This document shows positions 1 through 64,000 of a stretch of 64,000 bases of DNA, in pieces. Below the pieces are notes generated by a model. That model had not been told where the DNA came from and did not search any database. It was given only the letters and a program-made list of their open reading frames with translations. The DNA is taken from positions 1-64,000 of the forward strand of contig JAJPEN010000018.1 in NCBI GenBank assembly GCA_021166835.1, in the 5' to 3' direction. Position numbers and translations under genes: made by a program. Each line of letters starts with the position of its first letter. Position 1 is the stretch's first letter. The DNA comes from Burkholderiaceae bacterium (GTDB lineage Bacteria > Pseudomonadota > Gammaproteobacteria > Burkholderiales > Burkholderiaceae).

Positions 1-285
1 CCCGGGGTCGGCGCGCGAAGCGCGCTTCGTAACATCTGACTCGCGGCGAATGTTCGAACGGAGCGAGCGCAGCTCGCGAAGTGAGTTTCGCCGCGCGACC
101 CTGGGACGAGCAGCGCAGGGAAGTCGGCGCGCAGCGCCGACCGCCGCAGCTGGAGCGCCGCGAGCGCCCCGTTGCCGCCGTGCGCCCCTGGCCCCCCGGC
201 CCCGCCGAGCGCCGAGCGTCGCGCCGCCCGCAGTCGCCGCCGCGGCCGCCGTCGCCTGTCGCGAGCGCGCTACCGCCGAAAGAAC
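1..285. other. GC-rich intergenic DNA with three triloop hairpins
   Basis: No convincing gene is seen downstream of the MFS carrier; the open frames here are rich in Arg, Ala and Pro with no recognisable family. Three perfect inverted repeats with three-base loops follow one another: GCGCGC-gaa-GCGCGC (11-25), GCGAGC-gca-GCTCGC (63-77) and GTCGGCGC-gca-GCGCCGAC (123-141). They could fold in RNA of either strand and may end or protect the carrier transcript, but none is followed by a T tract. Confidence 0.4.
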
Positions 286-1499
286 TCAGGCCGGCGCGGG
301 CGAGGCCCCCGCCCCCGCCGGCCGCTGATCGATCGGCGCGTGCATCGCCGCCGCGAACAGTCCGAAAGCGATCACCATCGCCCACGCGTAGTCGTAATTC
401 CCGAAGCGATCGAAGAACACGCCGCCGAGCCACGCCCCGAGGAAGCTGCCGATCTGGTGCCCGAAGAACACCACGCCGCCGAGCAGCCCGAGCACGCCCA
501 CGCCCCAGCGCTGGCCGACCAGCGCGTTCGTCAGCGGCACCGTCGACAGCCACAGCAGCCCCATCGCCGCACTGAACAGGTAGACCGACAGCTCGGTAAG
601 CGGCGCGAGCAGGAACAGGCCGATGACGATCGAGCGAACGACGTAGATCGCCGCGAGCAGCCATTTCTTCGGATAGCGCTGGCCGAGCGCGCCCGAGGCG
701 AGCGAACCGATGACGTTGAACAACCCGATCAACGCTACCGCGTTGGCGCCGACGTTCACGCTCATGCCCTTGTCGAGCAGGTACGACGGCAGATGCAGCG
801 CGATGAACACCACCTGCAGGCCGCAGACGAAGTAGCCCCAGAACAGCAGGTGGAAGTTGCGGTCGCCGACGGCCCCGCACAGCGCCTGGCCCAGCCGCAC
901 CTGCCCGCGCGTGGCGTGCGCCTCGTCCTCGGCGCGCACGCCGAGCGCGAGCACGATGATCAGCGCGGCGAGCGCCGCGTGAACCAGCAGCGCCTGCTGC
1001 CAGCCGATGCGCAGGATCAGCTGCCCGGCCAGCGGCAGGAACAGGAACTGGCCGAAGGAGCCGGCCGCCACGCCCACGCCGAAGGCGAGGCTGCGCTTCT
1101 CGGCGGGAACGACGCGGCCGAGCGTGGCGAGCACGATGCCGAAGCTCGTGCCGCCGATCGCGATGCCCATGACGACGCCGGCCGACAGCGACAGCCCGGC
1201 GCCGCTCTCGGCCCACGCCATGCCGAGGAAGCCGACGACGTAGAGCACCCCGCCCAGCAGCAGCGTACGCATCGACCCGTACTTGTCGGCCATCGCGCCG
1301 AGGAAGGAGCCGCCCAGCCCCCACATCAGGTTCTGCAGCGCGATCGCCAGCGAGAAGGTCTCGCGCGACCAGCCGCGCGCCTGCGTCATCTCGGGCAGGA
1401 ACAGCCCGAAGGACGAGCGAACGCCGGTGGAGACGACGAGGATCGCGCAGCCGAAGAACAGGACGGCGAGATACGACGAGCGCGAAGCGGAGTGCGACG

Positions 1500-1503
<4 letters not shown>
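286..1503 (-). CDS. MFS transporter, monocarboxylate/oxalate-formate antiporter-like
   Basis: A 405-residue integral membrane protein with about 12 hydrophobic segments, the usual length for the major facilitator superfamily. The loop between segments 2 and 3 carries the motif A remnant ADKYGSMR. The N-terminal stretch around [18 protein letters not shown] resembles carriers of small carboxylates (monocarboxylate or oxalate/formate type). The start overlaps the hemL stop by 4 bases, so the two are probably co-transcribed. The substrate is not known. A carboxylate such as formate is tempting because a formate dehydrogenase lies in the same co-directional run, but this is inference. The C-terminus is a short Ala/Pro tail. 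Confidence 0.85.
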
Positions 1504-2801
<1,298 letters not shown>

Positions 2802-2846
2802 GAGGGGGAAGACGACCGGCGAGGAGAAACGCCAAGGATAACTGGA

Positions 2847-3200
2847 TCAGCGCAACGGCGAGCCGGCCGGCGGCGCCGGCTCGAAACGCGGAGCAAGCTG
2901 CTTCGCGTCCTGCACTGGCGCCGCATTGCGCTCGCGCGTGGCGTAGTCGACGCCGCTCAGGCCGGCGAGCAGCGCGAAGAACGCGAGCGCGACACCGGCG
3001 GCGATGCGCGTCTTCGCCGACGCCTCGTTCAGCCGCATGAACCACCAGACGACGAGCGCGCTCTTGACGACGGCGATGCCCAGCGCGGCAACCAGATTGC
3101 CGTCGCCCAGCGGCACGTAGGCGAGCGCGAGCGTCGAGGCGAGCAGCGCCATCAGCGCGACCCAGACGAAGACAAGCGCGAAGACGAGCGTTCGCGTCAT
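2847..3200 (-). CDS. Cytochrome c oxidase subunit IV (prokaryotic type)
   Basis: A 117-residue membrane protein with three hydrophobic helices (about residues 5-28, 36-55 and 65-84). It matches the small COX4/CyoD-like subunit that ends many bacterial aa3/caa3 operons, and it would stabilise the oxidase core in the inner membrane. Its ATG overlaps the stop of subunit III by 4 bases, as with most neighbours, which fixes the start at 3200 rather than further upstream. The C-terminal 30 residues are hydrophilic and Pro/Ala-rich. The family assignment rests on size, topology and context, since this subunit is poorly conserved. Confidence 0.8.
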   Translation of the reverse strand: MTRTLVFALVFVWVALMALLASTLALAYVPLGDGNLVAALGIAVVKSALVVWWFMRLNEASAKTRIAAGVALAFFALLAGLSGVDYATRERNAAPVQDAKQLAPRFEPAPPAGSPLR

Positions 3201-3886
3201 CCGGCACGCCCCGGCAGGTAGAGCAGCGGATAGAGCAGGATCCAGACGACGTCGACGAAGTGCCAGTAGAGCGCGGCGACGTCGATGCGCGGCGGCTGCA
3301 CCCAGTCGGCCTCGCGCGAGGCGCCGACGGCGAAGACCGCGAGCACGCCCACGCCGATCGTCAGGTGCACCGTGTGCAGGCCGGTCATCACCCAGTACAG
3401 CACGTAGAAGAGCGCCGCGCCCATGGGCGGCGCACCCGCTTCGTCGCCGAGCCGGAACGCCGTTCCCGGCACCAGTCCGTCGAGCCAGTCCTTGCGGTAC
3501 TCGATGCCCTTGAGCACGAGGAAAGCGGCGCCGAGCGCGGCAGTGATCCACAGGAAGACGGCAACGTGGCGATGCGCCGACCTGCGGCGCGCCCGCTCGG
3601 CATCGCCGGGTGGCCGATCGGACGGACGCAGCGCGCGCGCCGCGACGACGGCGAGCGCGACGAACAGGCTGCTCGTGAGCAGCACCGCGGTGTTGATCGA
3701 GCCGATGACGACGTCGGTGTGACGCGCCGCGGCGTCGAAGCCCTCGGGCCAGTGCGTGCGGCCGTACAGATACGCGAGGAACAGGCCGCCGAAGAACAGC
3801 GCCTCGGAGGCGAGGAATATCCACATGCCGAACTGCGCCGTCTCGTGGCGCAGCTCGAAGGGAAGCGGTTCATTCGCCGTCGACAT
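3197..3886 (-). CDS. coxC: Cytochrome c oxidase subunit III
   Basis: A 229-residue inner-membrane subunit of the heme-copper oxidase, without redox centres. It has the family features [21 protein letters not shown] near residue 20, a conserved Glu in helix III, and the C-terminal [17 protein letters not shown] start at 3886 ([10 protein letters not shown]) was chosen because the longer frame upstream is the antisense/alternate-frame end of subunit I. The gene overlaps the subunit I stop by 17 bases. The short five-helix type fits the caa3/SoxM-like group. It is co-translated with subunits II, I and IV. Confidence 0.9.
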
Positions 3887-5540
3887 GAAACGGGCTTCTT
3901 CCGAGGCGGGGCGTGTAGCCGTAGACGTCGTCCGGAGCGGCAGGCGGGCTCGCGAAATTCTCCGTGGGCGGCGGCGACGAGGTCTGCCATTCGAGGCCGG
4001 TGGCTTGCCACGGGTTCGGGCCCGCATGCGCGCCGGCGCGCAGCGACCAGGCGAGATAGAACAGCGGCAGCAGGTAGCCGATCGCGAGGATCGACGCGCC
4101 CGCCGAAGACAGCACGTTCAGCGCCTGGAACTCCGGGACGTAGGCGTGATAGCGCCGCGGCATCCCTTCGTAGCCGAGCAGGTACTGCGGGAAGAACGTG
4201 AGATTGAAGCCGAAGAAGACGAGGCCGGCGGCCATCCGCGCCCAGATCTCCGGGTACATCCGGCCGGTGATCTTCGGCCACCAGAAATGCAGCGCGCCGA
4301 AATAGGCGAGCACCGAGCCGCCGACCATGATGTAGTGGAAATGCGAGATGACGAAGTAGGTGTCGGTGAGATGCACGTCGGCGGCGAGCGCGGCGACGAA
4401 GAGCCCCGTCATGCCGCCGATCGTGAACAGGCCGACGAAGCCGAGCGCGTAGAGCATCGGCGCGTCGAAGCGGATCGATCCCTTGTACAGCGTCGCCGTC
4501 CAGTTGAAGACCTTGATCGCCGAAGGCACGGCGACGAGGAAGCTCAACATCGAGAAGACCATCCCCGCAGCCGGCGACTGTCCGCTGACGAACATGTGGT
4601 GGCCCCAGACGAGGAAGCCGATCGCGGCGATCGCCAGCAGCGCGTAGGCCATGAAGCGATAGCCGAAGATGCGCCTGCGCGCGAAGCAGGGAACGATCTC
4701 GCTCACCACGCCCATCGCCGGCAGCACCATCACGTAGACGGCCGGGTGCGAGTAGAACCAGAACATGTGCTGGAACAGCAGCGGGTCGCCGCCGTGCGCC
4801 GGGTCGAAGATGCCGATCTGGAACAGCCGCTCGGCGGCGAGCAGGATCAGCGTGATGGCCAGCACCGGCGTGGCGAGCACGAGGATGAGGCTGGTGGCGT
4901 AGATCGCCCAGACGAACAGCGGCAGGCGGAACCAGCCGAGCCCCGGCACGCGCCGCGTGTGCACGGTGACGATGAAGTTCAGTCCGGTGAGGATCGACGA
5001 GAAGCCGACGACGACCACGCCGGTGAGCGCGACGACGACCCAGCCATTGGAGAACATCGTCGAGTACGGCGTGTAGAAGGTCCAGCCGGTGTCGAGGCCG
5101 CCGAGAAAGAGCGAGGCGAGCACGATCGCGCCGCCGATCACGTACAGGTACCAGCTGCCGAGGTTCAGCCGCGGGAAGGCGAGATCGCGCGCGCCGATCA
5201 TCAGCGGCACGAGGAAGTTGCCGAAGGCCGACGGAATCGACGGAATCAGGAACAGCCACACCATGATGACGCCGTGCGCGGTGAAGAGCTTCGCATAGGT
5301 GTCGTCGGAGACGAAGTCCCCGGCGGGCGTGGCCAGCTCGATGCGCATCATCGCCGCGGCAATGCCGCCGATCGCGAAGAACGCGGTGATCGCGATCGCG
5401 TAGAGGATCGCGATGCGCTTGTGGTCGTGCGTGGCGAACCACGACGCGAGCGTGTGTCCGTCGTCGAGATAGCTGGGCTCGGCGGATTGCGGCGGCGGGG
5501 CGGGCGGTGCCGGGCCGCGATCGACAGTGACCGTGTTCAT
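3870..5540 (-). CDS. coxA: Cytochrome c oxidase subunit I, A2-type heme-copper oxidase
   Basis: The 556-residue catalytic subunit binds low-spin heme a, heme a3 and CuB and reduces oxygen to water while pumping protons. It has 12 helices. Ligand regions are visible: [11 protein letters not shown] (heme a His), [11 protein letters not shown] near residue 263 (CuB His and the cross-linked Tyr), WGHHMF (CuB histidines) and [12 protein letters not shown] (hemes a3 and a). Helix VI reads YSHPAVY rather than GHPEVY, so the D-channel glutamate of A1 oxidases is absent and the YS pair marks the A2 subfamily known from Thermus/Rhodothermus-type caa3 enzymes. The ATG at 5540 overlaps the stop of subunit II by 4 bases. 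Confidence 0.95.
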
Positions 5541-6505
5541 CCGCGTCCTCCCGTCCTCTGGTCGCCGGTGGCGCGGACCCACTCGATCAGCGCCTGCAGA
5601 TCCTCTTCGGTCACCTGCCCGGCGAACGAAGGCATCACCGGATCGAAGCCGGCGACGACGTCCTTCTTCGGCAGCAGGATCGAATCGCGCACGTAGTTCT
5701 CGTCGGCCACCAGGCTGCGGCCGTCCTGCAGATGGACGACGCGCCCGAGCAGCCCCTGCAGGCGCGGCGCGTGCACCGTCGAGCGCTCGTCGTGACATCC
5801 GCTGCAGCCCAGCGACCGGTACAGCTCGAAGCCGCGCGCGGCAAGGCCCGGACGCAGCGGACCCGATTCGAGCCAGCGCGCATAGTCGGCCGGCTGCATC
5901 ACGACGACGCGGCCGATCATCTTCGAATGTTCGGCGCCGCAGAACTCGGCGCAGAACAACCGGAACTCGCCCAGCCGCGTAGGACGGAACCAGAGCACCG
6001 TGTAGCGCCCCGGCACGACGTCCTGCTTCAGGCGGAACGCCGGGACGAAGAAGCTGTGGATCGCGTCCTCGGAGGCGAGCACGAGCTTCACCGGGCGTCC
6101 GAGCGGCACGTGCAGTTCGTTGATCTCGCGTCGTCCGTTGCGGTGATCGAGCTTCCACATCCACTGCTTGCCGAGCACCTGGATCGGCAGCGCATCGGCC
6201 GGAACGATCGACAGCTGCGCGTAATCCCAGGCGGCCCACGCGAAGATGCCGAGGAAGATCGCCAGCGGCGTCAGCGTCCACGCCGTCTCGAGCCGCCAGT
6301 CGTTCGACGGCGGATTGCTGCGGTCGGCCTTCGAGCCGCGCCGGTAGCGGACGCTGAACCAGACGATCAGCACGGCGAGCGCGAGCGCGACCGTGCTGCA
6401 GACGACGAACAGCACGAGCAGCAGCAGGTCGGCACGCTCGCCGGCGCTCGATGCCGCCGGGCCCAGCCAGCCGAAACCGGCGCCGACGCCGTTGCCGTCG
6501 TTCAT
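5537..6505 (-). CDS. coxB: Cytochrome c oxidase subunit II with fused cytochrome c (caa3)
   Basis: A 322-residue subunit that takes electrons from a cytochrome c donor. Two N-terminal helices anchor it. The cupredoxin domain carries the CuA ligands in [12 protein letters not shown] near residues 187-198, and WMW occurs before it. A C-terminal cytochrome c domain has the heme site CSGCH near residue 235 and a distal Met in VMPSF. The fusion makes this a caa3-type enzyme that can accept electrons directly from alternative complex III. It has no strong lipobox. The gene is translationally coupled on both sides (4-base overlaps with the SCO gene and subunit I). Confidence 0.95.
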
Positions 6506-7644
6506 CGGCGATCTCCGCCGCGCAGCCGCCGCAGGATCCAGCCGCCGAGCAGCAGCACGGTGAGCAGGCCCGTGACGCGCGCCGCGTTCATCGCCGCTTC
6601 GCTGTGCAGCCCGATCGCCGGATCGAAATGCGCGCACAGCAGCCGCACGCGATCGGAGAGGCCGCCGATGCGCCCGGCTGAGGCTTCGACGAGCGCGAGA
6701 CGCAGCTCGTCGGCGTCGAAGCGCACGCCGAACAGGTAGCGCGAAACGGTTCCGTCGGGCGTGACGACGACGACGCCGGCCGGGTGCGCGATCGGCGACG
6801 AGGCCGGCGCGTCGGGCGTGCGCATCGAGACGAAGCCGACGCGCGCGGTGAGCGCATCGATGCCGCCCGCATCGGCGACGAGCAGATGCGACGCCGGCGC
6901 GTTGCGCTCGCCGAAGACGAAGCGCGCATAGCCGTCGTAGGCATCCGCGCGCGCGCGGGCCGACGCCGGCGTGTCCTGCGGATCGACGCTGACGCCGACG
7001 ATGCGGTAGTCGTCGACCGGCAACGCGGTCGCGTGCAGCGCCTCGATCAGTCCGTGCATCGCGATGCCGCACAGGTTCGGGCAGGTGTAGTAGCCGAGCA
7101 CCAGCAGCACCGGACGCGAGCCGGTGAACTGCGCACCCAACCGCGTCGAATGACCGCGTGCGTCGAGCACCGGCAGGTCGAGCGGCAATCGGGCGCCAAT
7201 GCGCTGAACGAAGTCGACGGGCGGCGGGGCCGATGCGGCTCCGAGAGGCAGCTTCGCCGCCGCCCGAGAAGGGTGAAGGGTCAAGGGTGAAGGGGTCGAA
7301 GCCTCGGGGCGGTTCCCCTTCTCCCTTCCCCCTTCTCCCTTCTCTTCCTGGAGCAACTTCCCCGCTTCGTCGATCGGGATGTGCGCGATGCCGCCGGCGC
7401 GGTCGACCCAGCCGAGCGAGTCGAGGCGCGCACGCTCGGCGGCGCGGTGCGCGTGCAGGTCGAGTTGCGGAGCGCTCGGCAGCGAGCGCGCGTCGCGTTC
7501 GGTGTCGCTGGCGTCGGCGCCGCCCTTCGGCGCGTACCAGGCATCGAGCAGCGCGAAGGCAACGACGACGACGAGCACGATGACCGCGACCAGCGCGACG
7601 GCGACCGCTCCGATGCGCCGCAATGCGAGCTCAGGCTGCGCCAT
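6502..7644 (-). CDS. SCO1/SenC-type copper chaperone with extra N-terminal segment
   Basis: Membrane-anchored thioredoxin-fold protein that delivers copper to the CuA site of subunit II. The SCO domain (about residues 140-330) has the copper site CPNLC (Cys188, Cys192) and a His in [14 protein letters not shown] helix near residues 10-34 anchors it, and a second helix ([15 protein letters not shown]) sits near the C-terminus. At 380 residues it is much longer than a usual SCO (about 200). Residues 35-100 (including [16 protein letters not shown]) resemble the separate small membrane protein often encoded between actF and the SCO gene, so this looks like a fusion. The linker, residues 101-127, is encoded by an inverted heptamer repeat (7266-7344). 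Confidence 0.85.
7266..7344. repeat. Heptamer inverted repeat inside the SCO gene (copy A)
   Basis: Two 30-base arms (7266-7295 and 7315-7344) are reverse complements at 26 of 30 positions, separated by 19 bases. Each arm is built of 7-base units of the form GAAGGG followed by A, T or G. The element is read through in frame as a charged, then Pro/Ser/Leu-rich linker of the SCO protein. Related units occur at 40244-40257, 58503-58560 and, more weakly, 60435-60473. Confidence 0.85.
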
Positions 7645-8746
7645 CGGTCGCCTCCCGTGCAGCCGCGCCTTCGTCCACCGCGCGCTCGTCGATCGTCCGC
7701 GGCACGCTGCCGAAGAGCACGAGCAGCAGCCCCGAAGCGCACAGCGGCACGAGCCACCATGCGTGCGGCGAATGCGCGTCGACCGAAGGCACGACGAGCC
7801 ACGTGGAATAGAGGATCTGCGCGACGACGAGCCCCCAGGCGATCGTCGCGAGCCGTTGCGCGCGATCCTTCAGCGCGCGGAACAGCAGCAGGAGAAAGGG
7901 AACGACCAGATACGCGAACACGACGACCAGGCCGAACCAGCGCCAGCCGGTGTGCAGGCGCGGCAGGTACCACGAGATCTCGCGCGGCAGGTTCTCGGCC
8001 CAGATGATCAGGAACTGCATGAACGCGAGATAGCCCCAGGTCATCGCGTACATCAGCAGCAGGTTGCCGAGGTCGCGCCCGAGCGGCGGGCGATCGGGCA
8101 GCGCACGCGGCAACGCGCCGGCCGTCGCGACCACGGCGATCGCGAAGGCGGCGCCGCCGTACATCTGGCTCGTCAGCACGATCAGCCCGAAACCGGTGCT
8201 GTACCAGCCGGCGACCAGCGACATCAGCAGGTCGATCGCCGCGAGCGACGTGAGCATCGCCCAGACGAGCAGCGACGCGGCCGCCCTGCCCTTCGACAGC
8301 GCCGGATCGCGCTGCTGCGCGAGCCACCACCAGACGAGCGCGTAGACCGCCAGTCGCGCGACGAAGAACGACGGCTGCAGCCACGACGAAAGAAAAGCGG
8401 GACGCGCGATGCCGTCGAGCCAGTTCGCATCGGCCGCGGCCCACGGATAGAGCCACGGGATGCCGATCGCCACCGGCACGCCGAGCAGCAGCACCCACGG
8501 CATGCGCCGCGCGAGCGCGAAGGCGACCGGGCGCAAGGCTTCGCCCCATTGACCGCCGCTCAGTCGCTGCATCCAGACGTTGGCGAGCGCGCCCAGCGCG
8601 ATGCCCAGGCAGGCCCACCACGCGGCCAGCCACGCGGCGAAGAACATGCGCGGATCGATCGCCAGCCCGGGCAGCGCGAGCGCGAGCGCTGCGAGGCCTG
8701 CCCAGCTCGCCGCCCCGCGTCCGAAATTTCGCGCGGCCGGCTTCAT
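7631..8746 (-). CDS. actF: Alternative complex III subunit ActF (membrane)
   Basis: A 371-residue, ten-helix inner-membrane protein. It matches ActF of quinol:cytochrome c/caa3 oxidoreductase (alternative complex III), a shortened relative of the NrfD-like ActC. Aromatic-rich helices such as YAMTWGYLAFMQFLIIWAEN and IPWLYPW are typical. ATG 8746 was preferred over an upstream in-frame start at 8830, because it overlaps the actE stop by 4 bases like its neighbours. The last 14 bases overlap the SCO start. It probably helps bind quinol or shape the proton path; no cofactor ligands are expected. Confidence 0.88.
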   Translation of the reverse strand: MKPAARNFGRGAASWAGLAALALALPGLAIDPRMFFAAWLAAWWACLGIALGALANVWMQRLSGGQWGEALRPVAFALARRMPWVLLLGVPVAIGIPWLYPWAAADANWLDGIARPAFLSSWLQPSFFVARLAVYALVWWWLAQQRDPALSKGRAAASLLVWAMLTSLAAIDLLMSLVAGWYSTGFGLIVLTSQMYGGAAFAIAVVATAGALPRALPDRPPLGRDLGNLLLMYAMTWGYLAFMQFLIIWAENLPREISWYLPRLHTGWRWFGLVVVFAYLVVPFLLLLFRALKDRAQRLATIAWGLVVAQILYSTWLVVPSVDAHSPHAWWLVPLCASGLLLVLFGSVPRTIDERAVDEGAAAREATDGAA

Positions 8747-9393
8747 CGCGAAGCCTCCCGCCGCGCTTTCAGTCGCTCGGGCAGCGCGTCCACCGGCGCG
8801 TGCTGGCTCAGCTGCAGCGCGCGGATCCACGCGACGATCGCCCAGCGGTCCTGCGGCAGGACGCGATCGGCATACGAATACATGATCCCGTAGCCCTGCG
8901 TCACGACGTCGAAGAAATGCCGATCGGGCGCCTCGCGCAGCCGGTCGATGTGATACGAGGGCGGAGCGGGAAAGCCGCGGCGCACGACCGGTCCGTCGCC
9001 GTCGCCGGCGATCCCGTGGCAGGGCGCGCAGTAGATGTCGAAGCGCTCGCGCCCGCGCGCGAGCAGCGCCGCGCTGATCGGCGGCAGCTTCTCTCGGGCA
9101 TGGGCGGCTTGCGCTTCGTCGACCGCTTCGTCGCCGCGGCGACCGCTCGCCGTGGCTGCCGCGTCGCCGCGCGAGCGCGCGATGCTGCCCTCGGGGGGCG
9201 GACGCGTCGCGCTGCCGTCGTCGAACAGCGGCGTGGCGGCGCCGGGGTCGAAGCGCGGCTGCTCGTACATGTCGCGCATCACCTGTTCGCAGCCGCCGAG
9301 CGCGAGGCAGGCGGCGAGCGCCGCCGCATAACGCGCGAGCGCGACGGCGCGGGCGCGCGGCACGGATGCGGTGAACCGCCGCGTGCGTCTCAT
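8743..9393 (-). CDS. actE: Alternative complex III cytochrome c subunit ActE
   Basis: A 216-residue monoheme cytochrome c lipoprotein. The signal peptide ends in the lipobox LALGGCEQ, giving an N-terminal lipidated Cys on the periplasmic side. This is followed by MYEQPRFDP, a typical ActE segment. The heme site is CAPCH with a downstream Met in YGIMYSYADRV. The middle (about residues 60-105) is charged and low complexity. It probably passes electrons from the pentaheme ActA/ActB side to the cytochrome c domain of oxidase subunit II. It overlaps actD and actF by 4 bases each. Confidence 0.92.
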   Translation of the reverse strand: MRRTRRFTASVPRARAVALARYAAALAACLALGGCEQVMRDMYEQPRFDPGAATPLFDDGSATRPPPEGSIARSRGDAAATASGRRGDEAVDEAQAAHAREKLPPISAALLARGRERFDIYCAPCHGIAGDGDGPVVRRGFPAPPSYHIDRLREAPDRHFFDVVTQGYGIMYSYADRVLPQDRWAIVAWIRALQLSQHAPVDALPERLKARREASR

Positions 9394-9955
9394 GCGGGCA
9401 CCTCGATGCGGCGCATCGGCTCGAGCGAATCGAGGAAGCGCGCGGCGCCGTCGCGCTCGAAGGCCGGGTCGTCGCTGCGCAGGCACAGGAAGAAGCGGTT
9501 GCGCGTGGCGAGATCGAAGTCCTTCGCGCGAAACACCGGATGCGTGATGCGCGGCAGGCCGCTGCCGATGAGCAGCGCGAGCACCGCAGCGAGCGCGCCG
9601 CCGAGCACGGCCAGCTCGAAGGTGACGGGAACGAACATCGGCCAGCTGTTCAACGGCCGCCCGCCCACGTTGATCGGGTAATCGACGACCGCCGCGTACC
9701 ACTGCATGAAGAAGCCGCCCACCGCACCGGCGAGTCCGCCGAGGAAGACGATCGCGGGCACGTGCGTGCGACGCGAGCCGAGTGCCTCGGCCAGCCCCTC
9801 GACGTGGAACGGCGAATAGGCCTCGGCGCGCCGGTAACCCGCGTCGTGCGCCTTGCGCGCCGCATCGAGCAGCGCATCGGCGGTGCCGAACTCGGCCATC
9901 CAGCCCCACAGCGGCGCGCGCGGGTCCGCGTCCTGCCGCATGCCCGCGTGCCGGC

Positions 9956-9959
<4 letters not shown>
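9390..9959 (-). CDS. actD: Alternative complex III subunit ActD (DUF3341)
   Basis: A 189-residue protein with two membrane helices (about residues 70-95 and 105-135) and the conserved segments YSPFHVEGL and YPINVGGRPLNSWPMFVPVTFE that mark ActD (DUF3341). It is an accessory membrane subunit of complex III without cofactors. The start chosen is GTG at 9959, because it forms a 4-base GTGA overlap with the actC stop, matching the spacing of the whole operon; an ATG six codons later (9941) is the alternative. Confidence 0.9.
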
Positions 9960-11340
<1,381 letters not shown>

Positions 11341-11344
<4 letters not shown>

Positions 11345-14166
11345 GCTTCGCGCTCCGGCGGCGTTTCCACGCGCGCGAGATAGGTCGTGCGCGGGCGCGT
11401 ATTCAGCTCGTCCAGCAGCGCGTAATTACGCGGCGAGCGCTTGATGCGCACCACTTCGGCCTGCGCGTCGTTGCCGTCGCCGAAATGGATCGCGCGCGTC
11501 GGGCACACCGCCTGGCACGCGGTGATCACCTCGCCGTCGCCGATCGCCCTGCCCTCGCGCTCGGCCGACAGCCGCGCGTGCGTGATCCGCTGCAGGCAGT
11601 AGGTGCACTTCTCCATCACGCCGCGATGCCGCACCGTCACGTCGGGGTTGCGCTGGCCCTTCAGCGACTCGACGCTCTCGTCGACCCACTGCAGGAAGTT
11701 GAAGCGGCGCACCTTGTACGGGCAGTTGTTCGAGCAGAAGCGCGTGCCGATGCAGCGGTTGTAGACCTGCACGTTCAACCCCTCGCTGTCGTGCACCGTC
11801 GCGCCCACCGGGCAGACCACTTCGCAGGGCGCGTTCTCGCAGTGCATGCACGGCACCGGCTGGAAGACGGTGCGCGCGCCGTCGTGCTCGTAGCGATCGA
11901 CGCGGATCCAGTGCATCTCGCGCCCGTTCGCCACCTGCTCGGCGCCGACCACCGGGATGTTGTTCTCGGCCTGGCAGGCGATCGTGCACGCGTTGCAGCC
12001 GATGCACGCATCCAGATCGATCGCCATCGTCCAGGCATGCGTCGGATATTCGACCGGCGGATACAGCGACGGCCGCGCGCGCACCGGCTCGTCGATGCGC
12101 TCGCCGGGCGCGACGATTCGCGCGAGCGCGCGCCCGTGCTGGTCGATCGTGTGCTGGGTGACGGCGAAGGAATGCCGCCGGCCGGTGCGCTCGAGCTGCA
12201 CGCGGAGCGGCGCATCGGAGCCGTCGCGCAGCGCATAGGCGTCGAAGCCGAGCCCGCTGCCGACGCGCCCGGCCCGGCGCCGTCCGTAGCCGAGCGGCAG
12301 GCTGACGACCCCCTCGGCGTGTCCGGTCTGTACCCACAGCGGCGCCTCGATCGAGCGCGCGCCGGCGACGATGCGAACGACGTCGCCGGTGGCGAGCGAT
12401 CGCGCGACCGCGCTGCCCGGACCGATGAAGGCGGCGTTCTCCCAGGTGAGCCTGGTGAACGGACGCGGCAGCTCCTGCAGCCACGCGTTGTTAGCGAAAG
12501 CGCCGTCGGCTACCGAAGCATCGGCAACGAATACCGCGACGAAGGAGTCGGCGGCGTCGCCGGCCGGCGCTGGAGGGGGCGGCGCTGCGAACGCGATCCG
12601 GTTCGCGGCGTCGCGCGAAAGAGCGAGCGGCGGATGAGCGCTCGACTCGATCGTTCCCGCCCGCAGGCTGCGCCGCCACCAGGCGTCGAATTCCTCGGGC
12701 CCGCTCGATCCGCGCCAGGTCGCGCGAACGATCTCGCGTCCGTCTCGTTGCGCGGCGCCGGCGAGCACCGCGAGCAGCTCGTGCGCCGAACGCGTGTCGT
12801 AGAGCGGCGCGATCGCCGGCTGCAGCACGGTGACGCTGCCGTCGAAAGCGCGCGCATCGCTCCACTGCTCGTAGTCGTGCGAGCGCGGCAGATGCCAGAC
12901 GCAGGCATCGGAAGTCTCGTCGCGATACAGCGACAGGTGCGCGCTGAACTCGACGCGGCGCAGCGCCTCGCGGAAACGCGATCGGGCCGGCGCGTCGTAG
13001 ACCGGGTTGCCGTCGAGGATCAGCAGCGTATCGACGTCGCCGGTGCGCATCGCATCGGCGAGATCCTCGATCGAGTCCGCCGCTTCGTCTCCCGCTTCGC
13101 CCCCCTCAGGCGGATCGATCCAGTCGACGCTCGTGCCGCCGGCGCCCAGCCGCAGGTTGAGCAGATGCGCGATCGCGTGCGTGTTCGCCGATGCCTGCGG
13201 GCCGGCGACGACGAGCGCCTGCGCTCCCGCCCGCTTCAGGCGAGCGGCCCAGCGCACGACCCGCGCGGCCGCGGCGTCCGTTCCCGCAGCGGAAGGCTCG
13301 GACGTCGCGAGATCGGGATAGAGCTGCGCGGCCAGGCGCTGTGCGAGCGCGTCGATCTTCGCCGGCGCGAGCACGAGGCGCTCGTCGGCGCGCGCGCCGA
13401 ACAGTCCGCGCGTCGTCTCGGCGCAGACGAGGCGCGCCAGATGCGAGGCGTCGTTCGCCCGCAGGTCATCGGCCCGCCGCGTCGACCAGTCGATCGCATC
13501 GCGTACGCTGGCCGGCCCTTCGGAGAAGGGATCGGCGCCCAGCGACAGCACGAAGCGCGCACGGTCGAAATGCGACACGCAACGCACGACGCGGCCGAAG
13601 GCGCGGCGCGCCCCCTCGTCGATCGCGCGCACGTGTAGCGGATCGTGGCGATGCCATCGGGCGCGCGGAAAGCGCTCGAGCAGCATGCCGATCTGGCGCC
13701 GCAGCGTGGGCGAGGTGAAACGCGTGGTGAGCAGGCGCAGTCCCTCGCCGCGACTCGCGAGCAGTTGCGCCTCGCGTTCGCGCCATGCGCTGTCGAAGGC
13801 GCTCCAGCTCGCGGTCAGGCCGCGCTGCACGACGGCCGGCGATCGGTCGGGATCCCACAACTGCAGCACCGAGGCCTGCGCGAACACGTCGGTCGCGCCG
13901 CGGCTCGACGGGTGGGTAGGGTTGCCTTCGATCTTGATCGGACGCCCCTCTTTCGTGCCGACCAGCACGCCGTGCGCGAAGCCGCTGCGCACGAAGGCGC
14001 TGGCGTAGTACACGGGCAGCGACGCGGTGCCGGCTTCCGGCATTCGTTCGTAGGGAACGATGCGCTCGTCGGGCACGCGCGTGCAGCCGGCGCCGGCCAG
14101 CGCGACCGACGCCGCCATGCATTGCAGGACGCTGCGGCGATCGGGCCGGTCGGGCGGCTTCGTCAT
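11341..14166 (-). CDS. actB: Alternative complex III iron-sulfur subunit ActB (fused B1-B2)
   Basis: A 941-residue periplasmic subunit. The N-terminus has a twin-arginine-like DRRSVLQ followed by a Cys (GAGCTRVP), so export by Tat and lipidation are likely. Residues to about 680 form a molybdopterin-oxidoreductase-like fold that in this family lacks the cofactor. The C-terminal third is a four-cluster ferredoxin domain: [11 protein letters not shown] near residue 720, [24 protein letters not shown], and CTYCLQRI with CQAVCP. These clusters carry electrons from quinol at ActC to the c-hemes. It lies 6 bases after actA. The fused form is the common one in proteobacteria. Confidence 0.95.
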
Positions 14167-14172
14167 GTCCGG

Positions 14173-14829
14173 TCAGCGATGGCAACTCGAGCAATCGGTC
14201 ATGCGCCGACGGCTGTCGAGGGCGACCACGTGCGCGGCTTCGCGCGCGGCGGCATGGGCCGCCTGCGCGGCCGGGGGATCGAGCATCTCGAAGACGCGAT
14301 CCGGCGTGCGCAGCTGCGGCCGCGGATCGCGATGGCACTGCAGGCACCACTGCATCTGCAGCGGAGAGACTCGCCAGGTGAGCGGCATCTGGTCGACGCG
14401 GCCGTGGCACTGCTGGCAGGCGACCCCCTTGGCGACGTGGATCGAGTGGTCGAAATAGACGAAGTCGGGCAGGTCGTGCACGCGCCGCCACGCGATCGGC
14501 CGCCCGCTGCGCGCGCTCTCGTGCAGCGGCGCGAGCATCGGCGCATCGCGATACAGCTGCGAATGGCAGGTGAGGCAGGTGCGCGTCGACGGCATGCCGG
14601 CGAAGGCGCCGGTCTCCACCTGCACGTGGCAATAGCGGCAATCGATGCCGTCGTCGCCGACGTGATGCTTGTGACTGAACGGAATCGGTTGCGCGATCGC
14701 CTTGCCGATCAGCAGGTCGGCGCGCGCGCGCCACACTGCGAGCACGAGCAGCGCCAGCAGCGACAGCCCGATGGCGGCGGCGACGAGCTTGACGACGAGC
14801 TCGACTCGTGGCGGGAAGAGCTGGACCAT
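14173..14829 (-). CDS. actA: Alternative complex III pentaheme cytochrome c ActA
   Basis: A 218-residue membrane-anchored multiheme cytochrome. One N-terminal helix (about residues 10-33) is followed by five CxxCH heme sites: CRYCH, CLTCH, CQQCH, CLQCH and CSSCH, the expected number for ActA. Isolated histidines such as FSHKHH and FDHSIH can be the second axial ligands. It is the first gene of the act operon. ATG 14829 was chosen; a TTG start at 14886 would add 19 residues that look unlike an export signal. Upstream is the terminator of the formate dehydrogenase unit, so the act operon probably has its own promoter in 14830-14910, which is not evident by eye. Confidence 0.93.
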   Translation of the reverse strand: MVQLFPPRVELVVKLVAAAIGLSLLALLVLAVWRARADLLIGKAIAQPIPFSHKHHVGDDGIDCRYCHVQVETGAFAGMPSTRTCLTCHSQLYRDAPMLAPLHESARSGRPIAWRRVHDLPDFVYFDHSIHVAKGVACQQCHGRVDQMPLTWRVSPLQMQWCLQCHRDPRPQLRTPDRVFEMLDPPAAQAAHAAAREAAHVVALDSRRRMTDCSSCHR

Positions 14830-14910
14830 GATCGACTTGCCGGCGCCCCCGGACGGGGATGCGCCGACGAGCGAAGGCAACAGCAATCCGACGGCCTGTC
14901 GATGGCGGCA

Positions 14911-14937
14911 GAAAACACCGCGGCGGAAACGCCGCGA
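14911..14937 (-). terminator. Intrinsic terminator after formate dehydrogenase
   Basis: On the minus strand a stem CGCGGCG with loop of four bases and CGCCGCG (14919-14936) is followed by a T-rich run (GTGTTTTC). It sits 13 bases after the stop of the formate dehydrogenase alpha gene and before actA, so it should separate the two transcripts. Confidence 0.65.
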
Positions 14938-14949
14938 TCTCCCGCAGCG

Positions 14950-17735
14950 TCAGGCGGGCCGGGAGTCCGGCGGCGCTCTGCTCCCAGGCTCCTGGCGCAG
15001 CGCCTCGATCGAAACCGCGCAGTACTTGAAGCCGGGAATCTTGCCGAAGGGATCGAGCTGCGGATGGGTGAGCACGTTCGCCGCAGCCTCCGCGTACGCG
15101 AACGGGACGAACACGCACCCGGGTGCCACGCTGTCGTCCTCGCGCACGAAGAGCGCGATCTCCCCGCGACGCGAAGCGATGCGCGCGCGCATGCCGGGCT
15201 GCAGGCCCAGGCGCGCGAGATCGGCCGGATGCATCGACGCGGTCGCCTCGGGCTCGATCGCGTCGAGCGCCTGCGCCCGTCGCGTCATTGCGCCGGTGTG
15301 CCAGTGCTCGAGCTGGCGTCCGGTGGTCAGCACGAACGGGTAATCGGCATCGGGCGTTTCGGCCGGCATTCCCGGCGACGCGGGAACGAAGCGCCCGCGT
15401 CCGCTCGCCGTGGGGAAGCGCTCGCGGAACACCACCGGCTGGCCCGGATCGTCCGCGCTCGCGCACGGATAGGTGACGCTGCCTTCGCGCTCGAGCCGGT
15501 CCCAGTCGATGCCGCGGATCGAGTCCATCGATTCGCGCATCTCCTCGAAGACCTCGCGCGGATGCGAGTAGCGCCAGTCGAGCCCGAGACCGCGCGCCAT
15601 CGCGACGAGGATGTCGAGGTCGGCCCGCGCCTGTCCTGGCGGCTCGACCGCCTTGCGCGCGAGCTGCACCATCCGGTCGGTGTTCGTGAAGCTGCCGGTC
15701 TTCTCGGGGAACGCGGAAGCGGGAAGGATCACGTCGGCCAGATACGCCGTCTCGGTCGGGAAGATGTCCTGCACGACGAGCAGATCGAGCGCAGCGAGCG
15801 CCTGCCGCGCATGCTGCAGATCGGGGTCGGACATCGCCGGGTTCTCGCCCATCACGTACAGGCCGCGGATGCGCCGCTCGGCGGCGGCCTTCAGGATCTC
15901 GACGACGGTCAGTCCGGCGCGGCGATCGATGCGCGTGCCCCACAGCCGCTCGAAGCGCTCGGCGACGCGCTCGTCGTCCACGCGCCCGTAGTCGGGCAGC
16001 ATCATCGGAATGAGGCCGACGTCGGAGGCGCCCTGAACGTTGTTCTGGCCGCGCAGCGGGTGCAGGCCGGCGCCGGGGCGGCCGATCTGGCCGGTGCACA
16101 GGGCCAGCGCGATCAGGCAGCGCGCGTTGTCGGTGCCGTGCACGTGCTGCGAGACGCCCATGCCCCACAGGATCATCGACGCGCGGCTCGTCGCGTACTG
16201 CTGCGCGACTGCGCGAATGGTCGCCGCGTCGATGCCGCACAGCGGCGCCATCCGCTCGGGGCTATGGGGCGCGAGGCGCTCGCGCAGCGCCTCGAAATCG
16301 GCAGTTCGCGTCGCGATGAACTCGCGGTCGACGAAGCCGCCGTAGACGATCGCGTGCAGCATCGCGTCGAGCAGCGCGACGTCGGCGCCCGGCGTGAACT
16401 GCAGCACGGTAGACGCGTGCCGCGCGAGCTCGTTGCGCTTCGGGTCGGCGACGACCAGCGTCGTTCCGCGGCGCGCCGCGTTCTTGATCCAGCTGGCGGC
16501 GACCGGGTGATTCACCGTCGGGTTCGACCCGATGACGAGCACGAAATCGGCTTTCGCCACGTCGGACACCGGGTTCGATACCGCGCCCGAGCCGATGCCC
16601 TCGAGCAGCGCCGCCACCGACGAGGCATGGCACAGCCGCGTGCAGTGATCGACGTTGTTCGTTCCGAAGCCGGTGCGAACGAGCTTCTGGAACAGGTACG
16701 CCTCCTCGTTGCTGCCCTTGGCCGAGCCGAAGCCGGCGAGCGCGTGCGCGCCGATGTCGTCGCGGATGCGCGCGAGGCCGCCGGAGGCGATGGCCAGCGC
16801 TTCGTCCCACGCGGCCTCGCGGAACTGGTCGCGCCAGCCGGCCGGCAGGCGGCCGTACACGGGATTCTTCGCCGCGCCCTCGCGTCGCACGAGCGGCACG
16901 TCGACCCGTTCGCGGCTGGCCGCGTAGTCGAAGCCGAAACGCCCTTTCACGCACAGCCGACCGTGGTTGGCCGGCCCGTTGCGACCCTCGACGTAACGGA
17001 TGCGGTTGCCCGACACGTGATACGTGAGCTGGCAGCCCACGCCGCAGAACGGACACAGCGAATCGACGCGGCGCTCGGCGGCGCGCGGCGCGACGTCGCC
17101 GGGCCGCAGCGGCGCGTCGACCTCGCCGAGCAGCCGCGGCATCAACGCGCCGGTCGGGCACGCCTGCACGCATTCGCCACAGCCGACGCAGGTGGAGGCG
17201 CCCATCGGGTCGCCGAAGTCGAAGACGATGCGCGAGGCGTCGCCGCGGCCGGCGTAGCCGATGACGTCGTTGGCCTGCTCCTCGCGGCAGGCGCGCACGC
17301 AGCGCGTGCACTGGATGCACGCATCGAGCTGCACGGCGATCGCCGGGTGGCTGAAGTCGGCAGACGGCTGCTCGCGCGCGGCGAAACGCGAGCGCGTGAC
17401 GCCGAGTTCGCGCGCCCAGTGCGTCAGCTCGGAATCCTCGCGGCGCGGCGCGGGCGGTGCATCGGCGAGCAGCAGCTCGACGACCATCCGCTGCGCGGCG
17501 CGCGCGCGATCGCTTGCGCTGCGCACCTTCATGCCCGCCGACGGCGCGCGGCAGCACGAGGGCGCGAGCACGCGCTCGCCGTCGATCTCGACGACGCACG
17601 CACGGCAGTTGCCGTCGGGGCGATAGCCTTCGTACCGGCACAGCGTGGGGATCGTCGTGCCGTGGCGGCGCGCCGCCTCCCAGATCGTCTCGCCGGCGCG
17701 CGCATCGATCGTGCGGCCGTCCAGCTCGAACGCGA

Positions 17736-17739
<4 letters not shown>
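14950..17739 (-). CDS. fdhF: NAD-dependent formate dehydrogenase, alpha (molybdopterin) subunit
   Basis: A 929-residue enzyme oxidising formate to CO2 at a Mo or W bis-pterin centre. Cofactor sites in order: an N-terminal [2Fe-2S] ferredoxin domain (Cys34, 45, 48, 62); [4Fe-4S] clusters (Cys141-151 and Cys184-194); a further [4Fe-4S] motif CPFCGVGC (229-236); and the active site LCHASS with Cys370, so the enzyme uses cysteine rather than selenocysteine, and His371. The C-terminal domain with GRQLEHWHTGAMTRR binds the cofactor. The cytosolic NuoG-like layout pairs with the NuoE/NuoF-like partner just upstream (4-base overlap). Length and pairing resemble the two-subunit FDH1 of methylotrophs. 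No fdhD-like maturation gene is seen nearby. Confidence 0.93.
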
Positions 17740-19436
<1,697 letters not shown>

Positions 19437-19490
19437 CTGCTCGACTGTACCAGCGGATCCAGAGCTGCTGGCCTGGAGCTCATCCAAACA

Positions 19491-21545
19491 TCACTCCACG
19501 AGCGCCTTGAACACAGCGTCAGCCGAGTCCTTGTAGAACTCGATGCTGATCTTCGTCCACAGGTCGTCTGGCAAATCGTTCAACTGGCGGCGCGCTACGA
19601 CGGGCATCAGGATCGTCTGCGCTTGCTTGTCGATCGCGAGTTCGACGATCCGCGCCGCATTGGGAATCAACTCGACCGATCCGCCGAGGTTCAGCGCCCC
19701 GACGACCACCGTTCCACCTCGCGTGTTCTTGTTGAGCAGCGACCCGCACAGGGCGACCAGGACGGGAAGGCCCAGGCCCGCCCCGGCCTTGTCCGAGTCC
19801 ATCGCGCGCATCTGGACCGAGAACTCTTCCTCGCGCGGATTGCGGTCGCCGACAAGCTCCTTCGAGCGCGTGTAGAGGTTCTGCTCGCCGACCTTGACGC
19901 TTTCGCGAAAGGCGGGCGGCGTGGGCTGGTTGAGGATCTTGACGCCGCTGCCGCGCCCGCAGGTGACTTCGATCCGGTAGAGCCCTGCGCCCGTCTCCCC
20001 TGATCCCGGGTTCGCACCCCAAACCTGTCCGGGCGGCAGCGGGTCGGACTCGATCGCCTCGTCGCTGTGCTGCTCAGGCGTGGAGACAAACTGCTCGACG
20101 CCCTCGGAACCGAGGATATAGCTGAAGTGAGTGTTGCGGAACTCGCTCTTGAACACCCGCCGCTGTTGCTCCTTGACCCTCCGACGGGACTCGAGTGCCA
20201 GGCGCACCATCCACTCGAGGTCCTCGTCCGAGACTGGCATCTGGGGGTCCGGGAACAAGAGCTTGGCCAAACCGCTGACTGTCTTGTTCACGGCTTCGAT
20301 GTCGCGACCACTCAGCGCGCCACCAAGATGCACCCGGCTTTGCATGACGGACACACGGTTTCCAGCGCGAAGCCGGTCCCAGCACTCGCTGAGGAAGTCG
20401 CTGACGAGGCCGAAATGGTCGGTCACATGCTCGGTGGGATTCAGCTTCGGGAAGTCCCATCCGGGCACATAGGCGTGCAGACGGTCCATGAAGGCCGTGT
20501 CGTTGCGCATCTCCGGGGGCAGCGGGCTCAGCAGATGTCCGACCCGCTGCTGCTGCTCGACGTCCACGTCCAGGTTGCCGACCATGACCAGGCTGCCGTC
20601 GGCACGGATGTTCTCCTTGCCGCGGCTGAACTGGCCGGACGCCATGTAGCCCTTCATGATGTTGACGCCGTCCTTCTGATCGAACGAGATGCCCGAAACC
20701 TCGTCGAAGCAGACCACGTCGTACTGGCAGACCAGGCCTCTCTGCCCCGTCGAGTTGTTGACGAACATCTTCGCCACCGTCGCCTTGCCGCCGGAAATCA
20801 GGTGCGCGTACGGCGAAATCTGCTGGAACAGGTGACTCTTGCCGGTTCCGCGCGGGCCGAGCTCGACCATGTTGTAGTTGCGTTCGACGAAGGGCACCAT
20901 CCTCAGCAGGACGACCCTTTTCGCGCGATCGGAGAGCGCCGAGGCTTCCAGGCCGATCGAGCGCAGCAGGAAGTCGATCCATTCCGTGACGGAGAAGGTT
21001 TGCCGCGCCTTCATGAGCACATCCAGTACGTCCGACTTCGACATCTGGATCGGCCGCAGGGCGTCCACCTTGAACGGCCGCCCTCCTGTCTGCTGGGCAA
21101 TGACGCCGTCGTAGCTCAGCGTCACCTCTGCATAGAAGCCGTCGGTCAGCATGCGCTCGTTGTCGCGGACCATCTGGTCTTCGATGCGGACATCGCGCAG
21201 CGCAAGGCTCGGCAGCTCGGCCAGGTAGCAGTCGTTCTTCGCGTCGAGCCGGGCGCGAACGATGTCGATCAGCTTGACCGACCCTGTTTCCTTGGCTCGC
21301 GCCTTGAACAGTTCCTCCTCGCCGGTGCGCACCGTACGATCCTTCAGCTGCTTCTCGACGATCTGCAGACCTTCGTTGATCTCGTTCTCGTCGACGCTCG
21401 CGCAGTAGCGGCCCAGCAGGAACTCGACGACGTAGGTCGGCACCGGGTACTGGCGCGAGTACTTGCGTACGAGGTCTTTGCGAACCAGGTATCCGTCGAA
21501 GGCCGACGCCGCCAGGGTGTCCAGTGCATCCAGTTCCATGCTCAT
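19491..21545 (-). CDS. brxL: BREX protein BrxL (Lon-like AAA+ ATPase)
   Basis: A 684-residue last gene of the BREX operon. An N-terminal domain is followed by an AAA+ motor with Walker A GPRGTGKSHLF near residue 231 and Walker B VVCFDEVSG near 281, then a Lon-like C-terminal domain (about 560-684). Where Lon has the catalytic Ser (DGPSAG) this protein reads DKAGAG, and the Lys position in the following GG-containing motif (GGSVEL) is also lost, so protease activity is unlikely. This agrees with the view of BrxL as a DNA-binding motor. The ATG at 21545 overlaps the pglZ stop by 4 bases. Confidence 0.93.
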   Translation of the reverse strand: MSMELDALDTLAASAFDGYLVRKDLVRKYSRQYPVPTYVVEFLLGRYCASVDENEINEGLQIVEKQLKDRTVRTGEEELFKARAKETGSVKLIDIVRARLDAKNDCYLAELPSLALRDVRIEDQMVRDNERMLTDGFYAEVTLSYDGVIAQQTGGRPFKVDALRPIQMSKSDVLDVLMKARQTFSVTEWIDFLLRSIGLEASALSDRAKRVVLLRMVPFVERNYNMVELGPRGTGKSHLFQQISPYAHLISGGKATVAKMFVNNSTGQRGLVCQYDVVCFDEVSGISFDQKDGVNIMKGYMASGQFSRGKENIRADGSLVMVGNLDVDVEQQQRVGHLLSPLPPEMRNDTAFMDRLHAYVPGWDFPKLNPTEHVTDHFGLVSDFLSECWDRLRAGNRVSVMQSRVHLGGALSGRDIEAVNKTVSGLAKLLFPDPQMPVSDEDLEWMVRLALESRRRVKEQQRRVFKSEFRNTHFSYILGSEGVEQFVSTPEQHSDEAIESDPLPPGQVWGANPGSGETGAGLYRIEVTCGRGSGVKILNQPTPPAFRESVKVGEQNLYTRSKELVGDRNPREEEFSVQMRAMDSDKAGAGLGLPVLVALCGSLLNKNTRGGTVVVGALNLGGSVELIPNAARIVELAIDKQAQTILMPVVARRQLNDLPDDLWTKISIEFYKDSADAVFKALVE

Positions 21546-23884
21546 CGCCCTTCTCCGATCGTCGTGGGCCGATAATCGAGCACCCGTCCCGTTGCATCGA
21601 GAACCACTGCCACCGCCGCCGTTCCCTCGTAGTCGTCGCGCTCGACGGCCAGGCTCGCCTGACTGTTGCTGCCCAGATCCTTGGCTATGACGATGCGCTG
21701 CTCTTCCGGATCGGGCTGCTTCCAGTTGCGTCGAAGTTCGACACGCAGCCCGGCGGCATTCGTATCGACAACGACGCGGCAGCGCATTCCCCGCCAGCTG
21801 ATCGTGGTGATACGCGCCTTCAACGCGACTTCGCCCTGCTCCACCAGCATGTCGGGCACGACGCATTCCTGCGGGCTGACCCCGCCATGGGCGTATTCGG
21901 TGTTGACGATGAACGAGCCAATGCCTGGCGGCGAGGCGATGCGTGCGTGGGCGTTCCAGAACCACCCGAACGTGGGCACGTTCGGGTTCGACTCGCCTTG
22001 CACGGAGGCACACCGCGCCCACTTGGTGGCGACCAGGTGAGCCGGCAACTCCACTTTGGGCATGCCGCCCGGCACGAGCAGCCAGCCGTGGTCAGTCACC
22101 ACACGAACGCGCGTCCACCCCGTGCCGAGCAACGCCGAGACACGATCGGCAATCGCCTCGATCTCGACATCGATGTGTCGTACGAGCGACGCCCCCAGCG
22201 AATGGCCCATCTCGTCCAGACGTCCGATCTCTGTCCAGCCACCCTTTTCGGTGTTGGGAGCCAACGTCGTTCCGTCAGCATCAAGTATCTCGACACCATG
22301 TCGAGCCATCTCGTCGCGCAGGCGCGAGGCGCTTACCGGTTGCTTGCTGGCCGCAAGGACGGGGTTGAAATCCTCCGCCGATGCGGCGCCTTCACACGCC
22401 GCATGGGCCGGCGAGGCGAGTGGCTTGGCAGTGGCGGTGACCGTGGGGAACGGCGCAAGGCGATGCCCAAGCTTCACTCTCAGCCCACGTTGCTCCAACC
22501 GCTCCTGAAGCATGCCGGCGACATCGAATCGCAGACCGTCGGCGAACACCAGGCAGGTCTCGGGCTCTGCCTTCACGCCGCAAACCAGCCGGCGGTACTC
22601 GGCCTCGTTCTGGGTGGCCAGTTCCTGGAACCTGCGGGCGGACTTGTCCAACCACGGTGCATAGAGCGCCCGTACTACCTTCGCGACGAGCGCGTTGTCG
22701 GCAGGCGATTTCGACTGGTTCATCGCATCGAGCGCAGCTCGATCACAGCGCCAACCCTCGGTTGCATAGTCAGCCGCCATCGCCCCTAGCGACACGCCGC
22801 CCAGCGCAGAGCGCGCCAAGGTTGCGAGCCTTGCCAGCGGTTCCAGCGCGTGCGCCATCATGCTGTAGCCGAGATCGGCCCAAACCCAGGATCGCCGATC
22901 GCGGTTCTCTGCCTCCAACTCGAGAACCCGGGCACACAGCTTCTCGTGCGGCATGGCCACCGCCGCTTCCAACGCGTATCGGAGCTGAGCCTCCTGCTCG
23001 TCGTTCACCTGCGGCTGTCGCGCTCGGTCGACGAGCAGATCACGCGGCCTGGCGTGGCGAAGCAGCTCGGTGACGCCGGGGTAACCCCGTGGCGCATCGC
23101 GGAACCGGCGCCAGACGTCCTCCCACTTGCCATTGCCGTTGAGCATCAGGTCGCCCGCTCGCGCCGGGCCATCCTTGTCGGGGTCGAACCCGAACTCGCG
23201 GGCGCAGATGTTCCTGAACGCCTCCCATCGGGAAGCATCGCAACGCGCCTGGAACGCTTCGGGCTCGGACATCCAGCCCAGCAGATCGCGGACGGGATCG
23301 CCCACCGAAAGGCGGTCGAAGTCGTCCGCATCCAGTCGGCGCCCTCTGAGCGGCGCAATAGGCTCGGTAGCGAGCACCGGTAACGCGCGCATCAGCGCCT
23401 CACGGGTTCGCATGTCCAGCGACAGGTCGAGACCCAACGCCGCCTCGGAGGTCATGAACGCCTCCACCGTCCAATCCCGACCGTTCTTCTGGTGCCAGAC
23501 CGCGCCGCGGTATTGAAGCTCGATCAACGGGTGGAGAGAGTCGGGGCAGTCTCCGCCCGCGCGCAGTTCCTGACGGCTGACGCCAGGCAAGTACAGGATC
23601 GGCACGGCGCCGGGCGGTGGCGCCAGGTCGGGCAGCGTCCGGTCGACGACGCACTTGAGCCAGATGGCCGGACCCGTGCGGCGCGCCGCGTCATAGGCGC
23701 CGAGCACGTAGAAGTGGGAACACGCCTTCTGCAGAGCCGGCACGAGAGGGCGCCACTGCCCGTCGGCGTCCGGCCACAGCAGCGCCACCGGATCGGCCAC
23801 GCCTTCCGGCGAACGCGTGGCAGCCGACAGCGATGCGACGAGCGCACCGAGCAGAGTCTGCGCATCGCCCGGCGCGGTCTTCAT
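21542..23884 (-). CDS. pglZ: BREX protein PglZ (alkaline-phosphatase fold)
   Basis: A 780-residue protein with the PglZ domain. The metal-site segments VFADGLRFDVAG (near residue 450) and VVTDHGWLLVPGG (near 600) are visible, with an all-alpha and mixed N-terminal half. PglZ is essential for BREX phage exclusion; its role is probably nuclease or phosphatase-like and not settled. The sequence resembles the form named type B, rather than the common type A, of BREX-1 (judged from memory of the family). It is coupled to the ParA gene upstream and brxL downstream by 4-base overlaps, so these are one translational unit. ATG 23884 was chosen for this reason. Confidence 0.9.
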   Translation of the reverse strand: MKTAPGDAQTLLGALVASLSAATRSPEGVADPVALLWPDADGQWRPLVPALQKACSHFYVLGAYDAARRTGPAIWLKCVVDRTLPDLAPPPGAVPILYLPGVSRQELRAGGDCPDSLHPLIELQYRGAVWHQKNGRDWTVEAFMTSEAALGLDLSLDMRTREALMRALPVLATEPIAPLRGRRLDADDFDRLSVGDPVRDLLGWMSEPEAFQARCDASRWEAFRNICAREFGFDPDKDGPARAGDLMLNGNGKWEDVWRRFRDAPRGYPGVTELLRHARPRDLLVDRARQPQVNDEQEAQLRYALEAAVAMPHEKLCARVLELEAENRDRRSWVWADLGYSMMAHALEPLARLATLARSALGGVSLGAMAADYATEGWRCDRAALDAMNQSKSPADNALVAKVVRALYAPWLDKSARRFQELATQNEAEYRRLVCGVKAEPETCLVFADGLRFDVAGMLQERLEQRGLRVKLGHRLAPFPTVTATAKPLASPAHAACEGAASAEDFNPVLAASKQPVSASRLRDEMARHGVEILDADGTTLAPNTEKGGWTEIGRLDEMGHSLGASLVRHIDVEIEAIADRVSALLGTGWTRVRVVTDHGWLLVPGGMPKVELPAHLVATKWARCASVQGESNPNVPTFGWFWNAHARIASPPGIGSFIVNTEYAHGGVSPQECVVPDMLVEQGEVALKARITTISWRGMRCRVVVDTNAAGLRVELRRNWKQPDPEEQRIVIAKDLGSNSQASLAVERDDYEGTAAVAVVLDATGRVLDYRPTTIGEGR

Positions 23885-24858
23885 GGCTGGAGGCCCACAC
23901 GGCGCGCGATTTCCCGACAAAGCGCTTCGAAGTCGTGGTGGCAGCGTTGAACGCTGGCCTGATGCGCGCCGATCGCGCCATCGGCCGAAGTCAGGTCGAA
24001 CATGGGTTTGCGCGCTTCCATCGCCATCGGCATCAGGCTGCGGTAATGCTTGATGCGCTGGATCTGATTGACGTCCGGCGTTGCAACCGCACCGGCCTCC
24101 TCCAGAACGCTCTCCCGATAGGCCACTGGCAGGCGCGCCTGCCACTTCGCGTAGGCCTTGGTCGGTCGGCCCAGGCGCTCCGCGTGCTGCATCAACACGT
24201 AGCCGACCGGCGCCATCCGACCTTGCGGCATTTCACCCAGCGCAGCAGGCGCCTTGGGCAGCGCCTGCTGCCAGGTCTGCCGCCACTGGCGCAGGGTCGG
24301 CCCCAGGTTCTTCAGTCCCTGAAGGGAGAAGAGGTCAGGGGCAACCGGTACCACCACATGGCTGGATGCGACGAGTGCCGCGCGGTTGATCGCGCCCAGG
24401 TTCGGCCCCACGTCGATCAGCACCAGGTCTGCTGCATGTCGCTGTGCCGCCTCGCGGATCACGCGCCAGAAGGCGGTGGTCACGCGGAACGCGCGCTCGC
24501 GGCCTTCGAGGCAGCGCGGCCATTCGGTCGACAGATCGTCCTCGATGCGCGACAGCGCCAGATCGCCGACCAGCAGGCCCAGCTTGTCGGCCATGACCTC
24601 GATGTGCGCGGGCTGGATATCGCCGGTGCCGCCGAACAGCGGCGCCACCGCGCCGTGCAGCGTCTGCGGATGATCGTCGTCGGGCCACAGCGCTTCCAGC
24701 CGTTCCTCGTCCAGTGCCATGATCGACAGGTTGGATTGCGGGTCGAGGTCCACCGCCAGCACCCGATGGCCGAGCTCGGCAAACATCCAGGCCGTGTGAT
24801 AGACGAGCGAGGTCTTGCCCACGCCGCCCTTGTTGTTGAAGAAGGCGATGCTGATCAT
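23881..24858 (-). CDS. ParA/MinD-type ATPase within the BREX operon
   Basis: A 325-residue ATPase. It has the deviant Walker A KGGVGKTS at residues 10-17, the switch segment AVDLDPQSNLS and the Walker B-like VLIDVGPNLG. Proteins of this family dimerise on ATP and DNA and move or assemble cargo. No ParB gene or parS-like repeat is present, and the gene overlaps both neighbours (AlbA_2 protein and pglZ) by 4 bases, so it is unlikely to be a plasmid partition relic. It may position or license the BREX machinery on DNA; that role is inference. Confidence 0.85.
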   Translation of the reverse strand: MISIAFFNNKGGVGKTSLVYHTAWMFAELGHRVLAVDLDPQSNLSIMALDEERLEALWPDDDHPQTLHGAVAPLFGGTGDIQPAHIEVMADKLGLLVGDLALSRIEDDLSTEWPRCLEGRERAFRVTTAFWRVIREAAQRHAADLVLIDVGPNLGAINRAALVASSHVVVPVAPDLFSLQGLKNLGPTLRQWRQTWQQALPKAPAALGEMPQGRMAPVGYVLMQHAERLGRPTKAYAKWQARLPVAYRESVLEEAGAVATPDVNQIQRIKHYRSLMPMAMEARKPMFDLTSADGAIGAHQASVQRCHHDFEALCREIARRVGLQP

Positions 24859-26057
24859 GAGTGCTGTCCCTCGACGATCGCGGCCACGAAGCCCGGCTGG
24901 ACTTCGAAGCGCAACCGCTCTCCCAGGGCCCTGCGCGCGATGGCGATGCCGGCGCCGAAACGCTGCACGTAGCCCAGCGCGCGCAGCGCCTCGGCGAGAT
25001 TGGGGTTGCGGTAATCCGTGACGCCCGGTTGGCCGAAGTTCTCCGGCGTCACGCTGCCGAAAGGCCCGCCTGGGTTGTGGATCTCAATACGATCGTCGAA
25101 CCAGTACACGCGAACCGGGGCATTCGTCGCCTCGTAGCTGCGGTGCATGTAAGCGTTGCGCACGAGCTGTCGCAGCGCACCCATCGGATACGCCTCGTTG
25201 CGGGACTCCTGCACGCTGTCGGCGAAGCGAACGCCGCGCAGGTTGTGAACCTCGAGCTTCTCTTCGAGTCGGCGGATCTGGTCGGCAATGGTGCCGTGGA
25301 TCGGATCCTCGTCGACCACCGGTGCGGTCAGGTCGTTGCCAGCCAGTCTCAAGAACTGCGTGTACGCGCCGGGCAGCCAATCGACCGGCGACTTGCCGAC
25401 CACCAGCAGACCGAGCACGGTAGGCCGCGGTTCGGCATCGCTCAGCACGAGCTTGGTTGCAGCGAGCCTTTGCTCGTAGCTGCGCTCGTTGGCGGTCAGA
25501 ACGTCGCGCGCGACTGCCGCGGGCAGGTACTCCTGCTCGAAGCGCAGCCGATCCAGCTCATCGAGCGTTGCGTCCGCGACCGGCTGGACATCGAAGGGGC
25601 GGTCCCGATGACGCCGTCGTTCATTGAGGATGCGTTCGTCCTGCGCACTCGCCAGCCCACGGCGCGGCCCCCATCGAACATGGATGCGCTGCCTGAAGCG
25701 CACCGGCGGCGAGTCGCACGGCCAGACCGTCACGACCGCCAGGTCGTGGCCGCGCAGATGTCGCTTCTCGACGAGCAGCGTCGGCGGGGGGACGATGTTC
25801 CCGTCGGTTTTGATGTCGGCGAGCTGGCGCAGCAACTCATCGGATACGTCGAACCCGTCAACGGGGGTGCCATCGTCTCTCGCGCCGATGAACACCACTC
25901 CGGGTGATCGGTGACCGGGGAGATCGTTGGCGAACGCGCAGACAGCTTCGCGGACCGTCGTAGGCGCGTCGCCCTTGAACGACTGTTTGCGCTCGACGCG
26001 GTCCGACTCCAGGTCCGCCAGCATCGCGTCGAGCTCGGCATCTGTATATGGCTTCAT
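24855..26057 (-). CDS. AlbA_2 (Schlafen-like) and HATPase-domain protein
   Basis: A 400-residue protein. The N-terminal AlbA_2 domain (about residues 8-125) has the signature ERKQSF, FANDLPG and GVVFIGARDDGTPVDGF. The C-terminal part (about 265-395) has the ALRQLVRNAYMHRSYE and DDRIEIHNPGG motifs of HATPase_c_4 and ends in GAGIAIARRAL, the usual architecture of DNA/RNA-sensing transcription-regulator-like proteins. Such proteins recur in defence loci, but their activity is not established. ATG 26057 is the start of the conserved domain. This gene opens the second half of the island (AlbA_2, ParA, pglZ, brxL), after a 424-base gap, so it may have its own promoter. Confidence 0.85.
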   Translation of the reverse strand: MKPYTDAELDAMLADLESDRVERKQSFKGDAPTTVREAVCAFANDLPGHRSPGVVFIGARDDGTPVDGFDVSDELLRQLADIKTDGNIVPPPTLLVEKRHLRGHDLAVVTVWPCDSPPVRFRQRIHVRWGPRRGLASAQDERILNERRRHRDRPFDVQPVADATLDELDRLRFEQEYLPAAVARDVLTANERSYEQRLAATKLVLSDAEPRPTVLGLLVVGKSPVDWLPGAYTQFLRLAGNDLTAPVVDEDPIHGTIADQIRRLEEKLEVHNLRGVRFADSVQESRNEAYPMGALRQLVRNAYMHRSYEATNAPVRVYWFDDRIEIHNPGGPFGSVTPENFGQPGVTDYRNPNLAEALRALGYVQRFGAGIAIARRALGERLRFEVQPGFVAAIVEGQHS

Positions 26058-26116
26058 CGTCGTCTCCCTATCTCTGCGGCGGCCTGCTCTCGTGGCGCGC
26101 TGCCCAAGCGGTGCCA

Positions 26117-26419
26117 TCAAGGCTGTCTCCTCGTGCCCTGGCGCGGCGCTCGGCGTTGCAACCGCCCCTTGGTCATCTGCTCGATGCGTGCTGCCACCTT
26201 GGCGGCGCGAGCCACGACTCGTCCCACCGCCCTTCGAAGCGAGCAAACCGCTCGCTCGATCATCAGCATCAGTTCGCCCGCGGAAGGCTGAACTGGCTTC
26301 GCAAGGAGCGATAGCAGCGCCTCCCGCTCCTCCACCGCCGGCTCTGATGCGGGTTGCAACAAAAGCTTGAGCTGAACGGCCGACTCGTTCACCGTCGCGC
26401 CCTGATTGCGTTGCACCAT
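26117..26419 (-). CDS. Possible small hypothetical protein in the BREX island
   Basis: A 100-residue open frame in the 424-base gap between trlF and the AlbA_2 gene, on the same strand. A GGGAG lies close before the ATG. The product would be helical, rich in Arg/Ala/Leu, with the amphipathic stretch GELMLMIERAVCSLRRAVG and a very basic tail. No family is recognised. GTG at 26389 is an alternative start. The rest of the gap (26058-26116, 26420-26481) shows no clear gene, terminator or promoter. Confidence 0.4.
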   Translation of the reverse strand: MVQRNQGATVNESAVQLKLLLQPASEPAVEEREALLSLLAKPVQPSAGELMLMIERAVCSLRRAVGRVVARAAKVAARIEQMTKGRLQRRAPRQGTRRQP

Positions 26420-26481
26420 ATGCTCCCAGCCCCATTGACCCGAGTGAGCCGAGTGTTGCGATGGAGAGTTGCCATCGCTGG

Positions 26482-29316
26482 TCAGACCCTACCCAGCCGC
26501 CGATAGCGGCGCTCGAAGGCTTCCCGTCCGCCTTCCATCACGCGACAGATCTCCTCGCGCATTGGCTTCTCCTGCAGGCACCCTCTTTCGACCGTACGGC
26601 ACTGCCCGCGACGAAAGTCCAGCGCATGAATCATTTCGGCATCTCCATTAACCACGACGTTCGGGTTATGGGTGATGGCAATAATCTGCCGGCGGTGTTT
26701 ACCCCCTCGGATCTGCTTGACCACCAGGTCGTAGATCAAGTGATTGTCGAGGTCGTCCTCGGGCTGGTCGAGGATGATCGGTTCGCCGCCGTGAGCCAGC
26801 AGAAACGCCAGCATCGCCGCGGCACGTTGACCCGCCGAGGCCTGTCCGATAGGTCTGAAGCCGCTGCCGTCGCCCTTGGGGCTGTATTCCACTTTCAGCG
26901 AATCGTCCGGGTACCAGACGAGAATCCGGTCCAGGAACTCAGGACGCTGCTTGAACTGGCGTTCGAGGTAATTGCCGAAGTGGCCACCGAAGTTGAGCTT
27001 CCCTAAGCCTTCGCAGCCCTCTTTGAGGCTCGCCCTAAGCGCCTGCAGTCGCTTCTCGACATCTAGGCGGGCAGCTTCGTAGTCGTCCGGAAGTTTGTCG
27101 ATCAACCCGGCGACTGCGCCCGACTTCGGCCCTTGTGCGTCAACGATCAGGATGTCATCGCTGAACCGGTCGTCCTGTGCTCCGAGAACTTCGCGCAACG
27201 AACGCTCGATGACGCGTGGATCACGTCCATACGGTTCGAGGACGATGCGCACAAACGGGTTGTTCGCGAGCGTCTGCTGTAGGAAATCGGAGCGCTTGTC
27301 GCTCAGCCGGCGGCGTGCCGCGCCCAACTTCCCGAGGGCGTCTTGAGCCTGCACCTCGACCTGGTGCCGCTGCTTCTCGAGCGAGTCGAGTTTGGCCAGT
27401 TCGCCTTCAAGGCGCTGCCGGTCCTGCACCAGCTTGCCGTACTCGCTCGGATCCGCGACGCCTTGAGCCTTGAGAGCGGCGATCAAGTCGCCGTAGACCA
27501 GCTTGGTCTTCTGCAGCTCTGAGCTCCACGCGGTCGAGGTGATGGCGTCACGTTCACCTTTGACCGCATCAGCCAATGCCTTGCCTGTGGCCCGCACCGA
27601 CTCGGCGGCTCGGCGAACCTGATCTCTCAGTCGATTCAGCAGGTCAGTTGCCGAGCCATCTGCTGTATTGCCCTCGTCGAAGAGCCCGGCCGGAACATCG
27701 TCCGGTGCCAATTCGCTTGCCAGGCTGTCGATCCGCTTTGCGAACTCAGCGGCCGCATCGAACTGGCGGGCGATTTCCCTTTCCTGGCGAGTTCGAAGTT
27801 GGTATGCCTTGAGCACCTCCGCGTGGTGCTGCTGCTCAAAGCGGTCGAGCTTGCGGCGGACATCCGCGAGCTGGACGTTGAGCGCATCACGGCCAGCGAC
27901 CTTGCCCGCAAGATCCCGGACGCTGGCTCGCAACGCAAGGAAGCGGCGCTCTTCCTCTTGAATCGCCGCTTTCTCTGTGTGTGCCCCTACGGTCTGGTCG
28001 ATCAAGTCGAGTAGCGCGTGAGTGCCCTCCGTCGAAAGCGCCGCAATCTGGCCTTGGCTGAAGAGGCGCAGCGGAAACCGCTCGGCAGTGATCGTCTGGC
28101 TCGACGATGGCCGCCAGCCCGCGCCATCTTCCTCCTCGACAGCCGGCCCCTGACCATCCTGCCGCCAGCTCAGCCGGTACCGCTCACCATCGCGCACTAC
28201 GACGACTTGCACGGACGTGGCGTTGTCGCCGCTCAGGCCGCCGTGATCGTCGCGGCTCTTCGGTGAGTGATTGAAACGCTCGAACGTCCTCGCCACCGAC
28301 TCAATATCGCCGAGCCGCGCGAGTTCGCCTTCGCGCCGGTAAGCCAGCCGCAGGAAATGAACGATGGTGGATTTGCCGGTTCCGCGCCCGCCGACCATGG
28401 CGTTGAACCAGGGCGAGAACCCCAGACGCTCGGTTGCCTCGCGCCCCATGTAGCGCGCGCTGACAATCTCCACCCACTCGATGAAGTGGTCTGGCGTCGC
28501 GTAAGGTGAATAACCTGAAGCAGCATCATCGCTGCGGCGGATGGAAACGTCGTTTCCATCCAGCAGGGCCAGCCGCAGCCCTTCGACGGACGGCGAGCCC
28601 ATCTTGACCCAGGTGAAGTGCGAACCTGGGCAGCGCTGCCCTGCTGCGCCAGCGGCGTGATGCGCGTCCGAGCCCAGCACTTCCGCCCAAGCCAGCTTGC
28701 GTTGACGATACAGCTCGGGCTTCAGGGCAGTCGGATCGCACACCTCGATCGCGAACAGATCCGGGGTGTCGAGCAGCGGTGCGAGGGTATTGCCGTTCAG
28801 CACCCTGAAGGCGCCTGAGGGCCCGTCCACATGGGCGAGGATGGCAATACCCTCCGCCTTCGCGATCTCCTGAACCACGTCTTTCGGCGAAGCGTCGGCT
28901 GCCTCATCGCTCGCTCCCCGGGTGCCGCGAAACCGGACCGCACCGAGCAACTGGTTGACGTCTGCGCCAGTCTTTGACGGATCGAGGATCGCGAGCACGT
29001 GTACGCCGCCATTCGCCGTGATCTCGACACCGGGAAACAGGTGGAGCGGCCGGAATTCCGGATGCTTGTCTGCCTGGAGCTTCGCGTACGTGCCAGAAAG
29101 CCGATCGATCCAATCGCCGCTGTTGTGATCAGTGACCGCAACGCAATCCACCTCGGCGCGCATGAAGGCAAGCAGCCAGTCTTCCGGGGAGATATGCCGC
29201 TGGGCTGTCTGGTCAGGCCCCTTGCCGTAATCCGAGGACGCAGGCGTATGCGTGTGGAAGTCGAACTTCCACCAGCGCGCACCGGGATACGGCCAATGCG
29301 AGGGCGTTGTCGTCAT
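26482..29316 (-). CDS. TrlF-like PHP-domain and SMC-type ATPase
   Basis: A 944-residue protein. The N-terminal PHP phosphoesterase domain (about residues 15-270) has metal ligands in FHTHTP (His21, His23), VAVTDHNSGDW, HLFPGVEIT, AILAHVDG and LGSDAHHA. An ABC/SMC-type ATPase follows, with Walker A GGRGTGKST near residue 315, a long coiled coil (about 430-720), signature ASAGQRAAAM near 822, Walker B with IILDQPEDD and the H-loop ITHNPN. The layout is that of the TrlF family: a metal-dependent nuclease or phosphatase coupled to a DNA-end-sensing motor. It overlaps pglX by 4 bases, so it is expressed with the BREX core. Its part in defence is inferred. Confidence 0.88.
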   Translation of the reverse strand: MTTTPSHWPYPGARWWKFDFHTHTPASSDYGKGPDQTAQRHISPEDWLLAFMRAEVDCVAVTDHNSGDWIDRLSGTYAKLQADKHPEFRPLHLFPGVEITANGGVHVLAILDPSKTGADVNQLLGAVRFRGTRGASDEAADASPKDVVQEIAKAEGIAILAHVDGPSGAFRVLNGNTLAPLLDTPDLFAIEVCDPTALKPELYRQRKLAWAEVLGSDAHHAAGAAGQRCPGSHFTWVKMGSPSVEGLRLALLDGNDVSIRRSDDAASGYSPYATPDHFIEWVEIVSARYMGREATERLGFSPWFNAMVGGRGTGKSTIVHFLRLAYRREGELARLGDIESVARTFERFNHSPKSRDDHGGLSGDNATSVQVVVVRDGERYRLSWRQDGQGPAVEEEDGAGWRPSSSQTITAERFPLRLFSQGQIAALSTEGTHALLDLIDQTVGAHTEKAAIQEEERRFLALRASVRDLAGKVAGRDALNVQLADVRRKLDRFEQQHHAEVLKAYQLRTRQEREIARQFDAAAEFAKRIDSLASELAPDDVPAGLFDEGNTADGSATDLLNRLRDQVRRAAESVRATGKALADAVKGERDAITSTAWSSELQKTKLVYGDLIAALKAQGVADPSEYGKLVQDRQRLEGELAKLDSLEKQRHQVEVQAQDALGKLGAARRRLSDKRSDFLQQTLANNPFVRIVLEPYGRDPRVIERSLREVLGAQDDRFSDDILIVDAQGPKSGAVAGLIDKLPDDYEAARLDVEKRLQALRASLKEGCEGLGKLNFGGHFGNYLERQFKQRPEFLDRILVWYPDDSLKVEYSPKGDGSGFRPIGQASAGQRAAAMLAFLLAHGGEPIILDQPEDDLDNHLIYDLVVKQIRGGKHRRQIIAITHNPNVVVNGDAEMIHALDFRRGQCRTVERGCLQEKPMREEICRVMEGGREAFERRYRRLGRV

Positions 29317-32300
29317 CTCGCATCTCCTTTGTGTCGCGCCCGCGCGGCCTGCTTGAAGGTCCGCGTGTAGTGCAGGTCGTTCCAGCGGTTGCCGTCCGGT
29401 TCCTTGCCGCGGCCGCCGAAGTCCTTCTGGTCATCCTTGTTGTCAGGATCCCAGCCCCAGAACCACGGGAAGTCCTCGCGCGGACGCTGCGGCTCCTTGC
29501 CGCGGTCCTTGTCCCAGGTGGTCCTCTTCGGTGCAATTCGCAGGATGCAGGCGCCCTTCGCGCGCGCACCGAGCGGCTTCGCCGTCATGAAGGGACGAAT
29601 GTTGATCCGCACGCCGTCGTTGATGTCCGGCTCCCAGCCGATCGGCTGCTCGGCGAGCGGCTTCCAGCGGACGAAGAGGTCGTAGGGCGGCTCGCCGGCG
29701 AGGATGTTCGTCAACTCGGTCTTGAGATGCTCCGCCGCCGCGATGCGCGCGTCCGCGCCCTCGACCCCAGCCTTCTGGTCGGCACGCTGCCGGTCAATCC
29801 AGTCGCCGAGATAGGAATACAGCAGCTTCTCGAGCGTGCGCCGCCCCTCGCCGTTCGGAGCAGCCAGGCGGTGGTAGTTCACCAACGCATGGAAGCCGTC
29901 GCGGCGGCCGTCCCAGATGTGCCAGACGAAGGGCCGCTGATGGAACAGTTCGCAGTGCTGCTCGAAGAAGCCGTCACGGAGCCAGTCGTCGAGCGTCTTG
30001 CCAGCGAAGCCCGCCTCCGCGAGCAGACCGTCAAGCTTCGCGGCGGACCAGTCGGCGCCGAAGGCGTCGGCGAGCAGTGCCAGCACGCGCGGGGCGGCCG
30101 GCTGCTCTCCCTTCACTGGATTCAACGCGACGATGCCGTCGTGGTCGGCGTGCTTCTCGAGGCCGTCGGGGCCGAGCGCCGGACAGTCAGGAAAACTTGA
30201 CCCGCTCTGCCGTGGCCAGCGATACCCAAGCAGCCGAGCTATGGCGACCTGCAGCGGCTGGCCCGCGCCGGCAGGGAACCCATTAAACAACCACTGCGTT
30301 AGGTCGCTCGAAAAAGGCTTTGGCAAACCGTCCGGATAGTCCCGCGCCGCTACCTTCCGCCAGTGCGCGAGGTCGAAGGGAATCTTTACGAAAGTCTGGT
30401 TGGTCTTGTTTCTCTTCCCATCAACCAATTGAACAGCTGGCAAGAACTCGGCCGATGAGCAAAAGGCCCACAACGCAGGCAAGTCTTTCGGGTCTTCCGG
30501 AATAATTGCGGTGCTACTTTGATCGTATAGCTCGCCTGTGTAGAGGGTGACGGGAAGTGGAACCGTATTCCGCACAGCGATGCCTTTGCGCCCCCATGCT
30601 TCTCTCCCTTTGATATATGCGTAAGGCGCTGTTGCGAGATCCCCATTTCCACCTTCCCATCTGAGAACACCCGTTCTTCCCCCGTAGTGCAGTGTCTCGC
30701 CAGACGTAACCTGAAAAGCGTCCCATGGAAATGAGACTCCCGGTACTTCCCAAAAGCACAAAATGAACCGTGGCGTGTCACCGTTCTGAAGGCCAATGAA
30801 AGCACCGCTCCTCGTCTGCAACAAAGGTGTGGCGCAGTCGCGCGAGAACCCAATCCGTGAGTCCGGGTTCGTAGTCTGAGCATATTGTCCAATTTGAGTT
30901 AACTCGCCGCATCGAATCAACTCTGCCTTGTTTGCGGGCTTTCTCGCCGCCTGAATATCACAGTAAGTGATGCTCTCATTGCCAACCGGCTCGGCGCGTG
31001 TTAGGCAGCTCAAAGCTACGGTGACATTCTCGCCGGAGATGGCTTCAAACGCACCGGGACCAAGCCTGACCACAAAGTTGACTTGCGTCTTGCCAAGAAC
31101 GCTGATCCGAAGATCTCGATAGCTTCCCAGGTAGAGAAAGTGCTGTTGACTGACACAAGCGGATGTCCCGCTCGCCTTCAGAAGCCCGACGCATCGCTGC
31201 AGAAATGCTGTTGCAAGATCCGCGCGACCTTCGGGGAAGTGCTCTTGAATATAGTCCTGCAATTCCGCGCATTGATTGCCGCGGCGAAGAAATGGCACGT
31301 TAGTGGAGACAAGTGTGAATTGCCCGGCGAGAATCTGCGCCGCCTTCGCCAGCCCCTGCGCAGCGACCGCCATTTCCGCGAGTTCCGCCGTCTCGGCCTT
31401 GGCCATCACCTGCGCGAGCAGCGGGTCCAGGTCGTCAAAGCCGTGCTCGATTAGATCGCCACCGGCCGCGCGCGGGTCGATCAGGCTACCCAGCCAAGGC
31501 GCGCGCGCAAAGAGGTCGTACAGCCGCTCGAACCCTCGCTTCATTGCATCCGAGAACAGGTTGTCCTCGGTGCCAAGCAGATCGGTCTTCGGCGGCATCG
31601 GCAGCGCCTGCGCGGCGCGCTCGGCGAGCTTCAACCATTCGGCTTTGGACACACCGAGCGAAAGCCCCGAACAGGCGAGGTGAAGTGCAGGAAGCGTCCG
31701 GTAGCCGATCCGCCGCCAGGCCGCCAGCGCGAGGTTGAACGCGGCAATCTGCGTGCAGCGCGGGTCGATCTCGAGTCCGAACAGGTTGTCGCGCAGCACG
31801 GCTTCGATCGCAGCCTCTGACGAGAGCCGCTCTTCGGCGGCCCGCATCGCCGCGAGCATCGGCAGCGCAAACACCAGGAAATGCCCGCTGCCCATGCAAG
31901 GGTCGAGCAGCGTGATGCCCTTGGCCGCCTTGGGCCACCCATCGAACGTCCCCGCAGCGGGATGCCACGGCTTTCCTTCCTCACGCACGAAGCGCAAGTA
32001 GGTCCACTCGACATCGCCGACCGCGCAGGCGGCGCGCAACTCGTCCTCGTTCGATGCCGACTCGGCGAGATGTGGGCTTGCCGCGAGCACCCTTCCTGCC
32101 CACCACGCGCCCAGCGTGTTGTGCAGCAGAAAGAGCACCATGTAGTCCTCGGTGAACAACTGCGTCACCGCCGGCAGTTCGTCGGCTCCGATCTTTTTCT
32201 CCGACCGGTTGACTTCTTCCTTGCGGTCCGCCTGCCAGTACTGGTACACCCACCCGAGGCTGTCGTCGGCGACGAACACGTCTCGCGGCAGCGCCTTCAT

Positions 32301-32798
32301 CAGATCTTCGAGTGCTGAGCGAGTCTCCGGCGGGAGCGCCACTTCGAGCACCGGATCGCCGGAGCGGAAGATCTGCGGCAGCATGCGCTGCGCGTAGTCC
32401 GCGGCGAGCTCGAGCCAGTCGCGCCCCTCCGCGCGGGCCAGCTCTTCGCACTCCGCCAGAGAGATCGCTACTCCAGACTGCGGCTCGATGAGGAGTTCGC
32501 ACTCGGCCAGATAGCGGGCAAAGAGCATCCGATGCCAGTGCTCGTAGGCGCATTCGGTCGTCAGCCGATCGATGCCCTGAACCCCACGGCGATCGTCACG
32601 CCGGTCACCGAGCTGCCTGCCGTGCGCGCGCAGGCGATTGCGCAGCTCGCGCTCTGCCTTCGTCATGCTCGGCCACGGCTCGTGGTGGTGCACGGCAAGC
32701 TGCTCGATGACCTTGCGTGCGCCGCCCTCGGCGGTGCGGCGGGCCTCTCGCACGGTGTTCTCGAGCGAACGGCGAAGCTCGCGGGTGAGTGTGGTCAT
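29313..32798 (-). CDS. pglX: BREX adenine-specific DNA methyltransferase PglX
   Basis: A 1161-residue methyltransferase that marks host DNA (N6-adenine) for BREX self-recognition. The SAM-binding motif I is DPCMGSGHF (299-307). The catalytic motif IV position reads TNVPF (Asn500) in place of the usual NPPF/Y. The specificity domain lies in the C-terminal half. Bases about 30180-31330 (residues about 490-870) fall to near 50% G+C by eye, against about 65% on either side, and codon use shifts, which suggests recombination of the recognition region. It follows brxC by 13 bases and overlaps trlF by 4 bases. Confidence 0.93.
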   Translation of the reverse strand: MTTLTRELRRSLENTVREARRTAEGGARKVIEQLAVHHHEPWPSMTKAERELRNRLRAHGRQLGDRRDDRRGVQGIDRLTTECAYEHWHRMLFARYLAECELLIEPQSGVAISLAECEELARAEGRDWLELAADYAQRMLPQIFRSGDPVLEVALPPETRSALEDLMKALPRDVFVADDSLGWVYQYWQADRKEEVNRSEKKIGADELPAVTQLFTEDYMVLFLLHNTLGAWWAGRVLAASPHLAESASNEDELRAACAVGDVEWTYLRFVREEGKPWHPAAGTFDGWPKAAKGITLLDPCMGSGHFLVFALPMLAAMRAAEERLSSEAAIEAVLRDNLFGLEIDPRCTQIAAFNLALAAWRRIGYRTLPALHLACSGLSLGVSKAEWLKLAERAAQALPMPPKTDLLGTEDNLFSDAMKRGFERLYDLFARAPWLGSLIDPRAAGGDLIEHGFDDLDPLLAQVMAKAETAELAEMAVAAQGLAKAAQILAGQFTLVSTNVPFLRRGNQCAELQDYIQEHFPEGRADLATAFLQRCVGLLKASGTSACVSQQHFLYLGSYRDLRISVLGKTQVNFVVRLGPGAFEAISGENVTVALSCLTRAEPVGNESITYCDIQAARKPANKAELIRCGELTQIGQYAQTTNPDSRIGFSRDCATPLLQTRSGAFIGLQNGDTPRFILCFWEVPGVSFPWDAFQVTSGETLHYGGRTGVLRWEGGNGDLATAPYAYIKGREAWGRKGIAVRNTVPLPVTLYTGELYDQSSTAIIPEDPKDLPALWAFCSSAEFLPAVQLVDGKRNKTNQTFVKIPFDLAHWRKVAARDYPDGLPKPFSSDLTQWLFNGFPAGAGQPLQVAIARLLGYRWPRQSGSSFPDCPALGPDGLEKHADHDGIVALNPVKGEQPAAPRVLALLADAFGADWSAAKLDGLLAEAGFAGKTLDDWLRDGFFEQHCELFHQRPFVWHIWDGRRDGFHALVNYHRLAAPNGEGRRTLEKLLYSYLGDWIDRQRADQKAGVEGADARIAAAEHLKTELTNILAGEPPYDLFVRWKPLAEQPIGWEPDINDGVRINIRPFMTAKPLGARAKGACILRIAPKRTTWDKDRGKEPQRPREDFPWFWGWDPDNKDDQKDFGGRGKEPDGNRWNDLHYTRTFKQAARARHKGDAR

Positions 32799-32811
32799 GC
32801 GTTTTGCCCTA

Positions 32812-35800
32812 TCAGTTGACCAGCACCGGCCCCTGCTTCAGACTCTCGAGCAGCCTGGATTTCTGGCGCCCGAGCCAGGCATCGACCTCCTGCTCCGATC
32901 GCAACGTGCTGCGTTCGAGGCTGACGGTCTGCACCTTCGGTTCTAACAACTTGGCGGCACGTTCGACGGCCTGCTGGACCCGCCCCGGAATCGCGTCGCG
33001 CTCCGCCAAGGCCACCTTCAACGGGCGGCCCTCGAGGTGCCGGCCAAGCGCCTCATCACTGGACACGTCGGGCTTCACGGGTGCCGTCAGGCCGACCGCA
33101 GCGAGGATGCCGGCCTGCTGCGTCGGGTCGAGCTTGGCCCAGTTCTCGTTGCCCGCCAGCGCGGCGAGCGCCTGGTCGTATGCGGCGGCATGATCGGCAT
33201 GCGCAGCGTTGACGGCCTCTCGCAACAGGCCGGCAATGGCCACCCTAATCGGCGCAACGGAATCCGTCGGCTCCAGGAGCAGGCGGTGGGTGCGAATCGC
33301 CTCGATCTGATCCAGGTGGGGCTGCATTCCCGGCAGATCGCCGGCATGGCGCGCGAGATGCTCGACCACCGCCCACGAAGGCAGGCGCTTCGCGGCCAGG
33401 TCGCGCGCCGCCGTCCAGGCCTTGATGCGCGATTCGAGGTCGGTGGCCTTGTCCTTGATCGCAACGAGCTGCTCGTTGCCCACCAAGCGCTGCATGTCCT
33501 CGATATCCGTCGTAGCCGGCTGCAACGGCAGCGGCGCGTCGCCACCGGCCGCTCGCGCGAGGTTCACCAGCGCGGTCAGGAACTCGGGAGCCTTGGCGCC
33601 TTCTTCGCCGCTCTTGCATTGAACGAGCTGCGTCAGGAGTTTTCGCAGCAGCAGCCGATCCTGGACCGACAGCGTCGCGTGCTCGACGCGGAACTCGGCC
33701 TTGGCGATCTTGTTCTGGTCAAGCTGCCCGAGTGCAATGGCCACGCCGTTGGAGGTGGCCGTGATGTGCTGCGACCGGTGGAGTGCGATCAGTGCCGCGT
33801 CGATCGCGTCCTGCGGCCAGCCATAGGGCGATGCGCGCAGAGCCTTGCGGATTTCTCCGCCGATCTTGCCGGCACCGATCGCTGAGATCACCTGCATGCA
33901 GACCGGATGCTTCTCCGTCGCATCGGCATGGCCGACGGGCTGAAAGGGTTGATCCGCACCGTCGCGCGCGCGCTTGATCGCCGCTTCCCACGCGCCGGAG
34001 TCCGCATCCTTGAAGCGCGGGAACAGACGGACCAACGAGTCGGCGGCGCCGTCGCGGATGCGCTCTTCGAGCGTCAGGCGGATCAGCTCGTTGCCGCCGC
34101 CCTGGAAGACCTTTGCGTTGGCCACGATCTCGCGCACCAGGCGGTCGCGCTCACCCGCCGCCTTCGCGTACCGGCTGTCCATGCTTTGGCGCGCCTCGCG
34201 CCCCTCGTCCCCCGTGGGGATGCCTTTGGCGGCGAGGGTCTGCTGTGCCGCCTCGGCCTCGACGATCAGGCGGCGCAGATCTTCGGCCGACTGGCGCGGG
34301 ATGAAGACGTAGAGGATCGGGCTCGTCGCGCCGGCGGCGCGCGTGGCATCGACCATCTGCTTCTCGGCGGCCGACCAGCCATCCTGGATCCACACTGGGA
34401 TGCTGGCGCCGTCGGTGTCCGGCGGCGTGGCATCGCGCGAGATCAGGAACTGGCGCGGCTCCTTGGCGGCGCCCTGGATCAGCTTGACGGCACGGACGAT
34501 CTTGTCTGTCTCGGAATAGAGGAGCTGGTCGCGCTGGAACTGAACCGCTGCGTCGTCGTTGTTGAGCTTCGTCTGGCGGTTGCGGAACTCGCGGTCCCAC
34601 TCGCTGCCCTCGCGCGTCTGCAGCCGGTACTCGTCGCCCACCTGCATGAGAACGCCGTCCTTGGCCAGCTTCTCGAGAACGGCTCCGACAGCGGAGCGCA
34701 GCTTGCCGTTGTCGGCCGTCAGGTCTTCAACCAGCAGGTCGGCCAGGTGCTCCTTCTTGGCGCGCACGCCGATGTCGGCCCCGCTCTCGCGGGTGAGCTT
34801 TCCGATCAGGAAGACGAGGCCGCAGACACGCTGAGCCAGCGCGCCGTCGGACTTGCCGACCTGGATGATGCGTTCGTTGATCTCACGCAGCAGCACGCCG
34901 GTGTTCACCATTTCGGGCGCGAGCGCCTCGAACAGTTCGTCACCGGGAACCACGGCGCCCAGGGGGCGGCCGGAGATCTTCTTGATGGCGTCGTAAATGA
35001 TGCGAAGCTGGGAGCGCAACTGGCTGTGCGTGCCAGCCGCGTCGATCTGCCGGAAGCAGTTCTCCCAGAACCGCCGGCGAACCGGCAGCAGCGGGTAATC
35101 CTCGACGATGACGGCGCGGTCTTCGACGACTTCACCGATGCGCGAGCCCTGCAACTGCCGCGAGATCTCGCCGGCGTTGGCGTCGAGCAGCTTGCGAACC
35201 TCGCCCACCGACGCGGGCTTCTTGTGCAGCAGGACCTTGCGGGTCACCTGCTCGACTTCGACGTCCGACAGCGGCACGCGGATCGTGAAGCGGTCCATCA
35301 GCTTCTGCAGCAAGGGCACGTCCGTCAGCGCGCTCTGGCCCGCGCCAACGATCATCACCTGGCTGTCGAGCTGCTTGCACACGGCCTCGGCTACCTCGGT
35401 CACGAGCACCGAGCGGTCGTTGGATTCGCCGATGTACTGCTGCACCTCGTCGAGGATGAGCAGCACGCAGGGCGTGCGGCCATCCCGGCCGTGGAGCTTG
35501 AGTGCCTCTTTGACAGTGGAGAGAAACTCTTCGGTCGTGATGTCGCGCGCCATCGGCGGGTAGCTCGCGCGCAGCGTTTGCCGCGCCTCGGCCTCGCTCG
35601 ATGCGTAGCCCGGATCGCAAGCCAGTAGTGCCTTCGCAATCGGGCCGCTGACGTACAGGTTGTTCAGCTCCCGGTCGAATGCCTTGCCGGCGGCCTCGAC
35701 CGAAGACTTGACCTTGTCGAAGTAACCCTGCGAGTACAGCCACAGGCAGAAGCGTGCCTGCGGGTACTGCTCCGGAAGGCCGACGGCGCGCAGCAGGATG

Positions 35801-36258
35801 CCCAGGATCGTGAGCCTGACCTGATCGGTGGTTCCGCTGGGCAGCGAACCCGCCGCCGCGAGCAAGCCGCCGGCGCGCCGGCCTGCGGTGTCGAGCTCGC
35901 GCAGGAGTTCGCGCAACTCGTCCGGCATGGCGGGGACGATGGCTCGCGCAGTCGCCCCATCTGGAAAGGCGGTGTCCTGCCACAGGTGGCACAGCATCTT
36001 CAGCAAGTGCGACTTGCCGCTGCCGAAGAAGCCGCTAACCCATGCGGCTTTCTGGTTGGTGTTGCCCAGACTGTCGAGGTACGAGCGGATGATCCTCTGC
36101 ACGCCGTCGGCGTACTGGCCCTCGCACACGAACGTCGAGAGTTCGCCGCGCAGTTCTTCGAGTGCCTTTGCGTTATGGCTATCGACGATCCGCGCCTGCC
36201 CCTGGTTGACCAGCGGGAAGGTATCCGGATCTCGCTGCAGAACGTCCTTGATCTTCAT
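32812..36258 (-). CDS. brxC: BREX protein BrxC (P-loop ATPase)
   Basis: A 1148-residue ATPase (PglY/BrxC family). Walker A is GFFGSGKSH at residues 76-84 and Walker B is VLLILDEVQQYIG near 270. The large helical C-terminal part has no other motif recognised by eye. BrxC is needed for phage exclusion in BREX-1 and probably forms the scaffold for PglX and PglZ. ATG 36258 (MKIKDVLQRDP) is the normal family start and overlaps the brxB stop by 4 bases. Length is normal. Confidence 0.95.
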   Translation of the reverse strand: MKIKDVLQRDPDTFPLVNQGQARIVDSHNAKALEELRGELSTFVCEGQYADGVQRIIRSYLDSLGNTNQKAAWVSGFFGSGKSHLLKMLCHLWQDTAFPDGATARAIVPAMPDELRELLRELDTAGRRAGGLLAAAGSLPSGTTDQVRLTILGILLRAVGLPEQYPQARFCLWLYSQGYFDKVKSSVEAAGKAFDRELNNLYVSGPIAKALLACDPGYASSEAEARQTLRASYPPMARDITTEEFLSTVKEALKLHGRDGRTPCVLLILDEVQQYIGESNDRSVLVTEVAEAVCKQLDSQVMIVGAGQSALTDVPLLQKLMDRFTIRVPLSDVEVEQVTRKVLLHKKPASVGEVRKLLDANAGEISRQLQGSRIGEVVEDRAVIVEDYPLLPVRRRFWENCFRQIDAAGTHSQLRSQLRIIYDAIKKISGRPLGAVVPGDELFEALAPEMVNTGVLLREINERIIQVGKSDGALAQRVCGLVFLIGKLTRESGADIGVRAKKEHLADLLVEDLTADNGKLRSAVGAVLEKLAKDGVLMQVGDEYRLQTREGSEWDREFRNRQTKLNNDDAAVQFQRDQLLYSETDKIVRAVKLIQGAAKEPRQFLISRDATPPDTDGASIPVWIQDGWSAAEKQMVDATRAAGATSPILYVFIPRQSAEDLRRLIVEAEAAQQTLAAKGIPTGDEGREARQSMDSRYAKAAGERDRLVREIVANAKVFQGGGNELIRLTLEERIRDGAADSLVRLFPRFKDADSGAWEAAIKRARDGADQPFQPVGHADATEKHPVCMQVISAIGAGKIGGEIRKALRASPYGWPQDAIDAALIALHRSQHITATSNGVAIALGQLDQNKIAKAEFRVEHATLSVQDRLLLRKLLTQLVQCKSGEEGAKAPEFLTALVNLARAAGGDAPLPLQPATTDIEDMQRLVGNEQLVAIKDKATDLESRIKAWTAARDLAAKRLPSWAVVEHLARHAGDLPGMQPHLDQIEAIRTHRLLLEPTDSVAPIRVAIAGLLREAVNAAHADHAAAYDQALAALAGNENWAKLDPTQQAGILAAVGLTAPVKPDVSSDEALGRHLEGRPLKVALAERDAIPGRVQQAVERAAKLLEPKVQTVSLERSTLRSEQEVDAWLGRQKSRLLESLKQGPVLVN

Positions 36259-36818
36259 TGCACTCCTCCGTCCCCGTGCAGGGTGATGGGCACGGCCATG
36301 TAGTTCCAGCCATCGCGGGCATCCAGCAGGCGGTAGTTGCTGCGCTCGAGATGCCCGGGAAAGAACACGACGAGGCGACCCTTGATGTCGGACTCGACCA
36401 TCTTCAGGATGTGCGACAGCCGAGCGAAGCCGAACAGCGCGCCAACACCGAACAGCGCGACGACGGAGTCGTCGGTGATCTCGGGGCCATTTAGGACCTC
36501 GCAGAGCCGTTCGGCCACGTACTCGGGGAACTCGGCCTGCAGCTTGAGCTGAAGGTCCTCGGGCGCGGCGAAGTACTCCTCGCGGTAGTCGTCGGCTGCC
36601 ATCCATGCGGCGAATGCCTCGGAGATATCCAGCTCGTGCCAGTCGTGCCCGGCCTGCCGCGTCGCCGTCTCGAACGCCACCTTCCTCGCCCTCAGCGTCC
36701 GTTCGAGTTCCTTGTCGTACACGAGCATGACCACACGCTGAGCACCGGAGACGGTTCGCTGCCAGGGCGTCGCGATGTGCCGACCAAAACGATCTGCCAG
36801 GTCTTCGATGCGGGCCAT
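36255..36818 (-). CDS. brxB: BREX protein BrxB (DUF1788)
   Basis: A 187-residue protein of the BrxB (DUF1788) family. The C-terminal segment GALFGFARLSHILKMVESDIKGRLVVFFPG is characteristic, ending with the conserved aromatic WNYMAVPI. The start ATG at 36818 lies one base beyond the brxA stop, so translation is coupled. Its biochemical role is unknown, but it is required in BREX-1. No cofactor motif is visible. Confidence 0.92.
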   Translation of the reverse strand: MARIEDLADRFGRHIATPWQRTVSGAQRVVMLVYDKELERTLRARKVAFETATRQAGHDWHELDISEAFAAWMAADDYREEYFAAPEDLQLKLQAEFPEYVAERLCEVLNGPEITDDSVVALFGVGALFGFARLSHILKMVESDIKGRLVVFFPGHLERSNYRLLDARDGWNYMAVPITLHGDGGVQ

Positions 36819-36819
36819 G

Positions 36820-37617
36820 TCAGCTGCGTCCTTCTGCAGGGTCGAGTCGATCGAGCGCCAGGTCCACGACGTCGCCCGCGATGCGCAGATCGATGAGCCC
36901 GATGCGCTTGGCTTCGACAGCGAGATCGCGCGCGGCGGCAGGCGTGCAGTCGAGCAGCGACACCCAGCCGGTCGCGAAGAGCGAGGCGCCGCGAAACCCG
37001 ACGGCGTGACCGAGATACAGGCCGAAGGCGACGCTCCCGGGGGTCGCGCGCACCAACGCACGCTTCTTGAAGGTTCGCCCTACGAGGTGCCCTGCCTGCT
37101 CCCACGAGCTGGCGACATTGCGCACGACCTTGTCCAGCGTTGATTCGCTGAGGCGCTCATCGACGTTGTCCTTCAGGGCCGCCCTGATCGCGTCGCGCTG
37201 CACGTCGCTTCCAGCGGCCAGCGCCAGCACGGGCGGCACGGTCGCGGCAAGCAGCGGATCGCGTGCGAGTGCGCATTGCAGCGCGAGCAGCGGACGGCCG
37301 GATACGTCGACGGGCCAGAGACGCCGAAGCACCCGAAAGAGCGGAATTCGCGGATCCAACCCGTAGAGCTCGCCGAGCCTCTGGTTGCTGAGCCTGCGGG
37401 TCGCGGTGGTCGCCTTGCCGAGGCAGTTGCCTTCGACGATCGCCGCCGCGTAGTCCTCCCGGGATGCCGTCTCCGGCGCCGCCGCAAGCACCGCCGCGAG
37501 TTCGTCGAACATCATCGTTCGGCTCGTGTGGGTGCCTTTGGCTCCAAACCGAAAACCCACCTTTGCGGCGCGATCCGAGATCCCCGTCGCCGGGAATAAT
37601 GGAGAGGATGAAGCCAT
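36820..37617 (-). CDS. brxA: BREX protein BrxA (DUF1819)
   Basis: A 265-residue first gene of the BREX operon, BrxA (DUF1819) family, a small helical DNA-binding protein. The middle carries TTATRRLSNQRLGELYGLDP and PLFRVLRRLWPVD, typical of this family. ATG 37617 was taken because the frame begins there without a better internal start; only a weak AAGG precedes it. The paired palindromic repeat (37639-37722) lies immediately upstream, the nearest copy 22 bases from the ATG, so it could control the whole operon. Confidence 0.85.
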   Translation of the reverse strand: MASSSPLFPATGISDRAAKVGFRFGAKGTHTSRTMMFDELAAVLAAAPETASREDYAAAIVEGNCLGKATTATRRLSNQRLGELYGLDPRIPLFRVLRRLWPVDVSGRPLLALQCALARDPLLAATVPPVLALAAGSDVQRDAIRAALKDNVDERLSESTLDKVVRNVASSWEQAGHLVGRTFKKRALVRATPGSVAFGLYLGHAVGFRGASLFATGWVSLLDCTPAAARDLAVEAKRIGLIDLRIAGDVVDLALDRLDPAEGRS

Positions 37618-37638
37618 GACCTTGAGATCTCTAAAAGC

Positions 37639-37722
37639 GCCGGCAAACTTGCCGGCGAGAGACTGTCACGGCTCAACTGGAAACGCAAGAGCGCCGCGGT
37701 TTGCCGGCAAACTTGCCGGCGA
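37639..37722. promoter_or_regulatory. Paired palindromic repeats upstream of brxA (candidate operators)
   Basis: A perfect 20-base direct repeat GCCGGCAAACTTGCCGGCGA occurs at 37639-37658 and 37703-37722. Each copy contains two GCCGGC cores 12 bases apart, and GCCGGCAA pairs with TTGCCGGC. The repeats fill the 122-base gap between brxA and the end of the beta-CASP gene. They look like binding sites for a dimeric regulator; no regulator gene is in the operon. They could also fold as hairpins, but there is no T tract. Confidence 0.65.
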
Positions 37723-37739
37723 TTTTCAGTTCAGAAGCG

Positions 37740-39104
37740 CTACAGCGCGACCTCGACCGTTTCGCCGTGCTCCGGCACGCGCGCCGGCCAGCCCAGCTCG
37801 TCGACGATGCGATGGCGCAGCCGGTCGGCCGCCTCGGGTTCGCCATGCACGACGTAGACCTGCTGCGGCGGGCGATGCAGCCGTCGCATCCAGTCGAGCA
37901 GTTCGTCGGCATCGGCGTGCGCCGAGAAGCCGTCGAGCTGCGTTACCGATGCGTTCACCGGATGCCATTCGCCGTGGATCTTCACCTCGCGCGCGCCGCC
38001 CACCAGATGCGCGCCGCGCGTGCCGCCCGCCTGGAAGCCCGCGAAGACGACGTGATTGGCCGGATCGGGGAGCAGGCGCTTCAGGTGATGCAGCACGCGT
38101 CCGCCGGTGGCCATGCCGCTGGCCGAGATCAGGATCGACGGCACGTGCAGTTGCGCGAGGCGCTTGGACTCCTCGGGCGTGTTCACGAAGCGGGCGCCGC
38201 GATAGATCGCCTCGCACTCGGCGTCGCTCAGCCGGTGATCGCCGTTGAAACGCCGATACAGGCGCGTGGCGTCGATCGCCATCGGGCTGTCGAGATAGAC
38301 CGGCAGCGGCGGAATCGAGCCGGCCTCGCGCAGCCGATGCAATGCGACGAGCAGCGATTGCGCACGGCCCACCGCGAAGGACGGAATCAGCACGGTGCCG
38401 CCGCGTGCGGCCGTGTCGCGGATCACACCGGCGAGCTGCGCGAGCGCCTCGTCGATCGACGCGTGCCGGCGATCGCCGTAGGTGGACTCGATGAGCAGCG
38501 TGTCGGCGAATTCCGGCACCTGCGGCGCGCGCATGACGAAGTCTTCGTTGCGCCCGATGTCGCCGCTGAAGACGAGCGTGCGGCCGTCGCGCTGCAGGAC
38601 GACGCTGGCGGCGCCCAGCAGGTGCCCGGCCGGAACGAAACGCGCACGGATGCCGCCGGGGAGATCGAAGGGCGCACCGAAGCGCTGCACGTGGAAGCGC
38701 GCGAGCGCCCGTTCGGCGTCGGCGCTCTCGTACAGCGGCAACGCCGGACTGTGCTTCGAGAAGCCGTGCCGATTGGCGAACTCGGCCTCCTCCTCCTGCA
38801 GCCGCGCGCTGTCGTGCAACAGGATCCCGGCCAGCTCGCGCGTGCCCTCGGTGGCGAGGATCGGTCCGCGGAAGCCTTCGCGCACGAGCTTCGGCAGCCA
38901 GCCGGAGTGATCGAGATGCGCGTGCGTCAGCACCACTGCGTCGATCGTCGCGGGCGCCACCGGAAACGGCGCCCAGTTGCGCTCGCGCAGCTTCTTGAAG
39001 CCCTGGAACAGGCCGCAGTCGACGAGCAGCTTCGCTTCGCCGGTTTCGAGCAGGAAGCGCGAACCGGTGACGGTGTCGGCCGCGCCGAGGAAGGCGAGCT
39101 TCAT
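37740..39104 (-). CDS. Beta-CASP metallo-beta-lactamase-fold hydrolase (RNA-processing type)
   Basis: A 454-residue protein with the MBL metal motif HAHLDH (His61, His63, Asp65, His66) and the beta-CASP/RMMBL region. It has the segments LLIESTYGDRRH, SASGMATGGRVLHHLK and DGFSAHADADELLDW near the C-terminus, as in archaeal/bacterial CPSF-like nucleases. The likely role is RNA endo/exonuclease in the cytosol. It is on the same strand as dnaJ and begins 19 bases after it, so it can be part of the heat-shock transcript. It borders the BREX island on its downstream side. Confidence 0.9.
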   Translation of the reverse strand: MKLAFLGAADTVTGSRFLLETGEAKLLVDCGLFQGFKKLRERNWAPFPVAPATIDAVVLTHAHLDHSGWLPKLVREGFRGPILATEGTRELAGILLHDSARLQEEEAEFANRHGFSKHSPALPLYESADAERALARFHVQRFGAPFDLPGGIRARFVPAGHLLGAASVVLQRDGRTLVFSGDIGRNEDFVMRAPQVPEFADTLLIESTYGDRRHASIDEALAQLAGVIRDTAARGGTVLIPSFAVGRAQSLLVALHRLREAGSIPPLPVYLDSPMAIDATRLYRRFNGDHRLSDAECEAIYRGARFVNTPEESKRLAQLHVPSILISASGMATGGRVLHHLKRLLPDPANHVVFAGFQAGGTRGAHLVGGAREVKIHGEWHPVNASVTQLDGFSAHADADELLDWMRRLHRPPQQVYVVHGEPEAADRLRHRIVDELGWPARVPEHGETVEVAL

Positions 39105-39123
39105 GCGGCGCGCGCCGAAGGAG

Positions 39124-40236
39124 TCACTGGAAGAACTCCTTGACGCGGTCCATCCAGTTCTTCGTCTGCGGGCTGTGCTTCGGATCCTTCAGCGAAGCGT
39201 CCAGCTCGCGCATCAGCTCCTTCTGCCGCTCGGTGAGCCGCACCGGCGTCTCGACGACCACGTGCGCGTACAGATCGCCCGGGTAGCTCGAACGAAGGCC
39301 CTTGATGCCCTTGCCGCGCAGCCGGAACTGCTTGCCGGTCTGCGTGCCTTCGGGCAGCTCGATCTCGGCGCCGCCGTCCAGCGTGGGGATTTCGACGACG
39401 CCGCCCAGCGCGGCAGTGGCCATCGACACCGGCACCTCGCAGTGCAGGTCGTCGCCGTCGCGCTTGAAGACGTCGTGCTCCTTCACGCGGATCTCGACGT
39501 AGAGATCGCCCGGAGGCCCGCCGTTGATCCCCGGCTCGCCGTTGCCGCTCGAGCGGATGCGCATTCCGTCGTCGATGCCGGCCGGGATCTTCACCTCGAG
39601 CGTCTTGCTCTTCTTCACGCGGCCGACGCCGTCGCAGGCAGTGCACGGATCGGGAATCACCTGGCCGCTGCCGCGGCAGGTGGGACAGGTCTGCTGGATC
39701 GAGAAGAAGCCTTGTTGCACGCGCACCGAACCCTGGCCGCCGCAGCTGTGGCAGGTCTTGGGCTTGGTGCCCGGCCGGGCGCCCGAACCGTGGCAGACGT
39801 CGCAGTTCTCCCAGCCCGGCACGCGGATCTCGGAGGTGTAGCCCGCCGCCGCCTGCTCGAGCGTGATCTCCATCGCATAGCGCAGGTCGGCGCCGCGATA
39901 GACGTTGCTGCGCCCGCCCGCGCGCTGCCCGCCGAAGATGTCGCCGAAGATGTCGCCGAACACGTCGGCGAAGCCGCCGAAGCCCTGCGCGCCGGCAAAG
40001 CCGCCCGCGTTCGGATCGACGCCCGCATGCCCGAAGCGATCGTAGGCCTCGCGCTTGGCCGGGTCGGACAGCATCTCGTAGGCTTCCTTCGCCTCCTTGA
40101 AGCGCGCCTCGGCATCGCGGCTGTCCGGATTGCGGTCCGGGTGGTGCTTCATCGCGAGCTTGCGATAGGCCTTCTTCAGCTCGTCGTCGGTGGCTGATTT
40201 GGAGACGCCGAGGATTTCGTAGTAATCGCGCTTCAT
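39124..40236 (-). CDS. dnaJ: Molecular chaperone DnaJ
   Basis: A 370-residue type I J-protein that stimulates DnaK. The J domain (residues 1-70) has [15 protein letters not shown] and the HPD motif in [10 protein letters not shown]; a Gly/Phe-rich region follows. Four CxxCxGxG zinc repeats ([32 protein letters not shown]) precede the substrate-binding C-terminus. Both start and length are normal. The gene follows dnaK after a 168-base spacer that holds a gene remnant rather than plain leader DNA. The DNA just before the ATG is a heptamer repeat with no clear ribosome-binding site, which could affect DnaJ output. Confidence 0.97.
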
Positions 40237-40404
40237 TTGATGCGTGAAGGGTGAAGATCCGCTTCTTCGATTCGACCGTGTCATCCAAAAAGCCGAGTCG
40301 CTGGGCAAGCTCGACAAGCGTATCGAGTTCGCACAGCGACCCGGCAGAAATGTTCAGGATACGCAGCAGCTTGCGTGTGCCCGCTCCTGCGTATCCCTCT
40401 GCCT
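40237..40404 (-). pseudogene. Remnant of a four-helix-bundle (S23/IVS-like) protein gene
   Basis: In one minus-strand frame the dnaK-dnaJ spacer encodes a sequence with the hallmark [20 protein letters not shown] followed by LGFLDD, typical of the third and fourth helices of four-helix-bundle (S23 ribosomal/IVS) proteins. The 5' half of such a gene (start, first two helices) is missing, since the frame runs into dnaK. The 3' end runs past the dnaJ ATG without its own stop, ending in heptamer units (IFTLHA). It is therefore a decayed fragment. The region is clearly less GC-rich than the flanking chaperone genes. Confidence 0.65.
40244..40257. repeat. Heptamer repeat before dnaJ (copy D)
   Basis: Two adjacent 7-base units, GTGAAGG and GTGAAGA on the plus strand (CTTCACCCTTCAC on the minus), lie 8 bases upstream of the dnaJ ATG, at the end of the four-helix-bundle remnant. 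They match the units of the inverted repeat in the SCO gene. Confidence 0.5.
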
Positions 40405-42351
40405 CTAATCTCTCTTCACCTCTTTGAAATCCGCATCCACGACGTCGTCATCCGCGGACGCGCGGCTCTGGCTGGCGCCGGCCTGCGCTCCTTCGCCGCC
40501 AGGCGCGCCGCCCGCCTGGGCACCAGGCTGCTGCTGCGCGTACATCAGTTCGCCGAGCTTCTGCGAGGCGGCCATCAGGGCCTGCGTCTTCGCCTCGATG
40601 TCGGCCTTGTCGTCGGACTTCAGCGACTCCTCGGCAGCCTTGATCGCGTCCTCGATCTTCGCCTTCTCGGAAGCGTCGATCTTCTCGCCGTGCTCGGCGA
40701 GCGATTTTCGCACCGAATGCACCATCGCGTCGGCCTGGTTGCGCACGTTCGTCAGCTCGACCCGTTGATGGTCCTCGGCGGCGTGCGACTCGGCGTCGCG
40801 CACCATCCGGTCGATCTCGGCCTCGGTGAGCCCCGAATTCGCCTTGATCGTGATCTTGTTCTCCTTGCCGGTGGCCTTGTCCTTCGCCGAGACGTGCAGG
40901 ATGCCGTTGGCGTCGATGTCGAAGGTGACCTCGATCTGCGGCGTTCCGCGCGCCGCCGGCGGGATGCCCTCGAGATTGAACTCGCCGAGCAGCTTGTTGC
41001 CCGAGGCGACCTCGCGCTCGCCCTGGTAGACCTTGATCGTCACCGCCGGCTGGTTGTCGTCGGCGGTGGAGAACACCTGCGAGAACTTGGTCGGAATCGT
41101 GGTGTTCTTCTGGATCATCTTGGTCATCACGCCGCCGAGCGTCTCGATACCCAGCGACAGCGGCGTGACATCGAGCAGCAGCACGTCCTTGCGCTCGCCC
41201 GAGAGCACCGAGCCCTGGATGGCCGCGCCCACCGCCACCGCCTCGTCGGGGTTGACGTCCTTGCGCGCTTCCCTGCCGAAGAACTCGCGGACCTTGTCCT
41301 GCACCTTCGGCATCCGGGTCATGCCGCCGACGAGGATGACGTCGTCGACTTCGGAAGCCTTCAGCCCGGCGTCCTTCAGCGCGACGCGACACGGCTCGAT
41401 CGTGCGATCGATCAGTTCCTCGACGAGCGCCTCGAACTTGGCGCGCGTGAGCTTCATGTTCAGGTGCTTCGGACCGCTGGCGTCGGCCGTGATGTACGGC
41501 AGGTTCAAGTCGGTCTGCTGGCTCGACGACAGCTCGATCTTCGCCTTCTCGGCGGCTTCCTTCAGCCGCTGCAGCGCGAGCACGTCCTTCGACAGGTCGA
41601 CGCCCGCTTCCTTCCTGAACTCGGTGATGACGTAATCGATGATGCGCTGGTCGAAGTCTTCGCCGCCGAGGAAGGTGTCGCCGTTGGTGGACAGCACCTC
41701 GAACTGCTTCTCGCCCTCGACGTCGGCCATCTCGATGATCGAGATGTCGAAGGTACCCCCGCCCAGGTCGTAGACCGCCACTTTGCGATCCTTGCCGCCG
41801 CCCTTGTCCAGGCCGAAAGCGAGCGCAGCCGCTGTCGGCTCGTTGATGATGCGGCGCACTTCCAGCCCGGCGATGCGGCCGGCGTCCTTCGTGGCCTGGC
41901 GCTGGCTGTCGGTGAAATACGCGGGAACGGTGATCACCGCCTCGGTGACCGTCTCGCCGAGGTAGTCCTCGGCGGTCTTCTTCATCTTGCGCAACACCTC
42001 GGCCGACACCTGCGGAGGCGCCAGCTTCCTGTCGCGCACCTGCACCCAGGCGTCGCCGTTGTCGGCGCGCACGATCTGGTAGGGCATCAGGTGGATGTCC
42101 TTCTGGACTTCCTTCTCTTCGAACTTGCGTCCGATCAGCCGCTTGATCGCGAACAGCGTGTTCTTCGGGTTGGTGACGGCCTGGCGCTTGGCGGGCGCGC
42201 CCACCAGGATTTCGCCGTCTTCCATGTAGGCGACGATCGACGGCGTCGTGCGGGCGCCTTCCGAATTCTCGATCACCTTCGGCTTGTTGCCTTCCATGAT
42301 GGCGACGCACGAATTCGTCGTGCCCAGGTCGATGCCGATGATCTTGGCCAT
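40405..42351 (-). CDS. dnaK: Molecular chaperone DnaK (Hsp70)
   Basis: A 648-residue Hsp70. The nucleotide-binding domain (residues 1-385) starts [17 protein letters not shown] and has [14 protein letters not shown] and [13 protein letters not shown]. The substrate domain follows, with the linker [14 protein letters not shown]. The C-terminal tail is Gly/Ala/Gln-rich and ends in a short acidic stretch ([15 protein letters not shown]). It is the second gene of the grpE-dnaK-dnaJ unit. A strong hairpin lies in the grpE-dnaK gap and may adjust the ratio of the two products. Confidence 0.98.
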
Positions 42352-42413
42352 TTGATGTCCTCGATGAGAGAGATTGTTCGTTGACGTAGATGCGACTGCG
42401 CGGGGTCGAATTC

Positions 42414-42443
42414 AAGCGCCGGCGCGCAACGGCGCCGGCGCTT
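42414..42443 (-). terminator. Strong hairpin between grpE and dnaK (attenuator or processing site)
   Basis: Perfect 12-base stem AAGCGCCGGCGC / GCGCCGGCGCTT with a 6-base loop, 8 bases beyond the grpE stop. There is no T run afterwards on the minus strand, so full termination is doubtful. It may stabilise the 3' end of grpE RNA or attenuate. Confidence 0.45.
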
Positions 42444-42450
42444 CTGCGTT

Positions 42451-43074
42451 TCAGTCCTGGACGACGGTGACGAGCGCCGGGCGCAGGACGCGGTCGGCGA
42501 TCAGGTAGCCCTTCTGCAGCACGTGCGCGACGTGCCCGGGCGCCACCGGCGGCTGGGTGCCGGAAGCGGGAACCGTGGAAATCGCCTGGTGCAGGTTCGG
42601 GTCGAACTTCTGTCCCCGCGGATCGATCTCGACGAGGCGGTTCTTCTCGAAGGCGCTGGTCAGCAGCCGCAGCGTGGCGCCGACGCCTTCCTTCATGTTC
42701 TCGACGTCGGGCGCGTCGGCGGCGAGCGCCAGCTCCAGGCTGTCCTTCACCGGCAGCAGGCTTTCAGCGAAGGATTCGATGCCGAATTTCTGTGCGCGCG
42801 CGACTTCCTCCTGTGCACGCCGGCGCACGTTCTCGGTTTCGGCGACCGCCCGCAGATAGCTTTCGTGCGTCTCGGCAAGCCTGCGTTCGGCTTCGGCGAT
42901 GCGCCTTTCCGCGTCGCCGCCCGCTGCCGGTTCGGGCGCAGCCGCCTGGCGATCTGCGGCTTCGGTGGCTGCGCCTTCGCCCGGGGCAGGCGAGGCGTTC
43001 GGTCGCGCATCGTCGCGCGACGGTTGCTGCGTCGGCAGATCGCCGTCGGTACGCGCAGGCGTGTCGGGTGTCAC
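42451..43074 (-). CDS. grpE: Nucleotide exchange factor GrpE
   Basis: A 207-residue GrpE that releases ADP from DnaK. An acidic/Ala-rich N-terminal tail, a long coiled coil (about residues 50-110 with [20 protein letters not shown]) and the C-terminal beta domain with [13 protein letters not shown] [10 protein letters not shown] and [16 protein letters not shown] are present. GTG at 43074 was chosen: GGAG lies 8 bases upstream, and the sigma-32 promoter at 43148-43176 would start RNA near 43140. The longer ATG frame (43140) would then begin at the transcript's first bases and adds an implausible Pro/Arg-rich segment. Confidence 0.93.
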
Positions 43075-43147
43075 TCCAGGTTCTCCAGTGGGCGGGATTC
43101 GTGCCGGCCAGGCAGGCCGCCGCGGCGGCAAAGCCGACAAAAGGGCA

Positions 43148-43176
43148 ATTTCGGGACGCTGTCAGGGGATTTCAAG
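43148..43176 (-). promoter_or_regulatory. Sigma-32 heat-shock promoter of grpE-dnaK-dnaJ
   Basis: On the minus strand CTTGAAA (43170-43176) is followed after 14 bases by CCCGAAAT (43148-43155), close to the sigma-32 consensus CTTGAAA and CCCCATNT. The start point would be near 43140, 65 bases before the grpE GTG. Confidence 0.8.
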
Positions 43177-43220
43177 CCCCCGGCGCACGGCATCGGACCC
43201 GCAGCCCGGCGTTTCCTTTC

Positions 43221-43266
43221 CCGGCCTCCCTGCGTGATCGTCGCCGGCCTCCCTGCGTGATCGTCG
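43221..43266. repeat. Tandem 23-base duplication
   Basis: CCGGCCTCCCTGCGTGATCG plus TCG is repeated exactly twice, at 43221-43243 and 43244-43266, in the divergent spacer between grpE and the BON-LysM gene. Confidence 0.9.
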
Positions 43267-43346
43267 GGCTTTCCCGGGAACCGCCAGCCCCGCGGGTACG
43301 CTCGCATCGTTCCCAGCCCGGGACGCATCGACAGGGAGAGTATCGA

Positions 43347-43841
43347 ATGGGCGTGTTGTCTTTCATCCGGGAAGCCGGCGAGAAGCTGTTCGGGCACGGC
43401 GCGGCTCAGGCTGCCACCGGCGACGGCGCGAAGGCGGGCGATGCCGGCGAGGCGAACCGCAAGGCCGCGCAGGCGATCACCGACTACATCCATGCGATGA
43501 AGCTCGACGCCGAGAACTTGAACGTCGAGTTCGATGGTGCGAACGAGACGGTGACCGTCTCCGGCACCGTGGCCGACCAGGCCACGCGCGAGAAGATCGT
43601 GCTGTGCTGCGGCAACGTCGCCGGCGTGCAGAAGGTGGTCGACCGGATGACGGTGAAGAATCCGACACCCGAAGCGAAGTTCCACACGGTGGTGAAGGGC
43701 GACACGCTGTCGAAGATCGCCAGGGAGCAGTACGGCGACGCCAACGCCTACATGCGGATCTTCGAGGCGAACAAGCCGATGCTGAAGGACCCGGACAAGA
43801 TCTATCCGGGGCAGGTGCTGCGCATCCCGCCGAAGGCCTGA
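43347..43841 (+). CDS. BON-LysM protein (Kbp/YgaU-like)
   Basis: A 164-residue protein with an N-terminal helix (MGVLSFIREAGEKLFGHG), a BON domain (about residues 42-103) and a C-terminal LysM domain (about 112-162, FHTVVKGDTLSKIA and KIYPGQVLRIP). It matches E. coli Kbp (YgaU), a potassium-binding cytosolic stress protein, in length and order. There is no signal peptide. An AGGGAG ribosome-binding site precedes the ATG. It is divergent from grpE and convergent with hemH; no partner gene is evident. Confidence 0.9.
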   Translation: MGVLSFIREAGEKLFGHGAAQAATGDGAKAGDAGEANRKAAQAITDYIHAMKLDAENLNVEFDGANETVTVSGTVADQATREKIVLCCGNVAGVQKVVDRMTVKNPTPEAKFHTVVKGDTLSKIAREQYGDANAYMRIFEANKPMLKDPDKIYPGQVLRIPPKA

Positions 43842-43867
43842 AGAGAACACTGAGGCGACGCGGGCCG

Positions 43868-44908
43868 CTACGCCTGCGGCGCGAGCCTGGTCGGCCAACC
43901 GAGCAGGTTGCGCTCGACGAGCGAGGCGAGCGCCTCGATGAAGGGCGGGGAGTCGTTCAGCGCCGCGACGTAGGCGAAAGCCTCGCCGCCGGCGTCGAGG
44001 AACGACTTGCGCGCCTCGATCGAGATTTCCTCGAGCGTCTCGAGGCAGTCGGCGACGAAGCCGGGGCAGACGACGTCGACGCTGCGCACCCCGCGGCGCG
44101 CGAGGTCCACCAGCGTGGGCGCCGTGTACGGCTGCAGCCACTCGGCCGGGCCGAAGCGCGACTGGAAAGTGAGCGTCCATTGGTCGTCGGCCAGGCCCAG
44201 GCGTTGCGCCAGGCGCTCGCCGGTGAGGCGGCACTGACGCTCGTAGGGGTCGCCGAGCGCGACGACACGCCGCGGCACCCCGTGAAAGCTCAGCAGCAGC
44301 CGCTCGCCGCGGCCCTCGCGCTCCCAGTGCGCGCGCACCCGGCGCGCGAGCGCTTCGACGTAGGCGTCGTCGTCGTGGAAATCGCGCACGAAGCGCAGCG
44401 CCGGCTGCGCCCGCCAGTCGCGCAATTCGCGGGCGATCGCATCGAAGACGGTCGCGGTGGTCGAGGCCGAGTATTGCGGATACATCGGCACGACGAGCAG
44501 GCGGTCCAGGCCGCGCGAGCGCATCTCGCGCAGCACCGAGGCGATCGACGGGGTGCCGTAGCGCATCGCGAAGGCGACTTCCACTGCGTGTCCGCGCTCG
44601 CCGAGCGCGCCGCGCAGCAGCTTCGCCTGCCGTTGCGTATGCACGAGCAGCGGCGAGCCTTCGTCGGTCCAGATCGCGGCGTATTTCCGCGCCGAGCGGG
44701 CGGGTCGAAGCGGCAGCACGAAGCCGTAGAGGATCGGCGTCCAGGCCAGGCGCGGGATCTCGACCACCCGGGGATCGGCGAGGAACTCGCGCAGGTAACG
44801 GCGCAACGCCGGCGCGGTGGGCGCGTCGGGCGTGCCCAGTTGCACGAGCAGCACGCCCGTTGCCGCGCCGGAGCCGGGCGGGCGCTGCGCCGGAGATCGA
44901 AGGGCCAC
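43868..44908 (-). CDS. hemH: Ferrochelatase
   Basis: A 346-residue enzyme inserting Fe2+ into protoporphyrin IX, the last step of heme synthesis. Visible motifs are GVLLVQLGTPDAPTA near the N-terminus, VPMYPQYSASTTATV, LLLSFHGVPRR with the catalytic His, and CPGFVADCLETLEEI. GTG 44908 was chosen, 10 bases after the hrcA stop; the frame further upstream is only the antisense-like alternate frame of hrcA. The hrcA-hemH order is known in betaproteobacteria. Together with hemL it provides both ends of the heme pathway in this window. Confidence 0.93.
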   Translation of the reverse strand: MALRSPAQRPPGSGAATGVLLVQLGTPDAPTAPALRRYLREFLADPRVVEIPRLAWTPILYGFVLPLRPARSARKYAAIWTDEGSPLLVHTQRQAKLLRGALGERGHAVEVAFAMRYGTPSIASVLREMRSRGLDRLLVVPMYPQYSASTTATVFDAIARELRDWRAQPALRFVRDFHDDDAYVEALARRVRAHWEREGRGERLLLSFHGVPRRVVALGDPYERQCRLTGERLAQRLGLADDQWTLTFQSRFGPAEWLQPYTAPTLVDLARRGVRSVDVVCPGFVADCLETLEEISIEARKSFLDAGGEAFAYVAALNDSPPFIEALASLVERNLLGWPTRLAPQA

Positions 44909-44918
44909 GCGCGGGCGC

Positions 44919-45938
44919 TTATCCGTTCTGGCTGAGCGCCGAGGACACCAGTTTCGCGGTGATGTCGACGATGGGGATGACGCGCTCGTAGGCCATGCGA
45001 GTGGGCCCGATGACGCCGAGCGTGCCGATGATGCGGCCGTCCGACTCGTAGGGCGCGACGACGATGCTGAGCTGGTCCATCGGCAGCAGGTCGGAGTCGC
45101 CCCCGATGAAGATCTGCACGCCATCGGCGCGACTGGACGCGTCGAGCAGCTGCAGCAGCCCCGTCTTGCGTTCGAAGAGGTCGAACAGGCGGCGCAGCCG
45201 CGCAGTGTCGTCGGTGAGATCGGCGAGCCCGAACAGGTTGCGTTCGCCCGAGATGACGAGCGGATCGTCGCTCTCGCCGAGCACGCGCGTGCTCGCCTCG
45301 ACCGCCTTGTGCATCAGCGCGGTGATGTCGTCGCGCAGCGACGCCAGTTCGGACTGCAGGCGCCGGCGAACCTCGTCGAACTCGATTCCGGCGAAATGCG
45401 CGTTGATGTAGTTCGCCGCCTCGACCAGCTCGTCGCGCGAGTAGTCGCGATGGGTGGACAGGATGCGGTTCTGCACGCTGCCGTCGCCCGCGACGATGAT
45501 CAGCAGCACGCGCCGGTCGGACAGCCGCAGGAACTCGACCTGGCGGAACATCGTCGCCCGCCGCGGCGCCATCACGACGCCGGCGAAATGCGACAGGTTG
45601 GACAGCAGCGACGCAGCGACCGACAGCACGCGCTGCGGTTCGTCCGGGTGGATGCGGTCGTGCAGCTTCTCGGCTTCGTCCACCTGCAGCGGCTCGACGA
45701 CGAGCAGCGTGTCGACGAAGAAGCGGAAGCCGCGCGGCGTGGGAATGCGCCCGGCCGAGGTATGCGGGCTGGTGATGAGGCCCATCTCCTCGAGATCGGC
45801 CATCACGTTGCGCACGGTGGCGGGCGACAGATCGAGCCCCGACTGGCGCGAGAGCGTGCGCGAGCCGACGGGGTGCCCGTCGGCGATGTAGCGCTCGATC
45901 AGCGTCTTCAGGAGGATGCGGGCCCGGTCGTCGAGCAT
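44919..45938 (-). CDS. hrcA: Heat-inducible transcription repressor HrcA
   Basis: A 339-residue repressor. The N-terminal winged helix ([37 protein letters not shown]) is typical. A GAF-like domain follows, with [17 protein letters not shown] and the C-terminal [19 protein letters not shown]. It represses heat-shock operons by binding CIRCE inverted repeats, but no CIRCE is visible before grpE or hrcA here, so its targets are probably elsewhere (for example groESL). A good promoter, TTGCAA-16-TACAAT, ends six bases before the ATG. Confidence 0.96.
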
Positions 45939-45944
45939 GTCCTC

Positions 45945-45972
45945 ATTGTAGGGGCGGCGCCGTCCGTTGCAA
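45945..45972 (-). promoter_or_regulatory. Sigma-70-type promoter of hrcA-hemH
   Basis: On the minus strand TTGCAA (45967-45972) is followed after 16 bases by TACAAT (45945-45950). Only six bases (GAGGAC) separate the -10 from the hrcA ATG, so the transcript should start at or within a base or two of the start codon. Confidence 0.65.
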
Positions 45973-46063
45973 GCCCGGTGCCCGATCGCGATCGTCCATC
46001 CGATCGTCCGTCCGGCTCGGGCGGACGCACGACGCGCGGCGCCGCGCGGCCTGCCGCCTATGC

Positions 46064-46069
46064 TCTAAT
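46064..46069 (+). promoter_or_regulatory. -10-like element of nadK
   Basis: TCTAAT lies exactly six bases before the nadK ATG (46076); a second candidate TATGCT overlaps at 46059-46064. No -35 and no ribosome-binding site are visible. Confidence 0.4.
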
Positions 46070-46075
46070 CACCGG

Positions 46076-46969
46076 ATGAAGAATGCGTTCGAACGCGTTG
46101 CCCTGATCGGGCGCTGGCAGTCGGAGGAAGTCGGCGAGGCGCTGTTCGCCATCGCCGCCTTCCTGCGCGCCCGCGACGTCTCGGTGCTGGTCGAGGAACG
46201 CACGGCGGCGGCCGGCGGCACGCGCGATTTCGACATCGCCGACATCGAGCGCATCGGCGACGAAGCCGACCTCGCCATCGCGCTCGGCGGCGACGGCACG
46301 ATGCTGGGCGCAGCGCGCGCGCTGGCGCGGCGCGAGGTGCCGCTGGTCGGCATCAACGCCGGGCGGCTGGGCTTCATCACCGACATCGGCCTGGGCACCT
46401 GGCGCCAGGCGCTGGCGACGATTCTCGAGGGCAATTTCGCCTCCGAGGAACGAACGCTGCTCACCGCGCGCGTGGTGCGCGACCACGAGATCGTCTGGAG
46501 CGAGCTGGCGCTGAACGACGTCGTCGTCAACCGCTCGTCGCGTACCGGGATGATCGAGCTGCAGGTGCACGTCGACGACCTGTACATGTACAGCCAGCGT
46601 GCGGACGGGCTGATCATCGCCACGCCCACCGGCTCCACGGCCTATGCGCTGTCGGCCAACGGCCCCATCCTGCATCCGCAGGTGCAGGGCATCGTGCTGG
46701 TGCCGGTGGCGCCGCAATCGCTGTCGAACCGGCCGATCGTGCTGCCCGACGACGTCACGATCACCGTGCGCGTGATCGACGGCCGCGAGCCGCGCGTGGC
46801 CGGCGACATGCAGGTGTTCAACGATCTGCACGTCGGCGACGACATCATCGTGCAGCGGGCGCCCTTCCGCACGCGCTTCCTGCATCCGCCCGACTACAGC
46901 TATTTCGCCACGCTGCGCGGCAAGCTGAACTGGCACGAGCTGCCCAGCCTGCGCGGCGTACAGCGCTGA
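46076..46969 (+). CDS. nadK: NAD kinase
   Basis: A 297-residue enzyme that phosphorylates NAD+ to NADP+. It has the catalytic GGDGTM motif in LAIALGGDGTMLGAAR near residue 75, and GINAGRLGFITDI and IIATPTGSTAYALSANGP, all typical. Length is normal. It is divergent from hrcA and followed after 57 bases by recN, the usual order in Burkholderiales. The ATG has no ribosome-binding site and a -10-like hexamer six bases upstream, which suggests a leaderless transcript. Confidence 0.97.
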   Translation: MKNAFERVALIGRWQSEEVGEALFAIAAFLRARDVSVLVEERTAAAGGTRDFDIADIERIGDEADLAIALGGDGTMLGAARALARREVPLVGINAGRLGFITDIGLGTWRQALATILEGNFASEERTLLTARVVRDHEIVWSELALNDVVVNRSSRTGMIELQVHVDDLYMYSQRADGLIIATPTGSTAYALSANGPILHPQVQGIVLVPVAPQSLSNRPIVLPDDVTITVRVIDGREPRVAGDMQVFNDLHVGDDIIVQRAPFRTRFLHPPDYSYFATLRGKLNWHELPSLRGVQR

Positions 46970-47026
46970 ACCCGGGCCGCCCTTCCCGGCTCCTGCCCGC
47001 CGCATTTTCGTCTTTCCGCCCTTCCG

Positions 47027-48679
47027 ATGCTGCTGCGCCTGCGACTCGCGAACTTCGTCATCGTCGACTCGGCCGAACTCGTCTTCGGAAGCGGATTCAC
47101 CGTGCTGTCGGGCGAAACCGGCGCAGGCAAGTCGATCCTGCTCGATGCGCTGATGCTCGCGCTGGGCGGACGCGCCGACGCCGGCGTCGTGCGCGACGGC
47201 TGCGAGCGCGCCGATATCGTCGCCGAGTTCGCCGCCGACGACGCGCTCGACGAATGGCTCGCCGAGCGCGAGTTGCAGGGCGACGCCGGTCTGGTGCTAC
47301 TGCGGCGAGTGGTCGACGCCGACGGCCGCTCGCGCGCCTTCGTCAACGGGCACCCGTCCACCGCGGCGCTGCTGCGCGAGATCGGCGAGCGGCTGGTCGA
47401 GATCCACGGCCAGCACGCCTCGCAATCGCTGTTGCGCGCCGACGGCCAGCGCCGCCTGCTCGACGGCTTCGGCGCGCTCGACGCGCTCGCCGCGTCGGTA
47501 GTCGCCGCCTTCGCCGACTGGCGCACGGCGCTGCGCGCGCTCGAGGCCGCCGAGCACGGGGCGCGCGAGCTGGCGCTCGAGCGCGAGCGGCTCGAATGGC
47601 AGCTCGACGAGCTGGAAGCGCTGCGCATCGAGCGCGACGAATGGGAGACGCTCGAAGTCGAGCAGAAGCGTCTCTCGCACGCGGCCTCGCTCGTCGAAGG
47701 CGCGGGCTCGGCCGCCGAGGCGCTCGTCGAGAGCGACGACGCGCTGCTCGCGCAACTGCAGCGCACGGTGCAGCGCCTGCGCCCGCTGGCGGCGATCGAC
47801 GAAGCGCTCGCCGAACCGCTGCAGCTGCTCGACAGCGCGGCCATACAGGTCGACGAGGCGGCCTCGACGCTGCGCGAATACGCGAGCCGCGTCGAACTCG
47901 ATCCGCAGCGCCTCGAGCAGGTGGATGTGCGCATCGGCGCGCTGTTCTCGGCGGCGCGCAAGTTGCGCCTGGCGCCGCAGGCGCTGTACGACGAATGCGC
48001 GCAGCTGCGCGAACGCGTGCGGGCGCTAGACGCCGCGCAGGACGTCGACGCGCTGCGCGAGCGCGCTGCGCAGCTGCGCAGCGCCTACGACGCGCTCGCC
48101 GCGCAGTTGTCGCAGCGGCGTCGCGATGCGGCGTCGCGCCTGGCCGAAGGCGTCACGCGGCACGTCGCCCTGCTCGGGATGAAGGGCGGGCGCGTCGAAA
48201 TCGCCGTCGAAGCGGCCGAGCCCTCGGCCTCGGGGGCCGACGCCGTCGAGTTCCGCGTCGCCGCGCACGCCGGGGTCTCCCCGCGCCCGCTCGCCAGGGT
48301 CGCGTCCGGCGGGGAGCTGTCGCGCATCGCGCTGGCCATTACGACGGTGGCCGCGCAGGCCAATCCGGTGCCGACGCTCGTCTTCGACGAGGCCGACGCC
48401 GGCGTCGGCGGCGCCGTCGCCGAGGCGGTGGGCGAGCTGATGCGCTCGCTGGGCGAGTCGCGCCAGGTGCTGTGCGTCACGCACCTGCCGCAGGTGGCGG
48501 CGAAAGCGCATCGCCACTGGCGTGTCTCGAAGAACACGGTAGGTCGCACGACGGTCAGCGTGATCGAGCCGCTCGAGCGCAACGCGCGCGTCGACGAGAT
48601 CGCGCGGATGCTGGGCGGGGCCGACATCACGGCCACGACGCGCCGGCATGCGCGCGAAATGCTCGCGCAGGGTCGTTGA
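47027..48679 (+). CDS. recN: DNA repair protein RecN
   Basis: A 550-residue SMC-like ATPase for double-strand-break repair. Walker A is GETGAGKS (29-36), followed by ALMLALGGRADAG. A coiled-coil pair occupies about residues 150-360. The signature VASGGELSRIALAI and Walker B TLVFDEADAGVGG occur in the C-terminal ATPase half, then VLCVTHLPQVAAKA. It is co-directional with nadK. No LexA-like box is evident in the 57-base gap, and no clear ribosome-binding site precedes the ATG. Confidence 0.96.
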   Translation: MLLRLRLANFVIVDSAELVFGSGFTVLSGETGAGKSILLDALMLALGGRADAGVVRDGCERADIVAEFAADDALDEWLAERELQGDAGLVLLRRVVDADGRSRAFVNGHPSTAALLREIGERLVEIHGQHASQSLLRADGQRRLLDGFGALDALAASVVAAFADWRTALRALEAAEHGARELALERERLEWQLDELEALRIERDEWETLEVEQKRLSHAASLVEGAGSAAEALVESDDALLAQLQRTVQRLRPLAAIDEALAEPLQLLDSAAIQVDEAASTLREYASRVELDPQRLEQVDVRIGALFSAARKLRLAPQALYDECAQLRERVRALDAAQDVDALRERAAQLRSAYDALAAQLSQRRRDAASRLAEGVTRHVALLGMKGGRVEIAVEAAEPSASGADAVEFRVAAHAGVSPRPLARVASGGELSRIALAITTVAAQANPVPTLVFDEADAGVGGAVAEAVGELMRSLGESRQVLCVTHLPQVAAKAHRHWRVSKNTVGRTTVSVIEPLERNARVDEIARMLGGADITATTRRHAREMLAQGR

Positions 48680-48771
48680 TTCGAGGCGTGCGAGGGGCGG
48701 GGGACGCGCCGTCGCTGCGCGGGCCCGGAACGGCTCGGGATGCGCGACCGTCGGCGCGCAGAACGCGGAAT

Positions 48772-49212
48772 CTACCCGCGGTTGCGCCGATGCTCGCAGT
48801 CTTCCTTGACGCAGCTGCCGTACAGCGACAGCGCGTGGTCCTGCAGCTTGAAGCCGTGCTCGGCCGCGACGATCTGCTGGCGGCGCTCGATCTCGGCGTC
48901 GTAGAACTCCTCGACGCGACCGCAGTCGACGCAGACCAGATGATCGTGGTGCGAACCTTCCTCCAGCTCGAACACGGCCTTGCCGGCCTCGAAGTTGCTG
49001 CGCTTGAGCAGGCCGGCCTGCTCGAACTGCGTGAGCACGCGGTAGACGGTGGCCAGGCCGATCTCCTGGTGCTCGGCGAGCAGTTCGCGGTAGACGTCTT
49101 CGGCGCTCATGTGGCGTTGCTTGCCGTTCTGGAAGATCTCGAGGATCTTCATGCGCGGCGCCGTCGCCTTCAGCCCCATGCTCTTGAGTTCGGTGGTGAT
49201 CGTCGAAGACAT
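48772..49212 (-). CDS. fur: Ferric uptake regulator Fur
   Basis: A 146-residue Fe2+-responsive repressor. An N-terminal winged helix ([38 protein letters not shown]) and the metal-binding domain with [17 protein letters not shown] are present. The C-terminal second Cys pair (GSCVKEDC) binds structural zinc. The start at 49212 is standard; the longer frame is spurious. It is divergent from bamE, the usual arrangement in betaproteobacteria. The tonB cluster and chaN-like gene nearby are natural Fur targets, although no convincing Fur box was identified. Confidence 0.97.
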
Positions 49213-49230
49213 TGCGATGGACCGTTGCGA

Positions 49231-49261
49231 CCGGGGGGAGAACCGGGGGAGAACCGGAGAG
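49231..49261. repeat. Short tandem repeat in the fur-bamE spacer
   Basis: CCGGGGGGAGAA, CCGGGGGAGAA and a partial CCGGAGAG follow directly, in the fur leader. Purine-rich like the heptamer repeats, but with an 11-12-base period. Confidence 0.6.
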
Positions 49262-49296
49262 CGCGGGCCGCCGGATGCGCCGGCAGCCTGCTTCCG

Positions 49297-49303
49297 TATG
49301 ATA
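49297..49303. promoter_or_regulatory. Possible overlapping -10 elements of bamE and fur
   Basis: TATGATA reads as TATGAT for bamE on the plus strand and TATCAT for fur on the minus strand. No -35 hexamer is obvious for either, so this is tentative. Confidence 0.35.
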
Positions 49304-49335
49304 GCGGTTTCGTTCGCGCGCCCCTTTCGAAGCCC

Positions 49336-49755
49336 ATGATTCCGTTTCCGTACCGTGCGGCGCTGGCGCTGGTCGTCGCTGCGCTCGTGGCCGGCTGCTC
49401 GATGAACGACCCGAACCGCAGCGGACTGCTGCAGCCGTACCGCATCGACCTTCCGCAGGGCAACTACCTGACGCGCGAAACCGTGGACCGCGTCCAGGAA
49501 GGGATGTCGCGCGAGCAGGTCCGCTTCCTGCTGGGCACGCCGCTGCTGCGCGACCTGTTCCACGCCGACCGCTGGGACTACGTCTTCCGCTACAAGTTCC
49601 CCAGCGGCGACGTCGAGCAGCGCAAGGTCACGATCCGCTTCCGCGACGATCGCGTCGCGTCGATCGAAGCCGATCCGCTGCCGCAGCGCGAGGACGCGTC
49701 CGATCCCGCCCTGCCGGGATACAAGCCGGGCGAACGCGCGGCGAACGAGCCATGA
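49336..49755 (+). CDS. bamE: Outer-membrane assembly lipoprotein BamE
   Basis: A 139-residue lipoprotein of the BAM complex that folds outer-membrane proteins. The signal peptide ends ALVAGCSM with the lipidated Cys21. The domain has [12 protein letters not shown], the helix [19 protein letters not shown] and the strands WDYVFRYKF and RKVTIRF. Length is normal. The frame open upstream is the alternate frame of recN/fur and is not real. Its stop overlaps the dapB start by 4 bases, and the bamE-dapB order is common in Burkholderiales. Confidence 0.95.
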
Positions 49756-50561
49756 CGATGCGAATCGCGGTCGCGGGCGCCTCGGGGCGCATGGGCCGGA
49801 TGCTGATCGAGGCGGTGCTCGAGGCGCCCGATGCGCAGCTGGCCGGCGCGCTCGACGTCGCCGCCAGCCCTTCGCTGGGGCGCGATGCGGCCGACTTCCT
49901 CGGGCGGGCAAGCGGCGTGAAGATCGTCGACGACGTCGACGCCGGACTGGCCGGCGCGCAGTTCCTGATCGACTTCACGCGGCCCGAAGGAACGCTCGCG
50001 CATCTGAAGGCCTGCGTCGCGCACGGCGCAGGCATGGTGATCGGCACCACCGGCTTCGACGACGCCGGCCGCGCGGCGATTGCCGACGCATCGCAGCGCA
50101 TTCCGATCGTGTTCGCGCCGAACATGAGCGTGGGCGTGAACGTCGTGCTCGAACTGCTGGCGACGGCCGCGCGCATCCTCGGGCCGGGCTACGACGTCGA
50201 GATCATCGAGGCGCACCATCGACACAAGGTCGATGCGCCTTCCGGCACCGCCCTGAAGATGGGCGAAGTGGTCGCCGAGGCGCTCGGCCGCGACCTGCGC
50301 GAGGTCGCCGTCTACGGACGCGAGGGGCATACGGGCGAACGCGACGCGAACACGATCGGCTTCGCCACGGTGCGCGGCGGCGACATCGTCGGCGACCACA
50401 CGGTGCTCTTCGCCGGCACCGGCGAGCGCATCGAGATCACGCACCGTTCGTCGAGCCGGGTCACCTATGCGCACGGCGCACTGCGCGCGTGCCGCTTCCT
50501 CGCCTCGCGCGAACGGGGTCTGTTCGACATGCGCGACGTGCTCGGGCTGCGGCAGGCGTAA
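49752..50561 (+). CDS. dapB: 4-hydroxy-tetrahydrodipicolinate reductase
   Basis: A 269-residue enzyme of the lysine/meso-diaminopimelate pathway. The NAD(P)H fold begins [15 protein letters not shown]. The active-site signature [19 protein letters not shown] contains the catalytic His pair and the Lys. The C-terminal region has [19 protein letters not shown]. It overlaps bamE by 4 bases and is convergent with the chaN-like gene (1-base gap), leaving no room for a separate terminator. Confidence 0.97.
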
Positions 50562-50562
50562 G

Positions 50563-51684
50563 TCAGCGGCTGTCGGAAGAACGCGCGCGAGGCCGCATCC
50601 GCTCGCGCAGCGCCGCGCACGGATCCTCGCGCGGCTGCGCGTCGGTGCGCACCGTGAGGTCGAAGGGAGGGCGCTCTGCTTCAGCGACGCCTTCGTCTTC
50701 CGCCCCGGGGCGTTCGAGCAGCGCGATCGATACGACGCGAGCCTGCGGACGCAACGCCGCCAGATGCAGCGGCACGCCGATATCGCGCCGCAGGTGGCCG
50801 TTGCCGGCGAGCAGCACGACCGGAAGTCCGGTGCGCTCGCGCGCGTCGACGAGCGCGCGCGCGATGCGATCGTCGCGCGTGCGCTGCGCGACCGCCATCG
50901 CATCGACCGCCCGCTCGGGCAGCAGTCCGCAGTGCCCCTGCCGGATCGACGCGCGCATCGCCTCGGTCTCCCCGACTCCCCATCCGGGCGGCGGCGGCGC
51001 GGGCGGAACGCTTCCTTTCGCCACCAGCGTCGTATCGGCCGGCGACAGGTTCGCCGCCACCAGCGGCAAGCCGCGGCGCAACGCCAGCTCGATCGCCGGG
51101 CGATAGAGATCCCATTCCCAGCCATCGAAGGCGAAGCCCGCCGCCTGCGCGATACGACGCGCACGCGAGGCGAGATCGGGCGCCGTGGACGGGTTCGCCG
51201 CCTCGCGTGTGTCCTCGGCACGGGCGCGGTCGAGCGACTCCTGCCGGTCGGCGTCGAACTGCTCGAGCGCGAGCGCGAACGGGTGCAGGTCGGCCAGCGT
51301 CTCGAGCCAGTGCAGGCGCAACCGGTGCTGCGCGACGTTGTCGTGCAGCTCGCCGAGGAGCAGGAAGTCGGCGTCGATGGCGGCGGGCGGTAGCGGGGGA
51401 AATGCCACGGAGGGCGACGTGGACGCGGCGTGTGGCGGCAGGGGTGCAGCCGGCGACAAGACCGTGGCGGCGCCCGACGAGCTGGCCGCAGCGGCCGGCG
51501 TGGATCCGTTCGATGCCGCACAGCCGACCAGGGCCGTCGCAATCGCCAGCGCGCTGGCGAGCCGGGCGGCGACGGCAGCTCCGCGGAGCGCCGCGCCCTG
51601 AAACGATCGCCCGGGCGTCAGCAAACGTCCCGGCGGCGCAGCCGGCCTGCGCGGTGCGGGCCGCTCGTGAACGGTGGCGGTCAT
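50563..51684 (-). CDS. ChaN-family lipoprotein, iron/heme-related
   Basis: A 373-residue lipoprotein. After a hydrophilic start the signal helix ends ATALVGCAAS (Cys55). The ChaN (DUF399) domain shows FLLLGELHDNVAQHRLRLHW, ALEQFDADRQ, EWDLYRPAIELAL and VVLLAGNGHLRRDIG. ChaN of Campylobacter binds heme and is iron-regulated; here the gene is divergent from tonB-exbBD, consistent with iron uptake. The N-terminal region before the lipobox is unusually long. A GTATCA-N9-TGATAC palindrome lies about 40 bases upstream. Confidence 0.85.
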   Translation of the reverse strand: MTATVHERPAPRRPAAPPGRLLTPGRSFQGAALRGAAVAARLASALAIATALVGCAASNGSTPAAAASSSGAATVLSPAAPLPPHAASTSPSVAFPPLPPAAIDADFLLLGELHDNVAQHRLRLHWLETLADLHPFALALEQFDADRQESLDRARAEDTREAANPSTAPDLASRARRIAQAAGFAFDGWEWDLYRPAIELALRRGLPLVAANLSPADTTLVAKGSVPPAPPPPGWGVGETEAMRASIRQGHCGLLPERAVDAMAVAQRTRDDRIARALVDARERTGLPVVLLAGNGHLRRDIGVPLHLAALRPQARVVSIALLERPGAEDEGVAEAERPPFDLTVRTDAQPREDPCAALRERMRPRARSSDSR

Positions 51685-51722
51685 TCGTGCTCTCTTTTTC
51701 GGCGGCTTGTCCGGCGACAGGG

Positions 51723-51743
51723 GTATCACGATTTCTCTGATAC
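51723..51743. promoter_or_regulatory. Inverted repeat upstream of the chaN-like gene
   Basis: GTATCA and TGATAC form a perfect 6-base inverted repeat spaced by 9 bases (51723-51728, 51738-51743), 39 bases before the chaN-like ATG. The size suits a dimeric regulator; it does not resemble the Fur consensus. Confidence 0.45.
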
Positions 51744-51945
51744 GGGGCGAACACCTGCGCAAGCCGAATTGCGCGGATTTCGCGCGCTCCGGCACGTGAG
51801 CCGACCGGCGCGCGACCGTACGTTCGATTTCCGCGCATTTCTGCTGACGCCTCGACAGTGGCGCCACGAAACGCGCGAAAGTCGCGCATTTTCGTCGCCG
51901 GCCTGCAAGTTTGCGTGCGCGCAGGGGCCGGCGCCGCCGCTTTCC

Positions 51946-51951
51946 TATAAT
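51946..51951 (+). promoter_or_regulatory. -10 element of tonB-exbB-exbD
   Basis: A perfect TATAAT lies exactly six bases (CCGGCG) before the tonB ATG. No -35 at normal spacing and no ribosome-binding site are visible. The transcript would start at the ATG. Confidence 0.55.
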
Positions 51952-51957
51952 CCGGCG

Positions 51958-52911
51958 ATGGACCTGACGAGGCTCGCGGCTGTGGCGTGCGCGGTAGCCC
52001 TGCACGCAGCCGTGATCGCCGGCGTGCTCGGCTTCGCCGGTGCGCCTTCGCCACAAAGCGTTCGGCCGATCCAGGTCGCGCTGATCGAGGCGCCGCCCCC
52101 GCCGCGCATCGAGCCGTCCCGCATCGAGCCGTCCCGCATCGAGCCGCGCATCGAGACGCCCCGCGCCGAGCCTCCTTCTGCGCCGCCGACCGCGCCGGCG
52201 CGCGAGCCGCCCCACGAACGGCCCGCCCCCCCTGCCGAAATGCGACCCGACGAACATGCCGCGCCTGCGACGCACGCCGAGCGCGAACAGGCTCGGCGCC
52301 GGCGCCCGCTGCGCGAAACGGCAGCGCCGGCGCCGCCGCGCCCCGAGACGGCCGACGAAGCGAAGCCGCGCACCGCGCGAGACCAGACGCCGGCACCGGC
52401 GAAGGCCGCCCCATCGGCCGAGCAGCCATCGGCGACGCCGACGGTTCCCACCGCTCCGGTCTTCTCCGCACCCGCGCCCTCCGCGCCGTCTACCGCCTCC
52501 GCTGCGCCCCTCGCTTCGGCCGCGACGACCGCTCCCGCCGAAGCGCCGGGCGCCGATCCCGCAACCGCCGCGGGCGCCGCGTCGCGCCCGCTCGCCAGCG
52601 CCTCCCCCGGTTCGGCGCCCCGCCGCACCGCCCCCCGCGTCGACGCGAGCTGGCGCGGCAACACGCCGCCGCCCTACCCGGGCGCCGCGCGCCGGATGGG
52701 CGACGAAGGCGAGGTGCGGCTGGACGTGCACGTCGGCGCCGACGGTACGGTTCTCGACGTCCGCCTGCGACAATCGAGCGGCTCGCCGGTGCTCGACCGC
52801 ACGGCGATCGAAACGGTGCGGCGCTGGCGCTTCGAACCCGCCACCGACGACGGCCGCGCGGTGGCGGCGTGGTATCACGACTGGCGCTGGGTCTTCCGGC
52901 TCGAAGGCTGA
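51958..52911 (+). CDS. tonB: Energy transducer TonB
   Basis: A 317-residue TonB. One N-terminal helix (about residues 5-25, RLAAVACAVALHAAVIAGVL), a long Pro/Ala/Arg-rich span across the periplasm (about 35-230), and a C-terminal domain with PPPYPGAARRMGDEGEVRL and VRRWRFEPA. The linker begins with repeated RIEPS units encoded by a 15-base tandem repeat. It links the ExbB-ExbD motor to outer-membrane receptors such as BtuB. It is first in the tonB-exbB-exbD unit (10-base gap to exbB) and appears to be leaderless. Confidence 0.95.
   Translation: MDLTRLAAVACAVALHAAVIAGVLGFAGAPSPQSVRPIQVALIEAPPPPRIEPSRIEPSRIEPRIETPRAEPPSAPPTAPAREPPHERPAPPAEMRPDEHAAPATHAEREQARRRRPLRETAAPAPPRPETADEAKPRTARDQTPAPAKAAPSAEQPSATPTVPTAPVFSAPAPSAPSTASAAPLASAATTAPAEAPGADPATAAGAASRPLASASPGSAPRRTAPRVDASWRGNTPPPYPGAARRMGDEGEVRLDVHVGADGTVLDVRLRQSSGSPVLDRTAIETVRRWRFEPATDDGRAVAAWYHDWRWVFRLEG
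52105..52160. repeat. 15-base tandem repeat in tonB
   Basis: CGCATCGAGCCGTCC occurs at 52105-52119 and 52120-52134, followed by two degenerate copies to 52160. Copy changes keep the reading frame and alter only the RIEPS linker length. Confidence 0.8.
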
Positions 52912-52921
52912 AGGAACGCGA

Positions 52922-53659
52922 ATGCAGGCACAGGAACTCGGACTGATGCACTTCTGGCAGGCGGGCGATGCGATCACGCATTCGGTCGCCTGGCTGCTGC
53001 TGGCGATGTCGATCGTCAGCTGGTACTTCATCCTGTCGAAGGCGTGGAGCACCTGGCGCATGCGGCGCGGCGCGCACGCCGCGCTCGAACAGTTCTGGAA
53101 CGCGCGCACGATGGACGAGGCGCTCGCCACGCTCGAGAGCGCCGATCGCGAACGCGTCTTCGTTCCGCTCGCGCGGAAAGCGCACACCGCCGCCGCGATG
53201 CAGCGCGACGACTCGCTCGCCGCGTCGGTCGATCGCGACGAGATCGTCACGCGCGTGCTGCGCAGGGAGATCACGCAGGTCTCGGCGCGCCTGGAAAGCG
53301 GGCTCGCGCTGCTCGCCTCGGTGGGCAGCACCGCGCCCTTCGTCGGATTGTTCGGCACGGTCTGGGGCATCTACCACGCGCTGCTGAGCATCGCATCGAG
53401 CGGACAGGTGATGATCGATCGCGTAGCGGGTCCGGTCGGCGAAGCGCTGGTGATGACCGCGGCGGGCCTGGCGGTGGCGATCCCCGCCGTGCTCGCCTAC
53501 AACGCCTTCGTGCGCGCCAATCGCGTCGTGCTGGCCGAACTGGACGGCTTCGCGCACGACCTGTTCGCGCTCGTCACGACCGGCCACCGGCTGCGCGAGC
53601 AGCGCGACGCGCTGCGCAGCGGTCCGGCGCCGCTCGCCGTCGGGGCCGTCGTGCGCTGA
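52922..53659 (+). CDS. exbB: Proton channel subunit ExbB
   Basis: A 245-residue MotA/TolQ/ExbB-family protein with three membrane helices (about residues 20-42, 135-160 and 175-200). The conserved segments VGSTAPFVGLFGTVWGIYHA and VGEALVMTAAGLAVAIPAVLAYN form the proton path with ExbD. It has a clear AAGGAA ribosome-binding site and follows tonB by 10 bases. The order tonB-exbB-exbD, and adjacency to an iron-type lipoprotein gene, favour ExbB over TolQ. Confidence 0.94.
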   Translation: MQAQELGLMHFWQAGDAITHSVAWLLLAMSIVSWYFILSKAWSTWRMRRGAHAALEQFWNARTMDEALATLESADRERVFVPLARKAHTAAAMQRDDSLAASVDRDEIVTRVLRREITQVSARLESGLALLASVGSTAPFVGLFGTVWGIYHALLSIASSGQVMIDRVAGPVGEALVMTAAGLAVAIPAVLAYNAFVRANRVVLAELDGFAHDLFALVTTGHRLREQRDALRSGPAPLAVGAVVR

Positions 53660-53686
53660 TCCGGCAACGAAGCGAGGAAACGCAAG

Positions 53687-54130
53687 ATGTCCTTCGGCGG
53701 ATTCGACCCGGGCAGCCAGCCGCAGCCGATGGCGGAGATCAACACCACGCCGCTGGTCGACGTGATGCTCGTGCTGCTCGTCGTCTTCATCATCACCGCG
53801 CCGCTGCTCACGCACGCGCTGCGCGTCGATCTGCCCGACGTGCAGGCGCCGGTGACGGCCGAGCAGCCCGAGACGATCCGCGTGTCGATCGACGCGGCGG
53901 GCGTCGTCCACTGGAACGACGAAGCACTGGACGGCCTGGCCGCGCTCGATGCGCGGCTCGCGCAGGCCGCATCGTCCAGGCCACAGCCCGAACTGCATCT
54001 GCGCGCGGAGCGCTCGACGCGCTACGAGCGCATCGCCGACGTGATCTCGAGCGCGCAGCGCGCGGGCATCGAGCGCATCGGTTTCGTCACCGATCCGCGC
54101 ACCTCGTCGCAACAGGACGCGCCGCGCTGA
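53687..54130 (+). CDS. exbD: Biopolymer transport protein ExbD
   Basis: A 147-residue partner of ExbB. A single N-terminal helix follows MAEINTTPLVDVMLVLLVVF, in which Asp25 is the essential protonatable residue. The periplasmic domain has RVDLPDVQAP and the C-terminal RYERIADVISSAQRAGIERIG. GAGGAA precedes the ATG. It is the last gene of the unit; the 77 bases to the convergent tldE hold only weak GC-rich hairpins without T tracts. Confidence 0.95.
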   Translation: MSFGGFDPGSQPQPMAEINTTPLVDVMLVLLVVFIITAPLLTHALRVDLPDVQAPVTAEQPETIRVSIDAAGVVHWNDEALDGLAALDARLAQAASSRPQPELHLRAERSTRYERIADVISSAQRAGIERIGFVTDPRTSSQQDAPR

Positions 54131-54207
54131 AGAGGCACGCGCGGCATCGCCGCGAGGCAGGGGCACCGCCACGCGCCGCCGCCGCTGCCTTTCGTGCGCT
54201 CGAACGC

Positions 54208-55542
54208 CTACAGCGTGAAGCGCAGCGCGTCGACGAGCGCCGCCGGAGCGCGCACGCCGCCGGACTCGCGCCCTTCCCAGGTCTGGACCTCGGGAATCGT
54301 CTCGACGCGCGCGCCCAGTCCGAGCAGGCCCTCGCCGAACAGCCGATAGAGGCTGTCGTCGAAGCGCATCGGCGCGACCGGCGCGACGGCCACGCCGTTC
54401 TCCACCCACAGCGTCGCGAAGCGCGTCATTCCGGTGGCGCGACACGCCTGTCGATCGGACCAGTTCAGGTACCACAGGTTCGGGATCGCGATGCCGGTGC
54501 CCAGCGCATCGAGCAGCGCGCTCTCGTCCAGTTGTCCCGCGCCGACGCAGGGCGCGCCCGGCCGCTCGTCGTCGTCGGCGCCGTTGCCGGCTACGCCGAA
54601 CTCGAGCGCGCTGCGCGGAGACACGAGGCGCTGCACCGGCCGTCCGTCCTCGACGAGAACGCTGCGGGCCGGGCGAACGAAGCCCTCCGGCTGGAAGCGC
54701 GGTACGCCGAGCGCGTCGAGATCGTCGACGATCGCGAACGACGGATCGAAGCGCATTTCGCCGCGCTGTGCGCGCGCGAGCGGAGACTGCCCGCTGCGCA
54801 ATGCGCGCTCCGAGAAGCCGCCCCAGCCGAGCAGCGAGACGAGGTCGGCGATCGCCGCCGGAGCGAGCAGCGCGCGATACGCGCCGGGCTCGAGGCGCCT
54901 GGCCGGGCGCGCGAGGATCCGCGCCTGCTCGCGCGCGGCGTGGAGCGACGAGCGCAATGCGACGGCGTCCCAGCGCGGCGCGCTCCACATGTGCTTGCTC
55001 GCCTGCCCCGCGGCGCAGTGGATCGAGAAGTCGAAGCTCGCGGACGTCGCTTCGTGATAATGGCGATGCCCGAGGTTGCTGGCGAGCGCGCGTACCACCG
55101 AGCCGCCGGCGTACAGGCCGACGAGATCCGCGTCGCCGGCGCCGTCGACGATCGCCGCGAGAACCTCGTCGGGTGCCGCCGCATCCGCCCGCGCGATGTG
55201 CTCGCTGCGGCCGGGCTCCTGCTCGAAGCAGGCGAAGGGGTCGGCCGGCAGCGGTTCGATCGCGCTGCGCAAGGCCGCCAGCGCCTCGCGCATGCGCGCC
55301 GCCGTGCCGCGCGGCGCGGCGAGCGTGCAGCGGATCTGCGCCTGGCGCCCCGCGCGGAACATCCGGATCGAGAGCACCGAGCGCTCGACGCTTCCTGCCT
55401 GGCGTACGCGCGCCGCGTTCACGCGCACGAAGTCGCTGCGCTCGGCGCGCAGCCAGGCGAACACCGCTTCGCCGGCATGCGCGTACCGGTCGACCGCCGC
55501 GCCGACCGCGTCGAACAGCGCGACGAAATCGCCGCTGCTCAC
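54208..55542 (-). CDS. TldE/PmbA-family partner of a TldD-type peptidase
   Basis: A 444-residue protein of the TldD/PmbA (U62) family lacking the HExxxH site, so it is the non-catalytic TldE-like partner. It includes LEFGVAGNGADD and the C-terminal GIAIPNLWYLNWSDRQACRATGMTRFA, typical of the family. The start is GTG at 55542, which forms a 4-base GTGA overlap with tldD. The pair cleaves unfolded peptides in other bacteria (for example microcin leaders). No peptide substrate gene is evident nearby. Confidence 0.85.
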   Translation of the reverse strand: MSSGDFVALFDAVGAAVDRYAHAGEAVFAWLRAERSDFVRVNAARVRQAGSVERSVLSIRMFRAGRQAQIRCTLAAPRGTAARMREALAALRSAIEPLPADPFACFEQEPGRSEHIARADAAAPDEVLAAIVDGAGDADLVGLYAGGSVVRALASNLGHRHYHEATSASFDFSIHCAAGQASKHMWSAPRWDAVALRSSLHAAREQARILARPARRLEPGAYRALLAPAAIADLVSLLGWGGFSERALRSGQSPLARAQRGEMRFDPSFAIVDDLDALGVPRFQPEGFVRPARSVLVEDGRPVQRLVSPRSALEFGVAGNGADDDERPGAPCVGAGQLDESALLDALGTGIAIPNLWYLNWSDRQACRATGMTRFATLWVENGVAVAPVAPMRFDDSLYRLFGEGLLGLGARVETIPEVQTWEGRESGGVRAPAALVDALRFTL

Positions 55543-57029
55543 TCCTCGCCTCCGAACACGTCGACGTCGCGGAACAGGCACGCGGGCGAAGCGTGACCGA
55601 CGCGGACGATCTGCCCCGGCTCGCCCTTGCCGCAGAACGGCGTGCCGAGCACCTGCATCGTCTCGCGCGCGCCGACAGCCGCGAGGCTGCGCCAGAAAGT
55701 CGCCGAGACGCCGCGGTAATTCGGATTGCGTACGACCTGCGTCAGGCGGCCGTTCTCGATCAGCCTGCCCCATTCGCAGCCGAACTGGAACTTGTTGCGC
55801 GCATCGTCGATCGACCACGACGCGTTGGTACGCATCCAGATGCCGCGCTCGGTGCGGGCGACCATCGATTCGAAACTCGCATCGCCCGCTTCGACGTTCA
55901 GGTTCGCCATCCGGTCGATCGGTGCCCGGTGCCAGCCGCTGGCGCGTGCGCTCGCCGCGCCCTGCACCGCGAAGCCGCGCGCGCGGGCTCGTGCCCGCGA
56001 CAGCGCGCCGCCCAGCGCGCGCTGCAGGATGCCGTTCTCGATCAGCATCACGCGATGCGCGGCTTCGCCGTCGTCGTCGGCCGCATAGCTGGCGAACTGG
56101 CCGACGACGCCCGGATCGAAGCTCACGTTCAGCAGCAGCGAGCCGTAGCGATAGCGGCCGAACATCTGCGGCGTCACGAAGCTCGTTCCGGCGAAATTGC
56201 GCTCGTCGCCGAGGATGCGATCCAGCTCGAGCGGATGGCCGATCGACTCGTGGATCTGCAGCATCATCTGGTCGGGCGACAGCAGAAGATCACGCACGCC
56301 GCTCGGACAGTTCGGCGCGTGCAGCAGCTCGATCGCCTCGCCGGCGACGCGCGCGCCGCCGCCGGCGAAGCCGCAATCGCGCAGCGCCTCCGCGCCGCCC
56401 TGCCGGCAGAAGCCGTTGTACTGCCCGGCCAGCGTTCGCGTCTGCGCGCGCCCGTCCTGCGCCGCCGTCGCCTCCAGGTTCGGCACCACGTAGCGCATCG
56501 TCTGCTGCGACACGGCTTCGCCGTCGATCCACAGGCTTTGCGACACCACGCTCGCGTCGAGGCTCGCCGCCCAGTGCACGATCCGGGCATCGCGTCGCAT
56601 CGCGTCGGCCTCCTCGCGCAGCAGCGCGACGAGCGCGTCGCGCTGCGCGAGCGGCTCTTCGCTCGGACTCTCGTAGCGCAGGCACGGCTTGCCCGCTTCG
56701 TCGGCGCCGGGCCAGGCGTCGTCGTCGGCCAGCGACAGCCCCCGGCTCTTCGCCGCGCGCGCCCATTGCGCGGCGCGCCCGGCCGCTTCGCGCAGTCCGC
56801 GCGCCGACAGGTCGGCAGTGGCGCAATAGCCGGCTTCGCCGTCGATCCGGACGGTGACCATCGCGCCGCGATCGGTGGCGAGCGCCGGAGGCTGCAGCAC
56901 GCCGCGCACGACGGCGAGCGATTCGCTGCTCGCCTCGACCAGGCGCAGCGAGACGCGGGCGCCCGGCTGCGGCGGGCGCGGAAACGGGATCGGGCCCTGC
57001 GAAGGGGAAACGCTCAGCTTTCGAGCCAA
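55539..57029 (-). CDS. TldD-family zinc metallopeptidase
   Basis: The active partner of the TldD/TldE pair. The zinc site is QIHESIGHPLELDRIL (HESIGH), with GTSFVTPQMFGRYRYGS after it and the Cys ligand in TPFCGKGEPGQIVRVGHA near the C-terminus. The start is uncertain: TTG 57029 (496 residues) has GGGAG 11 bases upstream and overlaps the ParA-like stop, whereas GTG 56909 or ATG 56861 would remove part of the N-terminal domain. The N-terminal domain looks short compared with E. coli TldD. The gene probably shares a transcript with the ParA-like, btuF and btuB genes. Confidence 0.8.
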   Translation of the reverse strand: MARKLSVSPSQGPIPFPRPPQPGARVSLRLVEASSESLAVVRGVLQPPALATDRGAMVTVRIDGEAGYCATADLSARGLREAAGRAAQWARAAKSRGLSLADDDAWPGADEAGKPCLRYESPSEEPLAQRDALVALLREEADAMRRDARIVHWAASLDASVVSQSLWIDGEAVSQQTMRYVVPNLEATAAQDGRAQTRTLAGQYNGFCRQGGAEALRDCGFAGGGARVAGEAIELLHAPNCPSGVRDLLLSPDQMMLQIHESIGHPLELDRILGDERNFAGTSFVTPQMFGRYRYGSLLLNVSFDPGVVGQFASYAADDDGEAAHRVMLIENGILQRALGGALSRARARARGFAVQGAASARASGWHRAPIDRMANLNVEAGDASFESMVARTERGIWMRTNASWSIDDARNKFQFGCEWGRLIENGRLTQVVRNPNYRGVSATFWRSLAAVGARETMQVLGTPFCGKGEPGQIVRVGHASPACLFRDVDVFGGEE

Positions 57030-57637
57030 TGCAGCAACGGCTCCCAGGTGGCGCGATCGCGCTCGACGCGCTGCGCAGCGACGTCGAACAGGGTGAGCCC
57101 GTGCGCCGCCAGGTGCACGTAGTTCTGCGTGTCGCGCAGATAGCCCGATACCGGCAGGCCGAGTCCGGCGACGAAGCGGGCGAGCTGGTCGGCTGCGCGC
57201 GTGCGCGGATCGACCCGCATGCCGACCAGGCTCACCGTGTCCTCGAAGCGGCGTGTCTTCGGGAAGCCCGCGCGCAGATCGGCGAGGAAGCGGCTGGTTG
57301 CGATCGCATCGAACATCGAAGGCTGCAGCGGGACGACGATGCGATCGGCCACGCGCACGACGTCGGCGAGGCGGCGCCCCTCGATCTGCGCGGGCGTATC
57401 GAGCACGACGTGCGTGACGCCGCGCGGCGGGCGCGCCACGCCGTCGTCGATCTCCCAGGTGCCGATCGCCGCGGCCTGCGTCGGGCGCAGCTGCAGCCAA
57501 TGACGCGCGGACTGCTGCGTATCGAAGTCGCCCAGCATGGTCGGGCGAGCGTTGGATGCGAAATAGCCGGCCAGGTTCGTGGCGAGCGTCGTCTTTCCGA
57601 CGCCTCCCTTCGGATTGACGACGGCAACGACGGGCAT
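57014..57637 (-). CDS. ParA-like ATPase
   Basis: A 207-residue MinD/ParA-type ATPase with NPKGGVGKTTLATNLAGY at the start (Walker A residues 10-16), the LGDFDTQQSARHWL switch and VVLDTPAQ as Walker B. A strong AGGAGG precedes the ATG at 57637; the longer frame to 57697 adds no family sequence. No ParB or parS partner is present, so it is one of the orphan ParA-like proteins found in betaproteobacterial chromosomes, of unknown cargo. It lies between btuF (63-base gap) and tldD. Confidence 0.85.
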   Translation of the reverse strand: MPVVAVVNPKGGVGKTTLATNLAGYFASNARPTMLGDFDTQQSARHWLQLRPTQAAAIGTWEIDDGVARPPRGVTHVVLDTPAQIEGRRLADVVRVADRIVVPLQPSMFDAIATSRFLADLRAGFPKTRRFEDTVSLVGMRVDPRTRAADQLARFVAGLGLPVSGYLRDTQNYVHLAAHGLTLFDVAAQRVERDRATWEPLLHWLES

Positions 57638-57700
57638 GCGCGAGCCTCCTTGCGTGTTTTTCGTGCGGCGCGCGAGGCGCCGGGGCGATGGTAGCAAACG

Positions 57701-58624
57701 CTATCGGGGCATGGCCCGGCGCACTGCGTCGATCTCGGCACACAGGCCTTCGAGCGCGGCTATCGAACGCGGGCCGGGCCGCTCGAAGGTCGATGCGTCG
57801 AAGGCGGCGAAGTGCGCCGGCCCCTGCGGGGCGAGCAGCCCGTAGCCGATCCAGCGCCGCGGCGAAGGCGAAGGGTCGGTGGCGACGATCAGGTCGGGAC
57901 GTCGCGCGAGCACCGCCTCGGCATCGGGCTGCGGCGCGGCGACATTCGCGTCGCCGAACACGTTGACGCCGCCGCAACTGTGCAGCGCATCGCCGATCGG
58001 GCCTGCGTCGGAGACGGTGATCAGCGGCGACGACCAGACCTGCACGAACACGCGCACCGGACGAAGCCGGGAATAGCGTGCGCGGATCGCGGCGAGTCGC
58101 GCGGCGAATGCATCGGCGAGGGCGGCGCCGACCGACGGATCGGGCGCGAGCAGCGCGAAGCGGCGCAGCGTCGATGCGATGTCGTCGAGCGTGCGCGGCT
58201 GCGAAACGAACACCGCGATGCCGAGCGACTCCAGGCGCGCGAGCTGCGCCGGTGCGACGCCCGGCCCCCATGCGACGACGAGGTCGGGCTGCAGCGCGAG
58301 CAGCGCCTCGACGTCCGGCTGCGGAAACGACGAGAGCTTCGGCAGCCCGCGCGCCGCAGGCGGTTCGTCGCTGTTGCGATCGACGGCGACGACGCGCGCA
58401 CCGGCGCCGACGGCGAACAGCAGTTCGGTAGCGTGCGGCGCGAGCGAGACGATTCGCTCGGGCGCACGGGAAAGGAGAATCGTTCGACCCGCATCGTCGG
58501 ACAGGGAGAGGGAAGGGGGAAGGGAGAAGGGAGAAGGGGCTCCTTCTCCCTTCCCTTCCTCGAAGGCGAACGCGAGCACGGCGACGAGCGCCGCGACGAG
58601 CACCGCGACGAACGATGCGCGCAT
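57701..58624 (-). CDS. btuF: Cobalamin ABC transporter substrate-binding protein BtuF
   Basis: A 307-residue periplasmic binding protein (TroA/BtuF type). A signal helix (residues 1-21) precedes RAPERIVSLAPHATELLFAVG, the family start, and LQPDLVVAWGPG and RRPDLIVATDPS follow. Residues 22-41 (including EEGKGEGAPSP) come from a heptamer inverted repeat inserted at the signal-peptide boundary. It would pass vitamin B12 from BtuB to an inner-membrane permease, but btuC and btuD are not in this window. The ATG at 58624 overlaps the btuB stop; GTG 58627 is an alternative. Confidence 0.88.
   Translation of the reverse strand: MRASFVAVLVAALVAVLAFAFEEGKGEGAPSPFSLPPSLSLSDDAGRTILLSRAPERIVSLAPHATELLFAVGAGARVVAVDRNSDEPPAARGLPKLSSFPQPDVEALLALQPDLVVAWGPGVAPAQLARLESLGIAVFVSQPRTLDDIASTLRRFALLAPDPSVGAALADAFAARLAAIRARYSRLRPVRVFVQVWSSPLITVSDAGPIGDALHSCGGVNVFGDANVAAPQPDAEAVLARRPDLIVATDPSPSPRRWIGYGLLAPQGPAHFAAFDASTFERPGPRSIAALEGLCAEIDAVRRAMPR
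58503..58560. repeat. Heptamer inverted repeat inside btuF (copy B)
   Basis: A 37-base pure purine run (58503-58539) built of GGGAGAA-like heptamers meets its complement: GAAGGGAGAAGG (58526-58537) and CCTTCTCCCTTC (58542-58553) form a perfect 12-base stem with a 4-base loop. It is translated in frame just after the signal peptide of BtuF. Confidence 0.85.
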
Positions 58625-60522
58625 CACCTCATCGCATAGCGCAGTTCAACGTACAGCGAGCGCGGCGGCGAGCGGTAGCCGGCGATCGTCTCGAAGTCGC
58701 GATCGAAGGCGTTCGACAGCCGCGCGAAGATTTCCCAGTCGCGCGTGATCGCGTAGCCGGCCCACAGCCCGAGGACGGCATAGCCGCCCATGCGCGCACC
58801 CTGCGTGTCGACGCGCCGCGACTGCCCGATCGCCTCCGCGCCGACGCGCCACTGTTCCTCGTGACGCTCGATGCCGATCGATCCGTAGCGCGGCGCGCGG
58901 CGCGACAGCGGCGAGATCTCGACGAGCCCGTCGACCGGATCGACCCGCTCGCCTTCGGTGTGCTGCACGGTGACGCTCGCGCGCAGCGCCCAGCGGCCGA
59001 GCGGATGCCGCGCGTCGAGCGTGAGCCCGCGCACGCGCGCCGTGGAGAGGTTGCGCGGCGTGAACGCCGAATCCAGCTCGATGGCGTCCTCGATGCGGCT
59101 GGCAAAGGCGGTCGCGCGCAGCAGCGTCGCTGCGGCGTGGTACTCGAGCGCCGCATCGATGCCGCGCGACTTCTCGGGACGCAGCGCCGGGTTGCCGAAG
59201 GGCGGCAGGTAGTACAGGTCGTCGAAGGTCGGCGCACGGAACGCGGTTCCGTAGCTCGCGCGAACGAGCCAGGCCGGATCGAAGCGCCAACCCCAGGCGA
59301 GCGCGCCGGTGGTGTCGGAGCCCACCGTTCCGATCCGGTCGCGCCGCGCCGTCGCGCGCACCGTGTGCTCGCCGAACTGCCGCTCGTAGCCGCCGAACAC
59401 CGAATTTGTCGTGCGGTCTTCGTGCGCGTAGATCGGGAAGCCGCCGCCGGTGACGCCCTCGCCGTCGATGCGTTCCTCGAGCCGTTCGACGCCGAAGCGC
59501 GCCTGCCCGCCCCACGCGTCTACCTCATTGTCCCAGGCGATCGTGCGCGAATCGGTGTGCGGCGCGAAGCGGAAGGCGGGCAGCTCATAGTCGATCGACG
59601 TGTTGCCCACGCGCAGTTCGCTGCGCCAGCCGGTGAGCGGTCTCGTCCGCGCGTAGGCGGTGACCGCGCTCGTGCGGAATTCCTGCACCGACTCGGCGTC
59701 GCTCGGACACGAGAAGCTCGTGCAGGCGAAATCGATGTCGGCGCGTCCGCGGTCGAACATCAGGTTGGCGCCCAGCTCCCAGCCTTCGGCGATCCGCTGC
59801 GACAGCGACGCCGACAGCGAACGCTGCCGATGCCCGTCGCGATCGGGCTGGTAGTCGGGGTTCGACGGCCGCGTCGCGTTGAAGCCCGAGCTGCGTTCGG
59901 CGCTCGCCGACAGCGAGAAACGCGTACCGGACTGCGCGGCGCCGAAGCCCGCCTGCGCACGCGCGGTGCCCTGCGATCCGCCGCCCACCGACGCGTACGG
60001 CCGCCAGCCGTCGGCGCCGGCCCGGCGGGTGAACACCTGCACGACGCCGCCGATCGCGCCCGATCCGTAGAGCGACGACATCGGTCCGCGCACGATCTCG
60101 ATGCGCTCGATGACCTCGAGCGGCAGGTACTCGGGCATCCCGCTGCCGCTCAGCGGGTTCTCGATGCGAACGCCGTCGACGAGGATCAGCGTCTGCGAGG
60201 TCTTCGTGCCGCGCAGGAACAGACCCGAGGTGGTGCCCCTGCCGCCGGCCTGCGAGATCTCGATGCCGCCGGCGCTGCGCAGCAGTTCGGGCAGCGAGGC
60301 GGCGCCCGCATCGCGGATCGCCTGCGAGTCGATGACGACGACGTCGGCAAGCGCGCGGTCGATCGTCGTCTCGCTTCGCGTGGCGGTGACGACCACCGAC
60401 TCGAGCGCAGGGGCGGACTGCGCATGCGAGGTCTGGGGAAGAAAGGTGAACGAGGAAAGGAAGGTGAACGAAACGACGGCGAGCGCTTGCGAGTGCGCCG
60501 CAGGACGGGAAAAGGACGACAT
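58624..60522 (-). CDS. btuB: TonB-dependent vitamin B12 receptor BtuB
   Basis: A 632-residue outer-membrane receptor. A signal peptide ends near TSHAQS, then the TonB box region LESVVVTATRSE, a plug domain (about residues 50-165 with LRSAGGIEI, LFLRGTKTSQTLILVDGVRI and VRGPMSSLYGSGAIGGVV) and a 22-strand barrel ending in an aromatic-containing strand (LYVELRYAMR). Cobalamin specificity is inferred from the riboswitch upstream and btuF downstream. The signal peptide contains the repeated SFTFL motif from a purine-rich repeat (60435-60473). Confidence 0.93.
   Translation of the reverse strand: MSSFSRPAAHSQALAVVSFTFLSSFTFLPQTSHAQSAPALESVVVTATRSETTIDRALADVVVIDSQAIRDAGAASLPELLRSAGGIEISQAGGRGTTSGLFLRGTKTSQTLILVDGVRIENPLSGSGMPEYLPLEVIERIEIVRGPMSSLYGSGAIGGVVQVFTRRAGADGWRPYASVGGGSQGTARAQAGFGAAQSGTRFSLSASAERSSGFNATRPSNPDYQPDRDGHRQRSLSASLSQRIAEGWELGANLMFDRGRADIDFACTSFSCPSDAESVQEFRTSAVTAYARTRPLTGWRSELRVGNTSIDYELPAFRFAPHTDSRTIAWDNEVDAWGGQARFGVERLEERIDGEGVTGGGFPIYAHEDRTTNSVFGGYERQFGEHTVRATARRDRIGTVGSDTTGALAWGWRFDPAWLVRASYGTAFRAPTFDDLYYLPPFGNPALRPEKSRGIDAALEYHAAATLLRATAFASRIEDAIELDSAFTPRNLSTARVRGLTLDARHPLGRWALRASVTVQHTEGERVDPVDGLVEISPLSRRAPRYGSIGIERHEEQWRVGAEAIGQSRRVDTQGARMGGYAVLGLWAGYAITRDWEIFARLSNAFDRDFETIAGYRSPPRSLYVELRYAMR
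60435..60473. repeat. Purine-rich repeat in the btuB signal-peptide region (copy C)
   Basis: AAGGTGAACGA occurs at 60443-60453 and 60461-60471 (18-base period) in a purine-rich stretch, encoding repeated SFTFL in the signal peptide. Related in style, but only loosely in sequence, to the heptamer repeats. Confidence 0.5.
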
Positions 60523-60591
60523 GAAAGGAGGACTCCGGATGCGCCTCGCCCACCGCGAGGAACGCGTTCGTCATCGACCGGATCGAGACGA

Positions 60592-60835
60592 ACCGGCCGG
60601 CCCTTCCGGCCGGTATCCGGGCTTGCAGCGACGATGCGCCGAGACGACGAGGCCTCGATCGCACATGCGTCCCGCCTTCCCAGCCGCCGTCGACGATGCC
60701 GCGAGTCGACGAAAGCCAGTGGCGATGGGGGCGCGCACGGATCCGCGAGCGGATCCCGCTGCTTACCGTTGCGGGGGCAGCACAGGTTGGCCGAGGCCCG
60801 CAGGACCTCCGCTCCCTGTTTCCCGTTTAACCGCG
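60592..60835 (-). ncRNA. Cobalamin riboswitch of btuB-btuF
   Basis: On the minus strand the leader shows the conserved cobalamin-aptamer pieces in order: CGGGAAACAGGG at the 5' side, CTGCCCCCGCAACGGTAAG (core), GCCACTG, and the 3' B12 box GCAAGCCCGGATACCGGCC (60608-60626). A perfect hairpin ACCGGCCGG / CCGGCCGGT (60592-60614) overlaps the end of the B12 box, so pairing there and B12 binding could exclude one another. It is the likely expression platform. No T run follows, so control of translation rather than termination is more likely. Position and direction fit repression of btuB by B12. Confidence 0.92.
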
Positions 60836-60872
60836 CATGAGGAAATCCGCGCGGGCACCGAAAGCGACGCGG

Positions 60873-60878
60873 ATTATA
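60873..60878 (-). promoter_or_regulatory. -10 element of the btuB riboswitch transcript
   Basis: A perfect TATAAT on the minus strand, overlapping the dsbD stop codon. The start would be near 60866, about 30 bases before the first conserved riboswitch bases. The -35 is weak. Confidence 0.55.
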
Positions 60879-63330
60879 GACCGTTCGCGAGGCCCGTCGG
60901 ACGCGAGCCGGTGTCGTCGGACGAGCGCTGCGCTGCGCCGCCGCCGGCAGTGCCGCCCCCTTTCGCCTGCGGCAACCCGGCGAGCGCCTCGCGCACGATG
61001 CCCATCGTGAGCAACTCGGGCAGCACGCGCGGCCCGGGCTCGTCGGGACGATAGACGAGATACAGCGGCACGCCGTTGCGACCGAAGCGCGCCAGCGCCT
61101 CGGTGATGCGCGGATCGCGGTTCGTCCAGTCGGCCTTCAGCCGCACGACGCCGCGTTCGGCCATCTCGGCGATGATCGAGTCGCGCTCGAGCACGAGACG
61201 CTTGTTGGCTTGGCAGCTCACGCACCAGGCCGCGGTGAAATCGACGAAGACCGGCCGCTTCGCCTCGCGCGCTTCACGCACGCGCTCCTCGGACCACGGT
61301 TGCCAGGACGACGCGAGCGCTTCGCCTCCCGTCCCCGGCGTGCGCCGCTCGGCGGTGGCGCCGGGCGGCGATGCCCCTTCGCCCGGCCACGCGGTCCACA
61401 AGCCGAGCGCCAGGGCCGCTGCCGCGAACGCGCCAGCCAGCGGACGCACGACGCGCGAGGCCGCGCGCGGCACGCCCTGCTGCACGAAGCGGCCGTACAG
61501 CCACGCGGCGAGCGCGACGAGCACCGCGCCGATGGCGAGCGCGAAGACGGCGTCGATCCCCGCCTGCTGCCCGAGCACCCAGGCGAGCCAGGCCGCGGTC
61601 GCGTACATCGGAAAGGCGAGCGCCTGCCGGAACGTTTCCATCCAGCGGCCCGGCCTGGGCAGCACGCGCAGCGCCTGCGGGAAGAAGCCGAGCAGCACGT
61701 AGGGCGCGGCCATGCCGAGCGCGATCGCGGTGAACACGATCATCGCTTCGCCGGCCGAACTGGCGAGCGTGAAGCCCATCGCCGAGCCCATGAACGGCGC
61801 CGTGCACGGCGTGGCGACGAGCACGGCGAGCACTCCGGAGCCGAAGGAGCCGAGCAACGGATGCGGCCGCGCGCCGGTATCGAGCGCGCCCAGCCGCGTC
61901 ATCGAGACGCCGATCTCGTAGACCCCCGAGAAGTTCAGGCCGATCGCGACGAAGAGCATCGCCATCGCCGCGACGAAGGCGGGAGACTGCAGCTGGAACC
62001 CCCACCCGGCCGCCTCGCCGCCGGCGCGCAGCGCGAGCAGCATCGCGGCCAGCGCCCAGAACGAGACGACGACGCCGGCGGCGAAGGCGAGCGCGCCCAG
62101 CCGCGACGAAGCGTCGGCCTCGCCGCCGGTGCGCGCGAAACCAAGCACCTTCAACCCGATCACCGGGAACACGCAGGGCATCAGGTTCAGGATCAAGCCG
62201 CCGACGGCGCCGAACAGCGCGGCGATCCACAGCGTTCGCGCGGTCGACCCGGGGCTCGCACCCGCGGCGGCGCTGCCGTCGGCGGCGATGCGCGGCGGCG
62301 CGATCGACGAAAGACCGGCACCGCGATCGCCCGACGAAGTGCCGAAACCGGGCAGCCACGATCCGCGCGACGATGCGCCGGCCGGCGGCTGCGTGTCGGC
62401 GCCGGCGACGCGCGCGATTTCGGTGCCCACCGGCAGCGCGGCCGCACTCGGCTTCGCGTCGATCTCGTAGGCAGTGCCGTCGACGACGACGATGCCGCTG
62501 GCGGCATCGAGCAGCGACTCGCCGGAGTTGCGCAGCCTGCGCACGCCGTCTTCGCTCAGCCGTACCGCCAGCCGCACGCCTTCGGCCGGCTGCGTCACCG
62601 CGTAGAGCACCTGCTCGGCCGCGTTCTCGACGAAGCCCTCGCGATACGGGAAGAACTCGACGTTCGACGCGCGACGCGGCAAAGCGATCGAGATCGCGTC
62701 GCCGTCGGCGTGCACCTGCGCGGCAACGGCGCCCTGCGGCATGCGCCGCTCGGCGTCGTCGAAGAGCGCGACGAAGCGCGACGGAGCAGCGACGCCTGTG
62801 CGCTGCACCGGCAGCGTCAGCGAGACGTCGGCATCGCCGGGTATGCAGACGTCGCGACACATCAGCCACGACGCGTGCGCGGCGATCGTCACGCGATCGC
62901 CGTCGATGGCGGCGGGCGGCCGCAGCGCCATCGGCAGGACGATCTCGCCTTCGTAGCCGTAGTTGGCCAGCGGCGGAATGAACAGTCGCTGCGGCGCGGG
63001 CCAGCGGATCGGACCCGCCTCGAAGCCCGTCGGCAGGCGCAATTCGACCTGCGTCGGCAGGCCCGAATCGCCCGGGTTGCGCCAGTAGGTATGCCAGTGC
63101 GGATCGTGGCGGATGCGCAGCCCCAGGCGCATCGCCTCGCCGGGAACGACCGCTGCGCGATCGGCGACCAGCTCGACCTCGACGCTGTCGACGCGCATCG
63201 GCCCGGCGGTCGGCGAGGATTGCGCCTGCGCCCGCGGCAGCATGCCGGGCATCGACCCGACGAGCGCGGCGAACACGACGAACACGGCGAACAACGCGGT
63301 GCGCCGCAACCGGTACGAATAGAATTTCAT
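60874..63330 (-). CDS. dsbD: Thiol:disulfide interchange protein DsbD/ScsB type
   Basis: An 818-residue transporter of reducing power to the periplasm. An export signal is followed by an N-terminal DsbD-alpha/ScsB-like domain (about residues 40-300, HDPHWHTYWRNPGDSGLP, WLMCRDVCIPG). Eight or so helices carry the Cys pair in LMPCVFPVIGLKVLG and ATPCTAPFMGSAMG. A C-terminal thioredoxin domain has FTAAWCVSCQANKR. The N-terminal type is that of ScsB rather than classical DsbD. It would keep c-type cytochrome maturation and copper centres reduced, relevant to the cytochrome-rich window. ATG 63330 was chosen as the signal-peptide start. Confidence 0.92.
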   Translation of the reverse strand: MKFYSYRLRRTALFAVFVVFAALVGSMPGMLPRAQAQSSPTAGPMRVDSVEVELVADRAAVVPGEAMRLGLRIRHDPHWHTYWRNPGDSGLPTQVELRLPTGFEAGPIRWPAPQRLFIPPLANYGYEGEIVLPMALRPPAAIDGDRVTIAAHASWLMCRDVCIPGDADVSLTLPVQRTGVAAPSRFVALFDDAERRMPQGAVAAQVHADGDAISIALPRRASNVEFFPYREGFVENAAEQVLYAVTQPAEGVRLAVRLSEDGVRRLRNSGESLLDAASGIVVVDGTAYEIDAKPSAAALPVGTEIARVAGADTQPPAGASSRGSWLPGFGTSSGDRGAGLSSIAPPRIAADGSAAAGASPGSTARTLWIAALFGAVGGLILNLMPCVFPVIGLKVLGFARTGGEADASSRLGALAFAAGVVVSFWALAAMLLALRAGGEAAGWGFQLQSPAFVAAMAMLFVAIGLNFSGVYEIGVSMTRLGALDTGARPHPLLGSFGSGVLAVLVATPCTAPFMGSAMGFTLASSAGEAMIVFTAIALGMAAPYVLLGFFPQALRVLPRPGRWMETFRQALAFPMYATAAWLAWVLGQQAGIDAVFALAIGAVLVALAAWLYGRFVQQGVPRAASRVVRPLAGAFAAAALALGLWTAWPGEGASPPGATAERRTPGTGGEALASSWQPWSEERVREAREAKRPVFVDFTAAWCVSCQANKRLVLERDSIIAEMAERGVVRLKADWTNRDPRITEALARFGRNGVPLYLVYRPDEPGPRVLPELLTMGIVREALAGLPQAKGGGTAGGGAAQRSSDDTGSRPTGLANGL

Positions 63331-63387
63331 CCCGGAACGAATGCTACCGGAGCCACGGACCGAGCGCGCGCTGCGTCGGGCCCCTCG

Positions 63388-63395
63388 TATACCAT
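63388..63395 (+). promoter_or_regulatory. -10-like element of the zapB-like/zapA unit
   Basis: TATACCAT contains TACCAT exactly six bases before the ATG at 63402, and TATACC two bases further away. There is no ribosome-binding site. Confidence 0.35.
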
Positions 63396-63401
63396 CGCGC
63401 C

Positions 63402-63713
63402 ATGGATCAGGCATCGCAGGAAATCGAACAACTCGGCGAACGCGTCGAGCAGATCGTCGCCACCGTTCGGCGCCTCGCCGATGAGAACGCATCGCTGCGC
63501 GAGCAGTTGTCGGCCAGCCGCGAAACCAACGAGCATCTGCAGCAGCGCATCGACGAGGCGCGCGAACGCGTGCAGGCCGCGCTCGCGCGGCTGCCGGCGC
63601 CGCCCGACACCGACGTCGACGTCGACGCCGACGCCGACGCCGACGCCGCAACGGGCGCACGGCAGCAGCACGCGACCGAAGCCGCGGACGACGCGCCCGA
63701 AGACAACGGATAG
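63402..63713 (+). CDS. Small coiled-coil protein preceding zapA (ZapB-like)
   Basis: A 103-residue protein. Residues about 5-65 form a continuous coiled coil (IEQLGERVEQIVATVRRLADE); the rest is an acidic, low-complexity tail with repeated Asp-Val/Asp-Ala. Small coiled-coil proteins of this kind commonly precede zapA and are thought to support FtsZ-ring assembly. The family cannot be fixed by eye. It is divergent from dsbD and followed by zapA after 23 bases. Confidence 0.75.
   Translation: MDQASQEIEQLGERVEQIVATVRRLADENASLREQLSASRETNEHLQQRIDEARERVQAALARLPAPPDTDVDVDADADADAATGARQQHATEAADDAPEDNG
63606..63647. repeat. Hexanucleotide tandem repeat in the zapB-like gene
   Basis: GACACC, two GACGTC and four GACGCC units in a row (63606-63647), in frame as Asp-Thr/Val/Ala pairs. 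Copy number can change without frameshift. Confidence 0.85.
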
Positions 63714-63736
63714 CCCGCACCGCACGGAAGCCGAGC

Positions 63737-64000
63737 ATGGAACAGATCGACGTGAAGATCCTGGACCGCGATTACCGTCTCGCCGTCACCGGCGAAACGA
63801 AGCCGCGCCTGCTCGAAGCGGTGCAGGTGGTCGACGAGAAGATGCGCTCGATCCGCGACGCCGGCCGCGTCTCGGGGGTCGACCGCATCGCGGTGATGGC
63901 GGCGCTGCAGCTCGCGCACGAACTGCTCGGCGCGCAGCAGCCCGCGGCCGGAACGCCGTCGGCCGAGCTGCTGGGCCGCATCCGCAAGATGCGCGAGGAC
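63737..64000 (+). CDS. zapA: Cell division protein ZapA (partial, runs off the window)
   Basis: The first 88 residues are present; the gene continues beyond 64000. It starts MEQIDVKILDRDYRLAVTG and continues with LLEAVQVVDEKMRSIRD and RIAVMAALQLAHELL, matching ZapA, which binds and bundles FtsZ at the division ring. The DNA before the ATG has GGAAGCCGAGC, a modest ribosome-binding site. The pairing with a small coiled-coil gene is standard. Confidence 0.92.
   Translation, partial: MEQIDVKILDRDYRLAVTGETKPRLLEAVQVVDEKMRSIRDAGRVSGVDRIAVMAALQLAHELLGAQQPAAGTPSAELLGRIRKMRED

Follow-up and report, generated by a model that had tools for sequence, protein, structure and literature searches.

The window, that is the whole 64,000-nucleotide stretch of DNA analysed here, carries at 19491-37617 a complete BREX-1 operon with a type B PglZ, and three further genes lie between its pglX and pglZ, encoding a TrlF-family PHP/ABC ATPase, an AlbA_2 (Schlafen)-GHKL protein and a ParA-type ATPase. 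The nine firm genes, all on the minus strand, run in the order brxA, brxB, brxC, pglX, TrlF, AlbA_2-GHKL, ParA, pglZ, brxL (Table 1). Our reading is that the BREX-1 locus offers a slot occupied by two separable accessory defence modules, one of them an RNase-plus-ParA back-up mechanism, and we give this statement as a whole a probability of about 0.5. That the extra genes are separable cargo is very likely, and they are probably not BREX parts; the RNase-plus-ParA mechanism is put forward tentatively, at slightly less than even odds.

An earlier note on this DNA had described brxA-brxB-brxC-pglX and pglZ-brxL as bracketing three large extra genes, identified as TrlF-like, AlbA_2/HATPase and ParA. 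All the genes named were found on the minus strand, and the identities were borne out by Pfam, PADLOC and NCBIfam matches that greatly exceed what chance would give. The curated NCBIfam cut-offs are passed by PglZ type B, BrxC and BrxL; PglX, at 294 bits, is under the cut-off of 500 of the NCBIfam BREX-1 PglX model. Housekeeping genes flank the operon on both sides, with hrcA, ferrochelatase, grpE, dnaK, dnaJ and an MBL-fold RNase-like gene on one and NuoE/F-like and molybdopterin oxidoreductase genes on the other. The MBL-fold gene (37740-39104) was rejected as a part of the island, no MBL match being listed in the BREX loci examined, as were the upstream chaperone genes, the neighbours here being grpE-dnaK-dnaJ.

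Table 1. Features of the BREX-1 locus in the window, with lengths and supporting matches.
Feature	Coordinates	Strand	Length (aa)	Evidence
brxA	36820-37617	-	265	PADLOC BrxA PDLC02450 323 bits
brxB	36255-36818	-	187 (corrected start)	PADLOC BrxB 250 bits; Pfam BrxB 30.9 bits (cut-off 26.8)
brxC	32812-36258	-	1148 (corrected start)	NCBIfam NF033441 767 bits (cut-off 400); PADLOC 1475 bits; P-loop GSGKS
pglX methyltransferase	29313-32798	-	1161	PADLOC PDLC02528 1480 bits, full length
TrlF-family PHP + ABC/SMC-like ATPase	26482-29316	-	944	NCBIfam NF045780 582 bits (cut-off 350)
Possible orphan ORF	26117-26419	-	100	Coding-like composition; inside the 424-nt gap TrlF/AlbA_2
AlbA_2 (Schlafen-type) + GHKL ATPase	24855-26057	-	400	Pfam; conserved E17/E22; predicted fold
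ParA-type ATPase	23881-24858	-	325	Pfam AAA_31 100.5 bits; KGGVGKT Walker A
pglZ type B	21542-23884	-	780 (corrected start)	NCBIfam NF033450 870 bits (cut-off 400); PADLOC 907
brxL	19491-21545	-	684 (corrected start)	NCBIfam TIGR02653 634.8 bits (cut-off 628.25); PADLOC 984

The starts of the longest open reading frames are too far upstream for brxB, brxC, pglZ, brxL and AlbA_2. Corrected starts leave seven of the eight junctions tight, with overlaps of 4 bases at five and gaps of 1 and 13 bases at the other two; the tight spacing claimed earlier is real, and its count of six of eight needed revision. ParA overlaps both AlbA_2 and pglZ by 4 nt, and the sole loose junction is the 424 nt from TrlF to AlbA_2. 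A start giving a 526-aa AlbA_2 was rejected for one at 26057, based on homologue lengths (400 aa in 87, 399 aa in 27 and 389-428 aa in 6 of the best 120 listed) and on the non-coding GC pattern of the extension (0.72/0.72/0.53). For the possible 100-residue protein noted earlier, the composition is coding-like (GC 0.72/0.50/0.73), with a codon score of 0.104, a maximum of -0.070 for wrong-frame windows and -0.126 for the lowest true-frame window. No homologue besides itself was found: among 32 candidates the only database match was the window itself, and L001-L081, among them the pair-carrying L001, L002 and L020, had no match listed (E 1e-4). Two readings are left for this ORF, an orphan gene or a remnant. 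A promoter and terminator scan of 25900-26700 found nothing.

The pglX-pglZ interval is commonly occupied. Among 22 BREX-1 loci with both genes visible (the window and 21 of 23 loci), the distance between the edges of the two matches comes to about 0.8 kb or more in 21, and is 104 nt in the remaining one, G533 (locus L051). An apparent match of L051 to a paralogue from L001 was dropped, as it lies inside the pglX match and involves an out-of-frame extension of the paralogue ORF. Cargoes found elsewhere in the interval include GmrSD, a PtuA-like ATPase, OLD-TOPRIM with UvrD and GmrSD, a YhcG-type nuclease, a NERD-kinase-helicase, McrBC-like genes, DarT-like genes and a TrlF relative (L088). Several of these cargoes abut pglX or pglZ with overlaps or few-base gaps, and the junctions that join pglX or pglZ to GmrSD, PtuA-like, OLD-TOPRIM and McrBC-like cargoes are as tight as those of the window. 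Because unrelated cargoes are equally tight, tight spacing suggests co-expression, not BREX membership, and was rejected as proof of the latter. The suggestion that similar extended loci may already be known proved right, as the interval is a published cargo slot: in the part of Went et al. 2024 (PMC11341690) considered here, defence genes such as PARIS, BrxU and others are embedded between pglX and pglZ, with one or more genes in this position in about 7000 of about 9000 co-localised genomes, about 5000 of those 7000 having no known defence system there.

AlbA_2 and ParA travel as a pair. We observed 51 full pairs among 65 loci searched (64 with AlbA_2, 59 with ParA), and the overlap is exactly 4 nt in 49 of them; among the numbered loci, L090 repeats L001 and L100 repeats L003. 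When an alignment of AlbA_2 sequences (A1, comprising that of the window and 23 of the best 120 listed matches) was scanned genome-wide, 38 loci were obtained, with 61-91% identity in the best segment. BREX-1 genes are present in three of these (L001, L002, L020), and a ParA match lies beside AlbA_2 in 32, being absent in L017, L022, L023, L024, L033 and L037 (the L037 contig stops just past AlbA_2). Of 369 genomes, 11 have AlbA_2, and all ten full-length matches are followed by ParA downstream; one further genome of this sample has two AlbA_2 fragments, with no ParA seen beside them. Searching with ParA gave 20 matches in 19 of 399 genomes of one order, 19 of them with AlbA_2 adjacent, and 11 matches in 10 of 396 genomes of another phylum, all with AlbA_2 adjacent. 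Over both samples, AlbA_2 or a remnant adjoins 30 of the 31 related ParA genes; in five of these loci AlbA_2 is broken or matched only in part, and in one it is absent. At the thresholds used, AlbA_2 was found in no plasmid record and ParA in no phage record; in IMG/VR, AlbA_2 relatives occur on seven contigs, and the pair on one of these (L141).

The pair is mostly found away from BREX. The 31 ParA-anchored loci comprise three in BREX, five in BREX-related (DUF499/DUF1156) contexts and 23 in neither, the last meaning no match above 80 bits to the BREX or BREX-related queries in the flanking DNA, which extends up to about 9 kb on each side and is short in five of the 23. Two of the three BREX cases are not independent, because G001 (the L002 genome) and G002 (the L020 genome) were search centres chosen for having the pair in BREX. 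Stand-alone pairs adjoin genes such as alaS/recX, a tRNA-uracil-methyltransferase-like gene with a PolB-type exonuclease, or relA/spoT, and 83 proteins flanking them gave few PADLOC matches. In the sets anchored on pglZ/pglX, the pair was present in two of nine genomes with a visible interval, one being a search centre (a tenth genome, G646, ends at pglZ), in none of seven plasmids (an eighth pglZ record, from Polaromonas, was left out) and in none of three viral contigs that show both genes (another two stop short of pglZ). Having been found via AlbA_2, L001, L002, L020 and L145 cannot be used for the frequency of AlbA_2 in BREX intervals.

Four pair-bearing BREX-1 loci were found, namely the window, L001, L002 and L020. 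The AlbA_2 tree (52 rows) requires a minimum of two label changes for BREX-1, which two entries would explain most simply, and of four for the rows labelled DUF1156-type, one of which (L097) owes its label to fragments. The pairs of the window, L001 and L002 group in a single supported clade within BREX-1, so the association of the pair with BREX persisted in that lineage. Compared with the window, L020 is 74-81% identical in the cassette, 51-53% in pglX and pglZ and 59-62% in brxA, brxB and brxC; because brxL is 83% identical, this comparison alone is no proof of cassette transfer. The close relative L002 has the pair without TrlF, L001 and L020 have other genes in the place of TrlF, and G533, also a close relative, has BREX-1 with an 85% identical pglZ and neither TrlF nor the pair. 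Among the four pair-bearing BREX-1 loci, the exact order TrlF-AlbA_2-ParA was present only in the window. AlbA_2-ParA is a separable, movable two-gene cassette that occurs stand-alone at chromosomal sites, in DUF499/DUF1156 loci and in BREX-1.

The first of the two proposed modules would be a lone TrlF-family PHP/ABC-ATPase gene. Its product carries the strings HTHT, VTDHN, LAHV, GSDAHH, GGRGTGKS and LDQPEDDL, which we take to be PHP and ABC motifs. The match to the Ppl model NF042955 spans the full length and scores 510 bits, under the cut-off of 1000. The relative in L088, 28% identical, occupies the same pglX-pglZ slot; close relatives occur in three of 399 genomes of the order (E 1e-60), none of which is among the genomes with pglZ matches. 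The TrlF neighbours in L114 include a GmrSD_N protein and a type I methyltransferase, in L115 a different AlbA_2 protein immediately follows TrlF, and in L116 the match is partial. TrlF is cargo of a known kind, from a known antiviral family, and our literature search found no report joining BREX with TrlF, TrlF with phage or Ppl with a PHP domain.

The second module would consist of AlbA_2-GHKL and ParA, joined through an overlap of the ATGA type. Pfam was run on the 526-aa reading, within which the 400-aa protein lies; there SLFN_AlbA_2 scored 41.8 bits (cut-off 25.3) and HATPase_c_4 54.8 bits (cut-off 26), and neither a HEPN domain nor a wHTH family was found. E17 and E22 are present in 52 of 52 aligned rows and D61 in 48 (three N, one E). 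The protein has the E-E-D set of Schlafen-type RNases, E17/E22/D61 being equivalent by sequence spacing to E205/E210/D248 of SLFN13. The AlphaFold2 model (pLDDT 90.3; 45 with a shallow alignment) has a SAMD9/Schlafen-like fold, the best-matching SAMD9 domain (7ksp) being a DNA-binding structure; residues 170-220 are helical, and a C-terminal minimal GHKL ATPase gives structural matches to SpoIIAB and HK853 over residues 229-400. By sequence, the nearest solved structure to AlbA_2 is 3lmm, which is DIP2311 of Corynebacterium diphtheriae, and that to ParA is 3pg5, presumably DIP2308 of the same species; if the latter identity is right, the C. diphtheriae genome with DIP2311 and DIP2308 may have a distant form of the pair. 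In PADLOC, only partial matches were obtained, to Aga/pAgo models for AlbA_2 (at most 52.5 bits) and to PDC-M28B models for ParA (at most 32.8 bits). AlbA_2 had no NCBIfam match at 0.01, and no catalogued PADLOC or NCBIfam system model covering AlbA_2-ParA was matched.

Judging from E17/E22 and the SAMD9/Schlafen-like fold, the pair is probably an abortive, tRNase-like effector under the control of the GHKL and ParA ATPases. AlbA_2 would be a Schlafen/SAMD9-type RNase that, by cutting tRNA or other RNA, halts translation or growth of the infected cell, and its GHKL domain would bind ATP and gate the RNase. Known ParA relatives form ATP-dependent dimers on DNA. Here, ParA may restrain, license or position the RNase and free it once the nucleoid is damaged, ATP is depleted or BREX is blocked by a phage. 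BREX would be the first line against unmodified DNA, with the modules acting when it is evaded or inhibited. A wider proposal, which we consider somewhat unlikely, sees the pair as an autonomous, uncatalogued immune system of two genes. Its ParA-type ATPase would bind the nucleoid and switch or position a Schlafen/SAMD9-like tRNase, which would be freed when nucleoid integrity or ATP is lost during infection, and the system would serve both on its own and as a plug-in back-up within BREX-1 and DUF499-centred systems.

The tight junctions on both sides had led the earlier note to regard the extra genes as working BREX parts. Functional subunits in this lineage, with AlbA_2 sensing or binding DNA and a ParA motor positioning or recruiting BREX complexes, would also suit the single clade formed by three of the pairs inside BREX-1. 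However, most pairs are outside BREX, G533 has BREX-1 without TrlF and the pair, and the same interval is filled by equally tight unrelated cargoes, so that we regard such a role as highly improbable. The earlier note had itself named occurrence of the extra genes apart from BREX as a refutation of its reading, and such occurrence was observed, both for AlbA_2-ParA and for close relatives of TrlF. Of the functions suggested earlier, that of a back-up effector fits. The housekeeping neighbours of stand-alone copies, the partitioning role for which ParA is best known, the DNA-binding nature of 7ksp and the labels of transcriptional regulator or RecG-type helicase that some sources give to AlbA_2 relatives would all accord with a non-defence DNA-binding regulator, or a chromosome or replicon maintenance pair, inserted by chance in some defence loci. 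Against this, which we hold to be very unlikely, stand the patchy presence (11/369, 19/399 and 10/396 genomes), more than one entry into BREX-1 and BREX-related loci, the conservation of E17/E22/D61 and the lack of ParB beside ParA among the families shown for the scanned neighbours (25 of 51 listed).

The pair could also be a toxin-antitoxin or addiction module, with an RNase toxin and an antitoxin of the ParA/Soj type, retained mainly by addiction. In classical type II pairs a toxin-first gene order, as this would be, is less usual. AlbA_2 is broken or partly matched beside an intact ParA in four of the 31 ParA-anchored loci (L105, L108, L132, L139), as expected if the toxin is lost first, but the search that found these loci started from ParA, which biases the count. 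Moreover, intact AlbA_2 exists without ParA in L017, L023 and L024, and ParA as a strict antitoxin was therefore rejected. Even with the published analogy of HEPN MAE_18760-ParA, which has a ParA/Soj partner (PMC3710099, in the part considered here), we judge an addiction module to be unlikely.

We thus return to two separable accessory modules in a BREX-1 slot. BREX loci often hold unassigned genes between pglX and pglZ, and the window is a case in which such genes can be separable, movable modules, one of them now with a definite anatomy, a Schlafen-like protein and ParA coupled by 4 nt. Should the mechanism be true, a tRNase with relatives among animal antiviral proteins (Schlafen and SAMD9) would be switched, in bacterial immunity, by an ATPase of the chromosome-partition type. 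The locus is also a warning that tight operon spacing is no proof of a shared mechanism.

Compared with known systems, the window has all six core genes of BREX-1 in the same order, and its PglX has NVPF as motif IV, whereas the E. coli and Salmonella enzymes have NPPY. Relative to the TrlF/Ppl anti-phage ATPases, the window protein passes the TrlF cut-off, fails that of Ppl and sits within a BREX operon. The cargoes of PMC11341690 share the interval and the arrangement; TrlF and AlbA_2-ParA are not among the systems named in the part of that article considered here. A close parallel within BREX/BR loci is given by the Schlafen-HK-wHTH back-up RNases, reported from at least 1017 taxa by Rakesh and Krishnan 2026 (PMC12839542, in the part considered here), which likewise combine Schlafen with a minimal histidine-kinase-like ATPase. 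Unlike these, the window-type AlbA_2 has a near-constant ParA partner and most sampled copies are outside BREX/BR; the words ParA, PHP and TrlF are absent from the main text of that paper. Our literature search found no report joining BREX with the ParA family and, among the matches listed, no Schlafen-ParA system without HEPN. The HEPN MAE_18760-ParA/Soj dyads, proposed to be an RNase toxin and a ParA/Soj-type antitoxin (Anantharaman et al. 2013, PMC3710099, same part), also join an RNase-type protein, in some cases fused to Schlafen, to an adjacent ParA/Soj ATPase, but they have HEPN, whereas the window AlbA_2 is without HEPN by Pfam and has a fused GHKL ATPase instead. BREX-1, the pglX-pglZ slot and the TrlF kind of cargo are already known, and the new element is the uncatalogued Schlafen/GHKL-ParA cassette.

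In locus L115, which lies outside BREX, the gene immediately after a relative of TrlF (50% identity) encodes another, different AlbA_2 protein with 25% identity, indicating that TrlF genes have neighbours of the AlbA_2 type in more than one place. The IMG/VR contig L141, classed as viral, carries an AlbA_2-ParA pair with 45% and 57% identity, respectively, and L142 has AlbA_2 (44% identity) without a ParA match behind it. L145, an IMG/VR contig likewise classed as viral, contains a full BREX-1 set, whose pglX-pglZ interval holds an AlbA_2 protein that is only distantly related (24% identity) and no recognised ParA.

In two different loci, L001 and L135, the AlbA_2-ParA pair is adjoined by a second, divergent AlbA_2 protein. 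In L033, ParA is replaced behind AlbA_2 by a different partner of 413 aa, which overlaps by 4 nt and has no Pfam match at 0.001. A 397-aa protein lies between pglX and AlbA_2 in the acidobacterial BREX-1 locus L020; its SprT-like match is weak, under the Pfam cut-off. In the window itself, the BREX island is adjoined by a respiratory gene cluster, whose NrfD/Fer4 genes are alternative-complex-III-like.

Positions of the features in the window and the comparison loci
Locus	Position	Feature
Window	29313-32798	pglX; motif IV at residue 499, NVPF
Window	8743-19436	respiratory cluster: cytochrome c, NrfD/Fer4, multihaem cytochrome, molybdopterin oxidoreductase, NuoE/F-like
L115	7535-11714	TrlF relative and AlbA_2 protein
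L145	1712-15851	BREX-1 set
L141	10001-12138	AlbA_2-ParA pair
L001	2329-3969	second AlbA_2 protein
L135	about 1131-2084	second AlbA_2 protein
L033	11206-12447	413-aa AlbA_2 partner
L020	8821-10014	397-aa protein

Motif IV of PglX was compared across 23 loci and reads N-[VL]-[PS]-[YF] in the window and in 22/22 readable loci (L001, L002, L020, L083-L088, L145 and L148-L159), these being NVPY (19), NVPF (1), NLPY (1) and NVSY (1). This motif is similar to the N-L/I-P-Y/F of the KsgA/Erm rRNA adenine dimethyltransferases. The PglX proteins of the window and the readable loci differ at motif IV from those of E. coli and Salmonella, in which the motif is NPPY.
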